A stretch of 64,000 nucleotides of DNA from Bacteroidales bacterium (GTDB taxonomy: Bacteria; Bacteroidota; Bacteroidia; Bacteroidales; P3). The stretch is taken from assembly GCA_016292015.1 (NCBI GenBank), contig JAEEZY010000029.1, positions 212,863 to 276,862 of the forward strand. Reading direction: 5' to 3'. Positions 1-64,000 of the stretch are shown here, piece after piece (the stretch's first letter is position 1; the number at the start of each line of letters is the position of its first letter). Made by a program: the position numbers and the translations under genes. The notes beneath the pieces are model-generated. The model ran no database searches and was not told the origin of the DNA. It worked only from the letters and a program-made list of their open reading frames with translations.

Positions 1-2
1 AC

Positions 3-1274
<1,272 letters not shown>

Positions 1275-1277
<3 letters not shown>

Positions 1278-1306
1278 TGAGCTGGTGATTAGTGATTAGT
1301 GATTGG
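1275..1306. repeat. 7-nt period tract (GTGATTA units)
   Basis: Three nearly identical heptamers GTGATTA, GTGATTA, GTGATTG follow each other directly after the transporter stop codon, preceded by a related TTAGTGA. Similar words in the opposite sense (CTAATCA, CTCATCA) lie just upstream of polA. Confidence 0.6.
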
Positions 1307-1362
1307 ACAAGTGTATTGTATTGGGTGAATTTGGGCTGTTTTGTCTTGAAATATAGTTTGTT

Positions 1363-2496
1363 ATGAAGCGTTGTCTTTTATTCCTCATTTTCCTTGCGAT
1401 ATTTGGTTACGGGTGGGGACAGGGTGCCGAATATGTCAAGGAGATTGTCTGTCGCCTTTCGGCCGACGACATGAAGGGTCGTGGCTACTCTCAGGGAGGC
1501 GATAGCCTTGCGGCAGACTTTATCGCCTCTGAGTTGAAACGGCATGGGGCGAAACCCTATGGCGACTCCTATCTGCAGCACTACCCGCTGGATGTTTTCA
1601 CCATCGACGGCGTTTGCCGCCTTAAGGTTGACGGCAAGGAGCTGCGTCCCTACGACCAGTTCAAGTTGAAGCCGATGCGTACTTTGACGAAAGAGTGGCT
1701 TGAGAAGGCCCGTTGGCGTACCGAGAAAGACGGCATCTGGTATATTGGGGTGGAGAAGCTGGGGATGTCGGTGCCGCTCACCCCGTTCGACGATATGAAG
1801 GCGCCCTACGTGGTGGAAGTGCTCGACTCGGTCGGCACCAAGCCCCCCAAGAAGATAAAAGCCGACCTGACCGTCACCCCACGCATGGGGTATATGTCGC
1901 AGAACGTCTGTGGCTATATCCCGGGCGAGACGGACACTATGGTGGTGTTCACCGCCCATTACGACCATCTGGGCATGATGGGCGACAAAGTGTGCTTTCA
2001 TGGCGCCCACGACAACGCCAGCGGAGTGGCTACGGTGTTGGACATCGCCCGAAGGTATGGTTTAAGTAAACTGCACTATACGCTGGTTTTCTGTTTTTTC
2101 AGTGGCGAGGAAGCTGGGTTGCTTGGTTCGTCGTATATGGCGCAGCACCCTTTGTTCGACCTGAAGAAGGTGCGGCTGCTGGTGAACCTCGACCTGCTTT
2201 GTGGCGGCTCGGAAGGCTTCATGGTGGTGAACGGGAAGGCAGAGAACACCACGCCTTTTGTCAACCGGATGAAAGCCCGCAACGAGGAGCTCCATCTGCT
2301 GCCTGAGATAAAGCTGCGCGACAACGCAGCCAACAGCGACCATTGGTGGTTCTCGAAAGAGTGCCCCGCCATATTTATCTACACGTTAGGAGGACGTTAC
2401 GGCGACTACCACAGCCCTTACGACACCTGCGACAAATGCGGCATCGAAGATAACTTCGAGAAAGTGCTGCAAGTGATCCTCGCCACGATGGAGTAG
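1363..2496 (+). CDS. M28-family zinc aminopeptidase, secreted
   Basis: Exported metallopeptidase of family M28, expected to remove N-terminal residues from peptides in the periplasm. Residues 1-20 form a signal peptide ending near GWGQ. The two-zinc site is complete: H199 in TAHYDHLG, D217 in HDNASG, the Glu pair 249/250 in SGEEAG, D277 in VNLDLL, and a final His in YHSPYDT near the C-terminus. The length of 377 aa is normal for single-domain bacterial members. It has no close operon partner: the transporter upstream ends 85 nt away and the next gene has its own promoter box. Confidence 0.88.
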   Translation: MKRCLLFLIFLAIFGYGWGQGAEYVKEIVCRLSADDMKGRGYSQGGDSLAADFIASELKRHGAKPYGDSYLQHYPLDVFTIDGVCRLKVDGKELRPYDQFKLKPMRTLTKEWLEKARWRTEKDGIWYIGVEKLGMSVPLTPFDDMKAPYVVEVLDSVGTKPPKKIKADLTVTPRMGYMSQNVCGYIPGETDTMVVFTAHYDHLGMMGDKVCFHGAHDNASGVATVLDIARRYGLSKLHYTLVFCFFSGEEAGLLGSSYMAQHPLFDLKKVRLLVNLDLLCGGSEGFMVVNGKAENTTPFVNRMKARNEELHLLPEIKLRDNAANSDHWWFSKECPAIFIYTLGGRYGDYHSPYDTCDKCGIEDNFEKVLQVILATME

Positions 2497-2516
2497 GGGA
2501 GTTTTGGAAAAAATTG

Positions 2517-2524
2517 TATCTTTG
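2517..2524 (+). promoter_or_regulatory. TAnnTTTG promoter box for the zeta-toxin module
   Basis: TATCTTTG, a perfect Bacteroidota -7 box, lies 26 nt upstream of the ATG of the 59-aa partner gene. No clear TTTG -33 element is seen at the usual distance. Confidence 0.6.
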
Positions 2525-2550
2525 CAGATTGAAATAAATACATAGACAAT

Positions 2551-2730
2551 ATGTCCGAAAAAGAATTGAACTCATACCGGCTTACCTCGATGGAGGAACC
2601 TACCGACGAGATGCTTGCAGCCATCATGAAGGAGGCGGCAGCGGATGCCGCCAAGCGATGGGAAGAGGCAGAAAAGAGGTTCTTCGAACAGCTGAGAGTT
2701 ATGGTGCAACAAAGTGTGTCGGCAGTATGA
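2551..2730 (+). CDS. 59-aa partner of the zeta-toxin-like kinase (candidate antitoxin)
   Basis: Small, strongly charged and probably helical protein that starts MSEKELNSYR and has an Ala/Glu/Lys-rich middle (AAIMKEAAADAAKRWEEAEK). Its stop overlaps the start of the kinase gene in an ATGA junction, so the two are translationally coupled, and the promoter box lies just upstream. Position and size fit an antitoxin or regulator of the kinase, but I do not recognise an epsilon-type fold and nothing in the sequence proves neutralisation. In this phylum such small genes are commonly found ahead of zeta-like P-loop proteins. Confidence 0.65.
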   Translation: MSEKELNSYRLTSMEEPTDEMLAAIMKEAAADAAKRWEEAEKRFFEQLRVMVQQSVSAV

Positions 2731-3317
2731 CAGATCATCGGCCAGTACTTATAATCATTGCCGGCCCCAATGGTTCTGGCAAGACCACAGTCACCTCGAA
2801 AATCCTGAAACATGAGTGGCTGGAGGATTCGGTTTATATCAATCCCGACCAAGTGGCGCAGGATATGTTTGGAGATTGGAATTCGCCCGAAGCTGTGCGT
2901 CAGGCTGCTGTTTATTGTGCAGAATGGAGAGAACGATGCCTTGCCGAACATAAGAGCATGATTTTCGAGAGTGTGTTGTCGGCTCCTGATAAGGTGGATT
3001 TTGTTGAGCGGGCAATGGCTGCAGGGTTCTTCGTGAGGATGTTTTTCGTCTGCACTGCATCGCCCATCATCAATGCTTCGCGAATAGCAAAGCGAGTTAT
3101 AGAAGGCGGACATGATGTGCCTATAGCAAAAATTGTTTCTCGGTACAACAAGTCAATAGCCAATTGCGCAAGGCTGTCCCGTGTTGTTGATCGCACATAT
3201 ATCTACGACAACTCTGTTGACAACCAAGATGCCCGGATTCTTTTCCGCTTCATCGATGGAAAGGTTGCCAAACGATATATTGAAGACATACCTCAGTGGT
3301 CACAGGCGTTGTTGTAG
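2727..3317 (+). CDS. Zeta-toxin-like P-loop kinase
   Basis: P-loop NTPase of the zeta toxin / UDP-GlcNAc kinase type. Classical zeta toxins phosphorylate UDP-N-acetylglucosamine and poison cell-wall synthesis; chromosomal relatives of this short form are not all shown to be toxic. The Walker A motif GPNGSGKTT is at residues 13-21, followed by YINPDQVAQDMFGDWN, which matches the zeta 'NPD' substrate-binding region, and a later FESVLS stretch. I start the gene at the ATG of 2727, which overlaps the preceding stop codon and places the P-loop at the usual distance from the N-terminus; a longer in-frame extension to 2658 would run through the partner gene. The protein is 196 aa. Confidence 0.8.
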   Translation: MTDHRPVLIIIAGPNGSGKTTVTSKILKHEWLEDSVYINPDQVAQDMFGDWNSPEAVRQAAVYCAEWRERCLAEHKSMIFESVLSAPDKVDFVERAMAAGFFVRMFFVCTASPIINASRIAKRVIEGGHDVPIAKIVSRYNKSIANCARLSRVVDRTYIYDNSVDNQDARILFRFIDGKVAKRYIEDIPQWSQALL

Positions 3318-3460
3318 TAAAATACTGACTGAATTATTAATAAAACTCACGACCTAACGGCGAAATAATAAAGACATATTGAGCTTGAAGTAAACGTTTT
3401 TGAGAAACTCATCTTACTTGTAAACCTGATGTGCCGGCAGAATAAAACGGCATTCTTACT

Positions 3461-4132
3461 ATGAAAAAATTAGTTGTTTTTTTGTCGATTTGTTTGTTTT
3501 CTTGGAATCTGTATTCGCAGGTCTATAGCACAAATTTCCGCACCTTCGACACAAACGGACCTATGGGCGAATGCCTTTTTGATACGGTAGAACATGGTGA
3601 AATAATGATTCAGAACGTTGTGATAATTGATAAGACTAAATCAGAATTGCGAGAAAAGGCCATTAGATTTTTTGAAGAGATTGATAATCTTGATATGTAC
3701 GATGTTAGTGCAAGGGAGAAAAATATGGAATCTTATGTGAAATATGACGTGAATATTTCTTCTGGCCGTATGCGGGATAATGCTGGTTTTGTTTCATGGG
3801 AGAGAGATGTTAGTACTGTTAGATGCCATGTTACAGTAGAGTTCAAGGATGGTAGATACAGATATATTGTCAATCCTTATGAAACGAATCGTATGACAAT
3901 ACGTGGAGAGGCGAAATCGGATGGCCGTCCCAATGAGATACATTGGCAAAGGGTCAACAGTTTGACCAAAGAGCGTGCAAAATATAAGGTCGGCAAGAAG
4001 AAATATGAAGAATATACGGCTCAAATAAACTTCGAGAACGAGTGTTATCGAGCTGAATATAATGCTGTTCGGGAATTTGTAAGACGTCTGTCATCCTATT
4101 ATGAAACGACTGACAAGGAGGCGGATTTCTGA
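3461..4132 (+). CDS. Secreted DUF4468-like protein
   Basis: Exported protein of unknown function. Residues 1-19 are a signal peptide (MKKLVVFLSICLFSWNLYSQ). The middle (DKTKSELREKAIRFFEE, later a strand-rich block ending FKDGRYRYIVNPY) resembles DUF4468, a TBP-like fold common in Bacteroidota exported proteins. The C-terminal third is charged and lacks recognisable motifs. Codon use looks more AT-rich than the flanking peptidase. It stands alone, with 143 nt of non-coding sequence upstream, and is followed by a large gene-free interval. Confidence 0.6.
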   Translation: MKKLVVFLSICLFSWNLYSQVYSTNFRTFDTNGPMGECLFDTVEHGEIMIQNVVIIDKTKSELREKAIRFFEEIDNLDMYDVSAREKNMESYVKYDVNISSGRMRDNAGFVSWERDVSTVRCHVTVEFKDGRYRYIVNPYETNRMTIRGEAKSDGRPNEIHWQRVNSLTKERAKYKVGKKKYEEYTAQINFENECYRAEYNAVREFVRRLSSYYETTDKEADF

Positions 4133-4173
4133 TTTACGTAAATCCTGAAGGAGGCTATCGAGCATTCGTTTGC

Positions 4174-4239
4174 TTATCACTTACCTATCATTAAGCTATC
4201 ATCTAACTCCCATCTAACTCCTATTAAACTCCCACCAAC
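4174..4239. repeat. 11-nt period array, 6 units
   Basis: Six units without any indel: TTATCACTTAC, CTATCATTAAG, CTATCATCTAA, CTCCCATCTAA, CTCCTATTAAA, CTCCCACCAAC. The units drift by substitution while the spacing stays exactly 11. The CTAACTCCCA core is the reverse complement of the TTGGGAGTTAG units near 39.4 kb. Confidence 0.75.
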
Positions 4240-4510
4240 CTACGTGCTCCCAAATTACAATTACTGACTTCAAATTGGGGGTTAAGGTGCCCGTTTGGCA
4301 TCTTGGTGGCTTCCAAATTGGGCCTTTGGTGGAAAAATGACATCATAATGCCTTCCATTTAGGAAGGGTTTTTATGCTGAAATGGGGGTTGAGGTACTCA
4401 TTTTTGACCTTTATAAGTGTTAAAAATGGCTGCTTTTTGTCGGATAATGTCCTTGTGTGGCTGGTGGTTTATGTTGTAACTTATTGATTATGAAATTATT
4501 TTTAATGATT

Positions 4511-4661
4511 TGTGACAGTTGACAGTTGTGACAGTTGTTTTTTGAGGTATCCCAATTTCTCTTATATTTAATATATGTTATTAATAATTAATTATTTATA
4601 TAGTATTATAAGGGATTTTGGGTATACTGATTTTTAACTGTCACAACTGTCAACTGTCACA
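4511..4661. repeat. Inverted-repeat hairpin element A (word TGACA)
   Basis: A perfect 26-nt inverted repeat (4511-4536 with 4636-4661) encloses 99 nt of AT-rich DNA. Each arm contains the word TGACA (or TGTCA) three times and the left arm ends CAGTT. The core has a second, imperfect inverted repeat (TATCCCAATTTCTCTTATA against TATAAGGGATTTTGGGTATA), so nearly the whole 151 nt can fold. Its centre shares TATTAATAATTAATTA with elements B and D. Confidence 0.85.
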
Positions 4662-4740
4662 GGAACTGTAGAGTTCATCTTCCTATTGGAATATCATGCT
4701 ATTGATATTTAGCCTTTTAGGGAAATATGATAAAGTCGGT

Positions 4741-4888
4741 TCTTCCAATTCCAGTTCTTCCAGATTAATTTTGAGGTATTCCAACCTTCTTATATTCTAT
4801 ATATATATTATTAATAATTAATTAGTTATAATAATATAAGAGGAAATTGGCATGCGTTTTTTTTATTGGAAGAACTGGAATTGGAAGA
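4741..4888. repeat. Inverted-repeat hairpin element B (word TTCCA)
   Basis: A perfect 22-nt inverted repeat (4741-4762 with 4867-4888) made of the word TTCCA three times, around an AT-rich core. The core repeats element A almost base for base over TTTTGAGGTATyCCAA...TTATATT...TATTATTAATAATTAATTA. It is only 79 nt from element A and in the same orientation, yet the arms differ. Confidence 0.85.
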
Positions 4889-5054
4889 TTTTGTTTTTGC
4901 CATCCTTTGTCGTTCTTCTCTACGAGGCCTTAAAGCGTTTGAGGATAGCCCTGAACCATCGTCTTCATCTTCTTGATATGGTGATTCGGCTCATAATTAG
5001 TGGCTGAACTGGATAAAAAACGAGCGAGTTGAGCCGTATTTTGAAAAAATATAC

Positions 5055-5062
5055 TAATTTTG
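5055..5062 (+). promoter_or_regulatory. Probable promoter box for the Fic gene
   Basis: TAATTTTG fits TAnnTTTG and lies 25 nt before the Fic start codon. Confidence 0.45.
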
Positions 5063-5087
5063 CACCGTATTTGATTTTGTGTAGGCT

Positions 5088-6119
5088 ATGGTAAAATTGT
5101 CAATACTACGTTTTTTACAGTATCATCCTCAGTCATCTCGAAAGGATATTTCCGATGGCATTGAGTTCTCAGGAAGCGATGCGACGTTGAAACGGGTGAT
5201 TTCGGCTCTGGTGTCAGAGGATAAAATTGTGGTGAGTGGTCAAGGTAAGGCCACCCGTTATAGTTTGACGAATGGTTGTCGTTTGTCGTTGCCGATAGAT
5301 GTGGATGCATATTTTGCACAAGATCAGGATGCGAGGCAGATACAATCTGGTTATAACTTTGATCTTGTCAGCGAGATACTTCCGTCTGTTTCTCTTTTCG
5401 ATGAAGATGAAATGCGACAGTTGGAGTCCACTCATGAGCGGTTTTTGTTGAATGTGAGCGATCTTTCGCCGGCCATGTATAGGAAGGAAATGGAACGCTT
5501 GGGTGTGGACCTTAGCTGGAAGTCGTCGCAGATAGAGGGCAACACTTATTCTCTTTTGGAGACGGAGCGTCTGCTGAGGGAAAGCAAGACTGCCAGCGGA
5601 AAAACACAGGAGGAGGCGATAATGTTGCTTAACCATAAAAATACGCTTAGGTTTCTTCTGGACAACAATGACTATTTGAGGGAACTGTCATTAAGGCGGG
5701 TTGAGGATATACAGTCGATGCTTGTTGAGGGTTTAGAGACGGAGAACGGGCTGCGACATCGTCGTGTGGGTATAACTGGAACAAACTATCACCCTCTTGA
5801 CAATGAGTTCCAGATTCGAGAAGCCATAGAGGGTATGTGTACACTTATAAACTCGCGGACAAATGTCTTTGAGAAGGCGTTGCTTGCGTTGTTACTGATA
5901 AGCTATATACAACCTTTTGCTGACGGCAACAAACGTACGTCTAGGTTGGTGAGTAACGGAATCTTGATGGCTTACGGATATTGTCCGCTATCATACCGCA
6001 CAGTTGACTCGATTGACTATAAGAAAGCCATGCTTGTATTTTACGAGCAAAACAATATTGTTCCGTTTAAGAAGATTTTTATCTCTCAATGCCAGTTTGC
6101 TGTTGGAGAGTATTTCTAA
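5088..6119 (+). CDS. Fic-family protein with N-terminal winged helix; catalytic His replaced by Gln
   Basis: Fic domain protein; active Fic enzymes transfer AMP or other phosphate groups to target proteins. Residues 1-65 look like a winged helix-turn-helix (SRKDISDGIEFSGSDATLKR, then a GQGKATRYSL wing). An N-terminal inhibitory motif SSQIEG sits at residues 146-151. The Fic core motif reads IQPFADGNKRTSRL: Gln275 stands where HxFx(D/E)GN(G/K)R has its catalytic histidine (codon caa at 5910), while the rest of the loop is intact. It may be a natural variant of a Bacteroidota subfamily or an inactive, regulatory Fic. An 11-nt repeat array begins on its stop codon. 343 aa is a normal length for HTH-Fic proteins. 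Confidence 0.85.
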   Translation: MVKLSILRFLQYHPQSSRKDISDGIEFSGSDATLKRVISALVSEDKIVVSGQGKATRYSLTNGCRLSLPIDVDAYFAQDQDARQIQSGYNFDLVSEILPSVSLFDEDEMRQLESTHERFLLNVSDLSPAMYRKEMERLGVDLSWKSSQIEGNTYSLLETERLLRESKTASGKTQEEAIMLLNHKNTLRFLLDNNDYLRELSLRRVEDIQSMLVEGLETENGLRHRRVGITGTNYHPLDNEFQIREAIEGMCTLINSRTNVFEKALLALLLISYIQPFADGNKRTSRLVSNGILMAYGYCPLSYRTVDSIDYKKAMLVFYEQNNIVPFKKIFISQCQFAVGEYF

Positions 6120-6170
6120 ACTCTACCTCCGCACAAGCTCCGCATTACCTCCGCATAAACTCCCTCTCTA
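6116..6170. repeat. 11-nt period array, 5 units, overlapping the Fic stop codon
   Basis: Units CTAAACTCTAC, CTCCGCACAAG, CTCCGCATTAC, CTCCGCATAAA, CTCCCTCTCTA, spaced exactly 11 nt. The first unit contains the TAA stop of the Fic gene. Confidence 0.7.
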
Positions 6171-6269
6171 TTGGCTTGAGAGGAGCGGGTGGATGGGCAG
6201 GTTTTCAGGGCATTAACTAATTGTTGATAAAATCAGGGGCGGGGTTGCTCTTGTTTCGGATATTATTAG

Positions 6270-6277
6270 TATATTTG
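6270..6277 (+). promoter_or_regulatory. gyrA promoter box
   Basis: TATATTTG, 65 nt before the gyrA ATG, with a TTG at 6251-6253 at a plausible -33 distance. Confidence 0.55.
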
Positions 6278-6342
6278 TACTTTATTTATAAAAAGAGCAT
6301 TTTGCTATCCTATTAGAAAACAAGAAATAACAGATAATAACG

Positions 6343-8931
6343 ATGGAATTCGAAAACGAAAAAATCACTAGGGTTGACATTGAGACCACGATGAAGACAG
6401 CGTATATCGACTACGCTATGTCGGTGATTGTCGCCCGTGCACTTCCGGATGTGCGTGACGGTTTGAAGCCGGTGCAGAGGCGCATCCTCTACTCGATGAA
6501 CGAGAACGGAATTTTCTACAACACGCCTACGAAGAAATGCGCCCGTATCGTGGGTGACACCATGGGTAAATACCACCCGCACGGTGACTCGTCCATCTAT
6601 GGCGCTCTTGTGCGTATGGCACAGCCTTGGGCGATGCGCTACACGCTGATCGTGGGTCAGGGTAACTTCGGCTCGATTGACGGTCACGGCGCGGCAGCCA
6701 TGCGTTACACGGAGGCGAAGCTGGAGCAGATATCGAACGAGATGCTGGCCGACATCGACGAGGAGACCGTCGATATGGTGCCGACCTACGACAACGAGGC
6801 TGTCGAGCCGACGGTGCTTCCCGCCAAGATACCCAACCTGCTGGTGAACGGCTCGAACGGCATCGCTGTGGGTATGGCCACCAATATGCCGACACACAAC
6901 CTCACCGAGGTGATGAACGGCTGCATAGCATACGTCGATAATCCCGAAATCACGGTCGAAGGGCTGATGGAGTATATCAAGGCGCCCGACTTCCCCGGCG
7001 GCGGCACGATCTACGGCTACAAGGGTGTGCAGGAGGCTTACAACACAGGTCGCGGCAGCATCATACTGCGTGCCGACACCGAGATTGAGGAAGATTCGAA
7101 GGGCCGTAACGTCATTGTGGCGAGCACGATACCTTACGGTGTGAACAAGGCCGAGATGATAAAGCGTCAGGCGCAGCTGGTGAAGGACGGCAAGATCGTG
7201 GGCATCTCGGACATACGCGACGAGAGCAGCAAGGACGGCATACGTGTGGTCTATGTGCTGAAGAACGACGTGGTGCCCAACGTGGTGCTGAACAAACTGT
7301 TCCAGCTCTCCGAGCTGCAGAGCTCGTTTGCGGTGAACAACATCGCCCTGGTGAAAGGCCGCCCGATGCTGCTCAACCTGAAAGACCTTATCAATAACTT
7401 TGTCGATCACCGCGAGGACGTGGTGACGAGACGCACCCGCTTCGAGATGGCCGAGGCCGAGAAGAGGGCGCACATACTGTCGGGACTTCTGCGCGCCATC
7501 GACATCATCGACGAGATCGTGGCGTTGATAAAAGCATCGAAGACTCCCGCCGAAGCCCGTCAGGGATTGATGGATAAATATCAGTTTAGCGAAGCTCAGG
7601 CCAACGCTATCGTCGATATGCGTCTGGCTCAGCTGACAGGCCTGAACCATCAGAAACTGCAGGAGGAATATGACGAGAAGCTGCGTTTCATCGAGCGTTG
7701 CAAGGAGATCCTGGGCGACCACAACGTGCTGATGCAGGTCATCAAAGAGGAATTCATCGCCATACGCGACAAATACGGCGACGAGCGCCGCACAGCCATC
7801 CGTCACGATGCCATCAACTTCCGCATCGAGGACACGATACCCGACGAGCAGGTGGTTATAACCATCTCGCACAAGGGATATGTGAAACGCACGCTGCTGA
7901 GCGAATACAGAACTCAGAGCCGCGGCGGCGTCGGTTCGAAAGGAAGTGCCGTACGCAGCGAGGACTTTGTGGAGCATATCTTCACCTGCACCAACCACAA
8001 CTACCTGCTGTTCTTCACCGAGAAGGGCCGCTGCTACTGGATGCGCGCCTTCGAGGTGCCCGAGGGCGAGAAGAACACCAAGGGCCGTCCGATACTGAAT
8101 TGCATAAACATAGAGCCGGACGACAAGATCAAGGCCTACGTGAACGTGGAGAGCCTGAGCGACACCGAGTATGTGGGCAACCACTACATCGTTATGTGCA
8201 CCAAGAACGGCATCGTGAAGAAGACCTCGCTTGAGGCTTACTCGCGTCCGCGTACCAACGGTATTATCGCTGTAGGCATCCGCGAGGGCGACGAGCTGGT
8301 GACGGCCCGCCTTACCGACGGCGCGAGTTACATCCTCATTGCCTCGAAGAAGGGCAAGGTGATGATTTGCCCCGAGAACGAGTTCCGCGTGATGGGACGT
8401 GGCGCAAGCGGAGTGAAGGGTATGAACCTCGACGGCGAGGACGACGGCGTGATCGACATGCTCTGTCTGCCGAGCGAGAACGAAGACCTCCTTGTGGTGA
8501 GCGACCACGGCTACGGCAAACGTTCGGCATTGGCCGACTACCGCGCCACGGTACACAGAGGCGGCAAGGGCGTAAAAGCCATGCAGGTGACCGAGAAGAC
8601 AGGTCCTCTGGCTGCCATAGTGAATGTCACCGACGAACACGACCTGATGATCATCAACAGAAGCGGCATCACAATCCGCATGAAGGTGGCCGACCTGCGA
8701 GTGCTGGGTCGCAACACCCAGGGCGTGAAGCTCATCGACCTCAAGGGCAAGGACTTCATCGCCTCGATAACGAAGGTGCCTTCGACGCCGGATGAGGACG
8801 AGGAGACCCCAGGGAATCTGGAAAATCCAGAAACCCTGGAGACACCAGAAACACCGGAAAATCCAGATTCTCACGAAACGCCCGAAACCCCGGAAAGCAA
8901 TAATCCGCAACCAGAAGATACTAAAGAGTAA
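6343..8931 (+). CDS. gyrA: DNA gyrase subunit A
   Basis: Breakage-reunion subunit of DNA gyrase, which introduces negative supercoils with GyrB. Hallmarks: the N-terminal YIDYAMSVIVARALPDVRDG, the quinolone-pocket helix HPHGDSSIYGALVRMAQ (E. coli Ser83 kept, Asp87 position is Gly), the catalytic-Tyr context AAMRYTEAKLEQ, and a C-terminal beta-pinwheel with degenerate GyrA-box-like turns (SRGGVGSKG, HRGGKGVKA). 862 aa is normal. The last 40 residues are an acidic tail of roughly ten E-T-P/E-N-P-type triplets encoded by a 9-nt repeat. The TPR protein follows after 37 nt and is probably co-transcribed. Confidence 0.97.
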   Translation: MEFENEKITRVDIETTMKTAYIDYAMSVIVARALPDVRDGLKPVQRRILYSMNENGIFYNTPTKKCARIVGDTMGKYHPHGDSSIYGALVRMAQPWAMRYTLIVGQGNFGSIDGHGAAAMRYTEAKLEQISNEMLADIDEETVDMVPTYDNEAVEPTVLPAKIPNLLVNGSNGIAVGMATNMPTHNLTEVMNGCIAYVDNPEITVEGLMEYIKAPDFPGGGTIYGYKGVQEAYNTGRGSIILRADTEIEEDSKGRNVIVASTIPYGVNKAEMIKRQAQLVKDGKIVGISDIRDESSKDGIRVVYVLKNDVVPNVVLNKLFQLSELQSSFAVNNIALVKGRPMLLNLKDLINNFVDHREDVVTRRTRFEMAEAEKRAHILSGLLRAIDIIDEIVALIKASKTPAEARQGLMDKYQFSEAQANAIVDMRLAQLTGLNHQKLQEEYDEKLRFIERCKEILGDHNVLMQVIKEEFIAIRDKYGDERRTAIRHDAINFRIEDTIPDEQVVITISHKGYVKRTLLSEYRTQSRGGVGSKGSAVRSEDFVEHIFTCTNHNYLLFFTEKGRCYWMRAFEVPEGEKNTKGRPILNCINIEPDDKIKAYVNVESLSDTEYVGNHYIVMCTKNGIVKKTSLEAYSRPRTNGIIAVGIREGDELVTARLTDGASYILIASKKGKVMICPENEFRVMGRGASGVKGMNLDGEDDGVIDMLCLPSENEDLLVVSDHGYGKRSALADYRATVHRGGKGVKAMQVTEKTGPLAAIVNVTDEHDLMIINRSGITIRMKVADLRVLGRNTQGVKLIDLKGKDFIASITKVPSTPDEDEETPGNLENPETLETPETPENPDSHETPETPESNNPQPEDTKE
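8803..8913 (+). repeat. In-frame 9-nt repeat encoding the GyrA tail
   Basis: About twelve 9-nt units of the type GAAACACCG or GAAAATCCA, each encoding E-T-P, E-N-P or a variant. The period is kept through the end of the gene without indels. Confidence 0.7.
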
Positions 8932-8968
8932 AACAAAATAAATCTGTTAACCCATAAATTTGAAAGAT

Positions 8969-10180
8969 ATGAAAAAGTCAATTTTAACATTAGCGCTTGT
9001 GGTGCTCGGCTTTGCCGCCGCCGCACAGACCCTCGAGGTGCAGAGCGCCGCGCAGGATATGCGTAAAGGCTATTTGACCAAAGCTAAAGCCTCTATCGAC
9101 AAGGCTTGCGCCAACGACCAAACCAAGGACGACCCCAAGGCTTGGTATTATAAAGGTCTTATCTATTGCCAGATTGGACAGGAGACGAAGAACCCCAAGT
9201 CGAAATACAAAGACCTGGCACCCGACTGGTGCGAGCAGGCATACGAGGCCGCTTTGAAGTGCAAAGAGCTGGACAAGGACAACGAATACTCGGAGACCAA
9301 CAACACGGTGTTCTCGTATGTAGGCGGAGAGCTCTGCAACCGTGCAACCGACGCCTTCAACAAAGACCACGATTTCGAAGCTTGCCTGAAGATGTGTGAG
9401 GACGCCATCAAGGCTTATGGCTACACGGGCGACAAGAAGTCGGCCGACTTCGCCTACTACCTCGCAGGACTTGCTTCTTCGCAGCTGAAGAAGAACGACC
9501 TGGTGAAGAAATACTTCAACATACTGATGCGTCGTAAGACCGACAAGGCCAACGTCTATCAGACACTTTTCACCATGTATCGCACAGAAGACAACAATGC
9601 TGAAGCGCTGAAGGTGGCCAACAACTTCTACAAGAACCACCCCGAGGACTACAATGCAGCACTTATGATGTCGGAGGCCTACCTGATGAGCGGCGACAAG
9701 GAAAAGAGCGAGGAGATGATCAAAACCGCCCTCAATCAGACGAAGGATAATCCAAGCGTATATGCCAAACTTCTCTGCGCAGCCGCCGAGATGCTCTCCA
9801 GCAACCAGGATTTCGCTGGCGCCGAGGCTAAATACAACGAGTCGCTCTCGATCAACGCCAACCAGTTTGAGGCCAACTTCGGTATGGGCAGTATGCTCTA
9901 CAACCGCGCAGTCGATAAAATCAACACCGAGGTTCCGTTCGACGACGAAACCGGCTTGCAGGCGAAACTTGAGGAAGAAGCCAAGGCTCTCTTCGGACAG
10001 GCAGAAAGCTACATGAAAGCCGCCGTCGCCTTTATCGACGCACTTCCCGCTGAGCAGCAGGAACTGCAGAAAGCCAATCTGGTGCACTGCCTCAACGCTC
10101 TGAAGACAATCTACGCACGTCTGAACCGAATCGACGACCTGAAGCCGATCAACGCACGTCTGCAGTCGCTGATGCAGTAA
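8969..10180 (+). CDS. Exported tetratricopeptide-repeat protein
   Basis: 403-aa protein with a clear signal peptide (MKKSILTLALVVLGFAAAAQ) and a helical, TPR-like body: blocks such as AWYYKGLIYCQIGQ, AYYLAGLASSQLKKND and NFGMGSMLYNRAVDK mark the repeats. TPR proteins of this kind are scaffolds in the periplasm; no enzymatic motif is visible and the partner is unknown. I choose the ATG at 8969 over a TTG nine bases earlier because it begins the signal peptide. It follows gyrA by 37 nt and ends at a strong terminator, so the two probably form one transcript. Confidence 0.75.
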   Translation: MKKSILTLALVVLGFAAAAQTLEVQSAAQDMRKGYLTKAKASIDKACANDQTKDDPKAWYYKGLIYCQIGQETKNPKSKYKDLAPDWCEQAYEAALKCKELDKDNEYSETNNTVFSYVGGELCNRATDAFNKDHDFEACLKMCEDAIKAYGYTGDKKSADFAYYLAGLASSQLKKNDLVKKYFNILMRRKTDKANVYQTLFTMYRTEDNNAEALKVANNFYKNHPEDYNAALMMSEAYLMSGDKEKSEEMIKTALNQTKDNPSVYAKLLCAAAEMLSSNQDFAGAEAKYNESLSINANQFEANFGMGSMLYNRAVDKINTEVPFDDETGLQAKLEEEAKALFGQAESYMKAAVAFIDALPAEQQELQKANLVHCLNALKTIYARLNRIDDLKPINARLQSLMQ

Positions 10181-10224
10181 CGTTTCAAAACCGTATCCAA
10201 GAAGATTCGGATAGGAATAAAAAG

Positions 10225-10261
10225 AGAAGCGGTTGCCATGAGGCAGCCGCTTCTTCTTTTG
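10225..10261. terminator. Bidirectional rho-independent terminator
   Basis: GAAGCGGTTGCC / GGCAGCCGCTTC stem with an ATGA loop and a T-rich tail, between the converging TPR gene and sppA. Confidence 0.8.
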
Positions 10262-10277
10262 TGCTTGTGAAGTTGTG

Positions 10278-12086
10278 TTACTTGATTACAATCGAGTAGG
10301 GGAGACGTGCTTGGAGAGGCTCCATCGTTGCCCAGTAGTACATATCTTCGTATCCGGGGATGAGGGCATTGATGCGTGCGCGGAGTTTTGCTTCTTCAGC
10401 TTTGTCGTTGCTGAGGAGTTTGTCGTACCATTTTTTCTCGACGGAGTAGTTTTTTACCGTGTAGTCGCTGATGCCGGCTTTGTCGGCGGCGATGCTGACG
10501 GCGGTGTAGAGGCCTCCAAGTGTATCGACAAGGCCGATTTTGAGAGCGTCGGCACCCGTCCATACGCGACCACGTGCGATGCTGTCGACGAAGTCAACCT
10601 GCAGGTTGCGTCCTGTGGCCACACGACCGATGAATGTCTTGTAGAAATCCTCGATATTGCGCTGCATCATGGCGCGTGCGTCAGCAGAGAGCGGACGCAT
10701 CATGCTGAGGCCTGTGCTGTTGCGGTTGGTTCCGACGGTGTCGGTGGTGATGCCGAGTTTGTTGCGTAGGAAGTTGCCAATTTCGGGGATGGTGCCGAAG
10801 ACACCGATGGAGCCGGTGATGGTGGTGGGTTGAGCCACGATGCAGTCGGCGTTGCAGGAAATCTCATAGCCGGCAGATGCGGCCACACCACTCATTGAGA
10901 CGACGAGAGGCTTCTCTTTCTTGGCACGCATGACGGCGTCGGTCATGATTTCGGAAGCGGTGACAGCACCTCCCGGCGAGTTGACGCGGAGCACTATGGC
11001 TTTGACGTTCTTGTCGGCGGCGGCTTTGTCGAGGGCTTTGGCTATGTCGTTGCCATAGACGTTTTTGTGAAATCCGTCGGATTCACCCGATACAACATTG
11101 CCTTCGGCATAGATGACGGCGATGCGGTTTTTGCTTTCTTTTGCTTTGAGGCTCTTGGCATATTTGGTTACGGCAACCATGCGTTTGCTGTCGTATTTCT
11201 CTTTGATGAAGGTCTTGAGGCCGTTCTCGAACTCGAGGTTGTCAACTAGGCGACGCGTCTGGGCGTCCTCGGCCAGGAAGGCGGAGAGGTCGTCGGCATA
11301 AGCGTTGAGGGAGTCGGTGGGTATGCCGCGTGAAGCGGACATCTGCTCCACTACGTGGTTCCAGATGCTGGTGATATAGGTGCGTATCTGTTCGCGGTTG
11401 GCTTCGCTCATGTGGTTCATGGTGTAGGTCTCGCCAGCGCTCTTGTAGGCGTTGTTCTGCGGGCGGATGAGGTCGATGTGAACGTCGAGTTTGTCGAGTA
11501 GGTCTTTGTAGAACATCACTTCGCCGCCGATGCCTCGCCATTCGACCATACCTGCGGGGTGGAGCGAGATGCGGTCGCAAACAGAGGCGAGATAGAGCGA
11601 CTGTTGGGTGTATGTGTCGGCGTATGCGACCACCGGTTTGCCGTTCTCCTTGAATTCGATGAGGGCGTTGCGTATTTCCTCGCACTGAGCCCAGTCGGCC
11701 ATTGCGCCGTCGCCGAGATAGAGGTAGATGCCGCTGATTTTGCTGTCGTCCTTGGCGCCGTTGATGGCGGCGAGGATGTCGTCCATGCCCATTGCGTCGT
11801 CGTTGGAGAAGAGTGACGTCGGGTCGTCTTCGTCGGCGTGTTCAGCGATGGTGTTGGTCATGTCAACCTTGAGGAACAGGTTGTTGCCCACGATGGTGGT
11901 GTCTTTGGTCATGCTCGACACAGCCGCCACCATACCCATCATAATAATAAAGGTGATGATGTTGAAAATGATGAATGCAAAGACCACGCCCAGCATCGAG
12001 GCCATAGTGGTTTTCCAGAAGCCAAGAGGTTTTTTCTCTTTCTTGGGTTTCTGCGGGGTTTGATTAGTTTGAATTTCTTCGCTCAT
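10278..12086 (-). CDS. sppA: Signal peptide peptidase A (67K type)
   Basis: Membrane-anchored serine protease of family S49 that degrades cleaved signal peptides. One membrane segment lies at about residues 25-48 (MASMLGVVFAFIIFNIITF). Two S49 domains follow, as in the long E. coli-type enzyme: the N-terminal half supplies the catalytic Lys in NNAYKSAGE and the C-terminal half the Ser in SMSGVAASAGYE, after the VNSPGG stretch. The start is the ATG at 12086; the frame stays open further upstream, but only through the promoter region. 602 aa matches the family. It diverges from the neighbouring 145-aa secreted protein gene. Confidence 0.93.
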   Translation of the reverse strand: MSEEIQTNQTPQKPKKEKKPLGFWKTTMASMLGVVFAFIIFNIITFIIMMGMVAAVSSMTKDTTIVGNNLFLKVDMTNTIAEHADEDDPTSLFSNDDAMGMDDILAAINGAKDDSKISGIYLYLGDGAMADWAQCEEIRNALIEFKENGKPVVAYADTYTQQSLYLASVCDRISLHPAGMVEWRGIGGEVMFYKDLLDKLDVHIDLIRPQNNAYKSAGETYTMNHMSEANREQIRTYITSIWNHVVEQMSASRGIPTDSLNAYADDLSAFLAEDAQTRRLVDNLEFENGLKTFIKEKYDSKRMVAVTKYAKSLKAKESKNRIAVIYAEGNVVSGESDGFHKNVYGNDIAKALDKAAADKNVKAIVLRVNSPGGAVTASEIMTDAVMRAKKEKPLVVSMSGVAASAGYEISCNADCIVAQPTTITGSIGVFGTIPEIGNFLRNKLGITTDTVGTNRNSTGLSMMRPLSADARAMMQRNIEDFYKTFIGRVATGRNLQVDFVDSIARGRVWTGADALKIGLVDTLGGLYTAVSIAADKAGISDYTVKNYSVEKKWYDKLLSNDKAEEAKLRARINALIPGYEDMYYWATMEPLQARLPYSIVIK

Positions 12087-12161
12087 GATGTAAATATGTT
12101 TTTTGTTGATATATTTTATGTTGGAGGGTTTTGAATTTGGGCTCCTCTGAAAAACAGATTG

Positions 12162-12169
12162 CAAAGATA
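12162..12169 (-). promoter_or_regulatory. sppA promoter box
   Basis: TATCTTTG on the minus strand, only 13 nt from the oppositely directed TATCTTTG at 12183-12190. The two promoters overlap, so polymerase bound at one should hinder the other. Confidence 0.6.
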
Positions 12170-12182
12170 TTCAAAAAAAACG

Positions 12183-12190
12183 TATCTTTG
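12183..12190 (+). promoter_or_regulatory. Promoter box for the 145-aa secreted protein
   Basis: TATCTTTG followed by a leader of about 70 nt ending in TATCAACA, TCAAACAT, AACAACAC (8-nt period) before the ATG at 12261. Confidence 0.6.
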
Positions 12191-12260
12191 CATTTTGTTT
12201 CCAACAAGGTAAAAACAGTAAGCCTTTCTACATATCAACATCAAACATAACAACACCTGT

Positions 12261-12698
12261 ATGAAACGTATCAGTATTATCTTTGCCTTGGCCGCTGTGG
12301 CTGTAATGTTTCTCTGCACGGCGTCGAGTCGCCGCGAACCGTTCGACTACAACGGTACGTGGGTGGTGGGCACCGCCGATGGCGCGAGGTTCGGTGGCGA
12401 ACTCTACTTTTATGTCAAGCTTAAACAGGACGACGACAACCTCACCGGCACCTATTATTCTATAAGCCAGAAGAACGCCCGGCGCGACGTGAACCCTTCC
12501 AACACGGTGCGCGGCTACGTCAAGAAGAAATACGCGGTGGTGGAGTTCAGCAGCAGCGAGTGGGGCGGGGGAGGAGTGGCCGAGCTCTACCCGATAGACA
12601 AGAACACCCTCTCTTGGCATATCGTTTCTGAAAAAAAGGTAGGCAACGCCGATTTCGGCCATTGGGCACCTAGCCGCACACGGCTGACGAGGCAATAA
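12261..12698 (+). CDS. Small secreted protein, function unknown
   Basis: 145-aa protein with a hydrophobic N-terminal segment (MKRISIIFALAAVAVMFLC) that fits a signal peptide; the FLC context is a poor lipobox, so lipidation is doubtful. The rest is strand-rich: a YNGTWVVGTADGARFGGELY opening resembles the first strands of lipocalin-like or META-type beta-barrels, followed by LTGTYYS and a glycine run (EWGGGGVAEL). I do not recognise a family. It starts from its own promoter, divergent from sppA, and lies 107 nt ahead of the M13 peptidase. Confidence 0.6.
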   Translation: MKRISIIFALAAVAVMFLCTASSRREPFDYNGTWVVGTADGARFGGELYFYVKLKQDDDNLTGTYYSISQKNARRDVNPSNTVRGYVKKKYAVVEFSSSEWGGGGVAELYPIDKNTLSWHIVSEKKVGNADFGHWAPSRTRLTRQ

Positions 12699-12756
12699 TT
12701 CTTTGAACTGAAAGTGGGATGGGGTTCAAGAAGCTTATCAATAGCAGTCGGGAACC

Positions 12757-12804
12757 TATCACCGTATCAACATATCAACAGAAAACAGATAAACAAATCT
12801 ATAA
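12757..12804 (+). repeat. 8-nt period leader of the M13 peptidase gene
   Basis: Units TATCACCG, TATCAACA, TATCAACA, GAAAACAG, ATAAACAA in strict 8-nt phase, ending one base before the ATG at 12806. Confidence 0.6.
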
Positions 12805-12805
12805 C

Positions 12806-14866
12806 ATGAAAAAAACACTCTTAACTATTGCAACTATGGCACTACTTGCGACAGCTTGCAACCACAAGGCAAAGACTGAGGCTCCGCAGCTCACTTCGGG
12901 CATCGACCCCAGCTATCTCGACACCACAGCCAATCCCGTTGAGGATTTCTACCGCTACGCCTGCGGCGGCTGGATGGACGCCAACCCCCTGAAACCCGAA
13001 TACAGCCGCTACGGCTCGTTCGACAAGTTGGCCGAGACCAACCAGGAACAGCTGCGCGGTCTTATCGACTCGGTGAGCGCCGCCCAGAACGAGAAAGGCT
13101 CAATCTCCGACAAGATAGCCACCCTCTACAACATCGGTATGGATTCCGTGAAGCTCAACCAGCAAGGCGCTGAACCAATACAGGAACTCCTGAAGGGCAT
13201 TGCAGCCATCAACAGCCGCGAGGCTCTTGCAGCCAAGGTGGCCGAACTGCATCATATCGGCATCGACCCCTTCTTCGGCATCATGAACGAAGCTGACCCC
13301 GACAACAGCAAGATGCAGATGGCTTGGATTTGGCAGACAGGCCTCGGCATGGGCGACCGCGACTACTATCTCGAGAAGAAGAACGCCGACAAGCGCGAGA
13401 AATACCAGGATCTCATCGCCAAAGAGATGGTGATGGCCGGCTACGACAAGATGGCCTCATTCGCCGGTGGCGGCAACATCATAGCCAAGATGGTTATGGA
13501 TGTCGAGACGGGATTGGCAAAGGCTCAGTATGACAAACTGAAAAACCGCGACCCGCACGCCACCCTCCACAAGATGACCCTCGACGAGCTCAAGAAGATG
13601 GCTCCCGCTGTAGCCTTCGACAAATATTTCGCCGAGATGGGCCTCGCCAACATCAAGAACATGAACGTCGGACAACCCGAATACATAGCCGAAGTCTCCA
13701 AAGTGCTCGCCAATGCCAACATGGAGTCGGTCAAGGCCTATCTGGCTTGGAATGTGGTCAACACCGCTGCAGCCTATCTGAGCGACGACTTCGTGCAGGC
13801 CAACTTCGAGTTCTTCGGCAAGACCATGTCGGGTCAGGAAGAGATGCGTCCCCGCTGGAAACGCGTCACCTCGACCGTCAACGGCGCTATGAGTGAGGCC
13901 CTTGGCCAACTCTATGTCGCCAAATACTTCCCGCCCGAGGCAAAAGAGCGTATGGTCACCCTTGTGAACAACCTGAAAGAGGCTTTCGCCGTGCGTATCG
14001 ACGGTGCCAACTGGATGGACCCCGAAACAAAGGAGAAAGCCAAAGACAAGCTCGCAGCCATCCTCGTCAAGGTCGGCTATCCCGACAAGTGGCGCGACTA
14101 CAGCAAGCTTGAAATCAACGACGACAGCTATTTCGCCAACGTGCTGCGCAGCAACCGTTTCGATGTCGACTACATGATGAGCAAAATTGACAAACCCACC
14201 GACCGCGACGAGTGGCAGATGCCGCCCCAGATGGTCAACGCCTACTACAACCCCACCACCAACGAGATATGCTTCCCTGCAGCTATCCTGCAGCCGCCGT
14301 TCTTCAACATGAAGGCCGACGATGCCGCCAACTATGGTGCTATCGGAGTCGTTATCGGTCACGAGATGACTCACGGCTTCGACGACCAAGGTCACGAGTA
14401 TGACAAGGACGGCAACCTTAACAACTGGTGGAAAGAGAGCGACGCCACCAACTTCAAGACCAACGCACAGGTGCTTATCGACCACTTCAACGCCATCAAG
14501 GTGCTCGACGAACCCGAGACCTTTGCCAACGGCGAGTTCTGCCTCGGTGAAAACATAGCCGACAACGGCGGATTGCACATCAGCTATGTGGCCATGCAGA
14601 AGGCCCTCGAGAAGCAGCAGGTCAACGGCGAGCCGATGGACGGCTACACCCCCGCCCAGCGTTTCTTCCTCGCCTATGCAGCCGTTTGGGCAAGCAACAT
14701 CCGCGACGAAGAGATTGTGCGCCTCACCGCTATGGACGTCCACTCGCTGGCCAAATGGCGTGTGAACGGCACCCTGCCGCATATCACCGAGTTCATCGAA
14801 GCCTTCAACGTACAGCCAGGCAACAAGATGTACCTCGCACCCGAAAAACGAGTCACCCTCTGGTAA
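12806..14866 (+). CDS. pepO: M13-family zinc metallopeptidase, lipoprotein
   Basis: Neprilysin-like endopeptidase that cleaves oligopeptides, probably anchored in the cell envelope. The N-terminus MKKTLLTIATMALLATAC is a lipoprotein signal with Cys as the anchor. The M13_N helical domain begins with ANPVEDFYRYACGGWMD. The zinc motif HEMTH (in VIGHEMTHGFDDQG) is near residue 519, the third ligand Glu in GENIADNGG near 582, and the chain ends in the family's terminal Trp. The start at 12806 excludes a 29-residue upstream extension that reads through the repetitive leader. 686 aa is the usual length. Confidence 0.93.
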   Translation: MKKTLLTIATMALLATACNHKAKTEAPQLTSGIDPSYLDTTANPVEDFYRYACGGWMDANPLKPEYSRYGSFDKLAETNQEQLRGLIDSVSAAQNEKGSISDKIATLYNIGMDSVKLNQQGAEPIQELLKGIAAINSREALAAKVAELHHIGIDPFFGIMNEADPDNSKMQMAWIWQTGLGMGDRDYYLEKKNADKREKYQDLIAKEMVMAGYDKMASFAGGGNIIAKMVMDVETGLAKAQYDKLKNRDPHATLHKMTLDELKKMAPAVAFDKYFAEMGLANIKNMNVGQPEYIAEVSKVLANANMESVKAYLAWNVVNTAAAYLSDDFVQANFEFFGKTMSGQEEMRPRWKRVTSTVNGAMSEALGQLYVAKYFPPEAKERMVTLVNNLKEAFAVRIDGANWMDPETKEKAKDKLAAILVKVGYPDKWRDYSKLEINDDSYFANVLRSNRFDVDYMMSKIDKPTDRDEWQMPPQMVNAYYNPTTNEICFPAAILQPPFFNMKADDAANYGAIGVVIGHEMTHGFDDQGHEYDKDGNLNNWWKESDATNFKTNAQVLIDHFNAIKVLDEPETFANGEFCLGENIADNGGLHISYVAMQKALEKQQVNGEPMDGYTPAQRFFLAYAAVWASNIRDEEIVRLTAMDVHSLAKWRVNGTLPHITEFIEAFNVQPGNKMYLAPEKRVTLW

Positions 14867-14894
14867 GAGATTTTTGGGAAGAACTGAATTTGAG

Positions 14895-14935
14895 AAGCGG
14901 GCGGCCGGTTGGTCGCCCGCTTATCGTTTTTCAAT
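14895..14935. terminator. Terminator between pepO and the deiminase-Sel1 gene
   Basis: Twelve-base-pair stem AAGCGGGCGGCC / GGTCGCCCGCTT (one G-T pair) with GGTT loop and downstream T-run; it reaches the stop codon of the converging minus-strand gene. Confidence 0.75.
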
Positions 14936-16958
14936 ATGGCACGTCGTCGAACATTGTCTCTATAATATGCCGTTGTTTCCGTTCTTCCAATATCTTGCGG
15001 AGTTTTTCTTTTGCCTCGTCGCAACCCAGATCCACCGCTTTTTGGTAGATGTTTATCGCTTCATCTTCGTCTTTCTTGACTACTATGCCTTCGTTGTAAT
15101 AGTCGCCCAGCAGACATAAAGCGTCTGGATATTCTTTTTCTGCGGCTTTGCGTATCATCTTCAGCGCCGCTTCTTTGTCTTCGGGGGTTCCATATCCGTG
15201 GAAAAGACAGTATCCCAGTTCGTAGGCAGCAGGGAATACATCTTCTTCGGCGGCTTGCTTGTACCATTTTACGGCTTCGAACTTATCTTCAGTAACGCCA
15301 TAGCCGAAGTAATAGCACTTTCCAAGCATGTATTTTGCCCAAGGTTCGCCTTTTTCGGATGCTCTCTTGAACCGACGCCAAGCAGCGCGGTTGTCCATTC
15401 GCAGGCCAGCGCCGTGATAGAAGCAAAGACCGAGTTCGAAGATTGCCCATGTGTTGTTTTTTGAAGCCGCACGCATAAACCATTTCGCCGCCTCTTTAGG
15501 GTTTTCCTTTACCCCTCGACCGTATCGGTATTTGACACCTACTTGAAATTGGCCCTCGCTGTTGCCGTTTTTTGCAGCCTTGAGAAACCATTTGTCGGCT
15601 TCGTCTTTGTCTTCTTTCCAGCCGTTTATGCCGTTTAGAATCCAATAACCCAGCGTGCATTGAGCATCGCTGTTGCCCATCTCGGCGGCTTTCAGGTAGG
15701 CGGCGTTGATGGATTCCAGTGGGGCTTTGGCGTCTTCCATGCACCATGCAATGTGGAGTTGAGCGTCGGCGTTGCCCTGCTCGGCCGCTTTCTTGAACCA
15801 ATATATTGCTTTCTCGTAATCTTGTGGCACACCTTCGCCCTTGTAGTAGCTCAACCCTATGTTGAACTGTGCCATTCTGCTCCCATTCTCGGCGGCTATG
15901 GTGTACCATCGGTTGGCCTCGATGATGTCTTTTTGGACGCCTTGACCGTAGAAATAGAGTACACCCAGGTCGTTTTGATAGGTGGGTTGGCCATCTTCGG
16001 CGGCCTGCCTTATCTGGGTTACGGAGAGACCGTTCTCTTTGTATTCTTCTCCCATGAAGCCGTCACAAAAGCGGCTTGTGGCCACGTTCCATGAGATGCA
16101 ATTTAGTGCACCGCCTTTGCGCACGGCCTCCAATGCCGGCACTCCTATAACTTTGCTGGCTGGCATTGCGTCGGATATCTGTCTCAGCGCCTGCTCGTCT
16201 TCGGGTATGCCCAGTTGCGGTACCAGCACGAGCCTTCCAACCTTTAGGAAGTTGACGTAGGCCCAGCTGCGCTTATGTTTGCGGCTTACGTCGTAAGTCA
16301 GCGGTATCACCTCTACGAAGTTCTCCAGAATCCGTCTGTATCGTCGTGCCATCGCCGCGTCGAAGTCGGCGTAGTTGGTCATCAGCACGCGGTTGTTGCC
16401 GATATAGTGCACTATGCCGTCGCTGTGTCCGAGAAACTCATTTCTATCCCAAGGCAGGAAGATGATTTCGCTTTGGAAGGTGTCTTCGAGCATCTGCCGG
16501 ATTCGATTGCGCGGCTTGTCCTTGTTCTCAAAGAACACCTTCTCGGTCATCACGATTTTGTCGCTGCATTTCACTACGTTGCCGCCGTCCAGTACGAGGT
16601 CCAGCTCCACAGCCTCGCCATCTTGTCTTAGGCGGTTGATGTTTGCCACGCTGTTCACATCGGTTATTGTGCGCAAGAGGTGCTTGGGTTGCAGATAGTC
16701 GGGGTTGTATTTGTAGAACACAAAACGCATCTCGCTCGTCTGTATGGGCATATAGTCGCGACACCAGATGTCCTTGGTGCCCGCCAGCAGCCGATGTTCG
16801 ATGTTGTTGTCCTTGAGTGTCCGGCTGATGCTCCGATACAGCTCAGGACACCGCTCCGGCAGCAAATCCGAAAAGAAAACGGTGTCGGTAAGAAGGTCGG
16901 TAATTAGTTCACTACGGTACCGCCCGTAGATGGTGTTCCAGTGTGTATTATTGGTCAT
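14931..16958 (-). CDS. Agmatine/peptidylarginine deiminase-like domain fused to nine Sel1 repeats
   Basis: Two-part protein of 675 aa. Residues 1-300 are a guanidino-group deiminase fold of the agmatine deiminase / porphyromonas PAD family, with the catalytic set visible: D68 in KDIWCRDYMP, H178 in LGHSDGIV, C287 in GGALNCISW. These enzymes hydrolyse a guanidinium to urea plus NH3 on agmatine or arginine. Residues 318-665 are about nine Sel1-like repeats (for example DAQLHIAWCMEDAKAPLESI), which normally bind proteins. I see no signal peptide, so it is probably cytoplasmic. The gene follows the 280-aa hypothetical gene by 16 nt and has no promoter box of its own, so they form an operon. The fusion suggests a deiminase acting on a protein partner rather than free agmatine; that is inference. 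Confidence 0.82.
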   Translation of the reverse strand: MTNNTHWNTIYGRYRSELITDLLTDTVFFSDLLPERCPELYRSISRTLKDNNIEHRLLAGTKDIWCRDYMPIQTSEMRFVFYKYNPDYLQPKHLLRTITDVNSVANINRLRQDGEAVELDLVLDGGNVVKCSDKIVMTEKVFFENKDKPRNRIRQMLEDTFQSEIIFLPWDRNEFLGHSDGIVHYIGNNRVLMTNYADFDAAMARRYRRILENFVEVIPLTYDVSRKHKRSWAYVNFLKVGRLVLVPQLGIPEDEQALRQISDAMPASKVIGVPALEAVRKGGALNCISWNVATSRFCDGFMGEEYKENGLSVTQIRQAAEDGQPTYQNDLGVLYFYGQGVQKDIIEANRWYTIAAENGSRMAQFNIGLSYYKGEGVPQDYEKAIYWFKKAAEQGNADAQLHIAWCMEDAKAPLESINAAYLKAAEMGNSDAQCTLGYWILNGINGWKEDKDEADKWFLKAAKNGNSEGQFQVGVKYRYGRGVKENPKEAAKWFMRAASKNNTWAIFELGLCFYHGAGLRMDNRAAWRRFKRASEKGEPWAKYMLGKCYYFGYGVTEDKFEAVKWYKQAAEEDVFPAAYELGYCLFHGYGTPEDKEAALKMIRKAAEKEYPDALCLLGDYYNEGIVVKKDEDEAINIYQKAVDLGCDEAKEKLRKILEERKQRHIIETMFDDVPY

Positions 16959-16974
16959 AGGTGGTAATCCTTAG

Positions 16975-17817
16975 TTACTCTATGTTATGAAGTCGAAATT
17001 GCCAAAGTCTCATATCTTGTTTGTAATAAGACTTGCCAATCTTAATATACTTTGGTGTATAGGACTTATCTTCCTTTTTTTTGTTGACTTCTGCAAGATA
17101 ATCTTCGGAGGTTATAGGTCTTCCCCCTTTCTCTATATGGGTCTCTTTTTCATCACAAGCAATATATTCAGCGACATTTGTTCGAGGATGCCCCTTTAGG
17201 TCGAAAGATGCATCTTTTTTCTCGTCATTTATCCATTCTATATTTGAGTTCCTCTCTGTATTTGAGTTCTTCCAATTTATACCTTCATAAAACAAGTCAT
17301 CGAATATATGAGTGGAACAATGATCATATTTCGTTTTGTCTCCAATTGGATACTTTCCATCCTTTGCTTTTAGTACTCGGTATGAACGAATAAGAAACGA
17401 CGCTCTATAACTATCTTTCTCTTTTTCTTTCTCTTTCTCGAAGGTTACATCAACGCCGGATTGATGTTGATTAAAAGTACCGATTTTAAAATATGGATAA
17501 CCTTTATGTTCAATGATTGCATTGAATATGTTTGGAAATTTTTGGGGATTGTCAATCATTTCCTTGTATTTCTTTGGCAATCGATCGTTTGTATGGTACA
17601 TAATATAGTCCTTGATGTCACCATATTCTTCGTGGTAGTACAATTCTATAGAACCAAGTTCTATTATGTAAGTCCCGTTAATAAGGAAGTAGCCGTTGCT
17701 CAAAATCTCTTTTGCACAAGGTTGGAAACACGCGGCAACGGCGTTTTCATCCCACACCCCCTTGAATTCATTTCTATTTGTGTCGAATTGTTTTAAGATT
17801 TCAATAAGCTTTTCCAT
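16975..17817 (-). CDS. Hypothetical protein, possible 3-methyladenine-glycosylase-like fold
   Basis: 280-aa cytoplasmic protein, first gene of the operon with the deiminase-Sel1 fusion. I do not recognise it with confidence. The stretch YIIELGSIELYYHEE...IKDYIMYH followed by SGVDVTFEKE and YRASFLIRSYRVL faintly resembles the order of elements in MPG-type DNA glycosylases (an E-T-E-A-Y-like segment, then ...AVLIRALEPL), but no catalytic assignment is safe. The C-terminal half is charged and contains a KKKEDKSYTPKYIKIGKSYY segment. It is AT-rich relative to its neighbours, which hints at later acquisition. Confidence 0.55.
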   Translation of the reverse strand: MEKLIEILKQFDTNRNEFKGVWDENAVAACFQPCAKEILSNGYFLINGTYIIELGSIELYYHEEYGDIKDYIMYHTNDRLPKKYKEMIDNPQKFPNIFNAIIEHKGYPYFKIGTFNQHQSGVDVTFEKEKEKEKDSYRASFLIRSYRVLKAKDGKYPIGDKTKYDHCSTHIFDDLFYEGINWKNSNTERNSNIEWINDEKKDASFDLKGHPRTNVAEYIACDEKETHIEKGGRPITSEDYLAEVNKKKEDKSYTPKYIKIGKSYYKQDMRLWQFRLHNIE

Positions 17818-17850
17818 AATTGTGATTTATAGTTTATTCGATTTCAAGTG

Positions 17851-17858
17851 CAAAGGTA
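17851..17858 (-). promoter_or_regulatory. Promoter box for the deiminase-Sel1 operon
   Basis: TACCTTTG on the minus strand, 33 nt before the ATG at 17817. Confidence 0.6.
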
Positions 17859-18014
17859 TATCCAAAAATTGGGGCGACCAAACTTCTTTTGTTAAAAGTT
17901 GTGAGAATTTCCGAAAAAGTTATTTATTGAATAAAATTGTTTGTTTAATGTAGGAAACAATATCGGAGTTGACCTGGATATTGAATCGCGCAGGAAATTT
18001 TCATCCCTGATTTG

Positions 18015-18212
18015 TCTTACTTTCGCCCCACGTTGTTTTGATTGGGCTCTTACCGTTATCTTAGTTTTGTCTTACTGTTATCTTACTTTTCTCTTAGCCA
18101 GCTCGTAGTTATGTCTTAGCCAGGTAGGACTTGTTACTAGGCTAGTGATAGGCTTGTGCTAGGCTAGTGCTTACCTTTCTCTTGGTTTTCCCTTACCGAC
18201 GTCTTATATTTT
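18015..18212. repeat. 11-nt period array, 18 units
   Basis: Longest strict-period array in the window. Successive units include TCTTACTTTCG, TCTTACCGTTA, TCTTAGTTTTG, TCTTACTGTTA, TCTTACTTTTC, TCTTAGCCAGC, TCGTAGTTATG, TCTTAGCCAGG, ACTAGGCTAGT, GCTAGGCTAGT, GCTTACCTTTC, TCTTGGTTTTC, CCTTACCGACG. All 18 windows stay in 11-nt register over 198 nt with no indel, although several units in the middle have drifted to another motif (CTAGGCTAGTG). The rest of the 548-nt interval 17818-18365 holds the two promoters and nothing else I can name. Confidence 0.8.
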
Positions 18213-18333
18213 TTTGCCATATAACATCGGAGAGGTTTTTGCGTCGTGATGTTTAAATACCGCTGTTATCACATGTTGAATATAAGATGGTCGTTTTTTT
18301 CTGTCATATTGATTACGGTTCTTTTTTTTTTCA

Positions 18334-18341
18334 TACCTTTG
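18334..18341 (+). promoter_or_regulatory. Promoter box for the C10 protease pair
   Basis: TACCTTTG, 24 nt upstream of the first C10 protease ATG. Confidence 0.6.
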
Positions 18342-18365
18342 CGTCTTTAAGTAACAAACTAAAAT

Positions 18366-19769
18366 ATGAAACGCAACATTCTCAGCATTGGCTTGATTTT
18401 GCTTGCCGGCTTGGCATCGGGCAATCCAGTATGTCCAGCGGAAGCAAAAAGAAGTGTGGAAACCTTTTGGCAGCAGAGCAACTGTGAAATCAGAAGCGGC
18501 GTGGCTGCCAGCGCACTTGACGACATCACTTCGCAGACGGAATTCTCGCATCTGTACATCTTCAGCAATTCCGGCGGATTTGTCATCATGTCGGGCGATG
18601 ATTGTGCCAAACCCATATTGGCCTATTCCACCAGCGGCGGTTTTGATCCTGACAATATCCCCGCAGCCGTAAGGGATTGGCTCTCCACCTACGAAACCAG
18701 GATAGAACAAGCCGTGAACCAGCAGCTGGAGGCGACGTCTGAAATCGCTGGACAGTGGGAGCTGTTGCGGTCGGGACGATGGACGGACGCTCGGAAAATA
18801 GAAACGGTAGGCCCGCTTGTGACAGCAAAATGGGGGCAGAGTTCGCCGTACAATGCACATTGTCCACCGAACACGCTGGTCGGATGTATAGCGGTGGCGA
18901 TGGGGCAGGTGATGCACTACTGGCAATATCCCGAGCATGGAACCGGCTCACATTCGTACACCAGCAACGGATACTCGCATAATGTGGATTTCTCGGGTGC
19001 AACCTATGACTATAGCGCCATGCCGAACAGCTGCAGCGGCAGCAACGACGCCGTTGCGACGCTGCTCTACCACTGCGGAGTGGCCATCGAGACAGGTTAT
19101 ACCTCGAACAATTCAACTGCATACGTCCTCAACACGGCGTCGCACCCCTACAACGCCGAGATGGCGATGAGAGATTTTTTCGGCTATAGCAGCGAGGTGC
19201 ACGGCGAGCGCCGCGTTATGTACAACAAACCCACGTGGATATCAATGCTGAAAGAAAATCTGGATGCAGGAATTCCAATCATTTATAATGGCTTCAACTC
19301 ATCCAACTCGGGTGGTCATTGCTTCATCTGTGACGGCTACGATGCCAACGATTTCTTCCATTTCAACTGGGGGCAGCGAGGTTCGTACGACGGCTTCTTC
19401 GAAATAGACGATATGACTCCGTCGAACCAGAATTTCTCGTACGACCAGGGAGCTATACTGGGATTGACCCCTGCGGTCGAAACACCCCCTGCGCCTGTCG
19501 AAGGAATCGCCGACGCGAAAGCGGCAATGCCGAAACTCCTTGTCTATCCTAACCCCACCTCGGGGCGCTTTGTCGTGGAATGTGGAAGTGACATGGTCGG
19601 AGAATGTAGATTTCGTGTTTACGACGAGTGCGGAAAGCTGTTGGTTTCTGAGAAGATGACAGACGGCGGCACCATAGATTTGTCTGCCCGCCCCGACGGC
19701 ATCTACTTCCTCCAGATGATTAAGGGCGGAAAGGTGGTCTTGTATGAGAAGATTGTCAAAGTACGGTAA
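18366..19769 (+). CDS. C10-family cysteine protease (SpeB-like) with T9SS sorting domain
   Basis: Secreted cysteine endopeptidase of family C10 (streptopain/SpeB relatives). A signal peptide is followed by an inhibitory pro-region (to about residue 140) containing SGGFVIMSGDD. The catalytic Cys lies in LVGCIAVAMGQVMHYW (near residue 174) and the catalytic His in GGHCFICDGY (near 318), followed by FHFNWGQRG. The last 80 residues (KLLVYPNPTSGRFVVE ... YFLQMIKGGKVV) are a type A T9SS C-terminal domain, so the protein should be secreted and probably surface attached. A paralogue follows 20 nt downstream. Confidence 0.92.
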   Translation: MKRNILSIGLILLAGLASGNPVCPAEAKRSVETFWQQSNCEIRSGVAASALDDITSQTEFSHLYIFSNSGGFVIMSGDDCAKPILAYSTSGGFDPDNIPAAVRDWLSTYETRIEQAVNQQLEATSEIAGQWELLRSGRWTDARKIETVGPLVTAKWGQSSPYNAHCPPNTLVGCIAVAMGQVMHYWQYPEHGTGSHSYTSNGYSHNVDFSGATYDYSAMPNSCSGSNDAVATLLYHCGVAIETGYTSNNSTAYVLNTASHPYNAEMAMRDFFGYSSEVHGERRVMYNKPTWISMLKENLDAGIPIIYNGFNSSNSGGHCFICDGYDANDFFHFNWGQRGSYDGFFEIDDMTPSNQNFSYDQGAILGLTPAVETPPAPVEGIADAKAAMPKLLVYPNPTSGRFVVECGSDMVGECRFRVYDECGKLLVSEKMTDGGTIDLSARPDGIYFLQMIKGGKVVLYEKIVKVR

Positions 19770-19789
19770 CATCTAATTTACAGGTGACT

Positions 19790-21229
19790 ATGAAGCCGAA
19801 ATATATCATTTTTCTATTATTGGCCGCTATGGTGACGGGGGTGGCGAAGGCTGCCCCCGTTGACGGCACGACCGCACGCACAGTGGCGTCGCATTTCTAT
19901 GCTTCGAAATTCAAGCAGACGCCCGAATCGCTCACCGCCACAATCGTTTACGAGGCATCGTTGCTTCGCGACGAAAACGGCGAGTGGCCCAGTTTCTATG
20001 TGGTTGACATAAACTCCGAGGGCTTTGTCATTGTGGCTGGCGACGACCGCGTGCAGCCGGTTCTGGCTTTCTCTGACGAAGGTGCTTTTGTGGCAGAAGG
20101 GATGCCGGCAAATGTGCGCTTTTTCCTCGACGGATATACCGAGGAGATTCAGTATGCGGTTGACAAAAAACAAGCTGCCGACGAGTCGGTGGTGCGCAAA
20201 TGGAACGAGCTGCTCTACGAAACGGTGGCTGAACGGAAAGACGGCAACGTGGTGGTCGAGCCGCTGCTGGGCAACAACCGATGGAACCAGACAAAGTACT
20301 ACAACGACCTCTGTCCAGCCGACGCCACCGGCAACGTCGCCTACGGCGGACATGCGGCTGTGGGATGCGGCGCGCTGGTGATGGGGCAGGTGATGCGCTA
20401 CTGGCGTTACCCCACCACGGGCACCGGAAGCCATTCCTACAACGCCACCGGATACGGCACGCTCTCGGCCAACTTCGGCGCCACCACCTACCGCTATTCG
20501 GCAATGCCCGACCAGCTCACTGCGTCGAACCATCCCGACAGCTGCGTGGAGGCTGTGGCCACTTTGCTGTATCATTGCGGTGTGGCGGTCAATATGAGAT
20601 ACGGCGCTGACGCAAGTGTGGTCAACTCGAACAACATTGTAAGCGCTCTCCCGACCTATTTCGGCTATCCCGCCACCGTGCGCTACATCGAGCGTGGAAG
20701 CCTTTCCTCGACGGTGTGGCTCAACTATCTGAAGGGAGAACTGGACGACGGGGCACCGTTCATGTACGGCGGAAGCGGCAACTATGGCGGACATGTGTGG
20801 ACCTGCGACGGATATAGAGACGACGACTTTTTCCATTTCAACTGGGGTTGGGGCGGAACGCAGAACGGTTACTACGCACTCAGCAACTGCAGCTCGTATG
20901 GATTCAACAGCAACCACGCCATCATCATCGGCATCCGAGGCCCCGAGCTGCCCACCGACCCCGAGGAGCCGGAAGTCTCCATTGAGGAACACACGGCTTT
21001 GAATGTCAATGTGTTTCCGAATCCAACCGACGGCAGCGTATATGTCTGCTCGGGGATGCAAACGGTGTTGGAGGTGCAGGTGACGGACCTGTGTGGCAGG
21101 ACGGTCTCGCGCCAAAGCGTGGGGCAGTCGGAATTCAGGGTTGACCTGTCCGAGTGCGCTCCCGGAACCTACCTGCTCAGGATGGTGACCGACAAGGGCG
21201 TAGAGACATGCAGGGTGGTCAGAAGGTAG
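19790..21229 (+). CDS. Second C10-family cysteine protease with T9SS sorting domain
   Basis: Tandem paralogue of the preceding protease with the same architecture: signal peptide (MKPKYIIFLLLAAMVTGVAKA), pro-region with EGFVIVAGDDRVQPVLAF, catalytic Cys in VGCGALVMGQVMRYWRYP, catalytic His in YGGHVWTCDGY, the FHFNWGWGG strand, and a C-terminal sorting domain starting LNVNVFPNPTDGSVYV. The ATG at 19790 is preferred to a GTG two codons earlier. The two copies have diverged well beyond recent duplication, so distinct substrate preferences are likely. Probably one operon from the promoter at 18334. Confidence 0.92.
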   Translation: MKPKYIIFLLLAAMVTGVAKAAPVDGTTARTVASHFYASKFKQTPESLTATIVYEASLLRDENGEWPSFYVVDINSEGFVIVAGDDRVQPVLAFSDEGAFVAEGMPANVRFFLDGYTEEIQYAVDKKQAADESVVRKWNELLYETVAERKDGNVVVEPLLGNNRWNQTKYYNDLCPADATGNVAYGGHAAVGCGALVMGQVMRYWRYPTTGTGSHSYNATGYGTLSANFGATTYRYSAMPDQLTASNHPDSCVEAVATLLYHCGVAVNMRYGADASVVNSNNIVSALPTYFGYPATVRYIERGSLSSTVWLNYLKGELDDGAPFMYGGSGNYGGHVWTCDGYRDDDFFHFNWGWGGTQNGYYALSNCSSYGFNSNHAIIIGIRGPELPTDPEEPEVSIEEHTALNVNVFPNPTDGSVYVCSGMQTVLEVQVTDLCGRTVSRQSVGQSEFRVDLSECAPGTYLLRMVTDKGVETCRVVRR

Positions 21230-21367
21230 ATTCCGTCGCCGCCAGCTTTCGTCCTCGAATTGTCGCCTTCGGCGTCATTCAGCTTCACTTCAGAAACGAA
21301 TGATAGCCTTCGTTTCACTCACACATAGTCGCTGCATTTCGATTGCAAAAGTATCCTATCAAACCCC

Positions 21368-21532
21368 AGCGTTACAGTGTTACAGTGTTACAGTTCGATT
21401 TTTTGATTCCACCAAACTCAAAAGAAAATTTTATATCTATATATTTATATATATAAATATATAGATATAAGTATAATTTTAACAAATCGGATGGCCTTAT
21501 TTTTAACTGTAACACTGTAACGGTGTAACGCT
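21368..21532. repeat. Inverted-repeat hairpin element C (word TTACA)
   Basis: Arms 21368-21395 and 21505-21532 match at 26 of 28 positions; each holds three GTTACA/TGTAAC words in 8-nt spacing. The 109-nt core contains a perfect 40-nt palindrome (21431-21470) of alternating T/A runs centred on TATATATATA. The left arm ends CAGTT like the other elements. Confidence 0.85.
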
Positions 21533-21797
21533 CATAAACATTCTTGCGTATAACACCAACATTATCAATCACCTATCAGTCGCCACTATAAAACGACCAG
21601 CCAACTCATTCAGTAAACCCCCGCCGAAAACAGGCAAAAATCAGCCCCAAAACAAGTCATCCGAACCCAAAATCGCTCAAAATCGACGTCAACCGAATCA
21701 GTAAAGATCACGCCGAACAGCTCAAAAAACAATCAAAAACCGTCATCACAACCCGAAAAAAGAGTCCGCAAATGCATATGTGGGGTTCCTTTCGTAC

Positions 21798-21852
21798 CGG
21801 GTAGCATACTGGGAGTTGGTACGGCGTTGGTACGGCGTTGGTTGGGAGGTGG
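21798..21852. repeat. 11-nt period array, 5 units
   Basis: CGGGTAGCATA, CTGGGAGTTGG, TACGGCGTTGG, TACGGCGTTGG, TTGGGAGGTGG in exact 11-nt register. Confidence 0.75.
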
Positions 21853-22018
21853 CCCGAAGTTAAACTAATTTTGAAATTTGAAGGTTGAGGTTGGGCTTAC
21901 AGCCGAACCTGGCTGTCAGTTTGGGTTTGTGTTGGTGACATTGGGTTGATATTGTGGGGGTTGTAATTTTGTTGAAATTTTTTTGGTGATTTATTCGTAG
22001 AACGCAATGTCGGGGTTG

Positions 22019-22026
22019 TATCTTTG
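22019..22026 (+). promoter_or_regulatory. Upstream promoter box before the 2-oxoacid oxidoreductase genes
   Basis: TATCTTTG, about 200 nt upstream of the alpha-subunit gene. It would give a long leader that includes a second promoter box; it could also start a short untranslated transcript. Confidence 0.45.
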
Positions 22027-22170
22027 CAATCGGATTGTTGGATGGGCGAGAGGGACGAGGAGTCAACCTATCAACAATCTAACTCTTTGATTTTGCGGTT
22101 GATTGGTGGGGTTGTTGATATGTTGTGGGAAATAAAGGCGTGGGAACGTCTCAACACCGAAAAAAAGTTG

Positions 22171-22178
22171 TACATTTG
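22171..22178 (+). promoter_or_regulatory. Proximal promoter box of the 2-oxoacid oxidoreductase operon
   Basis: TACATTTG, 44 nt before the ATG at 22223. Confidence 0.55.
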
Positions 22179-22222
22179 CAACCCATTAGCAAACATTAAT
22201 TTTAACAAAAAACAATATACAA

Positions 22223-24061
22223 ATGTCACAAGACCAGATTTGCAATAAAGAAGACCTGGTGGTGCGTTTTGCAGGCGACTCGGGCGACGGAATGCAGCTT
22301 TCCGGCACCCTCTTCTCAGACGCCTCCGCACTTACGGGCAACGACATCGCAACATTCCCCGACTACCCGGCCGAGATACGCGCGCCGCACAACACCATAG
22401 CGGGCGTTTCGGGCTATCAGGTGCACGTGGGCAACCACATCTACAGCTCGGGCGACAAATGCGACATCCTTATCGCAATGAACCCCGCTTCGTTCAAGTC
22501 GAACCTGAAGTGGGCGAAGAAGGGCGCCACCGTCATAGTCGATATCGACACCTTCACCGACGAGGCTATGGAGAAGGCCGGCTACACCGAGAACCCCTTC
22601 ACCGACGAACTCGAGCGTGCCTACACCATCATCAAGGCTCCCGTGACCTCATTCACCGCCAAGATAGGGCAGGAGCAGGGTGCCGACAAGAAGACCGCCG
22701 ACAAGTGCCGCAACATGTTCGCGCTGGGCATCGTCTTCTACGCCACCCACAAGACTCTCGACCAGACCTTTGCCTATCTGGAGCGCAAATTCGCCAAGAA
22801 ACCCGACGTGGTGAAGCTGAACAAGGCTGTCCTCAGCGCCGGTTACGAATATGCCGACAAACTCGAGGTGATGCACTCGCACATCTTCGAGGTGGCTCAC
22901 GCCGAGATGCCCAAGGGCAAATACCGCAACATCACGGGTAACGTAGCTACGGCATGGGGTCTGCTCGCTGCATCGGAGCGCAGCGGTCGCCAGCTCTTCC
23001 TGGGCAGCTATCCTATCACTCCGGCAACGGACGTGATGGTGGAGCTCTCGAAACACAAATCGCTTGGCGCACGAGTGTTCCAGGCAGAGGACGAGATTGC
23101 GGGTGTCTGCTCAGCCATCGGTGCTTCCTACGCTGGTGCGCTGGCTTGCACCTCCACTTCCGGCCCCGGCCTCTCGCTCAAGAGCGAGGCTCTCGGCTTG
23201 GCCGTGATGGTCGAGTTGCCGCTGGTGGTGGTTGACGTGCAGCGTGGCGGCCCTTCGACCGGCTTGCCCACCAAAACCGAGCAGAGCGACCTGAATCAGG
23301 CTCTCTACGGCCGCAACGGCGAGGCTCCCCTGGTGGTGGTTGCCGCTTCGAGCAGCGCCAACTGCTTCTACTGGGCTTACAACGCAGCCAAGATTGCCCT
23401 CGAGCACATGACTCCCGTCATCCTGCTCACCGACGGCTATCTGGGCAACGGCTCACAGCTGTTCCGCATACCTAAGGTGGCCGACCTGCCGAGCATCACG
23501 CCGCGTCTGGCCACGCCGAACGACCCGAACTTCCGTCCGTTCCGTCGCGATGACGAGAAATTCGCCCGTTGGTGGGCTCTTCCGGGCATGGAAGGCTTGA
23601 GCCACCGTGTCGGAGGTCTTGAGAAATGCCCCGATGGCCCTCTCAGCACCGACCCCGAGAACCACGCCCTGATGACCAAGAACCGTCAGGAGAAGGTGAA
23701 CCGCGTGGCCAACTACATCCCCGACCAGGAAGTGAGCGGCAACCCCGACGCCGACCTGCTCGTGGTGGGTTGGGGCGGCACCGCTGGCGCTTTGACTCTC
23801 GCCGTAGAGGAGATGAACAACGAAGGCAAGAAAGTGGCTTACACCCACTTCAACTATATCTGCCCGCTGCCGAAGAACACAGGCGACATACTGCGCCGCT
23901 ACAAGAAAATCGTGGTGTGCGAGCTCAACAACGGACAGTTTGCCGGCTATCTGCGCACCCAGTTCCCCGAATGCACGATGACCCAGTACAACAAGGTCAT
24001 GGGCTTGCCGTTCGAGGTGTGCGAGTTGAAAGAGCACTTCACTAAACTCCTTGAGAAATAA
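22223..24061 (+). CDS. korA: 2-oxoacid:ferredoxin oxidoreductase, alpha subunit (gamma-alpha fusion)
   Basis: Large subunit of a thiamine-dependent oxidoreductase that converts a 2-oxoacid plus CoA to acyl-CoA, CO2 and reduced ferredoxin; 2-oxoglutarate is the likeliest substrate for this two-gene form. Residues 1-190 are the gamma domain (RFAGDSGDGMQLSGTLFSDA, then FPDYPAEIRAP), followed by the pyrimidine-binding alpha region (GSYPITPATDVMVELS, FQAEDEIAGVCSAIGASYAG). 612 aa fits the fused form. The beta subunit begins 55 nt downstream. Substrate choice between 2-oxoglutarate and other acids is inferred from the arrangement. Confidence 0.9.
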   Translation: MSQDQICNKEDLVVRFAGDSGDGMQLSGTLFSDASALTGNDIATFPDYPAEIRAPHNTIAGVSGYQVHVGNHIYSSGDKCDILIAMNPASFKSNLKWAKKGATVIVDIDTFTDEAMEKAGYTENPFTDELERAYTIIKAPVTSFTAKIGQEQGADKKTADKCRNMFALGIVFYATHKTLDQTFAYLERKFAKKPDVVKLNKAVLSAGYEYADKLEVMHSHIFEVAHAEMPKGKYRNITGNVATAWGLLAASERSGRQLFLGSYPITPATDVMVELSKHKSLGARVFQAEDEIAGVCSAIGASYAGALACTSTSGPGLSLKSEALGLAVMVELPLVVVDVQRGGPSTGLPTKTEQSDLNQALYGRNGEAPLVVVAASSSANCFYWAYNAAKIALEHMTPVILLTDGYLGNGSQLFRIPKVADLPSITPRLATPNDPNFRPFRRDDEKFARWWALPGMEGLSHRVGGLEKCPDGPLSTDPENHALMTKNRQEKVNRVANYIPDQEVSGNPDADLLVVGWGGTAGALTLAVEEMNNEGKKVAYTHFNYICPLPKNTGDILRRYKKIVVCELNNGQFAGYLRTQFPECTMTQYNKVMGLPFEVCELKEHFTKLLEK

Positions 24062-24116
24062 TTATTGTAAGACACGTTTGACTAGTCCTACTGGTCGGAC
24101 ATAAAACATACAAACA

Positions 24117-25145
24117 ATGGAAAGACATTTTGTTCCCAAAGCGGATCGCGAATATACAAAGGCTGACTTTGCCAGCGACCAGATGGTGAAATGGTGCCCC
24201 GGCTGCGGCGACCACGCCATCCTCTCATCTCTCCTCAACACCTTCCCCAAGACAGGTCACAAGAAGGAGAACATCTGCATGGTGTCGGGTATCGGATGCT
24301 CGTCTCGCATACCTTATTATGTTGACACCTATGGTTTCCACAGCATCCACGGACGTGCCTGTGCCATCGCTACCGGCGTGAAGCTCGCCAACCCCGCCCT
24401 CTCGGTGTGGGTCAACATGGGCGACGGCGACTCGATGGCCATCGGCGGTAACCACCTCATCCATGCTGTGCGACGTAACCAGGACCTCAACATCACCATC
24501 TTCAACAACGAGATTTACGGCTTGACGAAAGGCCAGTACAGTCCCACCACCAAGTTTGGCCAGGTGACCAAGACTTCGCCCTTCGGCACCATCGACTATC
24601 CGTTCAATCCGGGTGAGCTGGTCATGGGTGCTCAGGGTACTTTCTTCGCACGTGCTCTCGACTGCGTACCGGCACTGACCACCGACATTATGACCCGCGC
24701 CGCACAGCACGACGGCACTTCGGTTGTTGAGGTGTTGCAAAACTGCATGATATTCAACGACAAGACACATGCTGCCATCACCGACCGCGCCGTACGTGAC
24801 GATCGCACCATCGTGCTCGAGCACGGCAAACCCATGCTCTTCGGCAAGAACAAGGAGAAAGGCCTCCGCTTCAACGGACGTCAGCTCGAAGTGGTCACCG
24901 TCGGCGAGAACGGAGTGACCCTCGACGACATCATGATTCACGACGAGACCACCGAGGATACCGGCATCCACATGATGCTGGCCCACATGCACGGCGACCT
25001 GCCCGTAGCACTCGGCGTCATCCGCAACGTGAAGAAGACCTCATACACCCAACTGTACGAAAACCAGATGGACGAGCAGAAAGCCAACGGCAAATACAAA
25101 TGCGTTGACGACCTGCTCAACAGTGGCGACACCTGGGAGGTGTAA
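24117..25145 (+). CDS. korB: 2-oxoacid:ferredoxin oxidoreductase, beta subunit
   Basis: Thiamine-diphosphate-binding subunit paired with the preceding gene. WCPGCGDHAIL near residue 24 is the start of the family's cysteine-containing region. MGDGDSMAIGGNHLIHAVRRN followed by ITIFNNEIYGLTKGQYSPT is the TPP/Mg binding loop (GDGD...N). 342 aa is normal for KorB. A rho-independent terminator follows, so the operon is just these two genes; no separate ferredoxin-like delta subunit is present, as usual for the two-subunit type. Confidence 0.92.
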   Translation: MERHFVPKADREYTKADFASDQMVKWCPGCGDHAILSSLLNTFPKTGHKKENICMVSGIGCSSRIPYYVDTYGFHSIHGRACAIATGVKLANPALSVWVNMGDGDSMAIGGNHLIHAVRRNQDLNITIFNNEIYGLTKGQYSPTTKFGQVTKTSPFGTIDYPFNPGELVMGAQGTFFARALDCVPALTTDIMTRAAQHDGTSVVEVLQNCMIFNDKTHAAITDRAVRDDRTIVLEHGKPMLFGKNKEKGLRFNGRQLEVVTVGENGVTLDDIMIHDETTEDTGIHMMLAHMHGDLPVALGVIRNVKKTSYTQLYENQMDEQKANGKYKCVDDLLNSGDTWEV

Positions 25146-25164
25146 CCCTAAATCACATAAAAAA

Positions 25165-25206
25165 GATAGGACCTTGCAGATTGCTGTGAGGTTCTATTCT
25201 TTTTTG
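25165..25206 (+). terminator. Terminator after the oxidoreductase operon
   Basis: ATAGGACCT / AGGTTCTAT stem with one mismatch, continued by GCA / TG pairs, followed by TTCTTTTTT. Confidence 0.6.
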
Positions 25207-25218
25207 AAGAAAAATTTG

Positions 25219-25226
25219 TATATTTG
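25219..25226 (+). promoter_or_regulatory. kamA promoter box
   Basis: TATATTTG, 123 nt before the start codon, directly after the terminator of the preceding operon. Confidence 0.55.
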
Positions 25227-25349
25227 CTTTTTGTATATTGTGTGGATTTTAAGGTGTCGATTGGTTTATTTGCTTGATAATTAATAGGAGACATATTTAT
25301 AATAAGACATAAAAGCAAAGAAAACAAAATAACAAAACAACAAGATAAC

Positions 25350-26600
25350 ATGAAAGTAAACCGTAGAAAAGAATTGTTTCCAGAGGTGGCTGACGCCCAG
25401 TGGAACGATTGGAAATGGCAAGTCAAGAACCGTATCGAGACATACGAGCAGCTGAGCAAGTACTTCAAGTTCTCGCCTGAAGAGGCCGAGGGCATCAAGA
25501 AGGCACTTGCCAAGTTCCGTATGGCTATCACTCCTTATTACCTAAGTCTCATCGACCCGAACGACCCGTTCGACCCTATCCGCCGGCAGGCAATACCGGC
25601 AGGCGAGGAGTGCAACATAGCACCGGCCGACCTGAACGACCCGCTGCATGAGGATGAAGATTCTCCGGCTCCCGGTCTTACACACCGCTATCCGGACAGA
25701 GTGCTGTTCCTTATCACCGACATGTGCTCGATGTACTGCCGTCACTGCACCCGTCGTCGTTTCGCAGGACAGAAAGACGACGAGAGCCCTGCCGAGCGTA
25801 TCGAGAAGTGCATCGCCTATATCGAGAAGACACCGCAAGTGCGCGACGTGCTGCTTTCGGGTGGCGACTGCCTGATGGTGAGCGACGAGAAACTGGAATA
25901 TATCATCAAACGCCTCCGCGCCATCCCGCATGTGGAGATAGTGCGTCTCGGAAGCCGCACACCCGTTGTGTGCCCGCAGCGTATAACTCCTGAGTTGTGC
26001 AATATGTTGAAGAAATACCATCCCATCTGGATGAACACCCACTTCAACCACCCCAACGAGTTCACCCCCGAGGCCGAACACGCTTTGGCAATGTTGGCCG
26101 ACGCCGGCATTCCTCTGGGCAACCAGACGGTGCTGCTGCGTGGCGTGAACGACTGTGTGCACGTGATGAAGAAACTGATGCACGAGCTGGTGCGCAACCG
26201 TGTGCGTCCTTACTACATCTACCAGTGCGACCTCTCGATGGGATTGGAGCATTTCCGTACGCCTGTCAGCAAGGGTATCGAGATTATCGAGAACCTGCGC
26301 GGACATACCAGCGGTTACGCTGTGCCGACCTTCGTGGTTGACGCTCCCGGCGGTGGCGGAAAGACCCCGGTGATGCCTCAGTATGTCATCTCGCAGAGCC
26401 CCGACAAGGTGATCCTTCGCAACTTCGAAGGTGTGATAACCACCTACACCGAGCCGCGCGAATACCATGAGGAGTGCCACTGCGAGGCATGTGAGCAGAA
26501 ACGCAGAGTGGAAGAGGGTGTGGCCTCGCTGCTTGAGACCGACCGCATGGCTCTCGAACCGAGTCACCTGATGCGTCACGAGCGTAACAAGAAAAAATAA
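25350..26600 (+). CDS. kamA: Lysine 2,3-aminomutase family radical SAM enzyme
   Basis: Radical SAM, PLP-dependent aminomutase that shifts the alpha amino group of L-lysine to the beta carbon. The 4Fe-4S motif CSMYCRHC is at C126, C130, C133. The PLP-binding lysine is in DAPGGGGKTPVMPQY near residue 340. The C-terminal ECHCEACEQK supplies additional cysteines typical of the long, zinc-containing clostridial-type enzyme. 416 aa matches. None of the other lysine-fermentation genes (kamDE, kdd, kce, kal, kat) is adjacent, so the role here could be beta-lysine formation for another purpose or part of a pathway encoded elsewhere. Confidence 0.9.
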   Translation: MKVNRRKELFPEVADAQWNDWKWQVKNRIETYEQLSKYFKFSPEEAEGIKKALAKFRMAITPYYLSLIDPNDPFDPIRRQAIPAGEECNIAPADLNDPLHEDEDSPAPGLTHRYPDRVLFLITDMCSMYCRHCTRRRFAGQKDDESPAERIEKCIAYIEKTPQVRDVLLSGGDCLMVSDEKLEYIIKRLRAIPHVEIVRLGSRTPVVCPQRITPELCNMLKKYHPIWMNTHFNHPNEFTPEAEHALAMLADAGIPLGNQTVLLRGVNDCVHVMKKLMHELVRNRVRPYYIYQCDLSMGLEHFRTPVSKGIEIIENLRGHTSGYAVPTFVVDAPGGGGKTPVMPQYVISQSPDKVILRNFEGVITTYTEPREYHEECHCEACEQKRRVEEGVASLLETDRMALEPSHLMRHERNKKK

Positions 26601-26604
26601 TTTT

Positions 26605-26667
26605 AGTTGCCGGTAGTCAGCGGTCAGTGGGCTACTGGCCACTGGCTACTGATCACTGACAACTAAG
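26605..26667. repeat. 7-nt period array, 9 units, abutting porQ
   Basis: AGTTGCC, GGTAGTC, AGCGGTC, AGTGGGC, TACTGGC, CACTGGC, TACTGAT, CACTGAC, AACTAAG: nine heptamers in unbroken register, ending exactly where the TTG start of porQ begins. The array is also an imperfect inverted repeat and could form a hairpin over the start site. Confidence 0.75.
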
Positions 26668-27723
26668 TTGAAACGCCGTTTTTTCATAACAGCCATACTG
26701 CTTGCGATGCTGCCCGCCTACAGGGCGGCGTCGCAGGTGGCTGGAATGAATAACTTGTCGGTGCTTGATATGACGGCATCGGCACGTGCCGCAGGGTTGG
26801 GTATGGATTATCTTCCCATAGCCGACGGCGACATGAGCATTGCGGTGGACAACCCGTCGATGTTTCTGCCGTCGATGCACAACGCCATCACGTTCAGCTA
26901 TGTGGGTATGTTCTCGCATGTGGGCATGGGGCAGGTGTCGTATGCACGGGATTTCGGAAGGCCGGGTGTGTTCGCCGCCACAATGAAATACCACAACTAC
27001 GGCTTGTTTGACGGCTACGATGAGTATGACAACGAGACAGGACGTTTCTACGCCTGCGATGTGACGGCTATACTGAGCTGGGGGTTCAAAATTGACTCCA
27101 ACTTTTCGTTCGGTGTGAGTGCCAAACCCACGTTCTCGCAATATGCCAGCTATACGGCTTTCGCCATTGCCTTCGATATGTCGGCATCGTATGTGCATCC
27201 CAACAGGCGGTTTGTGGCCACAATCATCGGACGCAACGTGGGCGCGCAGTTTTTCTTCGGTCAGGCAAAAACCGACTGGACACCGTTCGAGATAAGTGCA
27301 GCGCTGTCCTACAAGCTCAGCAAGGCTCCGTTCCGCTTCTTCCTGGCCATCACCGAGCTGCAGCAGTGGAACCTGATGTATGAGGATATGTACAACCCGT
27401 CGCAGACAACCGACCCTTTCACCGGCGAGGTGACAAAGCGAAGCGGTGCAGCCAAGTTTTTCGACAACGCTGGACGCCATGTGCTGGCAGGAGTGGAGCT
27501 GAATATCGGCAAGGTGGTTTTTCTGCGCTTTGGCTACAACTTCCGCCAGATGCGTGAGATGCAGGCAAGCAACGGATTTAACTCCAGCGGTTTCTCGTAT
27601 GGTTTGGGACTTCGCATCAAGGGATTTGAATTCTCCTATGCAAGGAACAACTACCACCTGCTGCAAGCACCCAACTATTTCACTCTTTCGACGAATCTGG
27701 AAAGATTCATGAAGAAGAGGTGA
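26668..27723 (+). CDS. porQ: Type IX secretion system protein PorQ
   Basis: Outer-membrane beta-barrel protein of the PorV/PorQ group, part of the T9SS attachment machinery that handles cargo with C-terminal sorting domains. The start is a TTG (MKRRFFITAILLAML), needed because no ATG precedes the signal peptide. The early motif NNLSVLDMTASARAAGLGMDY and DGDMSIAVDNPS is typical of PorQ/PorV N-termini, and the body is amphipathic strands ending in barrel-type residues. 351 aa is the usual length. It leads a compact run with lplA and a thioredoxin-fold gene. Its presence agrees with the two T9SS-tagged proteases at 18-21 kb. Confidence 0.82.
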   Translation: MKRRFFITAILLAMLPAYRAASQVAGMNNLSVLDMTASARAAGLGMDYLPIADGDMSIAVDNPSMFLPSMHNAITFSYVGMFSHVGMGQVSYARDFGRPGVFAATMKYHNYGLFDGYDEYDNETGRFYACDVTAILSWGFKIDSNFSFGVSAKPTFSQYASYTAFAIAFDMSASYVHPNRRFVATIIGRNVGAQFFFGQAKTDWTPFEISAALSYKLSKAPFRFFLAITELQQWNLMYEDMYNPSQTTDPFTGEVTKRSGAAKFFDNAGRHVLAGVELNIGKVVFLRFGYNFRQMREMQASNGFNSSGFSYGLGLRIKGFEFSYARNNYHLLQAPNYFTLSTNLERFMKKR

Positions 27724-27758
27724 ATGGAGAAGTGTCAGATGTTATGTGATACCGAAAC

Positions 27759-28706
27759 ATGAAACTTGAAACCATCATAAGCAACTCTTTCGAGCCGTTC
27801 CTCAATCTGGCGGTTGAAGATTGGCTTTTTCAGCATTGTGAGAAGGAGAGCGTGGTATGCTACCTGTGGCGCAACGAGCGCACGGTGGTGATAGGACAGA
27901 ACCAGAACCCCTACGCCGAGTGCAACGTTGATATGCTGGAAGGGGAGGGGGGACACCTGATGCGTCGTACCACAGGCGGCGGCGCCGTATATCACGATGT
28001 GGAGAACCTGAACTTCACCTTTGTGGCGCCTGTGGCGGTGGCCGACATTCAGCGCAACTTCAAGGTGATTGCCGATGCTTTGGCTACCTATGGTATCAAA
28101 GCCGAGGTGAGCGGTAGGAACGACATGACTGCGGAAGGGCGGAAGTTCTCGGGTAGCGCTTTCCACAAGAACGCCACAACGGCGCTGCATCACGGCACGA
28201 TAATGATAAAGACCGACATAGAGGCTTTGCGGCGCTATCTCACACCCAATGTGTCGAAGCTGATGAAGCACGGGGTGAAGTCGGTGGAGAGCCGTGTGGT
28301 GAACCTGAGCGAGCTGGCCGACATCGCGGTGGAGAGCCTTATGCCACGCATAGTGGAAGCCTACGAGAAAGAATACGGTCGGAAGTCGGAGATGGTGGAT
28401 TTCGGCGTGATGTCGAGAATCGAGGCGGTTCGTCAGAGACGCGATTTCTACGCCAGCGACGAGTGGCGTTTCGGACGGTGGCGCGACTTCAAGGCAACTT
28501 GCAAAGGAACGTTTGACTGGGGTATTGTGGTGGTGTCGCTGCTGATGGACAGAGGGGCAGTGGTGGATTGCCAGATAGCCAGCGATGCACTCGATGTGGA
28601 ATCGGTAGAGAAGGCGAGGCGTATGATATTGGGTGGGGAGCGCTCGTCAACAGACGGGCAGCCGATAATCAACGATATTTTGAATTTAGTGAATAGCAGT
28701 AAGTAA
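27759..28706 (+). CDS. lplA: Lipoate-protein ligase A
   Basis: Activates free lipoate with ATP and attaches it to lysine residues of lipoyl domains, such as glycine cleavage H protein or 2-oxoacid dehydrogenase E2. Signature segments are present: WRNERTVVIGQNQNPY, then RRTTGGGAVYHDVENLNFTF, and the lysine-containing NDMTAEGRKFSGSAF. A C-terminal accessory domain (EWRFGRWRDFKATCKGTFDWG) brings it to 315 aa, the normal full-length form. It sits 35 nt after porQ and 10 nt before the thioredoxin-fold gene. The glycine cleavage T gene in this window lies far away at 58.5 kb. Confidence 0.92.
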   Translation: MKLETIISNSFEPFLNLAVEDWLFQHCEKESVVCYLWRNERTVVIGQNQNPYAECNVDMLEGEGGHLMRRTTGGGAVYHDVENLNFTFVAPVAVADIQRNFKVIADALATYGIKAEVSGRNDMTAEGRKFSGSAFHKNATTALHHGTIMIKTDIEALRRYLTPNVSKLMKHGVKSVESRVVNLSELADIAVESLMPRIVEAYEKEYGRKSEMVDFGVMSRIEAVRQRRDFYASDEWRFGRWRDFKATCKGTFDWGIVVVSLLMDRGAVVDCQIASDALDVESVEKARRMILGGERSSTDGQPIINDILNLVNSSK

Positions 28707-28716
28707 AAAGTTCTAC

Positions 28717-29193
28717 ATGAAGAAAATCATATTTATAACATTGGCGCTTTTTGTCATGCAGGTTTCAGCGTTTGCGCAGAGGAAACCCTACGACGAGAGT
28801 CTTAATGCGATGGTACAGATAGACGATGCCGTGAAGAAAGCCTCGGCTGAGGGCAAATATGTGCTCTGTCAGGTGGGAGGCAACTGGTGCCCCTGGTGCA
28901 TACGCTTTGCCGAATATGCCGACACCAACGCAGCGGTGCACAAGATCATCGATGAGAATTTCGTTTACATACACATCAACTGGTCGAAAGGCAACAAGAA
29001 CCCCGAAGCCATGAAATGGCTGGGAAATCCCGCACGGTTTGGATTTCCCGTGTTTGTCATTCTGAACAAAGACGGACAGCCTATACACATACAAAACAGC
29101 GCCTACCTTGAAGAGGGCAAGGGCTACAGCGAGAAGAAGGTCTCCGACTTCCTGCTCAACTGGACAGAAAAGGCTGTAACAATGTTGAAGTAA
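28717..29193 (+). CDS. Exported thioredoxin-fold protein with CPWC motif
   Basis: 158-aa protein with a signal peptide (MKKIIFITLALFVMQVSAFAQ) and a thioredoxin fold. The redox motif is WCPWCIRF, preceded by VLCQVGGNWC; the cis-Pro loop is in GFPVFVILNKDG. It belongs to the DUF255/thioredoxin_7-like group and should act as a disulfide oxidoreductase in the periplasm; whether it reduces or oxidises is not visible. It follows lplA by 10 nt. Confidence 0.82.
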   Translation: MKKIIFITLALFVMQVSAFAQRKPYDESLNAMVQIDDAVKKASAEGKYVLCQVGGNWCPWCIRFAEYADTNAAVHKIIDENFVYIHINWSKGNKNPEAMKWLGNPARFGFPVFVILNKDGQPIHIQNSAYLEEGKGYSEKKVSDFLLNWTEKAVTMLK

Positions 29194-29224
29194 ATGAGAA
29201 TTGAGAAGCGAAACCTTTTCAACA

Positions 29225-29280
29225 TATCAACTTATCAACGGCAAAACATATCAACCTATCAACATTAAAACATATCAACA
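29225..29280 (+). repeat. 8-nt period leader of ftcD
   Basis: TATCAAC words start at 29225, 29233, 29249, 29257 and 29273, all on one 8-nt grid; the skipped grid positions hold GCAAAACA and TTAAAACA, giving a 24-nt higher-order cycle. The tract ends about 20 nt before the ATG. Confidence 0.7.
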
Positions 29281-29300
29281 AACATAACATTTAAAACACA

Positions 29301-30995
29301 ATGAAACAGCTTATTGAATGTGTACCCAACATCAGCGAAGGTCGCGACATGAACATCATCAATCAGGTGACCGCTGAGATAGAGAAAGTCGAGGGCGTGA
29401 AGCTGCTCGACGTTGACCCCGGTGCAACCACCAACCGCACGGTTATCACCTTCGTGGGCGAGCCAGAGCAGGTGTGTGAGGCAGCCTACATGGTGGTGAA
29501 GAAAGCCGCCGAACTTATAGACATGCGCCAGCATCACGGTGCCCACCCGCGTCAGGGAGCCACCGACGTGTGTCCTCTGATACCGGTGAGCAACATCACG
29601 ATGGACGAGGTGGTCGAATATGCGCACAAACTTGGCAAGCGTCTCGGTGAGGAGCTGAACATCCCCATCTACTGCTACGAGAGCGCCGCCTATAAACCCG
29701 AACGCAAGAATCTGGCCTACTGCCGCAAGGGAGAGTACGAGTCGCTGCAGAGCCGCCTGGGAAGTGAGGAATGGAAGCCCGACTTCGGTCCCAACGAGTG
29801 GAACGAGCATGTGGCTCAGACGGGAGCTACCCAGGTGGGAGCCCGCGATTTCCTCATCGCCATCAACTACAACCTCAACACCACCTCCACCCGCCGCGCC
29901 AACGCCATCGCCTTCGACGTGCGCGAGAAAGGCCGTCCCCAGCGTGAAGGCGGCAAGGTGACAGGCAAGCCGATGAAGGACGAGAAGGGCAACCCCATCA
30001 TGATTCCCGGCACGCTGAAAGGCACCAAGGCCATCGGCTGGTATATCGAAGACTACGGCATCGCGCAGGTGTCGATGAACATCACCAGCATCAACGTAGC
30101 ACCCGTACACAAATGTTTTGACGAGGTGTGCCGTTGCGCCGCCAACCGCGGTGTGCGTGTGACCGGCTGCGAGATTGTGGGCTTGATACCTAAGAAAGTG
30201 CTTATCGATGCCGGCAAATACTATCTGAACAAACAACAGCGCAGCCTCGGAGTGAGCGAGGACGAGATAATGAAGATCGCCATCAAGTCGATGGGATTGG
30301 ACGACCTCAAGCCTTTCGACCCGAAGGAGAAGGTGATAGAGTTCCTGATTGAGGACAAGAGCCAGAAGAAGCTGGTTGACCTGACCTGCAAGGGATTCTG
30401 CGACGAGACCGCCAGCGACAGCCCCGCACCGGGAGGCGGGTCGGTGAGTGCCTATATGGGAGCTTTGGCAGCCTCGCTCGGCACGATGGTGGCCAACCTC
30501 ACGGGTGGCAAGGCCGCCTACGACGACGAGTGGGAGAAATACAGCGACATCGCCGTCAAGGGTCAGGCGCTGAAAGACGAGCTGCTGCACCTTGTAGATG
30601 AGGACACCAACGCCTTCAACAAGATTATGGATGCCTTCGGCCTGCCAAAGAAGACCGATGATGAGAAGGCTGCGCGCAGTGCGGCAATACAGGAGGCGAC
30701 GAAGTTCGCCACCGAGGTGCCGTTCAAGACGATGCAGAAGTCGTTTGAGGCCTTCGAGATAGTGAGAGCTATGATAGAGTTCGGCAACCCGAACAGCGTG
30801 ACCGACGGAGGCGTGGGAGCCTTGGCCGCCCGTAGCGCCGTGATGGGTGCTCACCTGAACGTGAAAATCAACGCCTCAAGCCTGAAGGATGAAGCCTTCA
30901 AGAACGACATCCTTTCGAAAGCCGCACAGATTGAGGCAGCCGCCATAAAGGAAGAGGCAGAGCTCATCAAGATGGTGAATGAGAAGATTGGCTGA
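29301..30995 (+). CDS. ftcD: Glutamate formimidoyltransferase-cyclodeaminase
   Basis: Bifunctional folate enzyme of histidine degradation: transfers the formimino group from formiminoglutamate to tetrahydrofolate, then cyclises it with release of ammonia. The transferase part opens with ECVPNISEGRD and contains the active-site region RQHHGAHPRQGATDVCPLIP. The cyclodeaminase part begins near residue 355 with FCDETASDSPAPGGGSVSAY. 564 aa equals the fused animal and Bacteroidota form. The other hut genes (hutH, hutU, hutI) are not adjacent. It is the last core gene before the accessory island. Confidence 0.95.
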   Translation: MKQLIECVPNISEGRDMNIINQVTAEIEKVEGVKLLDVDPGATTNRTVITFVGEPEQVCEAAYMVVKKAAELIDMRQHHGAHPRQGATDVCPLIPVSNITMDEVVEYAHKLGKRLGEELNIPIYCYESAAYKPERKNLAYCRKGEYESLQSRLGSEEWKPDFGPNEWNEHVAQTGATQVGARDFLIAINYNLNTTSTRRANAIAFDVREKGRPQREGGKVTGKPMKDEKGNPIMIPGTLKGTKAIGWYIEDYGIAQVSMNITSINVAPVHKCFDEVCRCAANRGVRVTGCEIVGLIPKKVLIDAGKYYLNKQQRSLGVSEDEIMKIAIKSMGLDDLKPFDPKEKVIEFLIEDKSQKKLVDLTCKGFCDETASDSPAPGGGSVSAYMGALAASLGTMVANLTGGKAAYDDEWEKYSDIAVKGQALKDELLHLVDEDTNAFNKIMDAFGLPKKTDDEKAARSAAIQEATKFATEVPFKTMQKSFEAFEIVRAMIEFGNPNSVTDGGVGALAARSAVMGAHLNVKINASSLKDEAFKNDILSKAAQIEAAAIKEEAELIKMVNEKIG

Positions 30996-31084
30996 TAGCA
31001 GATAATCTTCAGTTCCTTTCCTATGGAGAGGGAACGTGAAAATAGGATAGCGAGTAGTTGATCAGCTAGATTCCGAAGTGTTTG

Positions 31085-31121
31085 GAACGGAGTGTGACTA
31101 AGGGTCGTGCTCCGTTTTTTT
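31085..31121 (+). terminator. Terminator after ftcD, left edge of the accessory island
   Basis: AACGGAG / CTCCGTT stem with further pairing inside (GAC / GTC), followed by a seven-base T-run. Confidence 0.65.
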
Positions 31122-31141
31122 ATGTGATAAAATTTGACGTA

Positions 31142-31156
31142 TGACAAGATGTGGCA
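31142..31156. promoter_or_regulatory. Shared operator 1 (TGACA-N5-TGGCA)
   Basis: Imperfect palindrome TGACAAGATGTGGCA whose end lies exactly 11 nt upstream of the TATTTTTG box at 31168-31175. Same element and spacing as at 33003, 39657 and 48959. It covers the place of the -33 element. Confidence 0.75.
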
Positions 31157-31167
31157 TAGTGTATTGT

Positions 31168-31175
31168 TATTTTTG
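31168..31175 (+). promoter_or_regulatory. Promoter box of the AAA+ gene
   Basis: TATTTTTG followed by CAAGCGGAAAC, a downstream sequence also conserved at the other three operator promoters. It argues for the start codon at 31209, because an earlier in-frame ATG at 31141 would lie inside the operator. Confidence 0.65.
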
Positions 31176-31208
31176 CAAGCGGAAACAAAAAAGAAAGGAG
31201 ATAATAAT

Positions 31209-32954
31209 ATGAAAAAAAATGTAATGAACACGGATTCAAGCAAGGAGGAATTCTTGCAAGCAGTTGATGAAGCAATGGGAATTGCAAAGGAGGCAGGATT
31301 GGAACTGGTGCCTGCGGAAGAGGAAGGTATGGACTTGCTTTCGGCGGTGGAACAAATCGTTGAACTCGCCAAAGGCTCTAAATTGTCGCAAGAGTTCTAT
31401 CGGGTGGCTGACAGCCATATAAGCCATCTCGCTAACAGGCTGAATCTGACGAAGAACCAGAGTGTGCTGCTTGCTTTGTTTATAGACAAGAGTGATGACA
31501 GCCGTATCGAGCTGAGAGACTTGTCTGGAATTTTGGGATGCAGCACGACGCGAATGTTACGTCTGTCGGCAGAGATAGACGGTCTTGTGGAGAGTGATTA
31601 TATAAGAAAAGGAAAGACGAGGGGCGAAGTGAGATACCATGTGCCACAGGAGGTGCTGGAATCCTTGAAAAAGAACCAACCGATAACACGGCGATGCATA
31701 GAAAATCTGGACTTGACGAAGTTTTTTGACGAGATATCGGAGATATTCGACATGGTGAACGATGACGAGTTGGACATCGAGTCGGCGGAGAGACGCATCG
31801 AAGAACTGATGGAAGCCAACAAGCATCTGTCTTTCGTGGAGAAGGTTAAGGGCCAGTATTGCATAGAAGATATCGATTTGACTTTACTTTTGATATTCTG
31901 CCACCTGTTCATCACGAATGCTGACGACCAGATAGGTTTTCACGATTTGGAGTTTATGTTCAGCAGATGGCAGATGCGCAGCATTCGGTCGGAGTTGACG
32001 GGGGAATATAGTTTGTTGCAGCGGGATAAACTGATAGAGTGGAGCAGCAATGGTGGCTTTGCAGACAGGGAGTATTTCAGGCTCACTATGAACGCCAAGC
32101 GGGAGCTGCTTGACGAGCTGAACCTGCCGTCGCTCTCGAAGAATAAGTTGAAGCGCGGTGTGGTGAAAGCCAGCGACATCAACGCAAGGAACCTCTTTTA
32201 TGACACGAAGGTGACGCACAGTATCGAAGAGCTGGCGAGCCTGCTGGAGGAGGATAACTACCGCGACATACATGCACGTTTGCAGGAGCAGGGTTTCCGC
32301 TGCGGTTTCGCCTGCCTTTTCTACGGTGCTCCCGGAACGGGCAAGACGGAGACGGTGTTGCAGCTGGCACGGCGCACGGGACGTGACATACTTCAGGTGA
32401 ACATCGCCGAGCTGAAAAGCATGTGGGTGGGCGAGAGCGAGAAAAACGTGAAGGCGGTGTTCGACTCGTACCGCCAGCAGGTGAAGAGCTCGGCCCTCAC
32501 GCCGATACTGCTTTTCAACGAAGCCGACGCCATCATTGGCAAACGTCAGGAAGGAGCCGAGCGAGCGGTGGAGAAGATGGAAAACTCCATCCAGAACATC
32601 ATCCTACAGGAGATGGAAACTCTCGACGGCATACTGATAGCCACCACCAACCTGGTGCAGAACATGGACAAGGCGTTTGAGCGCAGGTTCCTGTACAAGA
32701 TACGGTTTGACAAACCGACGGTGGAGGCACGGACGGCGATATGGCATGAGCTGCTGCCGGCATTGGATATGGCAGACGCCACGAAGCTCGCCGAGCGTTA
32801 CGACTTCAGCGGAGGACAGATAGAGAACATTGCACGCCACTATGCCATCGACGCCATCCTGCACGGCACCGCAGCCCCCACCGCCGAGACGCTCGTGCCA
32901 CACTGCGACAGCGAGCGAATCGATATCAGGAAGGAGAGGAAGATAGGATTCTAA
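31209..32954 (+). CDS. AAA+ ATPase with unusual FNEAD Walker B
   Basis: 581-aa cytoplasmic AAA+ protein. The N-terminal 360 residues are helical and include a winged-helix-like region (LRDLSGILGCSTTRMLRLSAEIDGL); the C-terminal half is an AAA+ module of the classical FtsH/VAT-like clade: Walker A YGAPGTGKTETV near residue 372, a VGESEKNVKAVF region, Walker B ILLFNEADAII near 434 with Asn in the usual Asp position, sensor 1 ATTNLVQN, and an arginine-finger-like AFERRFLYKI. The Walker B change is in the structural, not the catalytic Glu, position. Substrate unknown; such proteins remodel or unfold partners. It is controlled by shared operator 1. Confidence 0.8.
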   Translation: MKKNVMNTDSSKEEFLQAVDEAMGIAKEAGLELVPAEEEGMDLLSAVEQIVELAKGSKLSQEFYRVADSHISHLANRLNLTKNQSVLLALFIDKSDDSRIELRDLSGILGCSTTRMLRLSAEIDGLVESDYIRKGKTRGEVRYHVPQEVLESLKKNQPITRRCIENLDLTKFFDEISEIFDMVNDDELDIESAERRIEELMEANKHLSFVEKVKGQYCIEDIDLTLLLIFCHLFITNADDQIGFHDLEFMFSRWQMRSIRSELTGEYSLLQRDKLIEWSSNGGFADREYFRLTMNAKRELLDELNLPSLSKNKLKRGVVKASDINARNLFYDTKVTHSIEELASLLEEDNYRDIHARLQEQGFRCGFACLFYGAPGTGKTETVLQLARRTGRDILQVNIAELKSMWVGESEKNVKAVFDSYRQQVKSSALTPILLFNEADAIIGKRQEGAERAVEKMENSIQNIILQEMETLDGILIATTNLVQNMDKAFERRFLYKIRFDKPTVEARTAIWHELLPALDMADATKLAERYDFSGGQIENIARHYAIDAILHGTAAPTAETLVPHCDSERIDIRKERKIGF

Positions 32955-33002
32955 CCACTCCATAAGCCCTAACTACCATTATTTCAAAATTCACAAACCG
33001 AA

Positions 33003-33017
33003 TGTCAGTATCTGGCA
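33003..33017. promoter_or_regulatory. Shared operator 2 (TGTCA-N5-TGGCA)
   Basis: TGTCAGTATCTGGCA, 11 nt upstream of the TACTTTTG box at 33029-33036. Confidence 0.75.
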
Positions 33018-33028
33018 TACCTGGTGTG

Positions 33029-33036
33029 TACTTTTG
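33029..33036 (+). promoter_or_regulatory. Promoter box of the Trp-repeat gene
   Basis: TACTTTTG followed by CATATCGAAAC, 39 nt before the start codon. Confidence 0.65.
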
Positions 33037-33075
33037 CATATCGAAACAATTAAATAAAAAAGAAAGGGAAAAAAC

Positions 33076-33606
33076 ATGAACTGTAACGAATTAAAAAATG
33101 AAGTGCTTGACTGTATCCTTAACGCAAAAGCATGGGACGAAATCTCCGAAGAATTCGGCCTGAATGAGGAAATGCTGGAGAAATATGCAGACAAGCTGAA
33201 CTGGCAGAAGGTTTCGCGTAACACCGAAATACACTGGACAGTAAAACTCATGGAGAAATGGGCAGACCGCCTTGATTGGGAAGAACTGTCGGACAGTAGG
33301 AACGAATATCTGCTTACTCCCGACATTATAGCCTACTTCGTCAACCGTTGGAACTGGAGAAAGCTCTCGGGTAACACCAACATCCAACTCGACAATCTTT
33401 TCATCGACCGTTTTATTGACCGCTGGGATTGGTCGGAACTGATTGACCTCGGGTACAAACGTGAGGAGCTCTACACCCGCGAGTTTTTCGAGCGTTACCG
33501 CAAGTATATCCCCCTGCATAGATTCCTTAATGACTCCTGGCTCCTTCGGGAACTGCTGAACAAGGAAGAGGAACGCCTGAAAAAAGATCTCACAAGCCAT
33601 TGCTAA
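33076..33606 (+). CDS. Trp-rich repeat protein, function unknown
   Basis: 176-aa, highly charged soluble protein built of about four repeats of 25-27 residues with the pattern (E/D)-K/R-aromatic-x-D/N-R/K-hydrophobic-N/D-W-x-x-L/V-S: EKYADKLNWQKVS, EKWADRLDWEELS, AYFVNRWNWRKLS, DRFIDRWDWSELI. A last partial repeat reads ERYRKYIPLHRFL. No enzymatic motif and no signal peptide; probably a helical protein-binding surface. It shares its operator-promoter type with the AAA+ gene just upstream and with the 193-aa and 187-aa paralogues at 39.7 and 48.4 kb. A 73-aa gene follows 30 nt downstream. Confidence 0.7.
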   Translation: MNCNELKNEVLDCILNAKAWDEISEEFGLNEEMLEKYADKLNWQKVSRNTEIHWTVKLMEKWADRLDWEELSDSRNEYLLTPDIIAYFVNRWNWRKLSGNTNIQLDNLFIDRFIDRWDWSELIDLGYKREELYTREFFERYRKYIPLHRFLNDSWLLRELLNKEEERLKKDLTSHC

Positions 33607-33636
33607 TAGTAATATTAACCCATAAAAAACATTCCC

Positions 33637-33858
33637 ATGAGCAAAGTTTTCAGAATCACACCGAAAGCCGTGCGGAGAGTCAACGGCACCGTATTGACAC
33701 CCGAAATGACAGTAGTAGTCACCTGTAAGATGCACACCAGCGACCCGTTCTATAACGGTGCGCAGGAAATACAAGAGGCTTACATGCGACTATATGGCTA
33801 CGATTACAAGAAGGCCGGCTGCAACAAAGGCTATTTCGATTACGAGGCACTTGACTAA
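33637..33858 (+). CDS. Small conserved-looking protein, function unknown
   Basis: 73 aa, starting MSKVFRITPKAVRRVNG, with a strand-rich first half (LTPEMTVVVTCKMHTSDPF) and an aromatic second half (YMRLYGYDYKKAGCNKGYF). No known motif. The 30-nt gap and the terminator just downstream make it the second gene of the Trp-repeat transcription unit, so it should be under shared operator 2. Confidence 0.6.
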   Translation: MSKVFRITPKAVRRVNGTVLTPEMTVVVTCKMHTSDPFYNGAQEIQEAYMRLYGYDYKKAGCNKGYFDYEALD

Positions 33859-33908
33859 AGGTGTACATGCAGGTCTCCGTAGAAATCAGCACCTGCAGAA
33901 ACGCAGTC

Positions 33909-33939
33909 AGTAGGGGCGCAACAACATTGCGCCCCTACT
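33909..33939. terminator. Strong bidirectional hairpin terminator
   Basis: Perfect 13-bp stem AGTAGGGGCGCAA / TTGCGCCCCTACT with a 5-nt CAACA loop. Confidence 0.75.
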
Positions 33940-33965
33940 AATATTTCTAAACAAGTCACCCACCA

Positions 33966-34021
33966 ACGCAATAACACAATAAATCACTAACGCATTAACA
34001 CAATAACGCAATAACGCAATC
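33966..34021 (+). repeat. 8-nt period array upstream of the PLD gene
   Basis: ACGCAATA, ACACAATA, AATCACTA, ACGCATTA, ACACAATA, ACGCAATA, ACGCAATC: seven octamers in strict register, followed by a weak promoter-like TACCTTTA at 34033. Confidence 0.7.
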
Positions 34022-34049
34022 AGAATTTTTCGTACCTTTACCCCCACTT

Positions 34050-34565
34050 ATGATTGAATATATCGCCGATAGAGACCACTATATCAAAGTGTTAAGCTAC
34101 TGTTCGCAGGTAAAGCACGACCTTTGGATAGGCACCGCCGACCTCAAGGACCTCTATGTGGGAGCGTCGAAGGGCAAGGTCGAACCCTTCCTCGCGGTGC
34201 TCGACAAGCTGCTGAAGCGCGGAGTTGAGATACGGCTGCTGCATGCCAAAGAGCCGGGAGACAATTTCCGTGAAGATTTCGACAAGTATCCCGGCTTGTG
34301 GACGCGGTTGGAGCGACGGCTGTGCCCGAGAGTGCATTTCAAACTGATGGTTTTCGACTGCTCGAAGGTGTATATCGGCTCCGCCAACCTCACGGGAGCG
34401 GGTATAGGGATGAAAGGCGAAGGAAACCGCAACTTCGAAGCCGGCATCCTGACCGATGACCCCAAGCTCGTTGACGCCGCCGCCGACCATCTCGACAACG
34501 TCTGGCAAGGCCGTCCTTGCAAGACATGCAAGAGAAAAGACTTTTGTGGGGATAGGATTGGATGA
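34050..34565 (+). CDS. Phospholipase D-like (HKD) protein, nuclease candidate
   Basis: 171-aa single-domain PLD superfamily protein. One HKD motif is present, HFKLMVFD followed by YIGSANLTGAG (near residues 95-115); single-HKD proteins act as dimers, and short cytoplasmic ones are often nucleases. The C-terminus GRPCKTCKRKDFCG contains a cluster of cysteines that could bind zinc. No signal peptide. The two DUF262 genes start 43 nt downstream, so this is likely the first gene of a three-gene unit, and in that company a DNA-directed role is more probable than lipid hydrolysis. Confidence 0.78.
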   Translation: MIEYIADRDHYIKVLSYCSQVKHDLWIGTADLKDLYVGASKGKVEPFLAVLDKLLKRGVEIRLLHAKEPGDNFREDFDKYPGLWTRLERRLCPRVHFKLMVFDCSKVYIGSANLTGAGIGMKGEGNRNFEAGILTDDPKLVDAAADHLDNVWQGRPCKTCKRKDFCGDRIG

Positions 34566-34608
34566 TAGAATATTCTGTTAAATAACGAATAATTAAAAGT
34601 AATACTAT

Positions 34609-36306
34609 ATGGCAGAAATAAATTTGGAGACAAAATTAGTCGGTGAAATTCAAGGTGAATTTTACATACCCGACTATCAGCGCGGCTATCGTTGGGGGAA
34701 AAACGAAGTTGAGACACTTCTAAACGATATAAGCGAAAACGGCAGTAAAATCAAAAAATCAAGTAATGAGAATTATTGCCTTCAGCCCATCGTGGTGCGC
34801 AATCTTGTTGATAAATTTGAGCTCATTGATGGGCAGCAACGGCTTACTACGATTTACCTTGTATATGTTTATATGAACAAAGCAAGCAACGGTTTTATGA
34901 GCGAGCCAAGATTCTCCATATCATATGAAACACGCAACGAATCCGCAGAATTTCTGAGAAGTTTGGACGAAAACAAAAAAAATGACAATGTAGATTACTA
35001 CTTCATCTACAATGCCTATAAAACCATCGAGGAGTGGTTCTCAAAAAAAGAAAAAACTCAATCCGCCGTAACAAACATAAACACGTTTTTCGACAAATGT
35101 GTAAAAGTAATTTGGTACGAAGTACCCGATTCTGAATGCAGCATTGACCTATTTACTCGATTAAATATAGGGAAAATCCCATTAACAAGTTCTGAGCTTG
35201 TCAAGGCCCTGTTCCTCAAAGGCGAAAATGAAAATCACATTCGACAAGAAGAGCTGTCCCTTGAATGGGATAACATAGAAAAAGAACTACACAACGAGGA
35301 TTTCTGGGGATTCCTCACAAATTCCGACAACGACATTTATTCAACTCGTATAGATTTGGTTCTGGATTTAATTTCCAATAAACAACTCTCCGACAAAGAA
35401 ACCTACAGAACATTTTTTTATTTCGACAATGAACTTAAAAATGGCGCCTCCTTAGAAAACATCTGGGACGAAATCCAGCATAAATTCTTGACACTAAAGG
35501 AATGGTTTTCCAACCACGAATTTTATCATAAAATAGGTTATCTCATAGCGAGCGAGTCCAAAAACCTGACGGATATTTTAAGTGACTATGCCGATAAACC
35601 GAAGTCAGAGTTTCGGCACTATTTAGATGAATGCATAATAGACAGTATCAACTTCAAAAAAGATTATTATGATTTGGATTATGAACACGACTACAATGCA
35701 GTAAAAAAGCTCTTGCTCCTTTTCAACGTTGAGTCCGTACGCCAAATCGATGACAAAGAACGGAGATTTCCATTTAATAGACACAAAAAAGAAAATTGGA
35801 GCCTTGAACACATTCATGCCCAACACTCAGAAGGCTTAAAAACGAACGAGAAAATCGCAGAATGGCTGAAAGCACACATCAAATCACTGCAATCTATCGG
35901 CGGACATGACAATTTGATTGCCAATATGGACCAACTAACAAAATCCATCGCAGACAATCCAAAGACAACAAAAGTGCGAGAGCAATTTGAGCCATTGCAA
36001 AAGCAAGTGGTAAAGGTTCTATCTCCTGCGGGCGAAGAGGCAGGCTCCTACATACATCTACTGCCTAACATGGCACTGCTTTCGTCCAAGCAGAACTCTG
36101 CTGTAAGTAACTATACATTTGATGCCAAACGCAACCTAATTTTAGAAATGGACAAAAACGGTTCATATATTCCATTTTGCACAAAGATGGTATTTCTGAA
36201 ATATTATTCAGCCGAAGATACAAATATGCATTTTTGGGGCAAGAACGACCGTGACGCATACTACAGAGCCATACATGATGTACTGAAATCTTACATGACA
36301 ATTTAA
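34609..36306 (+). CDS. DUF262-DUF1524 protein (GmrSD-type nuclease candidate)
   Basis: 565-aa protein of the ParB/DUF262 superfamily. The N-terminus has FYIPDYQRGYRWGKNEVETLL and the nucleotide-binding signature DGQQRLTT at residues 74-81. The C-terminal part contains an HNH-like DUF1524 motif, NWSLEHIHAQHSEGL, near residue 400. This is the order found in GmrSD-like type IV restriction enzymes, where DUF262 hydrolyses NTP and DUF1524 cuts modified DNA. The gene is distinctly more AT-rich than the core genes, consistent with transfer. The next gene, 21 nt downstream, is a second DUF262 protein. Confidence 0.85.
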   Translation: MAEINLETKLVGEIQGEFYIPDYQRGYRWGKNEVETLLNDISENGSKIKKSSNENYCLQPIVVRNLVDKFELIDGQQRLTTIYLVYVYMNKASNGFMSEPRFSISYETRNESAEFLRSLDENKKNDNVDYYFIYNAYKTIEEWFSKKEKTQSAVTNINTFFDKCVKVIWYEVPDSECSIDLFTRLNIGKIPLTSSELVKALFLKGENENHIRQEELSLEWDNIEKELHNEDFWGFLTNSDNDIYSTRIDLVLDLISNKQLSDKETYRTFFYFDNELKNGASLENIWDEIQHKFLTLKEWFSNHEFYHKIGYLIASESKNLTDILSDYADKPKSEFRHYLDECIIDSINFKKDYYDLDYEHDYNAVKKLLLLFNVESVRQIDDKERRFPFNRHKKENWSLEHIHAQHSEGLKTNEKIAEWLKAHIKSLQSIGGHDNLIANMDQLTKSIADNPKTTKVREQFEPLQKQVVKVLSPAGEEAGSYIHLLPNMALLSSKQNSAVSNYTFDAKRNLILEMDKNGSYIPFCTKMVFLKYYSAEDTNMHFWGKNDRDAYYRAIHDVLKSYMTI

Positions 36307-36327
36307 GAATAGCAAAAAACAAATATC

Positions 36328-38550
36328 ATGGAAACTAAAACTTTCAAAACGATATTTTCTCTTCGGGAAGAAGCTGGTAAAAGAATTGGAATAGAAAGAA
36401 TCGAGATCCCGAAGATCCAACGGGATTTCGCATACGGACGGACGGATGCTATTAATACCAGAAAAAGAGAGAACTTCTTGAAATCTTTGTTATACGCCGT
36501 TTCTGGAAATCCTATCACTCTTGATTTTGTATATGGCGACATTAAGGACAATAAATTCACTCCACTCGATGGTCAGCAGCGACTAACGACACTTTTTTTG
36601 TTGTACTGGTTTGCCTCCAAACTGGATGGCGTTATAGATAACGAATGCGCATTCTTACGAAAATTCAGCTACGAAACTCGCACATCTGCCCGAAAGTTCT
36701 GTGAGGCAATAACCACCAAACCATTCGAGATAGACTCTAGGATGCTTTTGTCCGAACAAATAAAAGACAAAAATTGGTTTCCACTTGAATGGCAACATGA
36801 TGCCACAATTTCATCGATGTTAGTTATGCTTGATGCCATTCAAAGCAAATTCTCCAAAGTAGACCATCTTTTAACAAAACTCGAAAACATTTCTTTCTAT
36901 TTTCTGGAAATTGAAGATATGGGTCTAACCGATGAACTGTATATCAAGATGAACTCACGAGGCAAACCACTGACACAATTTGAACATTTTAAAGCCGAAT
37001 TCGAAAAACAACTGAAACAGGCCGATGCGGATCTGGCAAAAAGGTTAGGCTCCAAAATTGACAAAGAATGGACGGATCTATTGTGGCAATATCACAACAG
37101 TGGCTTGGGCAACGACAATGATGATACAACCGACGACGAATTTTTGCGTTATTTCATCTTCATATGTAACATTATATGCTATAATAATGGTGGCAGCCCT
37201 AAAACGAGCGATGAATTCGAATTGATAAGAGAATATTTCACTGTGAACGTTGACGACGACGAACAGATTGACAGAAGCAGAAAGAAAGTTGTAGAAAATG
37301 CCATAACTTTGGAAAAATTCTTTGACTGCTGGCTTGATGAGAACAAGAGAAGCATTCCAATTCAGAATTTTTTTGAGATGTTTGCTTCCAAAGAACACGC
37401 GATAGGCAAAATCAAAACAAACTACAATGTTAACCTGTTCGAAGACTGTTTAAGAAACTATGCGGATATAATCGGAAAAAAAAGAAGAAAATTCACTTTG
37501 AATCAAATTATTCTGTTGTATGCATTTGTTCTATACAGGCAAAATATGTCATACGTCTCTGAGGATGATTTTCGCAGACGATTGAGAATATTGAACAATT
37601 TGATTCTAAACTCACCTGACCAGATAAGCGACAGCGAGGAACGTCAAGGCGGAAACCGTCTACCTGCAATTCTACGTCAAACAGACAGCATCATATTGCA
37701 CGGAATAATTGCCGATAGTGAAACCATCGGCATCAACTTCAATCCCACACAATTGGAAGAAGAGAAGACAAAACTTGAGTGGACAAAAGCAAACCCGGGC
37801 AAGGTCGAACACCTCTTCGCCCTAGAGGATCACGAATTGCTCTATGGTCAAATATCAATAGTCGGGTTGGAACATTATGAACACTTTGAAAAATTCAAAG
37901 CCTTGTTCGAATGCAATTGGGACTTGGTCGATTGTGCATTGCTTATAACTGGCGATTACAAACAGCGCGAACGGAACGGTTGGCGATATCAACTTGGATC
38001 CTCTATGAACGATGGATTTGCATGGAAAATGCTTTTTCACAGAAGCGATGGTTTTCAAGGGTTTGAGAAAACAAAAACGGTGTTAAACAATTTGTTGAAG
38101 CAGATTCCAACTGTCACAGACGACACTCTGAAACAGATAATTGACCACTATTTAAACCAATGTGAAAAAAATAACACATACCCTTGGACATACTATTACA
38201 CAAAATATAAAGTGTTCCGTGCAGATCGTTACGGCAAGTATTGGTGGGACAACTTTGAAGAATCTCCATACGTTTTCACAACTCTTCACACCGCAAAAAA
38301 CCCTTCACCGAATTCATACAATCCGTTTCTAAAAGCTTTGAGCGACAATGTATGGCGTGAATGGTATGGAAATTATATTGAGCTCGGCAATGACCGTCTA
38401 TTGAAAGAGTCGCAGTCATCATACCAAATCGTCACAAACGATGAAGAGGAGAAGGTACTTGATGAAATCTTAATTTTGCAAGGACTCGATGGAATCGATA
38501 AAGAAAACCGAATTGAAAAAATGAAGGGAATATTTGAAAGTCTTAAATAG
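36328..38550 (+). CDS. Long DUF262 protein without visible HNH motif
   Basis: 740-aa partner of the preceding gene. It has the DUF262 entry IPKIQRDFAYGR and LDGQQRLTTLFLLYW near residues 80-90, but I find no DUF1524 His/Asn motif; instead the C-terminal half is rich in aromatic and charged residues (VEHLFALEDHELLYGQIS, YWWDNFEESPYVF). It may be the NTP-sensing or specificity subunit for the nuclease-bearing neighbour, or have an unrecognised effector domain. AT-rich like its partner. A hairpin terminator follows. Confidence 0.75.
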   Translation: METKTFKTIFSLREEAGKRIGIERIEIPKIQRDFAYGRTDAINTRKRENFLKSLLYAVSGNPITLDFVYGDIKDNKFTPLDGQQRLTTLFLLYWFASKLDGVIDNECAFLRKFSYETRTSARKFCEAITTKPFEIDSRMLLSEQIKDKNWFPLEWQHDATISSMLVMLDAIQSKFSKVDHLLTKLENISFYFLEIEDMGLTDELYIKMNSRGKPLTQFEHFKAEFEKQLKQADADLAKRLGSKIDKEWTDLLWQYHNSGLGNDNDDTTDDEFLRYFIFICNIICYNNGGSPKTSDEFELIREYFTVNVDDDEQIDRSRKKVVENAITLEKFFDCWLDENKRSIPIQNFFEMFASKEHAIGKIKTNYNVNLFEDCLRNYADIIGKKRRKFTLNQIILLYAFVLYRQNMSYVSEDDFRRRLRILNNLILNSPDQISDSEERQGGNRLPAILRQTDSIILHGIIADSETIGINFNPTQLEEEKTKLEWTKANPGKVEHLFALEDHELLYGQISIVGLEHYEHFEKFKALFECNWDLVDCALLITGDYKQRERNGWRYQLGSSMNDGFAWKMLFHRSDGFQGFEKTKTVLNNLLKQIPTVTDDTLKQIIDHYLNQCEKNNTYPWTYYYTKYKVFRADRYGKYWWDNFEESPYVFTTLHTAKNPSPNSYNPFLKALSDNVWREWYGNYIELGNDRLLKESQSSYQIVTNDEEEKVLDEILILQGLDGIDKENRIEKMKGIFESLK

Positions 38551-38597
38551 CATTTCATTTTGTGATTCTATCATTCTCGGTTTCAATTTTCACATCT

Positions 38598-38629
38598 GTG
38601 CTGGATTGTTGATCCGGCACTTTTGTTTT
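38598..38629 (+). terminator. Terminator of the DUF262 unit
   Basis: GTGCTGGAT / ATCCGGCAC stem (one T-G pair), 5-nt loop, then TTTTGTTTT. Confidence 0.65.
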
Positions 38630-38738
38630 ATAGTGGGATTCTTTCAAAATTGACATTGTTTTGGTGGGCTTTAAGTCCTAACGTTCAACAGCTACTTGAA
38701 AAAAATCTCTCAGAGTCAGTTATTTAGCCCAATGCTAT

Positions 38739-38885
38739 CATAACAATAACAGTATAACAGTTTGAAAAATGGATATTGGTTACGCCTTTATATATCATAT
38801 AACTAATTAATTATTAATAGTATATATAAGAATTAAGAAAACTGATATATCTCGAAAAAGTAACTGTTATACTGTTATTGTTATG
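38739..38885. repeat. Inverted-repeat hairpin element D (word TAACA)
   Basis: Perfect 24-nt inverted repeat (38739-38762 with 38862-38885) enclosing exactly 99 nt. The word TAACA occurs three times per arm. The core carries TATTAATAATTAATTAGTTATA on the minus strand, so D is inverted relative to A and B. Left arm ends CAGTT. Confidence 0.85.
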
Positions 38886-38958
38886 AGCGAGGGCTGACCT
38901 CTTTGCCTAAAAAGCAAATATACAGCAAGATATGATACTTGGGGGGGGTGTCTCGGTT

Positions 38959-39105
38959 CTTACAATTACAGTTCTTACAGTTAAAAATTGGATGACAATT
39001 ACATCTTCTATATGCTATATAAATACTTAATATATAGAATATTATATATGGTATTACTGAAATTGTAATGCACAAAAAAGAAACTGTAAGAACTGTAAGT
39101 GTAAG
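38959..39105. repeat. Inverted-repeat hairpin element E (word TTACA)
   Basis: 24-nt arms (38959-38982 with 39082-39105, 23 of 24 paired) enclosing exactly 99 nt. The left arm has the same word layout as element B with TTACA in place of every TTCCA. The core is AT-rich but lacks the TTAATAATTAATTA block of A, B and D. Confidence 0.85.
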
Positions 39106-39264
39106 ATTTTTCGAAAAAACACTTGATTTTGCATCGAATTTGGTGAAAAATGACAAAAAAATCAGTAAAAAATTGATGATTTTGGAGCGGAAATGGGGAT
39201 CCGATAGTGAGGCTTGGAAATACATGTATTTAATAACCAGATGATTGCCTTGGTTGCCGTTGCG

Positions 39265-39332
39265 CCGTTGCACCGTTGCAGTTCGTATTACGATAGGGGG
39301 TATTTCCATTTTGAACTGCAACGGTGCAACGG
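39265..39332. repeat. Short hairpin element F (word TTGCA)
   Basis: Perfect 20-nt inverted repeat (39265-39284 with 39313-39332) with only 28 nt between the arms and a T8 run after the right arm. The left side carries extra TTGC words before the paired region. It shares the CAGTT arm end with the long elements but lacks the AT core, and resembles a terminator. Confidence 0.75.
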
Positions 39333-39393
39333 TTTTTTTTAGTTTTTGGCGTTAAGTTTTGAATTTCAGTAGATTAGTAATTGGCATGCGGTA

Positions 39394-39448
39394 ATGGGTG
39401 GTGATTGGGAGTTTATTGGGAGTTAGTTGGGAGTTTCTTGGGAGTTAG
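39394..39448. repeat. 11-nt period array, 5 units
   Basis: ATGGGTGGTGA, TTGGGAGTTTA, TTGGGAGTTAG, TTGGGAGTTTC, TTGGGAGTTAG. Confidence 0.8.
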
Positions 39449-39476
39449 GTCTTCGGCCAACGAAAACGATTGGTTG

Positions 39477-39511
39477 GTTTGCTGTTTACCGTTTACGGTT
39501 TACAGTTGTTC
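39477..39511. repeat. 7-nt period array, 5 units
   Basis: GTTTGCT, GTTTACC, GTTTACG, GTTTACA, GTTGTTC. Confidence 0.65.
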
Positions 39512-39573
39512 GTCTGGGGTTGTGGCAGCGGAGCTGCTGAGTATGGAATAAGAGTTAAAAGTCGGTTTGTGTA

Positions 39574-39617
39574 CAGGGAGTTGGTTGGGAGTTAGTACGG
39601 AGTTGGTTGGGCGTTGA
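39574..39617. repeat. 11-nt period array, 4 units
   Basis: CAGGGAGTTGG, TTGGGAGTTAG, TACGGAGTTGG, TTGGGCGTTGA. Same unit family as 39394-39448 and 21798-21852. Confidence 0.75.
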
Positions 39618-39656
39618 GTTTAATTTTGAATTATAATTTTAGGATGTTTGTCGGTG

Positions 39657-39671
39657 TGTCACTATCTGACA
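39657..39671. promoter_or_regulatory. Shared operator 3 (TGTCA-N5-TGACA)
   Basis: TGTCACTATCTGACA, a perfect 5-5 palindrome, 11 nt upstream of TATTTTTG at 39683-39690. Confidence 0.8.
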
Positions 39672-39682
39672 CTCCCGCTTTA

Positions 39683-39690
39683 TATTTTTG
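39683..39690 (+). promoter_or_regulatory. Promoter box of the MoxR/VWA operon
   Basis: TATTTTTG followed by CATCTCGAAAA, 38 nt before the ATG at 39729. Confidence 0.65.
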
Positions 39691-39728
39691 CATCTCGAAA
39701 AGGGTATCAATTTTAGCGGAACTGCATT

Positions 39729-40310
39729 ATGAAATACTTCATTTGTGAACTTGACTGCGACCTGTTGCATTTTGAGAAGTGTCTTGCATCGCGCGAATTC
39801 TGGGATGACTATGGGCACGAATGGTCTTACGCGACACTCGACGAGAAACAGGTGTTCCTCGGGGTTTTCGTCCAACGGGGCGGTGACTTGAAACGGGTGA
39901 TAGAGCGTTATGCTGAAGACCGCAGCGAGATGTACCGCTGCCGCATCCACTGGGTTGTCTTCAAATACATCTGGCACATGATGATGAATGGGGAACCAAC
40001 TCCGAATTACGATCCTACTGTCAAGCGGATTAAACGTCTGGAACCCGACGAGCTGCTACGCCTGCTCTCGGAGGAGCTGAAGATGTGCGTCAAACGGACA
40101 AGCGAATGTGTCGATGTGAACCGCCACAAGCCCGGATTAAAGCCGAACTACGTCTTCAAAGAGAAATGGGTGGTGTCGGACGAGTACAAATACAACGACA
40201 CCATACTCGACACCATCGAGCGCGAACACTGGAGGACAAATCCCGACGAGAGCTTCAACAGTTATGAGTTCAAGTCGGAGAGGTGGGATTGGGTGAAGTG
40301 CTTTTTTTAG
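39729..40310 (+). CDS. Hypothetical protein, member of a paralogous pair with 48350-48913
   Basis: 193-aa acidic, Trp/Tyr-rich cytoplasmic protein of no family I recognise. It is clearly related to the minus-strand gene at 48.4-48.9 kb: LASREFWDDYGHEW versus LATREYWDDFSYEW, GGDLKRVIERYAEDRS versus GGDLLWVIKHYAKDRS, ELLRLLSEELK versus ELVELLTEELK, and both start from the same operator-promoter type. The duplicated gene pair under one regulator suggests a dosage or adaptor role. It is the first gene of a run that continues through the zinc-ribbon, MoxR and VWA genes. Confidence 0.7.
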   Translation: MKYFICELDCDLLHFEKCLASREFWDDYGHEWSYATLDEKQVFLGVFVQRGGDLKRVIERYAEDRSEMYRCRIHWVVFKYIWHMMMNGEPTPNYDPTVKRIKRLEPDELLRLLSEELKMCVKRTSECVDVNRHKPGLKPNYVFKEKWVVSDEYKYNDTILDTIEREHWRTNPDESFNSYEFKSERWDWVKCFF

Positions 40311-40367
40311 TAATTAGCTGCCGGTTCAAAGTTCAAAGTCAGATTCAGGTCACATAAAATATCATCT

Positions 40368-40631
40368 ATGGGTTGCTTATACAAAATCATATGTCCTAAT
40401 TGCGGGAAGGAATTCGAATGGAACGAGGGGCCAGGGGCGGTCGCCGACGTGCTGCATTGCGACAAATGCGGCAAAGAGCTGTGGACGACGGAGCCGATGC
40501 TGGAATTCGAGCACATAACATGTGCCTGCGGAGGAACCTTCGACAAAGAGGTGCCGATCATCTGTCCCCATTGCCGCCAAGAACTCAATAAACCAAGGAA
40601 GTACATTAAAGATGCGGTGATGTGGGATTGA
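40368..40631 (+). CDS. Zinc-ribbon protein
   Basis: 87-aa protein made of paired cysteine knuckles: CPNC and CDKC in the first half, CACGG and CPHC in the second, spaced like two zinc ribbons. Such proteins bind DNA, RNA or partner proteins; nothing here decides which. Lies 57 nt after the 193-aa gene and 54 nt before the next, in the same orientation. Confidence 0.72.
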   Translation: MGCLYKIICPNCGKEFEWNEGPGAVADVLHCDKCGKELWTTEPMLEFEHITCACGGTFDKEVPIICPHCRQELNKPRKYIKDAVMWD

Positions 40632-40685
40632 AAGAGAGTTGTGAAATAAGAATAATTGAAATTTGAAGAGTTTTTATAAAACCTG

Positions 40686-41510
40686 ATGGATATGGATGAT
40701 ATTGTTTTTGTTGATGGCGTATATACCGAGGATATGGTGATGAAAAGGGCGAGGGACGGCGGCTCCATACATGAGATGTTGAAGGAAATTCAACACAAGC
40801 GAGAAAGGCGTTTATTTGTAACCATAACTCCAACGGACAACACAGAGGGCATCCTCTTACCCAAAGCGACCAAGACCAAACCTTCTGTAGGTATGTCTCG
40901 GGTGCTTGAATGTTTCGACGAATTGCGACTGAACGGCCGAACGACGTCGAAAAACCTTGAGCAGATAGGACAATTCACATATTTTACAAGCAGACCGTAT
41001 ATCAAATATACGGTAAACGATATACGTGATTGGGGTATTGTGTTTGAGTTTGTAACAACCAAGAGATACGAGAAAATACTGATGCGCTTTAACTCAAAGT
41101 ATTCGTGGGTTTGTTACAACATTTCCAGTGAAAGCAAGGCGTGGTTAAAGAGTGTAATATTGGCTCTTCCGGAGGAGTTCAAACGTTGGGACGAGGAAAA
41201 TGATGCAGTAATTCACACATTCTACAAGGCTGAGAAAACTCGTTATCTAACCATGGCATCTATAAAGGCTCTTGTTGACGCAACGTTCGAAGGGGGCGGG
41301 TTTGAGTATTCGGTACATGAAGGTAAGGGTAGGGTGGTCGTGGCTGTCGGGATTGGCCACAATAGGAAATTGGAAATAAGACTTACTGAAAAGAATTTTC
41401 AAACTGAACTGGCGAACATATTGGAATTTGTTCAGAAAGCGAAGTCGCTGTCGGATTATGCACCGACTAATTTCAGGATAACCCACTCAAAGGAAACAAT
41501 AAAAACATGA
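40686..41510 (+). CDS. Hypothetical protein upstream of MoxR
   Basis: 274-aa soluble protein, unrecognised. It starts MDMDDIVFVDGVYTEDMV, continues with a Lys/Arg-rich segment (EIQHKRERRLFVTITPTD), and ends in a mixed alpha/beta region (VVVAVGIGHNRKLEIRLTEK). The gene stops 3 nt before the MoxR ATG, so it is very likely co-translated with the MoxR/VWA pair and may be their adaptor or substrate. No nuclease or protease motif is visible. Confidence 0.6.
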   Translation: MDMDDIVFVDGVYTEDMVMKRARDGGSIHEMLKEIQHKRERRLFVTITPTDNTEGILLPKATKTKPSVGMSRVLECFDELRLNGRTTSKNLEQIGQFTYFTSRPYIKYTVNDIRDWGIVFEFVTTKRYEKILMRFNSKYSWVCYNISSESKAWLKSVILALPEEFKRWDEENDAVIHTFYKAEKTRYLTMASIKALVDATFEGGGFEYSVHEGKGRVVVAVGIGHNRKLEIRLTEKNFQTELANILEFVQKAKSLSDYAPTNFRITHSKETIKT

Positions 41511-41513
41511 TAT

Positions 41514-42584
41514 ATGGGAATTAAAGTAAACTGTAAAGAATTGGAAGCGGTACTGGATATTACCCCTTCGCAACAGAATGTGATGCTTGTAGGCCGGCAC
41601 GGTGTGGGCAAGTCAGAAATACTGACTAAGCATTATGCTAATAAGGGAATACCGGTGATTGCGCTGTTCCTTGGACAGATGAGCGACCCAGGTGACCTAA
41701 TAGGGCTCCCACAACGCGACACGCTGCAAGAGCGGACAACCTTTCTGCCTCCCTGGTGGTTCCCGATAGAGGAGAAGCCCGTGGTACTCTTTTTGGACGA
41801 ACTTAACAGGGCACGCCCCGAAGTCCTACAAACCATTATGGATTTGACTTTGAACCGAACAATTGCTGGACACCGCCTGCCCAACGGCAGCCGGATAATA
41901 GCAGCAGTAAACGACGGCGAAGAATACCAGTTGACCGATCTCGATCCGGCTCTGGTCAGCAGGTTCAACGTCTATGAATTTAACCCTTCTGTTGAAGAAT
42001 GGCTGCTATGGGCCACAAAAAACGGAATAGACAGTCGCATCATAGCCTTCATACAAGAAAATCCGGCTATGCTTGACGAGAGTGGCGACACAAAACTGGA
42101 TCAGGGATTAGGGAAAAGCCCCGACCGAAGGGGATGGGAAAAAGTCTCAAACATCATTAAGGACAAGAAAGAATTGCCTGCGATATATAAAAAAACAATC
42201 GGAGGCATCGTGGGTGTGCAGGCGGCAGCTGCGTTCTTTAAGTCGTTTTCGAATAATCGTGTAATCAACGCCAGCGACATCCTTTTGAATTACAACAAAT
42301 ACAAGGTTGCTATAAGAGGTTACAGGCTTCATGAAATTGCGATTTTGAACGAGTCAATATGCCGTTTTTTCGAGAGCGAAAAAGGCAACGATATCGATGC
42401 AACAAAAGTTGCAGGAAACCTCACGGATTACCTTAACGCATTTGTGAACGAAGAGAAAAAAGAAAGCTTCGCACATTTCGTGTCGCTTTACGAGTCGGGC
42501 AACTATCCGAAAATGATGCTGTTCATATTGAGAAACGCACCGGCGGCGTATGCAACTATCAAGAATTTTGTGGCAACATTGTAA
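41514..42584 (+). CDS. MoxR-type AAA+ ATPase
   Basis: 356-aa MoxR-clade AAA+ ATPase, a chaperone-like motor that works with VWA-domain proteins. Walker A is GRHGVGKSE near residues 27-35, then LGQMSDPGDLIGLPQRD (pore/insert region), Walker B VVLFLDELNRA near 90, sensor 1 IIAAVNDGEEYQL, and the arginine finger DPALVSRFNVYEF. The VWA partner gene starts 9 nt downstream. Family precedent: MoxR-VWA pairs insert metals or remodel protein complexes and also occur as cores of predicted conflict systems; the local company of nuclease-like and toxin-like genes favours the latter, as inference. Confidence 0.88.
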   Translation: MGIKVNCKELEAVLDITPSQQNVMLVGRHGVGKSEILTKHYANKGIPVIALFLGQMSDPGDLIGLPQRDTLQERTTFLPPWWFPIEEKPVVLFLDELNRARPEVLQTIMDLTLNRTIAGHRLPNGSRIIAAVNDGEEYQLTDLDPALVSRFNVYEFNPSVEEWLLWATKNGIDSRIIAFIQENPAMLDESGDTKLDQGLGKSPDRRGWEKVSNIIKDKKELPAIYKKTIGGIVGVQAAAAFFKSFSNNRVINASDILLNYNKYKVAIRGYRLHEIAILNESICRFFESEKGNDIDATKVAGNLTDYLNAFVNEEKKESFAHFVSLYESGNYPKMMLFILRNAPAAYATIKNFVATL

Positions 42585-42593
42585 GACATCTGC

Positions 42594-43874
42594 ATGGAGC
42601 GTTTTTCGAAGATAGTGCAGGATTGGTTTCTCGCAGAGCCTGTTTTCTTTAAGGTTTACTGCACTCATCAGCTAACAGCCAACCCTAAGCTCAAGGTGCC
42701 ACTACGTACAGGCAAAGGACGGATTGAGTATAGCCCCACCCTTGTTGAGGAAATGAGCCGTCGTGAACTTGAAACGAGGCTGGCTGTCGAAATCGTGAGG
42801 ATTTTGCTGAAACATCCTTACGAACGTCAGCCCCTGGGTGTCAACAGGGCGGTCTTATCGATGGCGAGCGATGTGGTTGTATCGCAGAACTATGAGCTCA
42901 GGAACATGGGCCTTAAGACGGCAGAGATGCTCGGACTGCCATTGGGTCAGTGCTACGAATGGTATGTCAAGAAACTTAAAGAGCTGCCACCCATGATGGA
43001 CGATTTACTACCCAACGAAGATGAGGAACAGCAATCAAAAAGCGGTAGTGGAGAAAACGTGGGTCAAGAAGCCCGCGAGGACTCAACGAGCGGAAACCTC
43101 AAACCAGAGACCAATCCGGGAAACAATCCGCCAGATAATCGCGAAAAAGGCAAGTATCCACTTAATACAGACTTTCTGAAAAAGGCGGCCCAACAGTCGG
43201 AGCTTTGGGAGGAAAACGACGAACAAAGACAGTCGATAAACGAAATCATAGAGAACACGAAGGATTGGGGCAGTATACCGATGAAGCTGAGGGAAACCAT
43301 ACTTTCTTCGGCACAGGGACATATCGACTACCGTCGTATGATGAGAGGGTTCAGTACCAGCGTGCTTTCTTCCCACCGACGGCTTACGCGTATGCGACCT
43401 AACCGGCGTTCTGGATTCGACTATATGGGCAACAGATACGACTTGCAAGCGAGGTTGCTGGTAGCAGTTGATGTCAGCGGTTCGATATCAAGTAAAACCA
43501 TTTCGTATTTTCTTTCTGTTATAGGACGATTTTTCAAGCACGGCGTCAGTGCAGTCGATGTCATCCAGTTCGATACCGAGATAAAAGATGATGTCGTCAA
43601 ACTCACCGAAGCCAGGCAACGTTTTCGAGGCAACAAACTTGAAGTCAAAGGCCGTGGTGGAACGTCGTTCCAGCCAGTATTTGATTACTTGAAGGAACAC
43701 AACCGTTATGATGGGCTCGCCATACTTACCGACGGTTATGCACCCGAACCCAAAATCAATTTCTTTACTCGTACGAAAATTCTATGGGTATGTCAGAATC
43801 GAGATAACTATAACACACACAAGGCGTGGATGAGAAAGACTGGTAGGGTATGTTATATGATGGGGGTCGATTGA
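42594..43874 (+). CDS. VWA-domain protein (DUF2201-like N-terminus), MoxR partner
   Basis: 426-aa protein. Residues 1-130 resemble the metallopeptidase-like DUF2201 N-terminal domain (EMSRRELETRLAVEIVRILLKHP), though the usual HExxH-like motif is not clear. Residues 140-200 are a low-complexity acidic/polar linker. The VWA-like domain follows with a complete metal-ion site: DVSGSIS near 293, GGTSFQP, and LTDGYA. It is coupled to the MoxR gene by a 9-nt gap and ends the unit that starts at 39729. Confidence 0.83.
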   Translation: MERFSKIVQDWFLAEPVFFKVYCTHQLTANPKLKVPLRTGKGRIEYSPTLVEEMSRRELETRLAVEIVRILLKHPYERQPLGVNRAVLSMASDVVVSQNYELRNMGLKTAEMLGLPLGQCYEWYVKKLKELPPMMDDLLPNEDEEQQSKSGSGENVGQEAREDSTSGNLKPETNPGNNPPDNREKGKYPLNTDFLKKAAQQSELWEENDEQRQSINEIIENTKDWGSIPMKLRETILSSAQGHIDYRRMMRGFSTSVLSSHRRLTRMRPNRRSGFDYMGNRYDLQARLLVAVDVSGSISSKTISYFLSVIGRFFKHGVSAVDVIQFDTEIKDDVVKLTEARQRFRGNKLEVKGRGGTSFQPVFDYLKEHNRYDGLAILTDGYAPEPKINFFTRTKILWVCQNRDNYNTHKAWMRKTGRVCYMMGVD

Positions 43875-43914
43875 GGTTTGCTAATAGGGAGATGAGATCG
43901 AATAAAGAAATACG

Positions 43915-43922
43915 TATCTTTG
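43915..43922 (+). promoter_or_regulatory. Promoter box of the UDG-like gene
   Basis: TATCTTTG, 33 nt before the ATG at 43956; no shared operator upstream. Confidence 0.6.
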
Positions 43923-43955
43923 CAGATTGAAAAATTAACCTAAAAATTGAATAAT

Positions 43956-44690
43956 ATGGACAGAGAAAAATTATTTGAGGCATTTATTGCCGATTGCAAG
44001 AAGGAAAAACAAATATGTGGTTCGGGTAATCCAAACGCATATATACTCCTTGTCGGGCAAGAACATTATTCCAAAGAAAAAATCTCTGATGACAAGGAAT
44101 GGGAGAAATATCTGAATGACAACTACAGATACTGCGAAGAGGCCACATCTTGGAACAATAATAATAGAAGTAACACATGGCGTTACTACCAGAAACTTGT
44201 AGATTTGGCGCTACCTCATCGCAAGAAACCAACCCTTAAAGGAGAGAGAAATTTTGAGGAGGATGCTTTTACGACAGAACTTAATAATGAAGCAAAACCG
44301 TCAAGCAAGATTGGTGGAAAAGAGGAGAAAACCGAACTAAAGGAGCGTATTAGTCGAAGGTTACTACTATTTAAGAAATCTGGTTTTATTCAAAAATTTC
44401 CTGTGGTTGTGCTAGCTTGTGGCGGTTACATCGTTAATAGGGAGGAGAAAGGCATCCTCCAAATAAATGACACCTTTGGTGTAAAGTACGATAATGAGTT
44501 GAACGAAAAAGGTATACCCCAAGGGTGGCATAAGAGCGAGACGGGGAGAATGTGGTTTACCACACATCACAGTGATGATGGAAAGAAATTAGTCATCCAT
44601 ACATGGCAGTTAAGCCGTGCAGATAATAGATTATTGGAGGAAATGGCAAAGATTATCAATGAACACTTAAAGAAACTTGGTTTAATATGA
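43956..44690 (+). CDS. Hypothetical protein with uracil-DNA-glycosylase-like opening motif
   Basis: 244-aa protein. The segment GSGNPNAYILLVGQEHYSKE resembles the GNPNAkILfVGE entry of UDG-superfamily proteins, and the C-terminal KKLVIHTWQLSRADNRLLEEM resembles the H-(S/T)-containing second motif of that fold, but the catalytic residues are not assignable by eye and the middle is long and charged. Possibly a DNA-repair or base-sensing protein; low certainty. The ATG at 43956 is preferred to a TTG three codons earlier because of spacing to the promoter box. Confidence 0.5.
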   Translation: MDREKLFEAFIADCKKEKQICGSGNPNAYILLVGQEHYSKEKISDDKEWEKYLNDNYRYCEEATSWNNNNRSNTWRYYQKLVDLALPHRKKPTLKGERNFEEDAFTTELNNEAKPSSKIGGKEEKTELKERISRRLLLFKKSGFIQKFPVVVLACGGYIVNREEKGILQINDTFGVKYDNELNEKGIPQGWHKSETGRMWFTTHHSDDGKKLVIHTWQLSRADNRLLEEMAKIINEHLKKLGLI

Positions 44691-44771
44691 AACAGCCAGC
44701 AGTTTTGGATTTCACCGCAGACGGTGGTGCCTTAAAATTAAAACAATATTAATACAGGATAATCATACAGG

Positions 44772-45495
44772 ATGAACACGAAAAAGGAATACGGCGACAA
44801 CGAACTGGTTCCCGTGCGTATGGGGGGGAAATACGGATATGTGAACCTCTATGGAGAGGTGGTGATACCTGCACAGTTCGATGGGGCGCTTGAGTTCCAT
44901 GACGGACTTGCGTGTGTGGAATGTGAAGACAAAAGGGGCTTTATAAATAAGCAGGGCGAGTTGTGCATTCCCTGCAGATATGTAAATACCAGTAGTTTTA
45001 AGGGAGAGTACTGCATGGCTGCTATCGAGTGGGGCAAAGCGGGTTTGATCAACCGGAAAGGGGACTTTGTGATAGAGCCTATATATGATAATCTGTCGCA
45101 TTTGGGAAATGGTTTATGTATAGTAACAGACAGGTTTTACATGGAGGGAATAGTGTCTCCTGAACGTGTGATTGCAGAGCCTCAATTTGATAGAATAAGA
45201 TGTGTTGGAGATGCCTATAGTCTTATGTCGGGAGGTCTGTATGGTCTTGCAAACAATGAGGGCGTGATGGTATTCCCGAAATACAATGAGATTTCTCTTT
45301 TGTATAACAATATTTTCTCTGTTTGTTCGTCTGGATGGCAAGTATGGATTGATAGACATTAACGGCAAAGCGCTGACCCCTATAATCTATGAAGAGGAGT
45401 TTATGTATAAGTATGGATGTTCTTGGGCTCATACCTATTTAAACGGCCGAATGGTGTTTTTTAACGACAAAGGCGAACAGTTTTGGAAGGACTAA
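44772..45495 (+). pseudogene. WG-repeat protein gene broken by a frameshift
   Basis: WG (KWG-type) repeat protein interrupted near 45320. The first frame (44772-45362) gives repeats such as GGKYGYVNLYGEVVIPAQFD and AGLINRKGDFVIEPIYDN, then runs off into SVCSSGWQVWIDRH. The missing repeat continues in another frame as VRLDGKYGLIDINGKALTPI and ends at 45495. The sequence ctctgTTTGTTcgtctgg at the junction looks like a 4-nt TGTT duplication: removing one copy restores SVRLDGKYGL. Either a true pseudogene, a recent reversible mutation, or a sequencing error. Confidence 0.8.
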
Positions 45496-45586
45496 GACTT
45501 TATGGGGACGCACTTATATCTGATTAATAGAAAAGCCTTTGACATTAACTGTGCAATAAAATGACACAGATGACGTTGATGATAAT

Positions 45587-46588
45587 ATGGAGAATATTGA
45601 CAATAAAATAGTCCTCTATACGGATGAATATAATTCCGTACAGCTTGAGGTAAGATTGGAAAATGATATGATATGGCTGACCCGACAGCAGTTGGCTGTA
45701 TTGTTCGGCCGTGATTACAAGACCATTAGCAAGCATATTAACAATGCGCTAAAAGAGGAACTGGCAGACTCTGTGGTAGTCGCAAATTTTGCGACTACCA
45801 CCAAACATGGGGCGATTAAGGAGAAAACTCAAACCCATGAGAAGGAACATTTCAATCTAGAGATGGTTACATCCGTCGGATATCGAGTTAAGAGTAAACG
45901 AGGTATCCAATTCCGCCAGTGGGCTAATAGAATATTAAAGGAATATATCGTTAAAGGATATGCCGTCAATGAGCGCATCCGCAAGGAGCAGATTACCGAG
46001 CTTCGGCAGCTGGTGGGTATGCTGGGGCGTACCATCCAGAATCAACCGGTGCTTTCGAACGACGAGACCAACGCGCTGTTCGATGTGGTGACCGACTACA
46101 CATACGCTCTCGATACCCTTGACAGTTATGACTACCAGCGATTGACGGTGAACGGTACTACTAACGAGGCTTCTTTTCATGCCACCTACGACAATGCGAT
46201 GCAGGCTATAAACTCGCTGAAGGAACGCTTTGGCGAGAGCACCTTGTTCGGAAACGAGAAAGACGACTCGTTCAAGAGTTCCATCGGTCAAATATATCAG
46301 ACATTCGACGGCATGGAACTTTATCCCAGCACCGAGGAAAAGGCAGCCATGCTGCTCTACCTGGTTACCAAGAACCATTCGTTCAGCGACGGCAACAAAC
46401 GCATAGCCGCCACCTTGTTCCTATGGTTTTTGAACAACAACCATATCCTTTATCGCGAGGATGGCAGCAAGCGCATTGCCGATAATACACTTGTGGCTCT
46501 GACGCTGATGATTGCTGAAAGCCGTCCGGAAGAGAAGGACGTCATGGTGAAAGTGGTGGTAAACTTAATAAACAAGAATAACTTATGA
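45587..46588 (+). CDS. RhuM-Fic/Doc fusion protein
   Basis: 333-aa two-domain protein. Residues 1-125 are the RhuM/virulence-protein domain (MIWLTRQQLAVLFGRDYKTISKHINNA, VGYRVKSKRGIQFRQWA). Residues 190-320 are a Doc-type Fic domain with a complete active loop HSFSDGNKRIAAT (His near residue 264). Doc-type enzymes phosphorylate or nucleotidylate targets and are often toxins. The stop codon overlaps the ATG of the WYL regulator (ATGA), so expression of the two is coupled. Normal length for this fusion in Bacteroidota. Confidence 0.88.
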   Translation: MENIDNKIVLYTDEYNSVQLEVRLENDMIWLTRQQLAVLFGRDYKTISKHINNALKEELADSVVVANFATTTKHGAIKEKTQTHEKEHFNLEMVTSVGYRVKSKRGIQFRQWANRILKEYIVKGYAVNERIRKEQITELRQLVGMLGRTIQNQPVLSNDETNALFDVVTDYTYALDTLDSYDYQRLTVNGTTNEASFHATYDNAMQAINSLKERFGESTLFGNEKDDSFKSSIGQIYQTFDGMELYPSTEEKAAMLLYLVTKNHSFSDGNKRIAATLFLWFLNNNHILYREDGSKRIADNTLVALTLMIAESRPEEKDVMVKVVVNLINKNNL

Positions 46589-47490
46589 ATCCATTGAAGA
46601 AATACATCTGGCTGGTTGACACTGTGATGAGGGCAGGGGAGAAGGGGGCTACGTTGAGTCAGATCTCGAACGCTTACGTCTATGACGACGAGATTGGAAG
46701 TGGTGGAGAGTATAACCAGCGGTCATTCCATAGGCACCGCAAGGAGGTGAAGGACCTTTTCGGTATCGAAATCGAGTGCTACAGTGATGGCAGTCAGTTC
46801 CGCTACCGGGTGGCCGACAGCGGCAGGGAAGAGTACTTCAAGCGCTGGCTGCTCGATTCGATAGCGGTGAACCGAGTGCTCGGCGACAGCAAAGAGGTCG
46901 CCCCTTACATAGCCGTCGAAGAGACGCGCTCCGAGCCGCTGCCGACTGTGTTGCAGGCATTGAAGCAAAGGCAGATGCTGCAGTTCGACTACAAGCCCTT
47001 CTGGAGCGACAGCGCAACACACTATTTCAACTTCCAACCCCATGCCCTGAAGATGTTCGAGCGGAGGTGGTACCTAATAGGCCGATACAAAGAAGATATG
47101 AGGCACATCATCCTCGCTCTTGACAGGATGTCGGCATTGGAGCTGCAGGACGAGACCTACGAGCGCGATCCGGAATTCGACGTTGAAGAGATGTTCCGCG
47201 ACAGTTATGGCATCATTTTGAAAGACAATGAGATAGCCGTGGAGGAAGTGTGGCTGAAGGTCACCTCATACCAGGCGAACTACCTGCGGTCGCTGCCACT
47301 GCACCACTCGCAGACGGAGGTGAAGCAGACAGATGAGTTCTCTGTGTTTTGCCTGCGTGTCCGCCCGACGCTCGATTTCTTTCAGAAACTGTTGTCGCTC
47401 GGAAACCAGCTCGAAGTGAGGAAGCCCGAGTGGCTGAGAGAGAAGATGAAGGAAGAGGTGCACAAGATGATGGCGAAGTACGATGAGTGA
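46585..47490 (+). CDS. WYL-domain transcriptional regulator
   Basis: 301-aa regulator: an N-terminal winged helix-type region (LSQISNAYVYDDEIGSGGEYNQRSFHRHRKEV) and a central WYL domain with QMLQFDYKPFW, FNFQPHALKMFERRWYLIGRY, plus a C-terminal extension (WCX-like: LSLGNQLEVRKPEWLREKM). WYL domains sense nucleic acid or nucleotide ligands and often control defence or stress genes. Its translation is coupled to the RhuM-Fic gene through a 4-nt overlap. It is the only clear dedicated DNA-binding regulator in the island and so a candidate for the four shared operators, but that link is unproven. Confidence 0.88.
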   Translation: MNPLKKYIWLVDTVMRAGEKGATLSQISNAYVYDDEIGSGGEYNQRSFHRHRKEVKDLFGIEIECYSDGSQFRYRVADSGREEYFKRWLLDSIAVNRVLGDSKEVAPYIAVEETRSEPLPTVLQALKQRQMLQFDYKPFWSDSATHYFNFQPHALKMFERRWYLIGRYKEDMRHIILALDRMSALELQDETYERDPEFDVEEMFRDSYGIILKDNEIAVEEVWLKVTSYQANYLRSLPLHHSQTEVKQTDEFSVFCLRVRPTLDFFQKLLSLGNQLEVRKPEWLREKMKEEVHKMMAKYDE

Positions 47491-47520
47491 GTGATATTGC
47501 GGCTTCTGGATTTTATACCA

Positions 47521-47554
47521 AAGGGAAGGCTGCCGTTTGCGGCAGCCTTCCCTT
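47521..47554. terminator. Strong bidirectional terminator
   Basis: Perfect 15-bp stem AAGGGAAGGCTGCCG / CGGCAGCCTTCCCTT with a TTTG loop, between the converging WYL and exonuclease genes. Confidence 0.8.
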
Positions 47555-47580
47555 CCATTATTTAATCCGGATTTCCAAGA

Positions 47581-48072
47581 TTACATTATCTTCATTGCTA
47601 TCGCTGCACACGCTTCTGCATCCGCCAATGCGTGGTGATGGTTTTCCAGTATATAGCCGCAGGCGGCGGATACGGTATGTAGTTGGTGGTTCTCGAGGTT
47701 GGGGAGCTTACGGCGTGATGCCTGAAGCGTACAGTGAAACCGGTAGTCGGGCCAATCCATCTGATAGGCTTCCATCACGGCTCTCAGGCACCCCTCGTCG
47801 AACATCTTGTTGTGTGCCACCAGCGGCAGCCCTTCAATCAGCGGAGCCACCTTCGCCCATACCTTCGGGAATACCTCTGCATCGTCGGTATCCTCATGAC
47901 CTAATCCGTGTACCTCTTGGCAGAACCAGGCGTAGTAGTTCGGTTCCGGACGGATAAGGCTGTAGAAACTGTCCGTTATCACACCATCTCGCACAACCAC
48001 CACGCCCACGCTGCACACGCTCGTTCGGCAACCATTGGCGGTTTCAAAATCTATAGCAGCAAAGTTTTTCAT
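47581..48072 (-). CDS. DnaQ-like 3'-5' exonuclease
   Basis: 163-aa DEDDh exonuclease. The three motifs are complete: exo I DFETANG near residue 8, exo II HNKMFDEGCL near 85, exo III HHALADAEACA near 145. Stand-alone proteins of this size are similar to the polymerase III epsilon catalytic core and to RNase T-like enzymes. No polymerase partner is adjacent. Upstream lies a 277-nt non-coding stretch with TTTTCG repeats rather than a clear promoter box. Confidence 0.88.
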   Translation of the reverse strand: MKNFAAIDFETANGCRTSVCSVGVVVVRDGVITDSFYSLIRPEPNYYAWFCQEVHGLGHEDTDDAEVFPKVWAKVAPLIEGLPLVAHNKMFDEGCLRAVMEAYQMDWPDYRFHCTLQASRRKLPNLENHQLHTVSAACGYILENHHHALADAEACAAIAMKIM

Positions 48073-48151
48073 TAGTTCAATGTTGAAAGAGGATAAAAGG
48101 TTCGCTTCGCTTGAAAAGTTTGAATGTACTACCTACTACCTGCTAAATAAA

Positions 48152-48328
48152 TTTTCGCATGTTTTCGTAGTTTTCGCATATTTTCGCAATCAATCAAAAG
48201 AAACAGCGAAGCGCATTTCAATTTTCGTATTTTTCGCCTACTTTAGCAATCAAGCAATTTCGAGCTTTTCGTGTTTTTCGATGTTATAAAGACTTTTCGC
48301 ATACTTTCGCAATTTCCGTCGTTTTCGC
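48152..48328. repeat. TTTTCG-rich repeat tract with AAACAGCGAAGCG block
   Basis: TTTTCG or TTTCG words occur at 9-10-nt intervals over most of the tract, interrupted by AAACAGCGAAGCGCATTTCA at 48201. The same block recurs at 61391, 63813 and 63958. Confidence 0.65.
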
Positions 48329-48349
48329 AATTAGTTCACTTTAATCCAT

Positions 48350-48913
48350 TCAAAACATACATTCATGTAGCCAGCGTTCGTAGTAGCGGCGTTTGTCTTC
48401 GACGGTTTCGTTGGGGTGAGCTTGCTTGTGGGCCTGCTCTATTTCTGCCAGCACGGTGTCATCGAATACAGTGGGTTTCATCACAAACCACTCTTTTTCA
48501 ACGGCCCGTGTATTGCGGTCAACAACATAATCGTACTTCACCTTGCGTTTCAGTTCCTCAGTCAGCAGCTCCACCAGCTCCTCCCTGTCGAGGAACATCA
48601 TTCTCACATACGAATTGTCTTTGTCGCGTTCCTCTTTGGGCAATCCCTCCGAAATCATGCGGAACAGATACTTCGATATGGAGCCATGTATGCAGAACCT
48701 GTAATCACGAGAACGGTCTTTGGCGTAGTGCTTTATGACCCACAACAGGTCGCCACCCATATTTACAAACCCCGCCAAATGGATAAGTTTCTGATCCATC
48801 GTGTGGAAACCCTCCCATTCATAGGAGAAGTCATCCCAATATTCACGTGTAGCCAGATGTTTGGCATACTCGCCCACTTCAAGGTCGTATGGTTTGAAAT
48901 CAGAGTAAAACAT
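48350..48913 (-). CDS. Hypothetical protein, paralogue of 39729-40310
   Basis: 187-aa acidic protein with many Trp/Tyr residues, no known family and no signal peptide. Conserved blocks shared with the 193-aa protein are LATREYWDDFSYEW (near residue 20), GGDLLWVIKHYAKDRS (near 52) and ELVELLTEELKRKV (near 112). Unlike its relative it appears to stand alone, transcribed leftward from shared operator 4; the next gene downstream is the exonuclease, 277 nt away. Confidence 0.7.
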   Translation of the reverse strand: MFYSDFKPYDLEVGEYAKHLATREYWDDFSYEWEGFHTMDQKLIHLAGFVNMGGDLLWVIKHYAKDRSRDYRFCIHGSISKYLFRMISEGLPKEERDKDNSYVRMMFLDREELVELLTEELKRKVKYDYVVDRNTRAVEKEWFVMKPTVFDDTVLAEIEQAHKQAHPNETVEDKRRYYERWLHECMF

Positions 48914-48939
48914 GTTTTTTGAGTTTTAAGTTCCGCTTG

Positions 48940-48947
48940 CAAAGATA
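48940..48947 (-). promoter_or_regulatory. Promoter box of the 187-aa paralogue gene
   Basis: TATCTTTG on the minus strand followed by CAAGCGGAA, 26 nt before the ATG at 48913. Confidence 0.65.
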
Positions 48948-48958
48948 CCAACCCGGTA

Positions 48959-48973
48959 TGTCAAATCGTGACA
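48959..48973. promoter_or_regulatory. Shared operator 4 (TGTCA-N5-TGACA)
   Basis: On the minus strand TGTCACGATTTGACA, 11 nt upstream of TATCTTTG, the same spacing as at the three other sites. Confidence 0.8.
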
Positions 48974-49047
48974 CAAGCGTGCAAAGGATGTTTAGATTTC
49001 CTGGTTTCCCAGATGTCCAAATCAGCAAGTTCTGCTAGCGTATCTTG

Positions 49048-49662
49048 TCATAGGGCATATCCTTTCATGGTATCTTCCATCAGCGACGAGGCGAAGCCAT
49101 CGGCCAGCTGCACCAATGCGCACAATGGGTATTTGTCTTTGGCTGCGTTGAGGTTGCCTTGTGCCTCGCGACTCTGAAAGGGGAGATCCCAGGCGGTCAT
49201 GTGCCAGCGGATGGCGGCTATCTCGGCATCGGTGAGGTCGAGCCCGAGGCGTAGCAGCCGGATGACGCTCTTCTCTCCGTGGCCGAGCGGGAAGTTGCTG
49301 TAATCCACGGTGTAACCTTGATATTCCTCCCAGCGTCCGAAGCTGTTCTGGCGCTTCTTGGTGACTTCCTTGTAGATGTCGGCCTTGCAGACGTCGTGTA
49401 GAAGCGTGGCGATGGCAACGCTGTCTTCGGGAAGGTGCTCTTCGAGCGATGGGTTGAGGCTCAAGGCGGTGGCGCGCAGGCGCATGGCAGCTTCATAGAC
49501 ATTGAGTGAATGCTCGGCAAGGCCGCCTTCGTAGTTGCCGTGGAAGTTGGTGGAGGCGGGGGCGAGGAAGAATCCGCTGTCTTTCAGCCATTCCATCACT
49601 TCGTCGATGCCCTGCCGGTCGGTTTTGTCGAGTAGTTCGAGTATTTTTTCTTGTCTTGTCAT
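49048..49662 (-). CDS. HD-domain hydrolase
   Basis: 204-aa HD superfamily phosphohydrolase. The metal-binding series is visible: His in GGLAEHSLNVYEAAMRL, the HD pair in IATLLHDVCKADIY, and later histidines in FPLGHGEKSVIRL and AIRWHMTAWDL. Relatives hydrolyse nucleotides or act as 3'-5' exoribonucleases (YhaM-like); the substrate is not readable here. It is transcribed leftward from its own TACCTTTG promoter box and marks the right edge of the accessory island. Confidence 0.82.
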   Translation of the reverse strand: MTRQEKILELLDKTDRQGIDEVMEWLKDSGFFLAPASTNFHGNYEGGLAEHSLNVYEAAMRLRATALSLNPSLEEHLPEDSVAIATLLHDVCKADIYKEVTKKRQNSFGRWEEYQGYTVDYSNFPLGHGEKSVIRLLRLGLDLTDAEIAAIRWHMTAWDLPFQSREAQGNLNAAKDKYPLCALVQLADGFASSLMEDTMKGYAL

Positions 49663-49684
49663 GATAATGTGTTTTTATTATGCA

Positions 49685-49692
49685 AAGGTAGT
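49685..49692 (-). promoter_or_regulatory. Promoter box of the HD hydrolase gene
   Basis: TACCTTTG on the minus strand, 23 nt before the ATG at 49662. Confidence 0.6.
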
Positions 49693-49765
49693 CATTTCCT
49701 TCGAATTGAGTATTGCTCCTAACGCTTTTTTATTCACATTGAAAAAATTTCTCAATGCATTATCC

Positions 49766-49842
49766 CTAATCAGGTTCTTGCCTCGCTCTTACTTCGCTCT
49801 TACCTAACGCTTACGTAACTCTCAGTATTCTCTTGGTTGCCA
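49766..49842. repeat. 11-nt period array, 7 units
   Basis: CTAATCAGGTT, CTTGCCTCGCT, CTTACTTCGCT, CTTACCTAACG, CTTACGTAACT, CTCAGTATTCT, CTTGGTTGCCA. The remainder of the 373-nt interval between the divergent HD and aminopeptidase genes holds only their promoters. Confidence 0.75.
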
Positions 49843-50002
49843 ATGGTCTTTATTCCCGTCGTTATCAGAATGACAAGGATTTTTTTGTTTTACCGATTGG
49901 TCTCTTTTATGGTCGGGTAAGGAGTTGTCTCTTCGATAATATGAGAAAACAACTTGGCCCTACGTTGGAAACAAATATGGCTTGTATTTATAAAAAATTA
50001 GT

Positions 50003-50010
50003 ATCTTTGA
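50003..50010 (+). promoter_or_regulatory. Promoter box of the M17 aminopeptidase gene
   Basis: TATCTTTG, 25 nt before the ATG at 50036. Confidence 0.6.
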
Positions 50011-50035
50011 AGACTTTATTTAAAACAAATCTACT

Positions 50036-51481
50036 ATGAATATTGTTATATCAAACGTTGAGTCAGGTAATTATGCCGGCGATGTGGTTTTCCTCTATGG
50101 CGACGAGGTGTCGCGCCGCATGCTGCCCTTCAAGAAAGACGAACTCTCCGTTATTGAACAGCGTCGCGCGGATGACAAGGAGGCGATTGTCCGATTTGAC
50201 CGCCTGCCTTATCACATATATGTCGTCTGCTGTGACGTTGACCAGAATGCCGAGCGGTTGCATGAGCGTCTGCGCAGGTCCGCGGCCAAGGTCCGTAAGA
50301 TGTTGGTCGCCGACAAGTCCAATGAGTGCATGTTGACCGGTCAAGGTATTATCACCGAGGACGCCTTGGCATTTGCCGAGGGTATGGCATTGGCCGACTA
50401 CAGCTTCGACCGTTACTTAAATAAAAAGGTAGAACATATTGACTGCTTGTATATTGACAACATACTGGTTGAAGAAAAAGATGTGGATGCTTTCCGTCGA
50501 ATGCTTAACAGGATATACTGGTGCCGCGAGTGGGTGAACACTCCTGTGGCCGACCTGAACGCAGTGGAATTTGCCGACGAGCTCGAGAGCATAGCCAACG
50601 ACTTGGGTGTGAAATGCACGGTGCTGAACAAGCGTCAGATAGAGTCTCTCCGGATGGGCGGCTTGACGGCTGTGAACAAAGGTTCGGTGGACGAGCCGCG
50701 CTTTGTGGTGTTGGAATACAAACCCAAGAAGGCAGTGAACAAGAAACCCCTTGCGCTTGTCGGCAAGGGTATCATGTATGACACTGGTGGCCTGAATATT
50801 AAGCCCGACGACTACATGCAGGAGATGAAGAGCGATATGGCTGGAGCCGCCACGATGGCATCGGTGGTTTTTGCCGCAGCCGAGGCTCAGATACCGGTAT
50901 GGACGGTGGCTTGCCTTCCGCTAACAGACAACCGTCCGGGTTTCAACGCCTACGCCGCCGACGATATTCTGACCATGTATAACGGAATGACCGTAGAGGT
51001 GGTGAACACCGATGCAGAAGGACGTCTGATACTTGCCGATGCCATTGCCTATGCTGTGGACAAGTATGATCCTGAGTTGCTTATCGATATGGCAACGCTT
51101 ACGGGGGCTGCCGTGCGTGCCATTGGAACCTATGGTATAGCGGCGATGCAACAGGGAGCGCAGAATGCCATGAACCTGCTGAAAATCATGGGCGAACAGG
51201 TATATGAGCGCATAGCCGAGTTCCCATTCTGGGAGGAGTATGACGAACTGCTGAAGAGCGATATGGCCGACATGAAGAACTGCGGCATTGCCCAAGCCGG
51301 CGCGATAACGGCAGGCAAATTTCTTGCACGATTTGCCGGCAAGACACCCTACATACATCTCGACATCGCCGGCGTCGCCTACTTCTCAAAAGAGCAGCCC
51401 TACTATGCTGTGGGCGCCAGCGCCTACGGAATGAGGCTGCTCTACGCCTTCATGCAGGTGTATGATGCGCTGGAAAATTAG
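50036..51481 (+). CDS. M17-family leucyl aminopeptidase
   Basis: Cytosolic two-metal aminopeptidase of family M17, which trims N-terminal residues from peptides. The metal and catalytic segments are in order: GKGIMYDTGGLNIKP (Lys and Asp ligands, near residue 244), MKSDMAGAATMASVV, and the signature NTDAEGRLILADAIAYA near residue 323. The N-terminal 165 residues are the usual less conserved oligomerisation domain. 481 aa is normal. It begins a run of rightward core genes reaching the S9 peptidase. Confidence 0.93.
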   Translation: MNIVISNVESGNYAGDVVFLYGDEVSRRMLPFKKDELSVIEQRRADDKEAIVRFDRLPYHIYVVCCDVDQNAERLHERLRRSAAKVRKMLVADKSNECMLTGQGIITEDALAFAEGMALADYSFDRYLNKKVEHIDCLYIDNILVEEKDVDAFRRMLNRIYWCREWVNTPVADLNAVEFADELESIANDLGVKCTVLNKRQIESLRMGGLTAVNKGSVDEPRFVVLEYKPKKAVNKKPLALVGKGIMYDTGGLNIKPDDYMQEMKSDMAGAATMASVVFAAAEAQIPVWTVACLPLTDNRPGFNAYAADDILTMYNGMTVEVVNTDAEGRLILADAIAYAVDKYDPELLIDMATLTGAAVRAIGTYGIAAMQQGAQNAMNLLKIMGEQVYERIAEFPFWEEYDELLKSDMADMKNCGIAQAGAITAGKFLARFAGKTPYIHLDIAGVAYFSKEQPYYAVGASAYGMRLLYAFMQVYDALEN

Positions 51482-51517
51482 TTTTAAACCATTAAGTAAT
51501 AAGCGCTCAGTGGTTTA

Positions 51518-51571
51518 AACATTCAAACATTTAATCATTTCAACACAAAACATATCAACGATCAACATTTC
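51518..51571 (+). repeat. 8-nt period leader of pdxA
   Basis: AACATTCA, AACATTTA, ATCATTTC, AACACAAA, ACATATCA, ACGATCAA in 8-nt register up to the ATG at 51572. Confidence 0.55.
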
Positions 51572-52603
51572 ATGGAACACAAAAAGATAAAACTAGGAAT
51601 AACCCATGGCGACATCAATGGTATAGGCTATGAGGTGATACTCAAGACATTCAGCGACAGCCGTATGCTCGAGTTCTGCACACCGGTGCTTTACGGGTCG
51701 AGCAAGGTGGCCACATACCACAAGAACCTGCTCTCTCTGCACCAGGACCTCAACATCTACGCGGTGCCATCGGCAGAGATGGCTACTGAGAAACATTTCA
51801 ACGTGGTGAACCTCACCGACGAGGAGATAAAGATAGACATCGGACGCTCGACCGAGGTGGCCGGCGAACTGTCGAGAAAGGCTCTTGAAATTGCCTGCAA
51901 AGACCTGAAAGATGGCAAGATAGACGTGCTGGTCACGGCCCCCATCAACAAAAAGAACATTCAGTCGCCCACATTCGATTTTCCAGGTCATACCGAATAT
52001 CTTTCCCACCAGTTCGGCAGCAGTTCGCTCATGATGATGGTTTGCGAGAATGTACGTATGGGAATAGTGACCAACCACTTGGCGCTGAAGGATGTGCCCT
52101 CCACATTGACGCACAACCTCTTGGCTGACAAGCTGATGCTGATGAACGAGTCGCTGAAACGCGATTTCGGGGTGCCCATGCCCAAAATAGCGGTCCTTGC
52201 CCTTGACCCTCATGCTGGAGACAACGGAGTGATAGGCAATTTCGACATGACGGTGTTGAAACCGGTGATAGACGAGATGCAAAGCAAGGGAATACTTGCC
52301 TACGGGCCATATCCGAGCGACGGGTTCTTCGGGTCGCGCGAGTTCTTCAAATTTGACGGAGTGTTGGCGCTTTACCACGACCAGGGACTTATACCGTTCA
52401 AGCTGATGTCGTTCTCGGAGGGTGTGAACTTCACCGCAGGGCTGCCATACGTGCGCACCTCTCCGGCTCACGGTACGGCATACGACATTGCGGGTAAGGA
52501 CAAGGCCAACGAGCAGTCGTTCCGCAGCGCCGTCTATCTGGCTTGCAACATTTTACGCAACCGCAAGGAATACGACACCCTGACAGCCGACCCTCTGAAA
52601 TAG
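51572..52603 (+). CDS. pdxA: 4-hydroxythreonine-4-phosphate dehydrogenase
   Basis: Enzyme of the long (DXP-dependent) pyridoxal 5'-phosphate pathway: oxidises and decarboxylates 4-phosphohydroxy-L-threonine. It opens with the nucleotide-site segment GITHGDINGIGYEVILK and has the three metal-binding histidines in FPGHTEYLSHQFG, LALDPHAGDNG and LYHDQGLIPFK; the C-terminus GLPYVRTSPAHGTAYDIAGK is the family signature. 343 aa matches. Lies 90 nt after the aminopeptidase and 68 nt before polA; no other pdx gene is near. Confidence 0.95.
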   Translation: MEHKKIKLGITHGDINGIGYEVILKTFSDSRMLEFCTPVLYGSSKVATYHKNLLSLHQDLNIYAVPSAEMATEKHFNVVNLTDEEIKIDIGRSTEVAGELSRKALEIACKDLKDGKIDVLVTAPINKKNIQSPTFDFPGHTEYLSHQFGSSSLMMMVCENVRMGIVTNHLALKDVPSTLTHNLLADKLMLMNESLKRDFGVPMPKIAVLALDPHAGDNGVIGNFDMTVLKPVIDEMQSKGILAYGPYPSDGFFGSREFFKFDGVLALYHDQGLIPFKLMSFSEGVNFTAGLPYVRTSPAHGTAYDIAGKDKANEQSFRSAVYLACNILRNRKEYDTLTADPLK

Positions 52604-52630
52604 CGTAACGAACTGTCTGCACGCAATATA

Positions 52631-52671
52631 CAATTGTCAATTCACAATTCACTCATCACTAATCACCAATT
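52631..52671. repeat. 7-nt period array abutting the polA start
   Basis: CAATTGT, CAATTCA, CAATTCA, CTCATCA, CTAATCA, CCAATT(T): heptamers in register whose last base is the first base of the TTG start codon of polA. Confidence 0.65.
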
Positions 52672-55332
52672 TTGAAAAAACTTCTTCTGATAGACGGTAT
52701 GGCGGCGGTTTACAGGGCTTACTACGCCCTGGGGCGCACGGCCCGCAAGAATTCCAAGGGAATGAACACGGCGGCGTCGCTGGGATTCACCACGACACTC
52801 TATGACCTGCTTCGTCTGCAACAGCCGACGCATGTGGCGGTGGCCTTCGACCTCTCTAAGCCCACGTTCCGTCACGAAATGTACGAACAGTACAAGGCCA
52901 ACCGCGAGGCAATGCCCGAGGACATACAGGAGGCTCTGCCGTACATACACCAAATCATAGCGGCGATGAACATAGCCGAGCTTACTTGCGAGGGCTATGA
53001 GGCCGACGACGTGATAGGAACGGTGTCGCACAAAGCTGAACAAGAGGGTTTTGACGAGGTGGTGATGGTTACGCCCGACAAAGACTTCGCCCAACTGGTG
53101 ACGCAGAAGGTGCACCTGTATCGTTTCGGCAAGATGGGCACGAAGGACATGCTGTTCACGCCGGCAGAAGTGTGCGAGAAATGGAGCGTGAGCGACTGCC
53201 GTCAGATAATCGACCTGCTGGGACTATGGGGCGACAGCTCTGACAACATACCCGGCATTCCCGGGGTGGGAGAGAAGACTGCCAAGAAACTGATAGCGCA
53301 GTTCGGGTCGATTGAGGCGATGGTGGAGCGTGCCGACGAGATAAAGAACGATAAGCTGCGAGAGTCGGTGAAGCAACACTCGGAGGATGCCCTGTTTTCA
53401 AAAAAACTGGCAACCATAGCGTTGGATGCGCCCGTGAAGTTCGACGAGGATCAACTGCGATGCAAGAAGCCCGACTATGCCGCACTGAAAGAGCTGTTCG
53501 ACCTGCTTGAGTTCCGAAACCTCTCGAAACGGATTTATACCGACCTGAGCATACACGACCCCGAGGAGGCGGCAAAGTGGGCGGAAAGTAGCAGGCAGCA
53601 TTCAGCGGTCAACGGTCAGCAGGCGGCAGTCAACGGAAGCAAGATGGTTGATCAGCCGACACTGTTCGACAACGAGGACATCGGTGTCCACCCAACCACC
53701 ATCGACAGGGTGACGCTGGACGTTATGCCTTCGTCGGGCAATGTGGCTCTGTTCATCTCGGGTGCGACGCTGGCTCTGGCAGTCAACGCCGACAGCGTCT
53801 ATTCCTGTAAGGTGGGCAATGCGGACCTCAAGACGCTGAGGGTGCTACTCGGCGACGAGACAACGCTGAAATTGTGTTTCGACCTGAAGAACCTGAAATA
53901 CACCCTCGACGAACTTGGTGTCCAACTGAAAGGCGAGGTATTCGATGTTCAACTAGCTCATTATCTGACCGATGCCGAAGCGCGTCATTCGTTCGACTAT
54001 ATATGCAGCGCCGTGACAGGCTTTTCTCCGACAGACACCGAGAGTTCGGCGGCGGTGCTATGGCAACTATATCCCAAACTGTCGGCGTCGCTCCACGAGG
54101 CTGGGTTGGAAAAAATATACCGCGAAATAGAGTTGCCGTTGGTCGATGTGCTGATGGGCATGGAGCGCGAGGGTGTGAAAATAAATGTTGAAGCCCTTCA
54201 AAACTATTCAGCACGTCTCACCGCCGAACGCGATGCCATAGAGAAGGAGATCTATGCCGACGCCGGTCATCCGTTCAACATCAACTCTCCGCGCCAGCTG
54301 GGTGAAGTGCTCTATGACGAACTGAAAATCACCGAGAAACCACCGTTGACCAGCACCAAGCAGTATTCCACTGCCGAGGATGTGCTGATGAAGCTGAAGT
54401 CCAAGAGTCCCATTGTGGAAAAAATTCTGGAGTACCGCTCGCTGGGTAAACTCATCGGCACCTACCTCGACTCGTTCCCAAAACTGATAAACCCCACAAC
54501 AGGAAGACTACATACCATTTACAACCAGACCGTTACCGCCACAGGACGTCTGAGTTCGTCAAACCCCAACCTTCAGAACATACCCATCCGCACCGAACGA
54601 GGTAAGGAGATACGCCGCGCCTTCGTGGCAAGAGACGAAGAGCATGTGATTATGGCCGCCGACTACTCTCAGATAGAGCTGCGTATCATTGCGTCTCTGG
54701 CCAAAGACCGTCATCTGCTGCAGGCTTTCAACAGCCATCAAGACATCCATGCCTCCACCGCCGCCAAGATTTACAAGCTTCCCATCGAGGAAGTGACGAA
54801 AGACCAGCGGCGCAACGCGAAGTCGGTCAATTTCGGTATCGTCTATGGAATCAGTGCCTTCGGTCTGTCTGAACAGCTTGGCATACCACGATCTGAGGCG
54901 GCAGCTCTGATTACAGAGTATTTCACACAATATCCAGATATCAAGGCGTTTATCGACAAGTCGGTGGAGTTTGCACACCAGTACGGCTATGCACAGACAC
55001 TGCTGGGCAGGCGCCGCTATCTCTACGACATCAATTCGCGCAACCAGAGCCTTCGCAGCTTCGCCGAGCGCAACGCGGTGAACATGCCCATTCAAGGCAC
55101 CTCGGCCGACATGATAAAGATTGCCATGAACCGCATAGCCGCTCGCCTCAAAGACATGCGGTCGAAGATGATACTGCAGGTCCACGACGAGTTGGTGTTC
55201 GACGTCTATCGTCCTGAACTTGAGACCATCAAGCCCATCGTGACGGAGGAGATGAAAAACGCCCTTCCGCTTGAGGGTGTCGAGATCGACGTGTCAGTCG
55301 ATGTGGGCGACAACTGGCTGGATGCGCATTGA
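52672..55332 (+). CDS. polA: DNA polymerase I with degenerate proofreading domain
   Basis: Family A polymerase for Okazaki-fragment processing and repair. Start is a TTG (MKKLLLIDGMAAVYRAYYAL), the only start that gives the canonical N-terminus. Residues 1-290 are the 5'-nuclease (PDKDFAQLV, GLWGDSSDNIPGIPGVGEKTA). Residues 330-480 align with the 3'-5' exonuclease domain but lack its acids: no DxE where VTLDVMPSSG stands, NLKYT instead of NLKYD, and DTESSAA instead of an AEDAD-like segment. The polymerase has motif A DYSQIELR, motif B RRNAKSVNFGIVYG and motif C QVHDELVF. A 7-nt tandem array (53590-53638) encodes part of the inter-domain linker. 886 aa. Confidence 0.95.
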   Translation: MKKLLLIDGMAAVYRAYYALGRTARKNSKGMNTAASLGFTTTLYDLLRLQQPTHVAVAFDLSKPTFRHEMYEQYKANREAMPEDIQEALPYIHQIIAAMNIAELTCEGYEADDVIGTVSHKAEQEGFDEVVMVTPDKDFAQLVTQKVHLYRFGKMGTKDMLFTPAEVCEKWSVSDCRQIIDLLGLWGDSSDNIPGIPGVGEKTAKKLIAQFGSIEAMVERADEIKNDKLRESVKQHSEDALFSKKLATIALDAPVKFDEDQLRCKKPDYAALKELFDLLEFRNLSKRIYTDLSIHDPEEAAKWAESSRQHSAVNGQQAAVNGSKMVDQPTLFDNEDIGVHPTTIDRVTLDVMPSSGNVALFISGATLALAVNADSVYSCKVGNADLKTLRVLLGDETTLKLCFDLKNLKYTLDELGVQLKGEVFDVQLAHYLTDAEARHSFDYICSAVTGFSPTDTESSAAVLWQLYPKLSASLHEAGLEKIYREIELPLVDVLMGMEREGVKINVEALQNYSARLTAERDAIEKEIYADAGHPFNINSPRQLGEVLYDELKITEKPPLTSTKQYSTAEDVLMKLKSKSPIVEKILEYRSLGKLIGTYLDSFPKLINPTTGRLHTIYNQTVTATGRLSSSNPNLQNIPIRTERGKEIRRAFVARDEEHVIMAADYSQIELRIIASLAKDRHLLQAFNSHQDIHASTAAKIYKLPIEEVTKDQRRNAKSVNFGIVYGISAFGLSEQLGIPRSEAAALITEYFTQYPDIKAFIDKSVEFAHQYGYAQTLLGRRRYLYDINSRNQSLRSFAERNAVNMPIQGTSADMIKIAMNRIAARLKDMRSKMILQVHDELVFDVYRPELETIKPIVTEEMKNALPLEGVEIDVSVDVGDNWLDAH
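53590..53638 (+). repeat. 7-nt period array inside the polA linker
   Basis: AGCAGGC, AGCATTC, AGCGGTC, AACGGTC, AGCAGGC, GGCAGTC, AACGGAA: seven heptamers in unbroken register. Because 7 is not a multiple of 3, the protein repeat is 7 residues (SRQHSAV, NGQQAAV, NGS). It lies between the 5'-nuclease and exonuclease-like domains, about residues 307-323, and shares AGCGGTC with the non-coding array before porQ. Confidence 0.8.
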
Positions 55333-55357
55333 GACCCATAAATCAGCCCCCCTCATA

Positions 55358-55389
55358 ACATAAACATATAAACATACCAACAAATAAAC
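55358..55389 (+). repeat. 8-nt period leader
   Basis: ACATAAAC, ATATAAAC, ATACCAAC, AAATAAAC, then CC and the ATG at 55392. Confidence 0.6.
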
Positions 55390-55391
55390 CC

Positions 55392-56099
55392 ATGAATTTC
55401 AGAAACATCACACCGATTATCCCAATAGCCCTTTGTCTTTTCGTGCTTTCCGCCTGCCATCCTGGCGGCAAATATGTGCCTGACGACAAACCCATAGAAT
55501 GTTCCGTCAATCCCGACGAAGTATTCGGCATACACTATGGCCCACAGGATTTCCAGATACACAACATCCTCGACCCCAGCAGCGCCGAGTGGAGCGTCTA
55601 TATCACATGGCTGCAGATTCTACCCGAAGGCATTGTTTCTCAGGACGGTCGGGATGTCTTGGTGTCCGATACTGCGCTATTTGCCCCGTTTATCGACTCG
55701 CTGACGTGTAAGCTTGGCGATGCCGCCTCCGATTACATCTTCTCGTGGCTTCCGCTCGAAGACTACGAAACGCCTCTCTATAAATTCCTGGCAGTCAATA
55801 CCACTCCTCTGCTCGACGGCTCCTCGGTGGTCGAATCGTCGGCGGTTATCTCGTCCTATACCCAGGAACCTGTTCTGAATTTTGCGTTCGATGACTCAAC
55901 AGCCAAACGCTGGTATCTGATAACCAATGAAAACGTAGGGCGCAACATAGCCATCACGCTCGGACGTCGCACCCTCAGCGCACCCATGGTGATGTCAGCC
56001 ATCGAAGGTGGCCGATGCTCCGTTTCAGGCCTCACCGAAGAGGAGACATGCGCGGTGGCAGCGATACTCTCCGCTGGTACTGGGCATATCGATAAATAA
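55392..56099 (+). CDS. Lipoprotein with SecD P1-head-like domain
   Basis: 235-aa probable lipoprotein: the N-terminus ends its hydrophobic run with FVLSAC, a good lipobox with Cys21. The C-terminal 80 residues (VLNFAFDDSTAKRWYLITNENVGRNIAI, then RRTLSAPMVMSAIEGGRCSVSG and an EEETCAVAAILSAG end) follow the same order as the SecD P1 head subdomain, where 'A..f..iT..n.G..lAi.ld...isAPvi...I.gG...I.G.ft.eeA..la..L..G' is conserved. It lacks SecD membrane helices. The role is unknown; it might bind SecDF or a translocating chain, or be a domain borrowed for another use. It stands between polA and the S9 peptidase. Confidence 0.7.
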   Translation: MNFRNITPIIPIALCLFVLSACHPGGKYVPDDKPIECSVNPDEVFGIHYGPQDFQIHNILDPSSAEWSVYITWLQILPEGIVSQDGRDVLVSDTALFAPFIDSLTCKLGDAASDYIFSWLPLEDYETPLYKFLAVNTTPLLDGSSVVESSAVISSYTQEPVLNFAFDDSTAKRWYLITNENVGRNIAITLGRRTLSAPMVMSAIEGGRCSVSGLTEEETCAVAAILSAGTGHIDK

Positions 56100-56128
56100 A
56101 AAGAAATACAATAATAATATATAGTATC

Positions 56129-58252
56129 ATGAAACACAGAATTATCATTGCGGCGGCGCTGGTTGGTTTGCTGGCGGTGTCGTGCAACAACAAGCAAAAG
56201 GACTATCCGACCTACGACCTCATAGGCAAACAAGACGTGAAGGTCGAGGATGGACGTTTTACGCCCGAGGTCATGTGGCAGCTGGGCAAGATGGGCGAGA
56301 CCGCTGTGTCGCCCGACGGCACACAGTTAGCCTACACCGTCACCTACTACAACATGGATGAGAATCGCGGCAACGCCGAGGTGTACGTCATGCCCACCGA
56401 GGGAGGTGAGGCAATTCAGCTGACCAAGACTCCGCAGGGAGAGTTCTCGCCCGCATGGCTTGACGATGGTACGCTTATGTTCTGCCGTGGCGAACAGATT
56501 ATCAGCATGAACGTAAAGACTAAGGCCGAGAAGGTGGTGGCTGAGAGAGAGGGCGGCTTCGAGGGCTTCAAGGTCGCTCCCGACCAAAAGAGTATCGTCT
56601 ATATCGCCACCTTGCCCAACGTTCGTCCGGAAAAACTGGACAAACTTTATGCTGGTTTGGACAAGACCACCGGCCGCATCAATGAGGACCTCATGTACCG
56701 TCATTGGGACCAGTGGGTTGACGAATATCCGCATATCTACTATGTGGCTCTCGATAACGGCAAGGCCGACGTCGCCAATGCTATCGACATCCTCGAAGGC
56801 GAGCCTTACGAGTGCCCGATGCGCCCATGGGGTGGGGTAGAGCAGTACAACTATTCGCCCGACGGCAGCCAGATTGTCTATACCTGCCGCAAGAAAACCG
56901 GCTACGACTATGCCCATTCAACCAACAGCGACATATTCCTCTACAACATAGCCACCCGTGAAACCAAGAACCTCAGCCAGGGCATCATGGGATATGACCA
57001 GAACCCTGTCTTCTCTCACGACGGCAAATATGTGGCCTGGGAGAGTATGGAGCGCGACGGCTATGAGAGCGACAAGCTGCGCCTGATGGTGGCCGATGTG
57101 GCTACAGGCGAGCGCACCGACCTCACCGAGGGCTTCGACTACGGTGTCAGCGGCATCAGCTGGACTAAAGACGACCGCGAGTTGGTCGCCACCGTCATGT
57201 ATCGCGGCATGGTCGAGCTTTTCGCCTTCAACTTCGAGACCAAGGCCATCCGCCAGATTTCGCATGGCTACCACGACATCAACGGCTTCACGATGAACGG
57301 CGACAAGATCTATGCCACTCAGGTCTCCATACAGTATCCCGCCGAGGTCTATGCCTATAACCTCAACGACAGCTGTGTCGAGGGCACCAAGCTGACCGCC
57401 ATCAACGACGACGTGCTCTCGCAGGTGCGCATGGGCAAGGTCGAGGAGCAGTGGATTAAGACCGTCGATGGCAAGGAGATGCTCACCTGGATAATCTACC
57501 CCTACGACTACGACTCCACCAAGACCTATCCCGCGCTCCTCTTCTGCGAGGGCGGCCCGCAGAACATGGTTTCTCAGTTCTGGAGCACCCGTTGGAACTT
57601 CGAGGTCATGTCGGGTGCCGGCTATTTCGTCATCGCCCCCAACCGCCGCGGATGCCCCGGATTCGGCATGGAGTGGCTTGAGGAGATATCAGGCGACTAT
57701 GGCGGACTCTGCATGCAGGACTACATGAGTGCCACCGACTGGGCGGCCGACAACATCCCCCAGATCGACCGTGAGCGCATTGGCGCCTGCGGCGCCTCGT
57801 TCGGCGGCTACAGCATCTACTGGCTCGCCGGCCACAACCACGACGTGAAAGGCTACGACGAGGGTCGTCGCTTCAAGGCCTTCCTCGCCCACAACGGCAT
57901 GTTCAACTTCGAGCAGCAGTATCTCGAAACCGAGGAAATGTGGTTCGACAACTGGGACCTCGGCGGCCCCTACTGGGATTGGAACAATCCTCAGATAAAG
58001 AAGTCCTACGCCCAGTCGCCTCATCTGTTTGTCGACAAGTGGAACACCCCCATCTGCGTCATCCACAGCGAGTTTGACTTCCGCATCGTTGCTTCGGAGG
58101 GCATGGCAGCCTACAACGCCGCTCAGATGCGCCACATCCCTTCACGCTACCTCTACTTCCCCGACGAGACCCACTGGGTGCTCAAACCCCAGAACTCCCT
58201 CCTCTGGCATCGCAACTTCATCGACTGGTTCGACCAGTGGTTGAAAAAGTAA
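56129..58252 (+). CDS. S9-family prolyl oligopeptidase-type peptidase, lipoprotein
   Basis: 707-aa serine peptidase of family S9 (dipeptidyl/acylaminoacyl peptidase type). A lipoprotein signal (GLLAVSCNNK) anchors it. Residues 45-440 are a beta-propeller with WD40-like PD repeats (AVSPDGTQLAYTV, YSPDGSQIVYTC, FSHDGKYVAW). The alpha/beta hydrolase domain carries the nucleophile in GACGASFGGYS (near residue 556), the acid in EFDFRIVASEG and the His in FPDETHWVLK. It acts on small peptides in the envelope. It follows the SecD-like lipoprotein by 29 nt, so the two may be co-transcribed. Confidence 0.92.
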   Translation: MKHRIIIAAALVGLLAVSCNNKQKDYPTYDLIGKQDVKVEDGRFTPEVMWQLGKMGETAVSPDGTQLAYTVTYYNMDENRGNAEVYVMPTEGGEAIQLTKTPQGEFSPAWLDDGTLMFCRGEQIISMNVKTKAEKVVAEREGGFEGFKVAPDQKSIVYIATLPNVRPEKLDKLYAGLDKTTGRINEDLMYRHWDQWVDEYPHIYYVALDNGKADVANAIDILEGEPYECPMRPWGGVEQYNYSPDGSQIVYTCRKKTGYDYAHSTNSDIFLYNIATRETKNLSQGIMGYDQNPVFSHDGKYVAWESMERDGYESDKLRLMVADVATGERTDLTEGFDYGVSGISWTKDDRELVATVMYRGMVELFAFNFETKAIRQISHGYHDINGFTMNGDKIYATQVSIQYPAEVYAYNLNDSCVEGTKLTAINDDVLSQVRMGKVEEQWIKTVDGKEMLTWIIYPYDYDSTKTYPALLFCEGGPQNMVSQFWSTRWNFEVMSGAGYFVIAPNRRGCPGFGMEWLEEISGDYGGLCMQDYMSATDWAADNIPQIDRERIGACGASFGGYSIYWLAGHNHDVKGYDEGRRFKAFLAHNGMFNFEQQYLETEEMWFDNWDLGGPYWDWNNPQIKKSYAQSPHLFVDKWNTPICVIHSEFDFRIVASEGMAAYNAAQMRHIPSRYLYFPDETHWVLKPQNSLLWHRNFIDWFDQWLKK

Positions 58253-58277
58253 CGATTGGTTAAATACAGAACCAAAA

Positions 58278-58316
58278 GGCGGCAGGCGGGTGTTCTCGTC
58301 TGCCGCTTCTTCTTTT
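58278..58316 (+). terminator. Terminator after the S9 peptidase
   Basis: GCGGCAG / CTGCCGC stem with a 14-nt loop and T-rich tail TTCTTCTTTTC. Confidence 0.65.
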
Positions 58317-58396
58317 CTTGTGACGCCACGCGTCTCCGGCATCAACTACCCAACAGATGCTGTCGCCGAACAACATCGTTGACGCCATTCATACAA

Positions 58397-58435
58397 AAAA
58401 GGAGCTGCCACACGGGCGTGTGGCAGCTCTTTTTC
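58397..58435. terminator. Second terminator, between S9 peptidase and gcvT
   Basis: Perfect GAGCTGCCACAC / GTGTGGCAGCTC stem, GGGC loop, T5 on the right and A6 on the left, so it can act in both directions. Confidence 0.8.
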
Positions 58436-58503
58436 TCATACTTCTATTCGTCTATCCTTCGTGAAGCTTCAAGCTTTCCGAAAGCCTCATCCTGAAGTCT
58501 TCT

Positions 58504-59610
58504 TCAACCCTCGTAGAAGGGCATCTTGACGGTGAAGGCCTTGAGGAGCTTCTCGCGTATCTTGATATATATATCGGTGCCAACCTTGGCGTAGTCGGCG
58601 CAGATGAGGGCTGTGCCGATGTTCTTGCCGGTGCTGGGGCTGGGGCTACCCGAGCGTACCTCACCAATCTTCTTGCCTTCGGCGTTGCAGACCTCGTAGC
58701 CGTTGCGGGCGATACCGCGGTCTATCATCTCGAAGCCAGCCACTTTGCGCTTGAAGCCGGCGGCCTTCTGGGCGAGTAGGAGCTCCTTGTTGATGAAGTT
58801 GTTGTTCTCGGCTTTCAGCTTGACGATGAAGGCCAGCGGTGCCTCCAGCGGGCTGACGGTGTCGTCCATCTCGTGGCCGTAGAGGGCGAAGCCCTTCTCA
58901 AGACGCAGTGTGTCGCGGCAACCCAGGCCTGCGGGCATGATGCCAAACTCCTTGCCTGCCTCGAACACGGCGTTCCACACCTCTATGGCTTTCTCCTTGG
59001 GGATGTATATCTCGCATCCGCCGGCGCCGGTATAACCGGTGGTGGAGAGGATAATGTTCGGGATGCCGGCGAAGGTCAGAATCTTGAAGGTGTAGTATTC
59101 CATATCCACGATGTTCTCCGAGGTCAGCTTCTGCATGGCCTTGAGGGCGTTGGGACCCTGGACGGCGAGCTGAGCCCACTGCTCGCTCTCGTTCACGAAG
59201 TCTTTGCCGAGTTCCATACCCATCTTGTCGGCAATCTGGCTCATCCAGTTCCAGTCCTTGTCGATGTTGGCAGCGTTGGGAACCATGAAGTACTCGTCGT
59301 CATGCACGCGATAGACGAGCATATCATCAACCACACCGCCCTGACCGTTGGGCAGGCAGGTGTACTGAACCTTGCCGTCGAAGAGGTCCTCGACGTTGTT
59401 GGTGGTGACATACTGCATGAAGTGCTTGGCGATGGGGCCTTTGGCACGAAACTCACCCATGTGGCTCACGTCGAACACACCCACGTTGTTGCGCACGTTG
59501 TTGTGCTCCTCAACGAGACCTGTGTACTGGATAGGCATGTTGTAGCCGGCAAACTCGGCCATCTTGGCTCCCAAAGAGATGTGTAAATCTGTGTAAGGTG
59601 TTGTTTTCAT
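58504..59610 (-). CDS. gcvT: Glycine cleavage system T protein (aminomethyltransferase)
   Basis: Transfers the methylene carbon from aminomethyl-H-protein to tetrahydrofolate and releases ammonia. The N-terminal MKTTPYTDLHISLGAKMAEFAGYNMPIQY and FDVSHMGEFRAKGP are the family's folate-domain signature; LSTTGYTGAGGCEIY and LGCRDTLRLEKGFALYGHEM follow, with the C-terminal barrel IGEVRSGSPSPSTGKNIG. 368 aa is normal. It is transcribed alone, leftward, from its own promoter; gcvH and gcvP are not in the window. Lipoylated H protein is its partner, which connects it functionally with lplA. Confidence 0.95.
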   Translation of the reverse strand: MKTTPYTDLHISLGAKMAEFAGYNMPIQYTGLVEEHNNVRNNVGVFDVSHMGEFRAKGPIAKHFMQYVTTNNVEDLFDGKVQYTCLPNGQGGVVDDMLVYRVHDDEYFMVPNAANIDKDWNWMSQIADKMGMELGKDFVNESEQWAQLAVQGPNALKAMQKLTSENIVDMEYYTFKILTFAGIPNIILSTTGYTGAGGCEIYIPKEKAIEVWNAVFEAGKEFGIMPAGLGCRDTLRLEKGFALYGHEMDDTVSPLEAPLAFIVKLKAENNNFINKELLLAQKAAGFKRKVAGFEMIDRGIARNGYEVCNAEGKKIGEVRSGSPSPSTGKNIGTALICADYAKVGTDIYIKIREKLLKAFTVKMPFYEG

Positions 59611-59649
59611 TATTATATGTATTTACTGATTAATTCGCGGTATGGTTTG

Positions 59650-59657
59650 CAAAAATA
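59650..59657 (-). promoter_or_regulatory. gcvT promoter box
   Basis: TATTTTTG on the minus strand, 40 nt before the gcvT ATG. No glycine riboswitch-like structure fits in the short leader. Confidence 0.55.
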
Positions 59658-59759
59658 CACATTTTAATTGATAGAACGGGCAATAACGGCGAAAAAAGAA
59701 GATAAGGACTCAAAATGTTCGCCACCATATCTTATCCCACCTCGTTTTTCGAAAGGCGT

Positions 59760-59791
59760 GAAAAAAAAGCAGAGCGGACTTGCGTCCGCTC
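59760..59791 (-). terminator. Orphan leftward terminator between gcvT and dapD
   Basis: Perfect 8-bp stem GAGCGGAC / GTCCGCTC with a 4-nt loop; read leftward it is followed by a T-run of nine (A-run 59760-59768 on this strand). No minus-strand gene lies upstream of it. The rest of the 354-nt interval 59611-59964 shows no gene. Confidence 0.65.
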
Positions 59792-59964
59792 CACTCAAAA
59801 TACATCATTGAAATAAGTAAGCACGCTTTAATGTACGTAAACAGACAAAAAATGTTTCATTTTTAGAAAAATATACGCCATTTCCCCGTCGTGCATAACC
59901 GGATTGTCCGACAGACACACTTTTTCCCCGCTTTCTGCGTTTTATATCAACAAATGTGACGTAT

Positions 59965-60807
59965 ATGACAACTGACGAATTGAGAAACGCCATAGAGCGG
60001 GCGTGGGACGACAACACGCTTTTGGAAAAGTCTTCGTTCACCAAAGCCGTCTGCGAGGTCGTGCGGCTGCTCGACTGCGGTCACCTGCGTGCCGCCGAAC
60101 CGGTAGGAGAGGGGGCACCCCCCAACACTAACAAAGGCTGGCAGGTGAACGAGTGGGTCAAGAAAGCCATACTGTTGTATTTCAAAATCAGCAAAATGGA
60201 GCCTCTCGAAGCCGGTCCTTTCCGCTATCACGACAAAATTCCGCTCAAAGGCGACTATGCCCAGAATGGAGTCAGAGTTGTGCCCAACGCCGTCGCCCGC
60301 TACGGAGCCTTCCTCGCACCTGGCGTCGTCATGATGCCCTCCTACGTCAATATCGGTGCATACGTTGACAGCGGCACGATGGTTGACACGTGGGCCACCG
60401 TCGGAAGCTGTGCCCAGATTGGCAAGAACGTGCATCTCTCAGGTGGAGTCGGCATAGGCGGAGTGCTCGAACCCTTGCAGGCAGCTCCCGTCATCGTCGA
60501 GGACCACTGCTTCATCGGCAGCCGCTGCATCGTGGTCGAAGGAGCGCATATCGAGACCGAAGCCGTCCTCGGAGCCAACACCGTCATCACCGCCTCGACA
60601 CATATCGTCGACGTCACGGCCTCCGAACCCGTGGTGTATAAAGGTCGCGTCCCCGCCCGCAGCGTGGTGATACCCGGCTCATACACACGCCATTACCCAG
60701 CCGGCGACTATCAGGTCAGCTGTGCCCTCATCATAGGCCACCGCTCCGAATCGACCGACAAGAAAACCTCACTCAACGAAGCCCTCAGAGAGTACAACAT
60801 TTCTTGA
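59965..60807 (+). CDS. dapD: Tetrahydrodipicolinate N-succinyltransferase
   Basis: Succinyl-CoA-dependent enzyme of the lysine/diaminopimelate pathway; a trimeric left-handed beta-helix protein. Visible segments: helical N-terminus, GWQVNEWVKKAILLYFKIS, then hexapeptide repeats (VVPNAVARYGAFLAPGVVMMPSYVNIGAYVD), the loop GSCAQIGKNVHLSGGVGIGG, and GVLEPLQAAPVIVEDHCFIG, all standard for DapD. The ATG at 59965 is chosen over a GTG three codons earlier. 280 aa is normal. It implies the succinylase branch rather than, or besides, the LL-DAP aminotransferase route. Confidence 0.94.
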   Translation: MTTDELRNAIERAWDDNTLLEKSSFTKAVCEVVRLLDCGHLRAAEPVGEGAPPNTNKGWQVNEWVKKAILLYFKISKMEPLEAGPFRYHDKIPLKGDYAQNGVRVVPNAVARYGAFLAPGVVMMPSYVNIGAYVDSGTMVDTWATVGSCAQIGKNVHLSGGVGIGGVLEPLQAAPVIVEDHCFIGSRCIVVEGAHIETEAVLGANTVITASTHIVDVTASEPVVYKGRVPARSVVIPGSYTRHYPAGDYQVSCALIIGHRSESTDKKTSLNEALREYNIS

Positions 60808-60843
60808 ATGCGTTAATGTGGGAATGTGTTAGTCTTAAACCCT

Positions 60844-60907
60844 TACAACAATACACCAATACACCCCTACACCAACATCTTAAACTATTACCTATTAAAC
60901 TATTAAC
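60844..60907 (+). repeat. 8-nt period array upstream of the small lipoprotein gene
   Basis: TACAACAA, TACACCAA, TACACCCC, TACACCAA, CATCTTAA, ACTATTAC, CTATTAAA, CTATTAAC: eight octamers in register, ending 9 nt before the ATG at 60917. Confidence 0.7.
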
Positions 60908-60916
60908 CTCTTTTCC

Positions 60917-61315
60917 ATGAAACGTTTATCTTTCCTCTTTTTTGTTTTCGTTACCGTCTTTGTTTTAACCAGTTGCAAGCATCACGACGAGTTTGCCTTT
61001 TCCGGCAAGGTGGTAGGCTATGAAATTTGCCAGTCGATGAACGACTTCGCCTACCTCGTGTCGTTGGAGTCGCCCTCCGACATCGGCGACAGCATCATGA
61101 TTGTCGAAGACAGCACCCGCCGTGGGCACGTGATAGCCATCTATCAGTCGCCTCGCATCCTCAAGATCGGACGCCACATCTCCGGCACTATCTATCTCGA
61201 CAACAACTACAACGCCGCCCATTGCTACAAGCACTACACCTACAAAGACCTCGTCACCGGCAACGAGATAGCACTGCAGCAAGCCATCTTCGTGAAAGTC
61301 AAGATGGACGACTGA
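60917..61315 (+). CDS. Small lipoprotein, function unknown
   Basis: 132-aa protein with a lipoprotein signal (FVTVFVLTSC, Cys20). The mature part is strand-rich (GKVVGYEICQSMNDFAYLVSL, RGHVIAIYQSPRILKIG, GRHISGTIYLDNNY), compatible with a small beta-barrel of the OB or similar kind, but I recognise no family. Position after dapD looks accidental; the 109-nt gap is filled by an 8-nt repeat array. Confidence 0.6.
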   Translation: MKRLSFLFFVFVTVFVLTSCKHHDEFAFSGKVVGYEICQSMNDFAYLVSLESPSDIGDSIMIVEDSTRRGHVIAIYQSPRILKIGRHISGTIYLDNNYNAAHCYKHYTYKDLVTGNEIALQQAIFVKVKMDD

Positions 61316-61390
61316 AACGTATCTATCTCCAATGTCTGCAATTAAGAAGAATTTTAGAGCCTTTCGCGTTTTTCGATGTTCGGGTAGAGG

Positions 61391-61406
61391 AAACAGCGAA
61401 GCGAAT
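61391..61406. repeat. Partial copy of the AAACAGCGAAGCG block
   Basis: AAACAGCGAAGCGAAT, preceded by CGCGTTTTTCGATG, the same combination as at 48.2 kb and 63.8 kb. Confidence 0.55.
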
Positions 61407-61415
61407 CTGAAAAAG

Positions 61416-61448
61416 AAAGCACACCTCCGAACGAAGTGTGCTTTTTTT
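61416..61448. terminator. Terminator between converging lipoprotein and primase genes
   Basis: AAAGCACAC / GTGTGCTTT stem with an 11-nt loop and a T-run. Confidence 0.7.
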
Positions 61449-61473
61449 ATAGAGTTGTACACGGTGCCCACAC

Positions 61474-63750
61474 TTATACATTCAACTTCCTGAACCTCAC
61501 GGCCATCAGCTGACCTTGCTGGTTTTTGTCGGTCGCGATACATTCGATGCATTTCTGGGCGCTCCATACCGAGAGGACGTTCTTCAACGGAGTCTGCGTG
61601 TCGCAGTTCTGTATAGCCCTCTGCAGCTCGTCGCGGGTGAACTCGTTGTTCAGGGTGCGGAAGACTTCGTCCCAACGAATCACGTTGCTGTACACCTCGA
61701 TCTTGGGGAAACGGAGGATCAGCTGGTTGAGCATCTGCGAGGCGACCCACTGGGCGAACTTGACCGTATTGCGACGGTTCAGCGGAGTGTCTTTCTCCTC
61801 GTAGAGGAACCAAGCCAGCATGCCGGCACGGAAGCCCACGACAGAGGCGCGACGGCAGAAGATATCGCGCGACTGGTCGTTGGTCTTGACCGAAAGCTTC
61901 ATCTGCTTCTGTAGCCACAATTCCATCTTCTTGTTCAGCCAGTCGAGGTCCATAAGGTGGATAGGCTTGACCAATCCGTCGCCGAAGCTGACAGAGTCGA
62001 GCATGGCAATAAGCCTCTCGACCTCGGCACGGTCTTTGTCTTGCAGCTCGTCCCAAACCGGGATGGGGTTGCCGAGACGGTAAGGCAGCGAAGTGAAGCA
62101 GACCCTCGACACCGTGCCGTCCTCCACGTCTGGATAAAACCTTCGCATCGCCTTCGGAGTGCCGCTGAAAAGGGTGTTGTAGTACATGTTGACCACCCCG
62201 CTGAAAGACTCGTCGCTGGCATAGTCCTGACCGTAGCGGTCGTTGTCGAAGGCGACACGGAGCATGTCGCTGTAGTTGGAGAATCCACGCTTGAAGGCTT
62301 TGGTCACGGTGTCAATCTCCTCGGCCACAGCCATGAGGTGAAGGCCCTGAGCGTTCTCCATGCGCATGAGCAGCTTTGTGATGCTTATGGTGGGCGTGAT
62401 GAACCGCACTATAGGTTTCGGCTTGGCACCCAGCTGATCCATACGCTGCTCGGCAGAGACCCTGGAGCCCAGAGCACGAGACTTCTCCTTATACTCGTTC
62501 TCCTCTTTGTAGCCCTCCTCGTCACGCGCTATGATGGGAGCCAGGATCATCTCGGCCATACGGCTGATAAAACTCTTACCGCTGGCTTGAGGTGCTTCGA
62601 GGCAGACCTGGAAGGAGGGCGAGTGCATCTTCTTGTCGAGATAGACGGCCCTCAACCTCGAAGCGAGAGTGCCCACGAGAGGGAGCAGGCAGAGCGTGGC
62701 AGCCACCTTGAAGTCTTTGGGGGCGGTGGTCACCACCTGCTTGAAGAGAGGCGGCAGAGGAGGGAACTTAGGGTTCAACGACTGCTGGTCGTCGAGGGAG
62801 AGGTTGTCGTCGGCACTACGCAGTAACCTCTGCAGGACCGTTTCGAGGTTCTTGGGGAGGTCTTTCGAGCGAGGAGCGCTGCAAGCCGAATGGATCAAGC
62901 CACGCATCTCGTCCTCGGCGAGGCCGTAACGAGGCATGACGGAAAGGAGAGTGGCCTCGTTGAAGTCGGTGATACAACGCAGCTCGAAAGCGAGAGCGTA
63001 GAGGCGGGTGTTGCGCTCACCCTCGACCGGCTCGCCACCCGTCTGGATCAGCCATTCGAGAGCAATCTCTTCCAACGGAATCCCCTTGAAACAATGCTGC
63101 ACCGCCACTGCATCATCCCCATTAGACCCATTGGACCTATTAGACCCATCAGCCCCATTAGACCTATTGGTCCTATTAGACATATAAGACATATCCGTCC
63201 CATTGGCCTCATACTTCACCTCTGCCTCATCCATAAACAGACCCTTCCCGTCCATATAATATATGTATTCCTCCGGCACCATGTAGCTCGACCTTGCCCA
63301 GTCCTTGCAGGCCGGGTCGTGCTCTACGCCAATCTCCTTAGCCAGCCACTGCTGACACTCGTCGATGGAGTGGAGCTCGGGGCGACACTTGCACACCAGG
63401 CGCAGACCCCTCGTCGAAGGAGTCTTGTGCGCCAGAAGTATGCCCAGCTCGTCACGACGCCCGATGATGGAGCACCAGAGGTCGTAGGGGTTGTCGATGC
63501 CGTCGATGTCGAGCATGAAAGCACCGCTCGGCACGGCCAGCTCGTTCTTGCGCGACCCGCTGAACGAGGCGTTCCAAGTAACTATCGGCAGGCTTCTCTT
63601 CAGTCGCTGCTGAGTCTCGTGGTCAGGCTCTTTGGCTATCAGTATGCAGATTTCTTTCAGGCACGGGTCGTGCGTCACCTTGTTGAAGTTTTCGGCAGTC
63701 AGAGGCTCGCCTTTCTGCGAGCGCACGCTTTTGTAGATTGTAAAATTCAT
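61474..63750 (-). CDS. VirE_N-DUF3987 protein: primase-like plus helicase-like domains
   Basis: 758-aa cytoplasmic protein of the BT4734/VirE_N-DUF3987 type frequent in Bacteroidota. Residues 50-160 resemble an archaeo-eukaryotic primase core: FMLDIDGID supplies a DxD pair and KTPSTRGLRLVCK a primase-like third motif. Residues 181-210 are a Ser/Asn/Gly/Arg linker encoded by a 9-nt tandem repeat. A helical PriCT-like region follows (RNTRLYALAFELRCITDF). The DUF3987 part has a Walker A-like EAPQASGKSFISRM near residue 390. The combination suggests a self-contained primase-helicase, as in mobile-element replication proteins, but no integrase or phage gene is next to it. Confidence 0.82.
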   Translation of the reverse strand: MNFTIYKSVRSQKGEPLTAENFNKVTHDPCLKEICILIAKEPDHETQQRLKRSLPIVTWNASFSGSRKNELAVPSGAFMLDIDGIDNPYDLWCSIIGRRDELGILLAHKTPSTRGLRLVCKCRPELHSIDECQQWLAKEIGVEHDPACKDWARSSYMVPEEYIYYMDGKGLFMDEAEVKYEANGTDMSYMSNRTNRSNGADGSNRSNGSNGDDAVAVQHCFKGIPLEEIALEWLIQTGGEPVEGERNTRLYALAFELRCITDFNEATLLSVMPRYGLAEDEMRGLIHSACSAPRSKDLPKNLETVLQRLLRSADDNLSLDDQQSLNPKFPPLPPLFKQVVTTAPKDFKVAATLCLLPLVGTLASRLRAVYLDKKMHSPSFQVCLEAPQASGKSFISRMAEMILAPIIARDEEGYKEENEYKEKSRALGSRVSAEQRMDQLGAKPKPIVRFITPTISITKLLMRMENAQGLHLMAVAEEIDTVTKAFKRGFSNYSDMLRVAFDNDRYGQDYASDESFSGVVNMYYNTLFSGTPKAMRRFYPDVEDGTVSRVCFTSLPYRLGNPIPVWDELQDKDRAEVERLIAMLDSVSFGDGLVKPIHLMDLDWLNKKMELWLQKQMKLSVKTNDQSRDIFCRRASVVGFRAGMLAWFLYEEKDTPLNRRNTVKFAQWVASQMLNQLILRFPKIEVYSNVIRWDEVFRTLNNEFTRDELQRAIQNCDTQTPLKNVLSVWSAQKCIECIATDKNQQGQLMAVRFRKLNV
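63119..63208 (-). repeat. In-frame 9-nt repeat in the primase-helicase linker
   Basis: Ten 9-nt units of the type CCATTAGAC, CTATTAGAC or CCATTGGAC on this strand, in unbroken register, encoding S/T-N-R or S-N-G triplets on the minus strand (about residues 181-210). Confidence 0.8.
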
Positions 63751-63812
63751 GGTAGTAAAAATTTTGTTGTTTTATTTCATTATTAAAGTCCCGATCCTAT
63801 AACCAAGATTTG

Positions 63813-64000
63813 AAACAGCGAAGCGCATTTCATTTTCGTGTTTTTCGCCAAGGCAAGTACGAAGCATAAGCTTTTTTTAGTGTTTTTCGAGTTTTTCGAT
63901 GTTTAAAATAAATTTTCGCATAATTTTGCCCTTTTCGCATTCTTTCGCAATCCAAAGAAACAGCGAAGCGCATTTCATTTTCGTGTTTTTCGCCAAGGCA
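63813..64000. repeat. Direct repeat and TTTTCG tract upstream of the primase gene
   Basis: Two identical 43-nt copies start with AAACAGCGAAGCGCATTTCA and end CGCCAAGGCA, at 63813-63855 and 63958-64000, the second reaching the window edge. Between them is a TTTTCG-rich stretch like that at 48.15-48.33 kb. The array may continue beyond the window. Confidence 0.8.

Follow-up and report, generated by a model that had tools for sequence, protein, structure and literature searches.

Word-coded inverted repeats of Bacteroidales as probable stand-alone replication origins of a mobile-element family with its own predicted helicase

The short inverted repeats analysed here, six of which lie in the window (the whole 64-kb stretch of Bacteroidales DNA under study), are probably stand-alone, iteron-type replication origins that belong to a family of mobile elements in Bacteroidales; the predicted helicase of these elements would recognise the repeated word. 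The words are likely to be origin iterons because, in intact loci, the repeat adjoins a predicted helicase gene and the recognition helix of that helicase changes with the word. A puzzling repeat family of gut and rumen Bacteroidales thereby becomes a predicted replicon whose protein-DNA code can be tested.

All six elements, A to F, were found at the positions given in an earlier note on this DNA, and an inverted-repeat search (minimum arm length 22 nt, up to two mismatches, loop of 20-160 nt) gave exactly six matches in the 64 kb (Table 1). This is far above chance, as 20 order-1 Markov surrogates of the window yielded one inverted repeat in total. The 5-mer word was counted six times (3 + 3) in A, B, D and E and four times in F; in C, six were read in the sequence. 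The arm distances first reported for the five long elements (99, 98, 109, 99 and 99 nt) differ from the loops returned by the detector (97, 102, 117, 97 and 97 nt) because the arm end was defined differently. The elements had also been placed in the three largest gene-free intervals. In a simple count of ORFs, the top two are 21230-22222 (993 nt) and 4133-5087 (955 nt), and the D-E-F interval (38551-39728) would exceed both if a 146-aa ORF at 38881-39321 were disregarded; this ORF overlaps E as well as F, and we regard it as spurious. At the outer ends of the A-B and D-E-F islands (4201-4240 and 39405-39600), repeat runs of TTGGGAGTTAG / CTAACTCCCA were seen in matching relative orientation, and the D-E-F interval also has an extra, unpaired triple word at 39478-39510 (GTTTAC CGTTTAC GGTTTAC AGTTG), which resembles a lone half-arm. 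A pattern search for CAGTT, a gap and AACTG was uninformative, with 86 forward matches compared with 110 for the reversed control.

Table 1. Features of the window. The strand of an element is the direction of the helicase gene in its intact relatives.
Feature	Position	Strand	Description
Element A	4510..4662	-	TGACA x3 per arm, inverted, AT-rich core; covariance-model match 217374-217523 of contig C34
Element B	4740..4889	-	TTCCA x3 + x3; core homologous to A
Element C	21367..21532	.	TTACA x3 + x3; different, self-palindromic core; similar copy at C18 of the same genome
Element D	38737..38887	+	TAACA x3 + x3; core homologous to A/B reversed
Element E	38958..39106	+	TTACA x3 + x3
Element F	39256..39334	.	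Short form, TTGCA words, 26-nt loop (inverted-repeat detector) without AT-rich core
Larger repeat island enclosing A and B	4175..4935	.	Homology to three other islands of relative G014
Intact DUF3987 gene, 758 aa	61474-63750	-	PF13148 match, contig end

The cores of A, B and reversed D share the form CTTATAT..TATTAATAATTAATTA..ATATAAG, and are therefore assigned to one family with variable arms; D is also followed by the CCTAAAAAGCAA flank that is found downstream of the repeat in intact elements. The claim that the layout is fixed while the words change was borne out, and simple divergence of one terminal sequence does not explain the elements. When 391 kb of the same genome (the window, the remainder of its contig C34, and C6) was searched with a minimum arm length of 18 nt and no more than one mismatch, nothing but this family appeared: A-F, the inner hairpin of C and three elements at C6. 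These three form an array with the words TGACA, TTCCA and CTACA, and its first two elements are 74% identical to A-B, linker included. A covariance model built from five copies matched eight places in the window's own genome, each palindromic copy being counted once (14 rows).

The same model was applied to 41 genomes with stricter filters; copy numbers per genome are lower bounds, and a palindromic copy is listed on both strands. Among the matches listed, the family is present in at least seven of the 41, with strong and abundant matches in five genomes of one genus (G000, G003, G008, G014 and G023) and weak ones in G009 and G019, and no element was found, again among the matches listed, in the other 18 genomes of the genus or in 16 genomes from other families of the order. 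When loci of the five element-rich genomes were scanned for inverted repeats, 103 were listed, a few of them unrelated. The words, said to differ from element to element, could be read in 88 of the copies and comprised 15 different 5-mers. Core orientation and flank motifs were mostly concordant where both were readable, and in 75 oriented copies homology reached outward beyond the arms: on one side it exceeded 0.8 even at about 175-200 nt from the repeat, and on the other it was down to 0.5 by 200 nt.

A second subfamily, with GTAACA/TTACA words in a near-perfect palindrome of 168-176 bp around CTTATATCTATATA, was seen at L061:2041-2216, L074:941-1108 and L109:1028-1195, with which element C of the window and L096 can be compared. 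No cognate gene was found for this palindromic subfamily, and no counterpart of C-type cores or of the short form F was identified among the intact copies seen.

The window is collinear with the relative G014, and the interruptions touch the repeat islands. Window positions 2500-4174 have other sequence in G014, with similarity returning at 4175, which is the start point of other G014 islands too; the homology of the A-B island to three other G014 islands starts at about 4170-4176, or has a piece there. The stretch 17931-22069, with element C, corresponds to about 106 nt in G014, and 34607-40400, with D-F, is replaced. At these three places, gene content next to the islands differs from G014, and Fic and GmrSD-type genes lie beside the islands. 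A and B have unchanged words in G014, so the words are stably inherited on that time scale.

A consensus of 26 copies has gene ends on both sides of the repeat. Starting from the fragment L077:2395-2694, 342 related proteins were found, and ten of these were aligned to search for genome loci, of which the best 80 of 201 were used; these are mostly from rumen and gut Bacteroidales by record title, including Segatella copri and Prevotella. An intact gene of about 435 codons, gene 2, is common (425-450 aa in 68 of these best 80 of 201). Among the 80 loci fetched, 77 had at least 150 nt upstream of gene 2, 73 of these 77 had a word-coded repeat there, and 69 had a modal word count of at least three. 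The distance from the end of the repeat to the start codon of gene 2 is 32-69 nt (median 40, 73 loci) and the median AT fraction of the core is 0.75; as a control, the repeat detector fired at 10 of 204 positions inside gene 2.

Gene 3, located 3' of gene 2, is a CHC2 primase gene. A similar gene was present in all seven loci with ORFs listed, and the CHC2 zinc finger was matched by Pfam in both proteins scanned, as well as by PHROGs. Genes for DUF4248, HU-like and M15 peptidase proteins follow downstream in some loci. Upstream of the repeat, a small variable ORF, gene 1, was found in 72 of 77 loci by a loose rule. In L181-L260 it encodes about 110-200 aa, belongs to several apparently unrelated classes at one place, and often ends 10-40 nt before the left arm; gene 1 is like an exchangeable module.

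The gene 2 profile had matches in 40 of 120 genomes of the genus, many of the matches being fragments or longer relatives of about 750 aa. Near full-length matches with E of 1e-100 or better came from 20 of the family's 190 genomes, every one of them a member of this genus. The window's own genome has no gene 2 by profile search, and no remnants of genes 1-3 were found in 391 kb of it; therefore, the elements in the window are solo copies rather than complete replicons. Residence on a phage or plasmid was set aside: no tblastn match to gene 2 was obtained in 50,697 phage and 72,556 plasmid records, and one IMG/VR contig matched. In G003, several copies recur at about 676 nt, and L077-L083 of this genome contain tandem units of this length, each with a different-word repeat and truncated gene ends. 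These units look like origin-only derivatives.

Structure modelling predicts that gene 2 encodes an AAA+ helicase of the MCM/Cch type that carries a winged helix at its C terminus. The structure model is of moderate quality (mean pLDDT 70) and its Foldseek match to Cch (5dgk) has an E of 1.8e-3; the similarity to MCM is by fold only, with a sequence identity of about 10%. The C-terminal domain alone matched winged helices, none below an E of 0.036. As the protein matches no Pfam family over the cut-off and no NCBIfam or PHROG family, these results point to a helicase family that is unnamed in the protein libraries searched.

Across 57 loci, residue 408 in the second helix, the predicted recognition helix, had by far the best word association among 215 variable columns (z 13.4, the next being 7.0). 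In the residue-word table, which comprises 62 loci (these 57 and five new ones), the word TTCCA goes with Lys408 in all 32 loci, TTTCA with V, M or L, TATCA with N (4/4), TTACA with Q in six of nine, and TGACA with Q, K or H. Independent pairs were taken on a tree of residues 1-375; residue 408 differed in 13 of 14 different-word pairs compared with 3 of 21 same-word pairs (Fisher 4.6e-6), and in 2 of 12 when the same-word pairs were at comparable distance (1.7e-4).

The neighbouring residue 407 follows the letter before the 5-mer: C goes with Tyr in 12 of 13 loci, G with Arg in 35 of 38 and A with Asn in 5 of 10 (61 loci with an unambiguous letter, 60 of them on the tree). With independent pairs, the association of this letter zero with residue 407 has a p of 8e-5 and that of the third letter with residue 408 a p of 1.6e-4, values that are not prospective because both positions were picked from the same data; the crossed comparisons, in which 407 and 408 were swapped against the letters, were not significant (p 0.16 and 0.26). 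In twelve later loci outside the selection set, which were read by eye, the rule that residue 408 is Lys if and only if the third letter is C was kept in all twelve, two of which have C, and the 407 rule in ten, being broken by the diverged L295 and L297. Five of the twelve belong to a diverged subfamily, and five are also in the residue-word and 407-letter tables. Where the third letter is A, residue 408 is Q in 9, H in 2, V in 3 and K in 4 of 18 loci, so that four loci have Lys without C. The code is therefore incomplete, and it is loose for the letter A. The chemistry is plausible, as Lys and Arg pair with guanine, Gln and Asn with adenine, and hydrophobic side chains with the methyl group of thymine. 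MCMs are not known to read short words by such a residue code.

Gene 1 was also considered as the word reader. For gene 2, 32 of 53 nearest neighbours share the word (largest shuffle 30), and for gene 1 the number is 26 of 53, with 17.7 expected and 31 in the largest of 2000 shuffles; with this weaker association, gene 1 is the less likely reader.

The covariation of residues 407 and 408 with the word is evidence for recognition. The strongest competitor to an origin is an operator, in which the winged-helix protein would bind the repeat to regulate its own operon and replication would start elsewhere. The position of the repeat, so close upstream of gene 2, would suit this, and the same residue-word covariation would be expected. 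However, a long AT-rich core between inverted triplets of iterons, the MCM-like predicted fold and the primase gene suit an origin better, and few operators extend over some 150 nt of inverted triplets, making regulation alone an unlikely explanation; the site of an origin may also regulate the helicase gene. A MITE or transposon end, whose arms would be terminal inverted repeats moved by a transposase, could explain many dispersed, short, gene-free copies with inverted arms, and their location at the edges of gene-content differences between relatives. Against this, homology runs past the arms, and the variable ends are tracked by a residue of a predicted helicase rather than of a transposase, which leaves this explanation very unlikely.

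The earlier note had favoured selection on a structure or a templated copying process. The arms are indeed highly complementary, and the A/G letter after each word agrees between the arms in 87 of 132 cases, where shuffling would give 75.2; 10 of 2000 shuffles reach the observed number, so pairing or copying between the arms is a modest signal at most. In a third of the cases these letters disagree between arms whose words match, letters of the word can be predicted from a protein residue, and the window has no match to an Rfam family at gathering thresholds, which also argues against a described structured RNA. Maintenance of the arms by an RNA or DNA hairpin, or by arm-to-arm copying, is therefore very unlikely as the main cause, since the word kept within an element tracks the predicted DNA-reading-helix residues of the adjoining gene.

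Other candidates were tried and set aside. Integron attC sites were rejected as the integrase model TIGR02249 was over its cut-off in none of the five element-rich genomes, in which other tyrosine recombinases match it below the cut-off. A REP/RAYT system was rejected as the Y1 transposase PF01797 has no match in the element-carrying G000, G008 and G014; it is present in G003, G023 and four of five genomes without the element by the model. DUF3987 genes were matched by PF13148 five times among 12 genomes, in three of them (once in the window, three times in G014 and once in G018); the fetched loci around them had no word repeat, and they were not retained as the cognate gene. Pfam gave no support to the idea that the flanking ORF is a DUF3987 N-terminus.

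For the preferred reading, a replication origin, we infer origin function, loading and priming as follows. Winged helices would bind the iterons, three to either side of the AT-rich core, hexamers would melt the core and load, and the primase would prime after helicase loading. A joint change of word and helix could then give an element a private origin, and the origin copies in the window could be fossils, or cis-acting parasites that rely on helicases provided in trans. More tentatively, residue 407 may read the first and residue 408 the fourth letter of a six-letter word, there may be many private origins per genome, and the solo origins of the window may be cis-acting parasites, a combination to which we give somewhat less credence than to its opposite. 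Exclusion of the same word between neighbours was not supported, as 2 of 25 adjacent copies share a word with 3.4 expected, and in genomes with two loci the 5-mers, read by hand, differ in seven of nine, with about six expected from a sharing rate of 0.33.

If this reading of the code is true, it would be a natural, readable DNA code with one helix residue per base, and the family would offer natural pairs of origin and initiator that differ in specificity. Replication by initiator and iterons of the SaPI/SCC type would then be shown for mobile elements of Bacteroidales, and these would be seen to leave behind many solo origins in the genomes. A literature search, outside subscription papers and preprints, found neither the residue-word code nor the replicon family described.

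The earlier statement that no element of this design has been described was too strong, as the iteron origins of SaPI and SCCmec type work similarly (PMC7581432). In SaPIs (staphylococcal pathogenicity islands), the self-loading initiator helicase Rep reads the short iterons of an adjacent origin with its C-terminal domain, and a primase is encoded in the element (PMC7581432). The two systems are alike in having a helicase with a C-terminal DNA-binding domain (predicted here), adjoining iterons and a primase gene. They differ in that the SaPI origin is described as downstream of rep (PMC7581432), whereas the repeat here is upstream of gene 2; here, too, there are 3 + 3 inverted iterons of 5-6 nt, a readable correspondence between residues and letters, and Bacteroidales hosts.

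In SCCmec, three 5-nt iterons (AAGTG) at a putative origin are bound by the C-terminal domain of the initiator helicase Cch2/Cch, and the direct repeats alone, not the inverted repeats, are reported to be needed for binding (PMC7581432). The difference here is that an AT-rich core lies between two sets of iterons in inverted orientation; the primase is of the CHC2 type, in contrast to the polymerase-MP pair of SCCmec.

Also related are the DUF3987-type proteins of Bacteroidales (about 740-800 aa; about 750-770 aa in other genomes of the genus), which have a related C-terminal winged helix but are almost twice as long. Over its positions 189-433, a range that takes in the winged helix, the gene 2 profile matches genus members' genes of about 750-760 aa (E down to 6e-45), and these were classed by resemblance with the PF13148-matching genes; no word repeat was seen downstream of four of these relatives (L287, L288, L290 and L291), the side that was covered. 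An initiator helicase acting with iterons is a known principle, and the family described here differs from the known systems in its layout, its hosts and its readable code.
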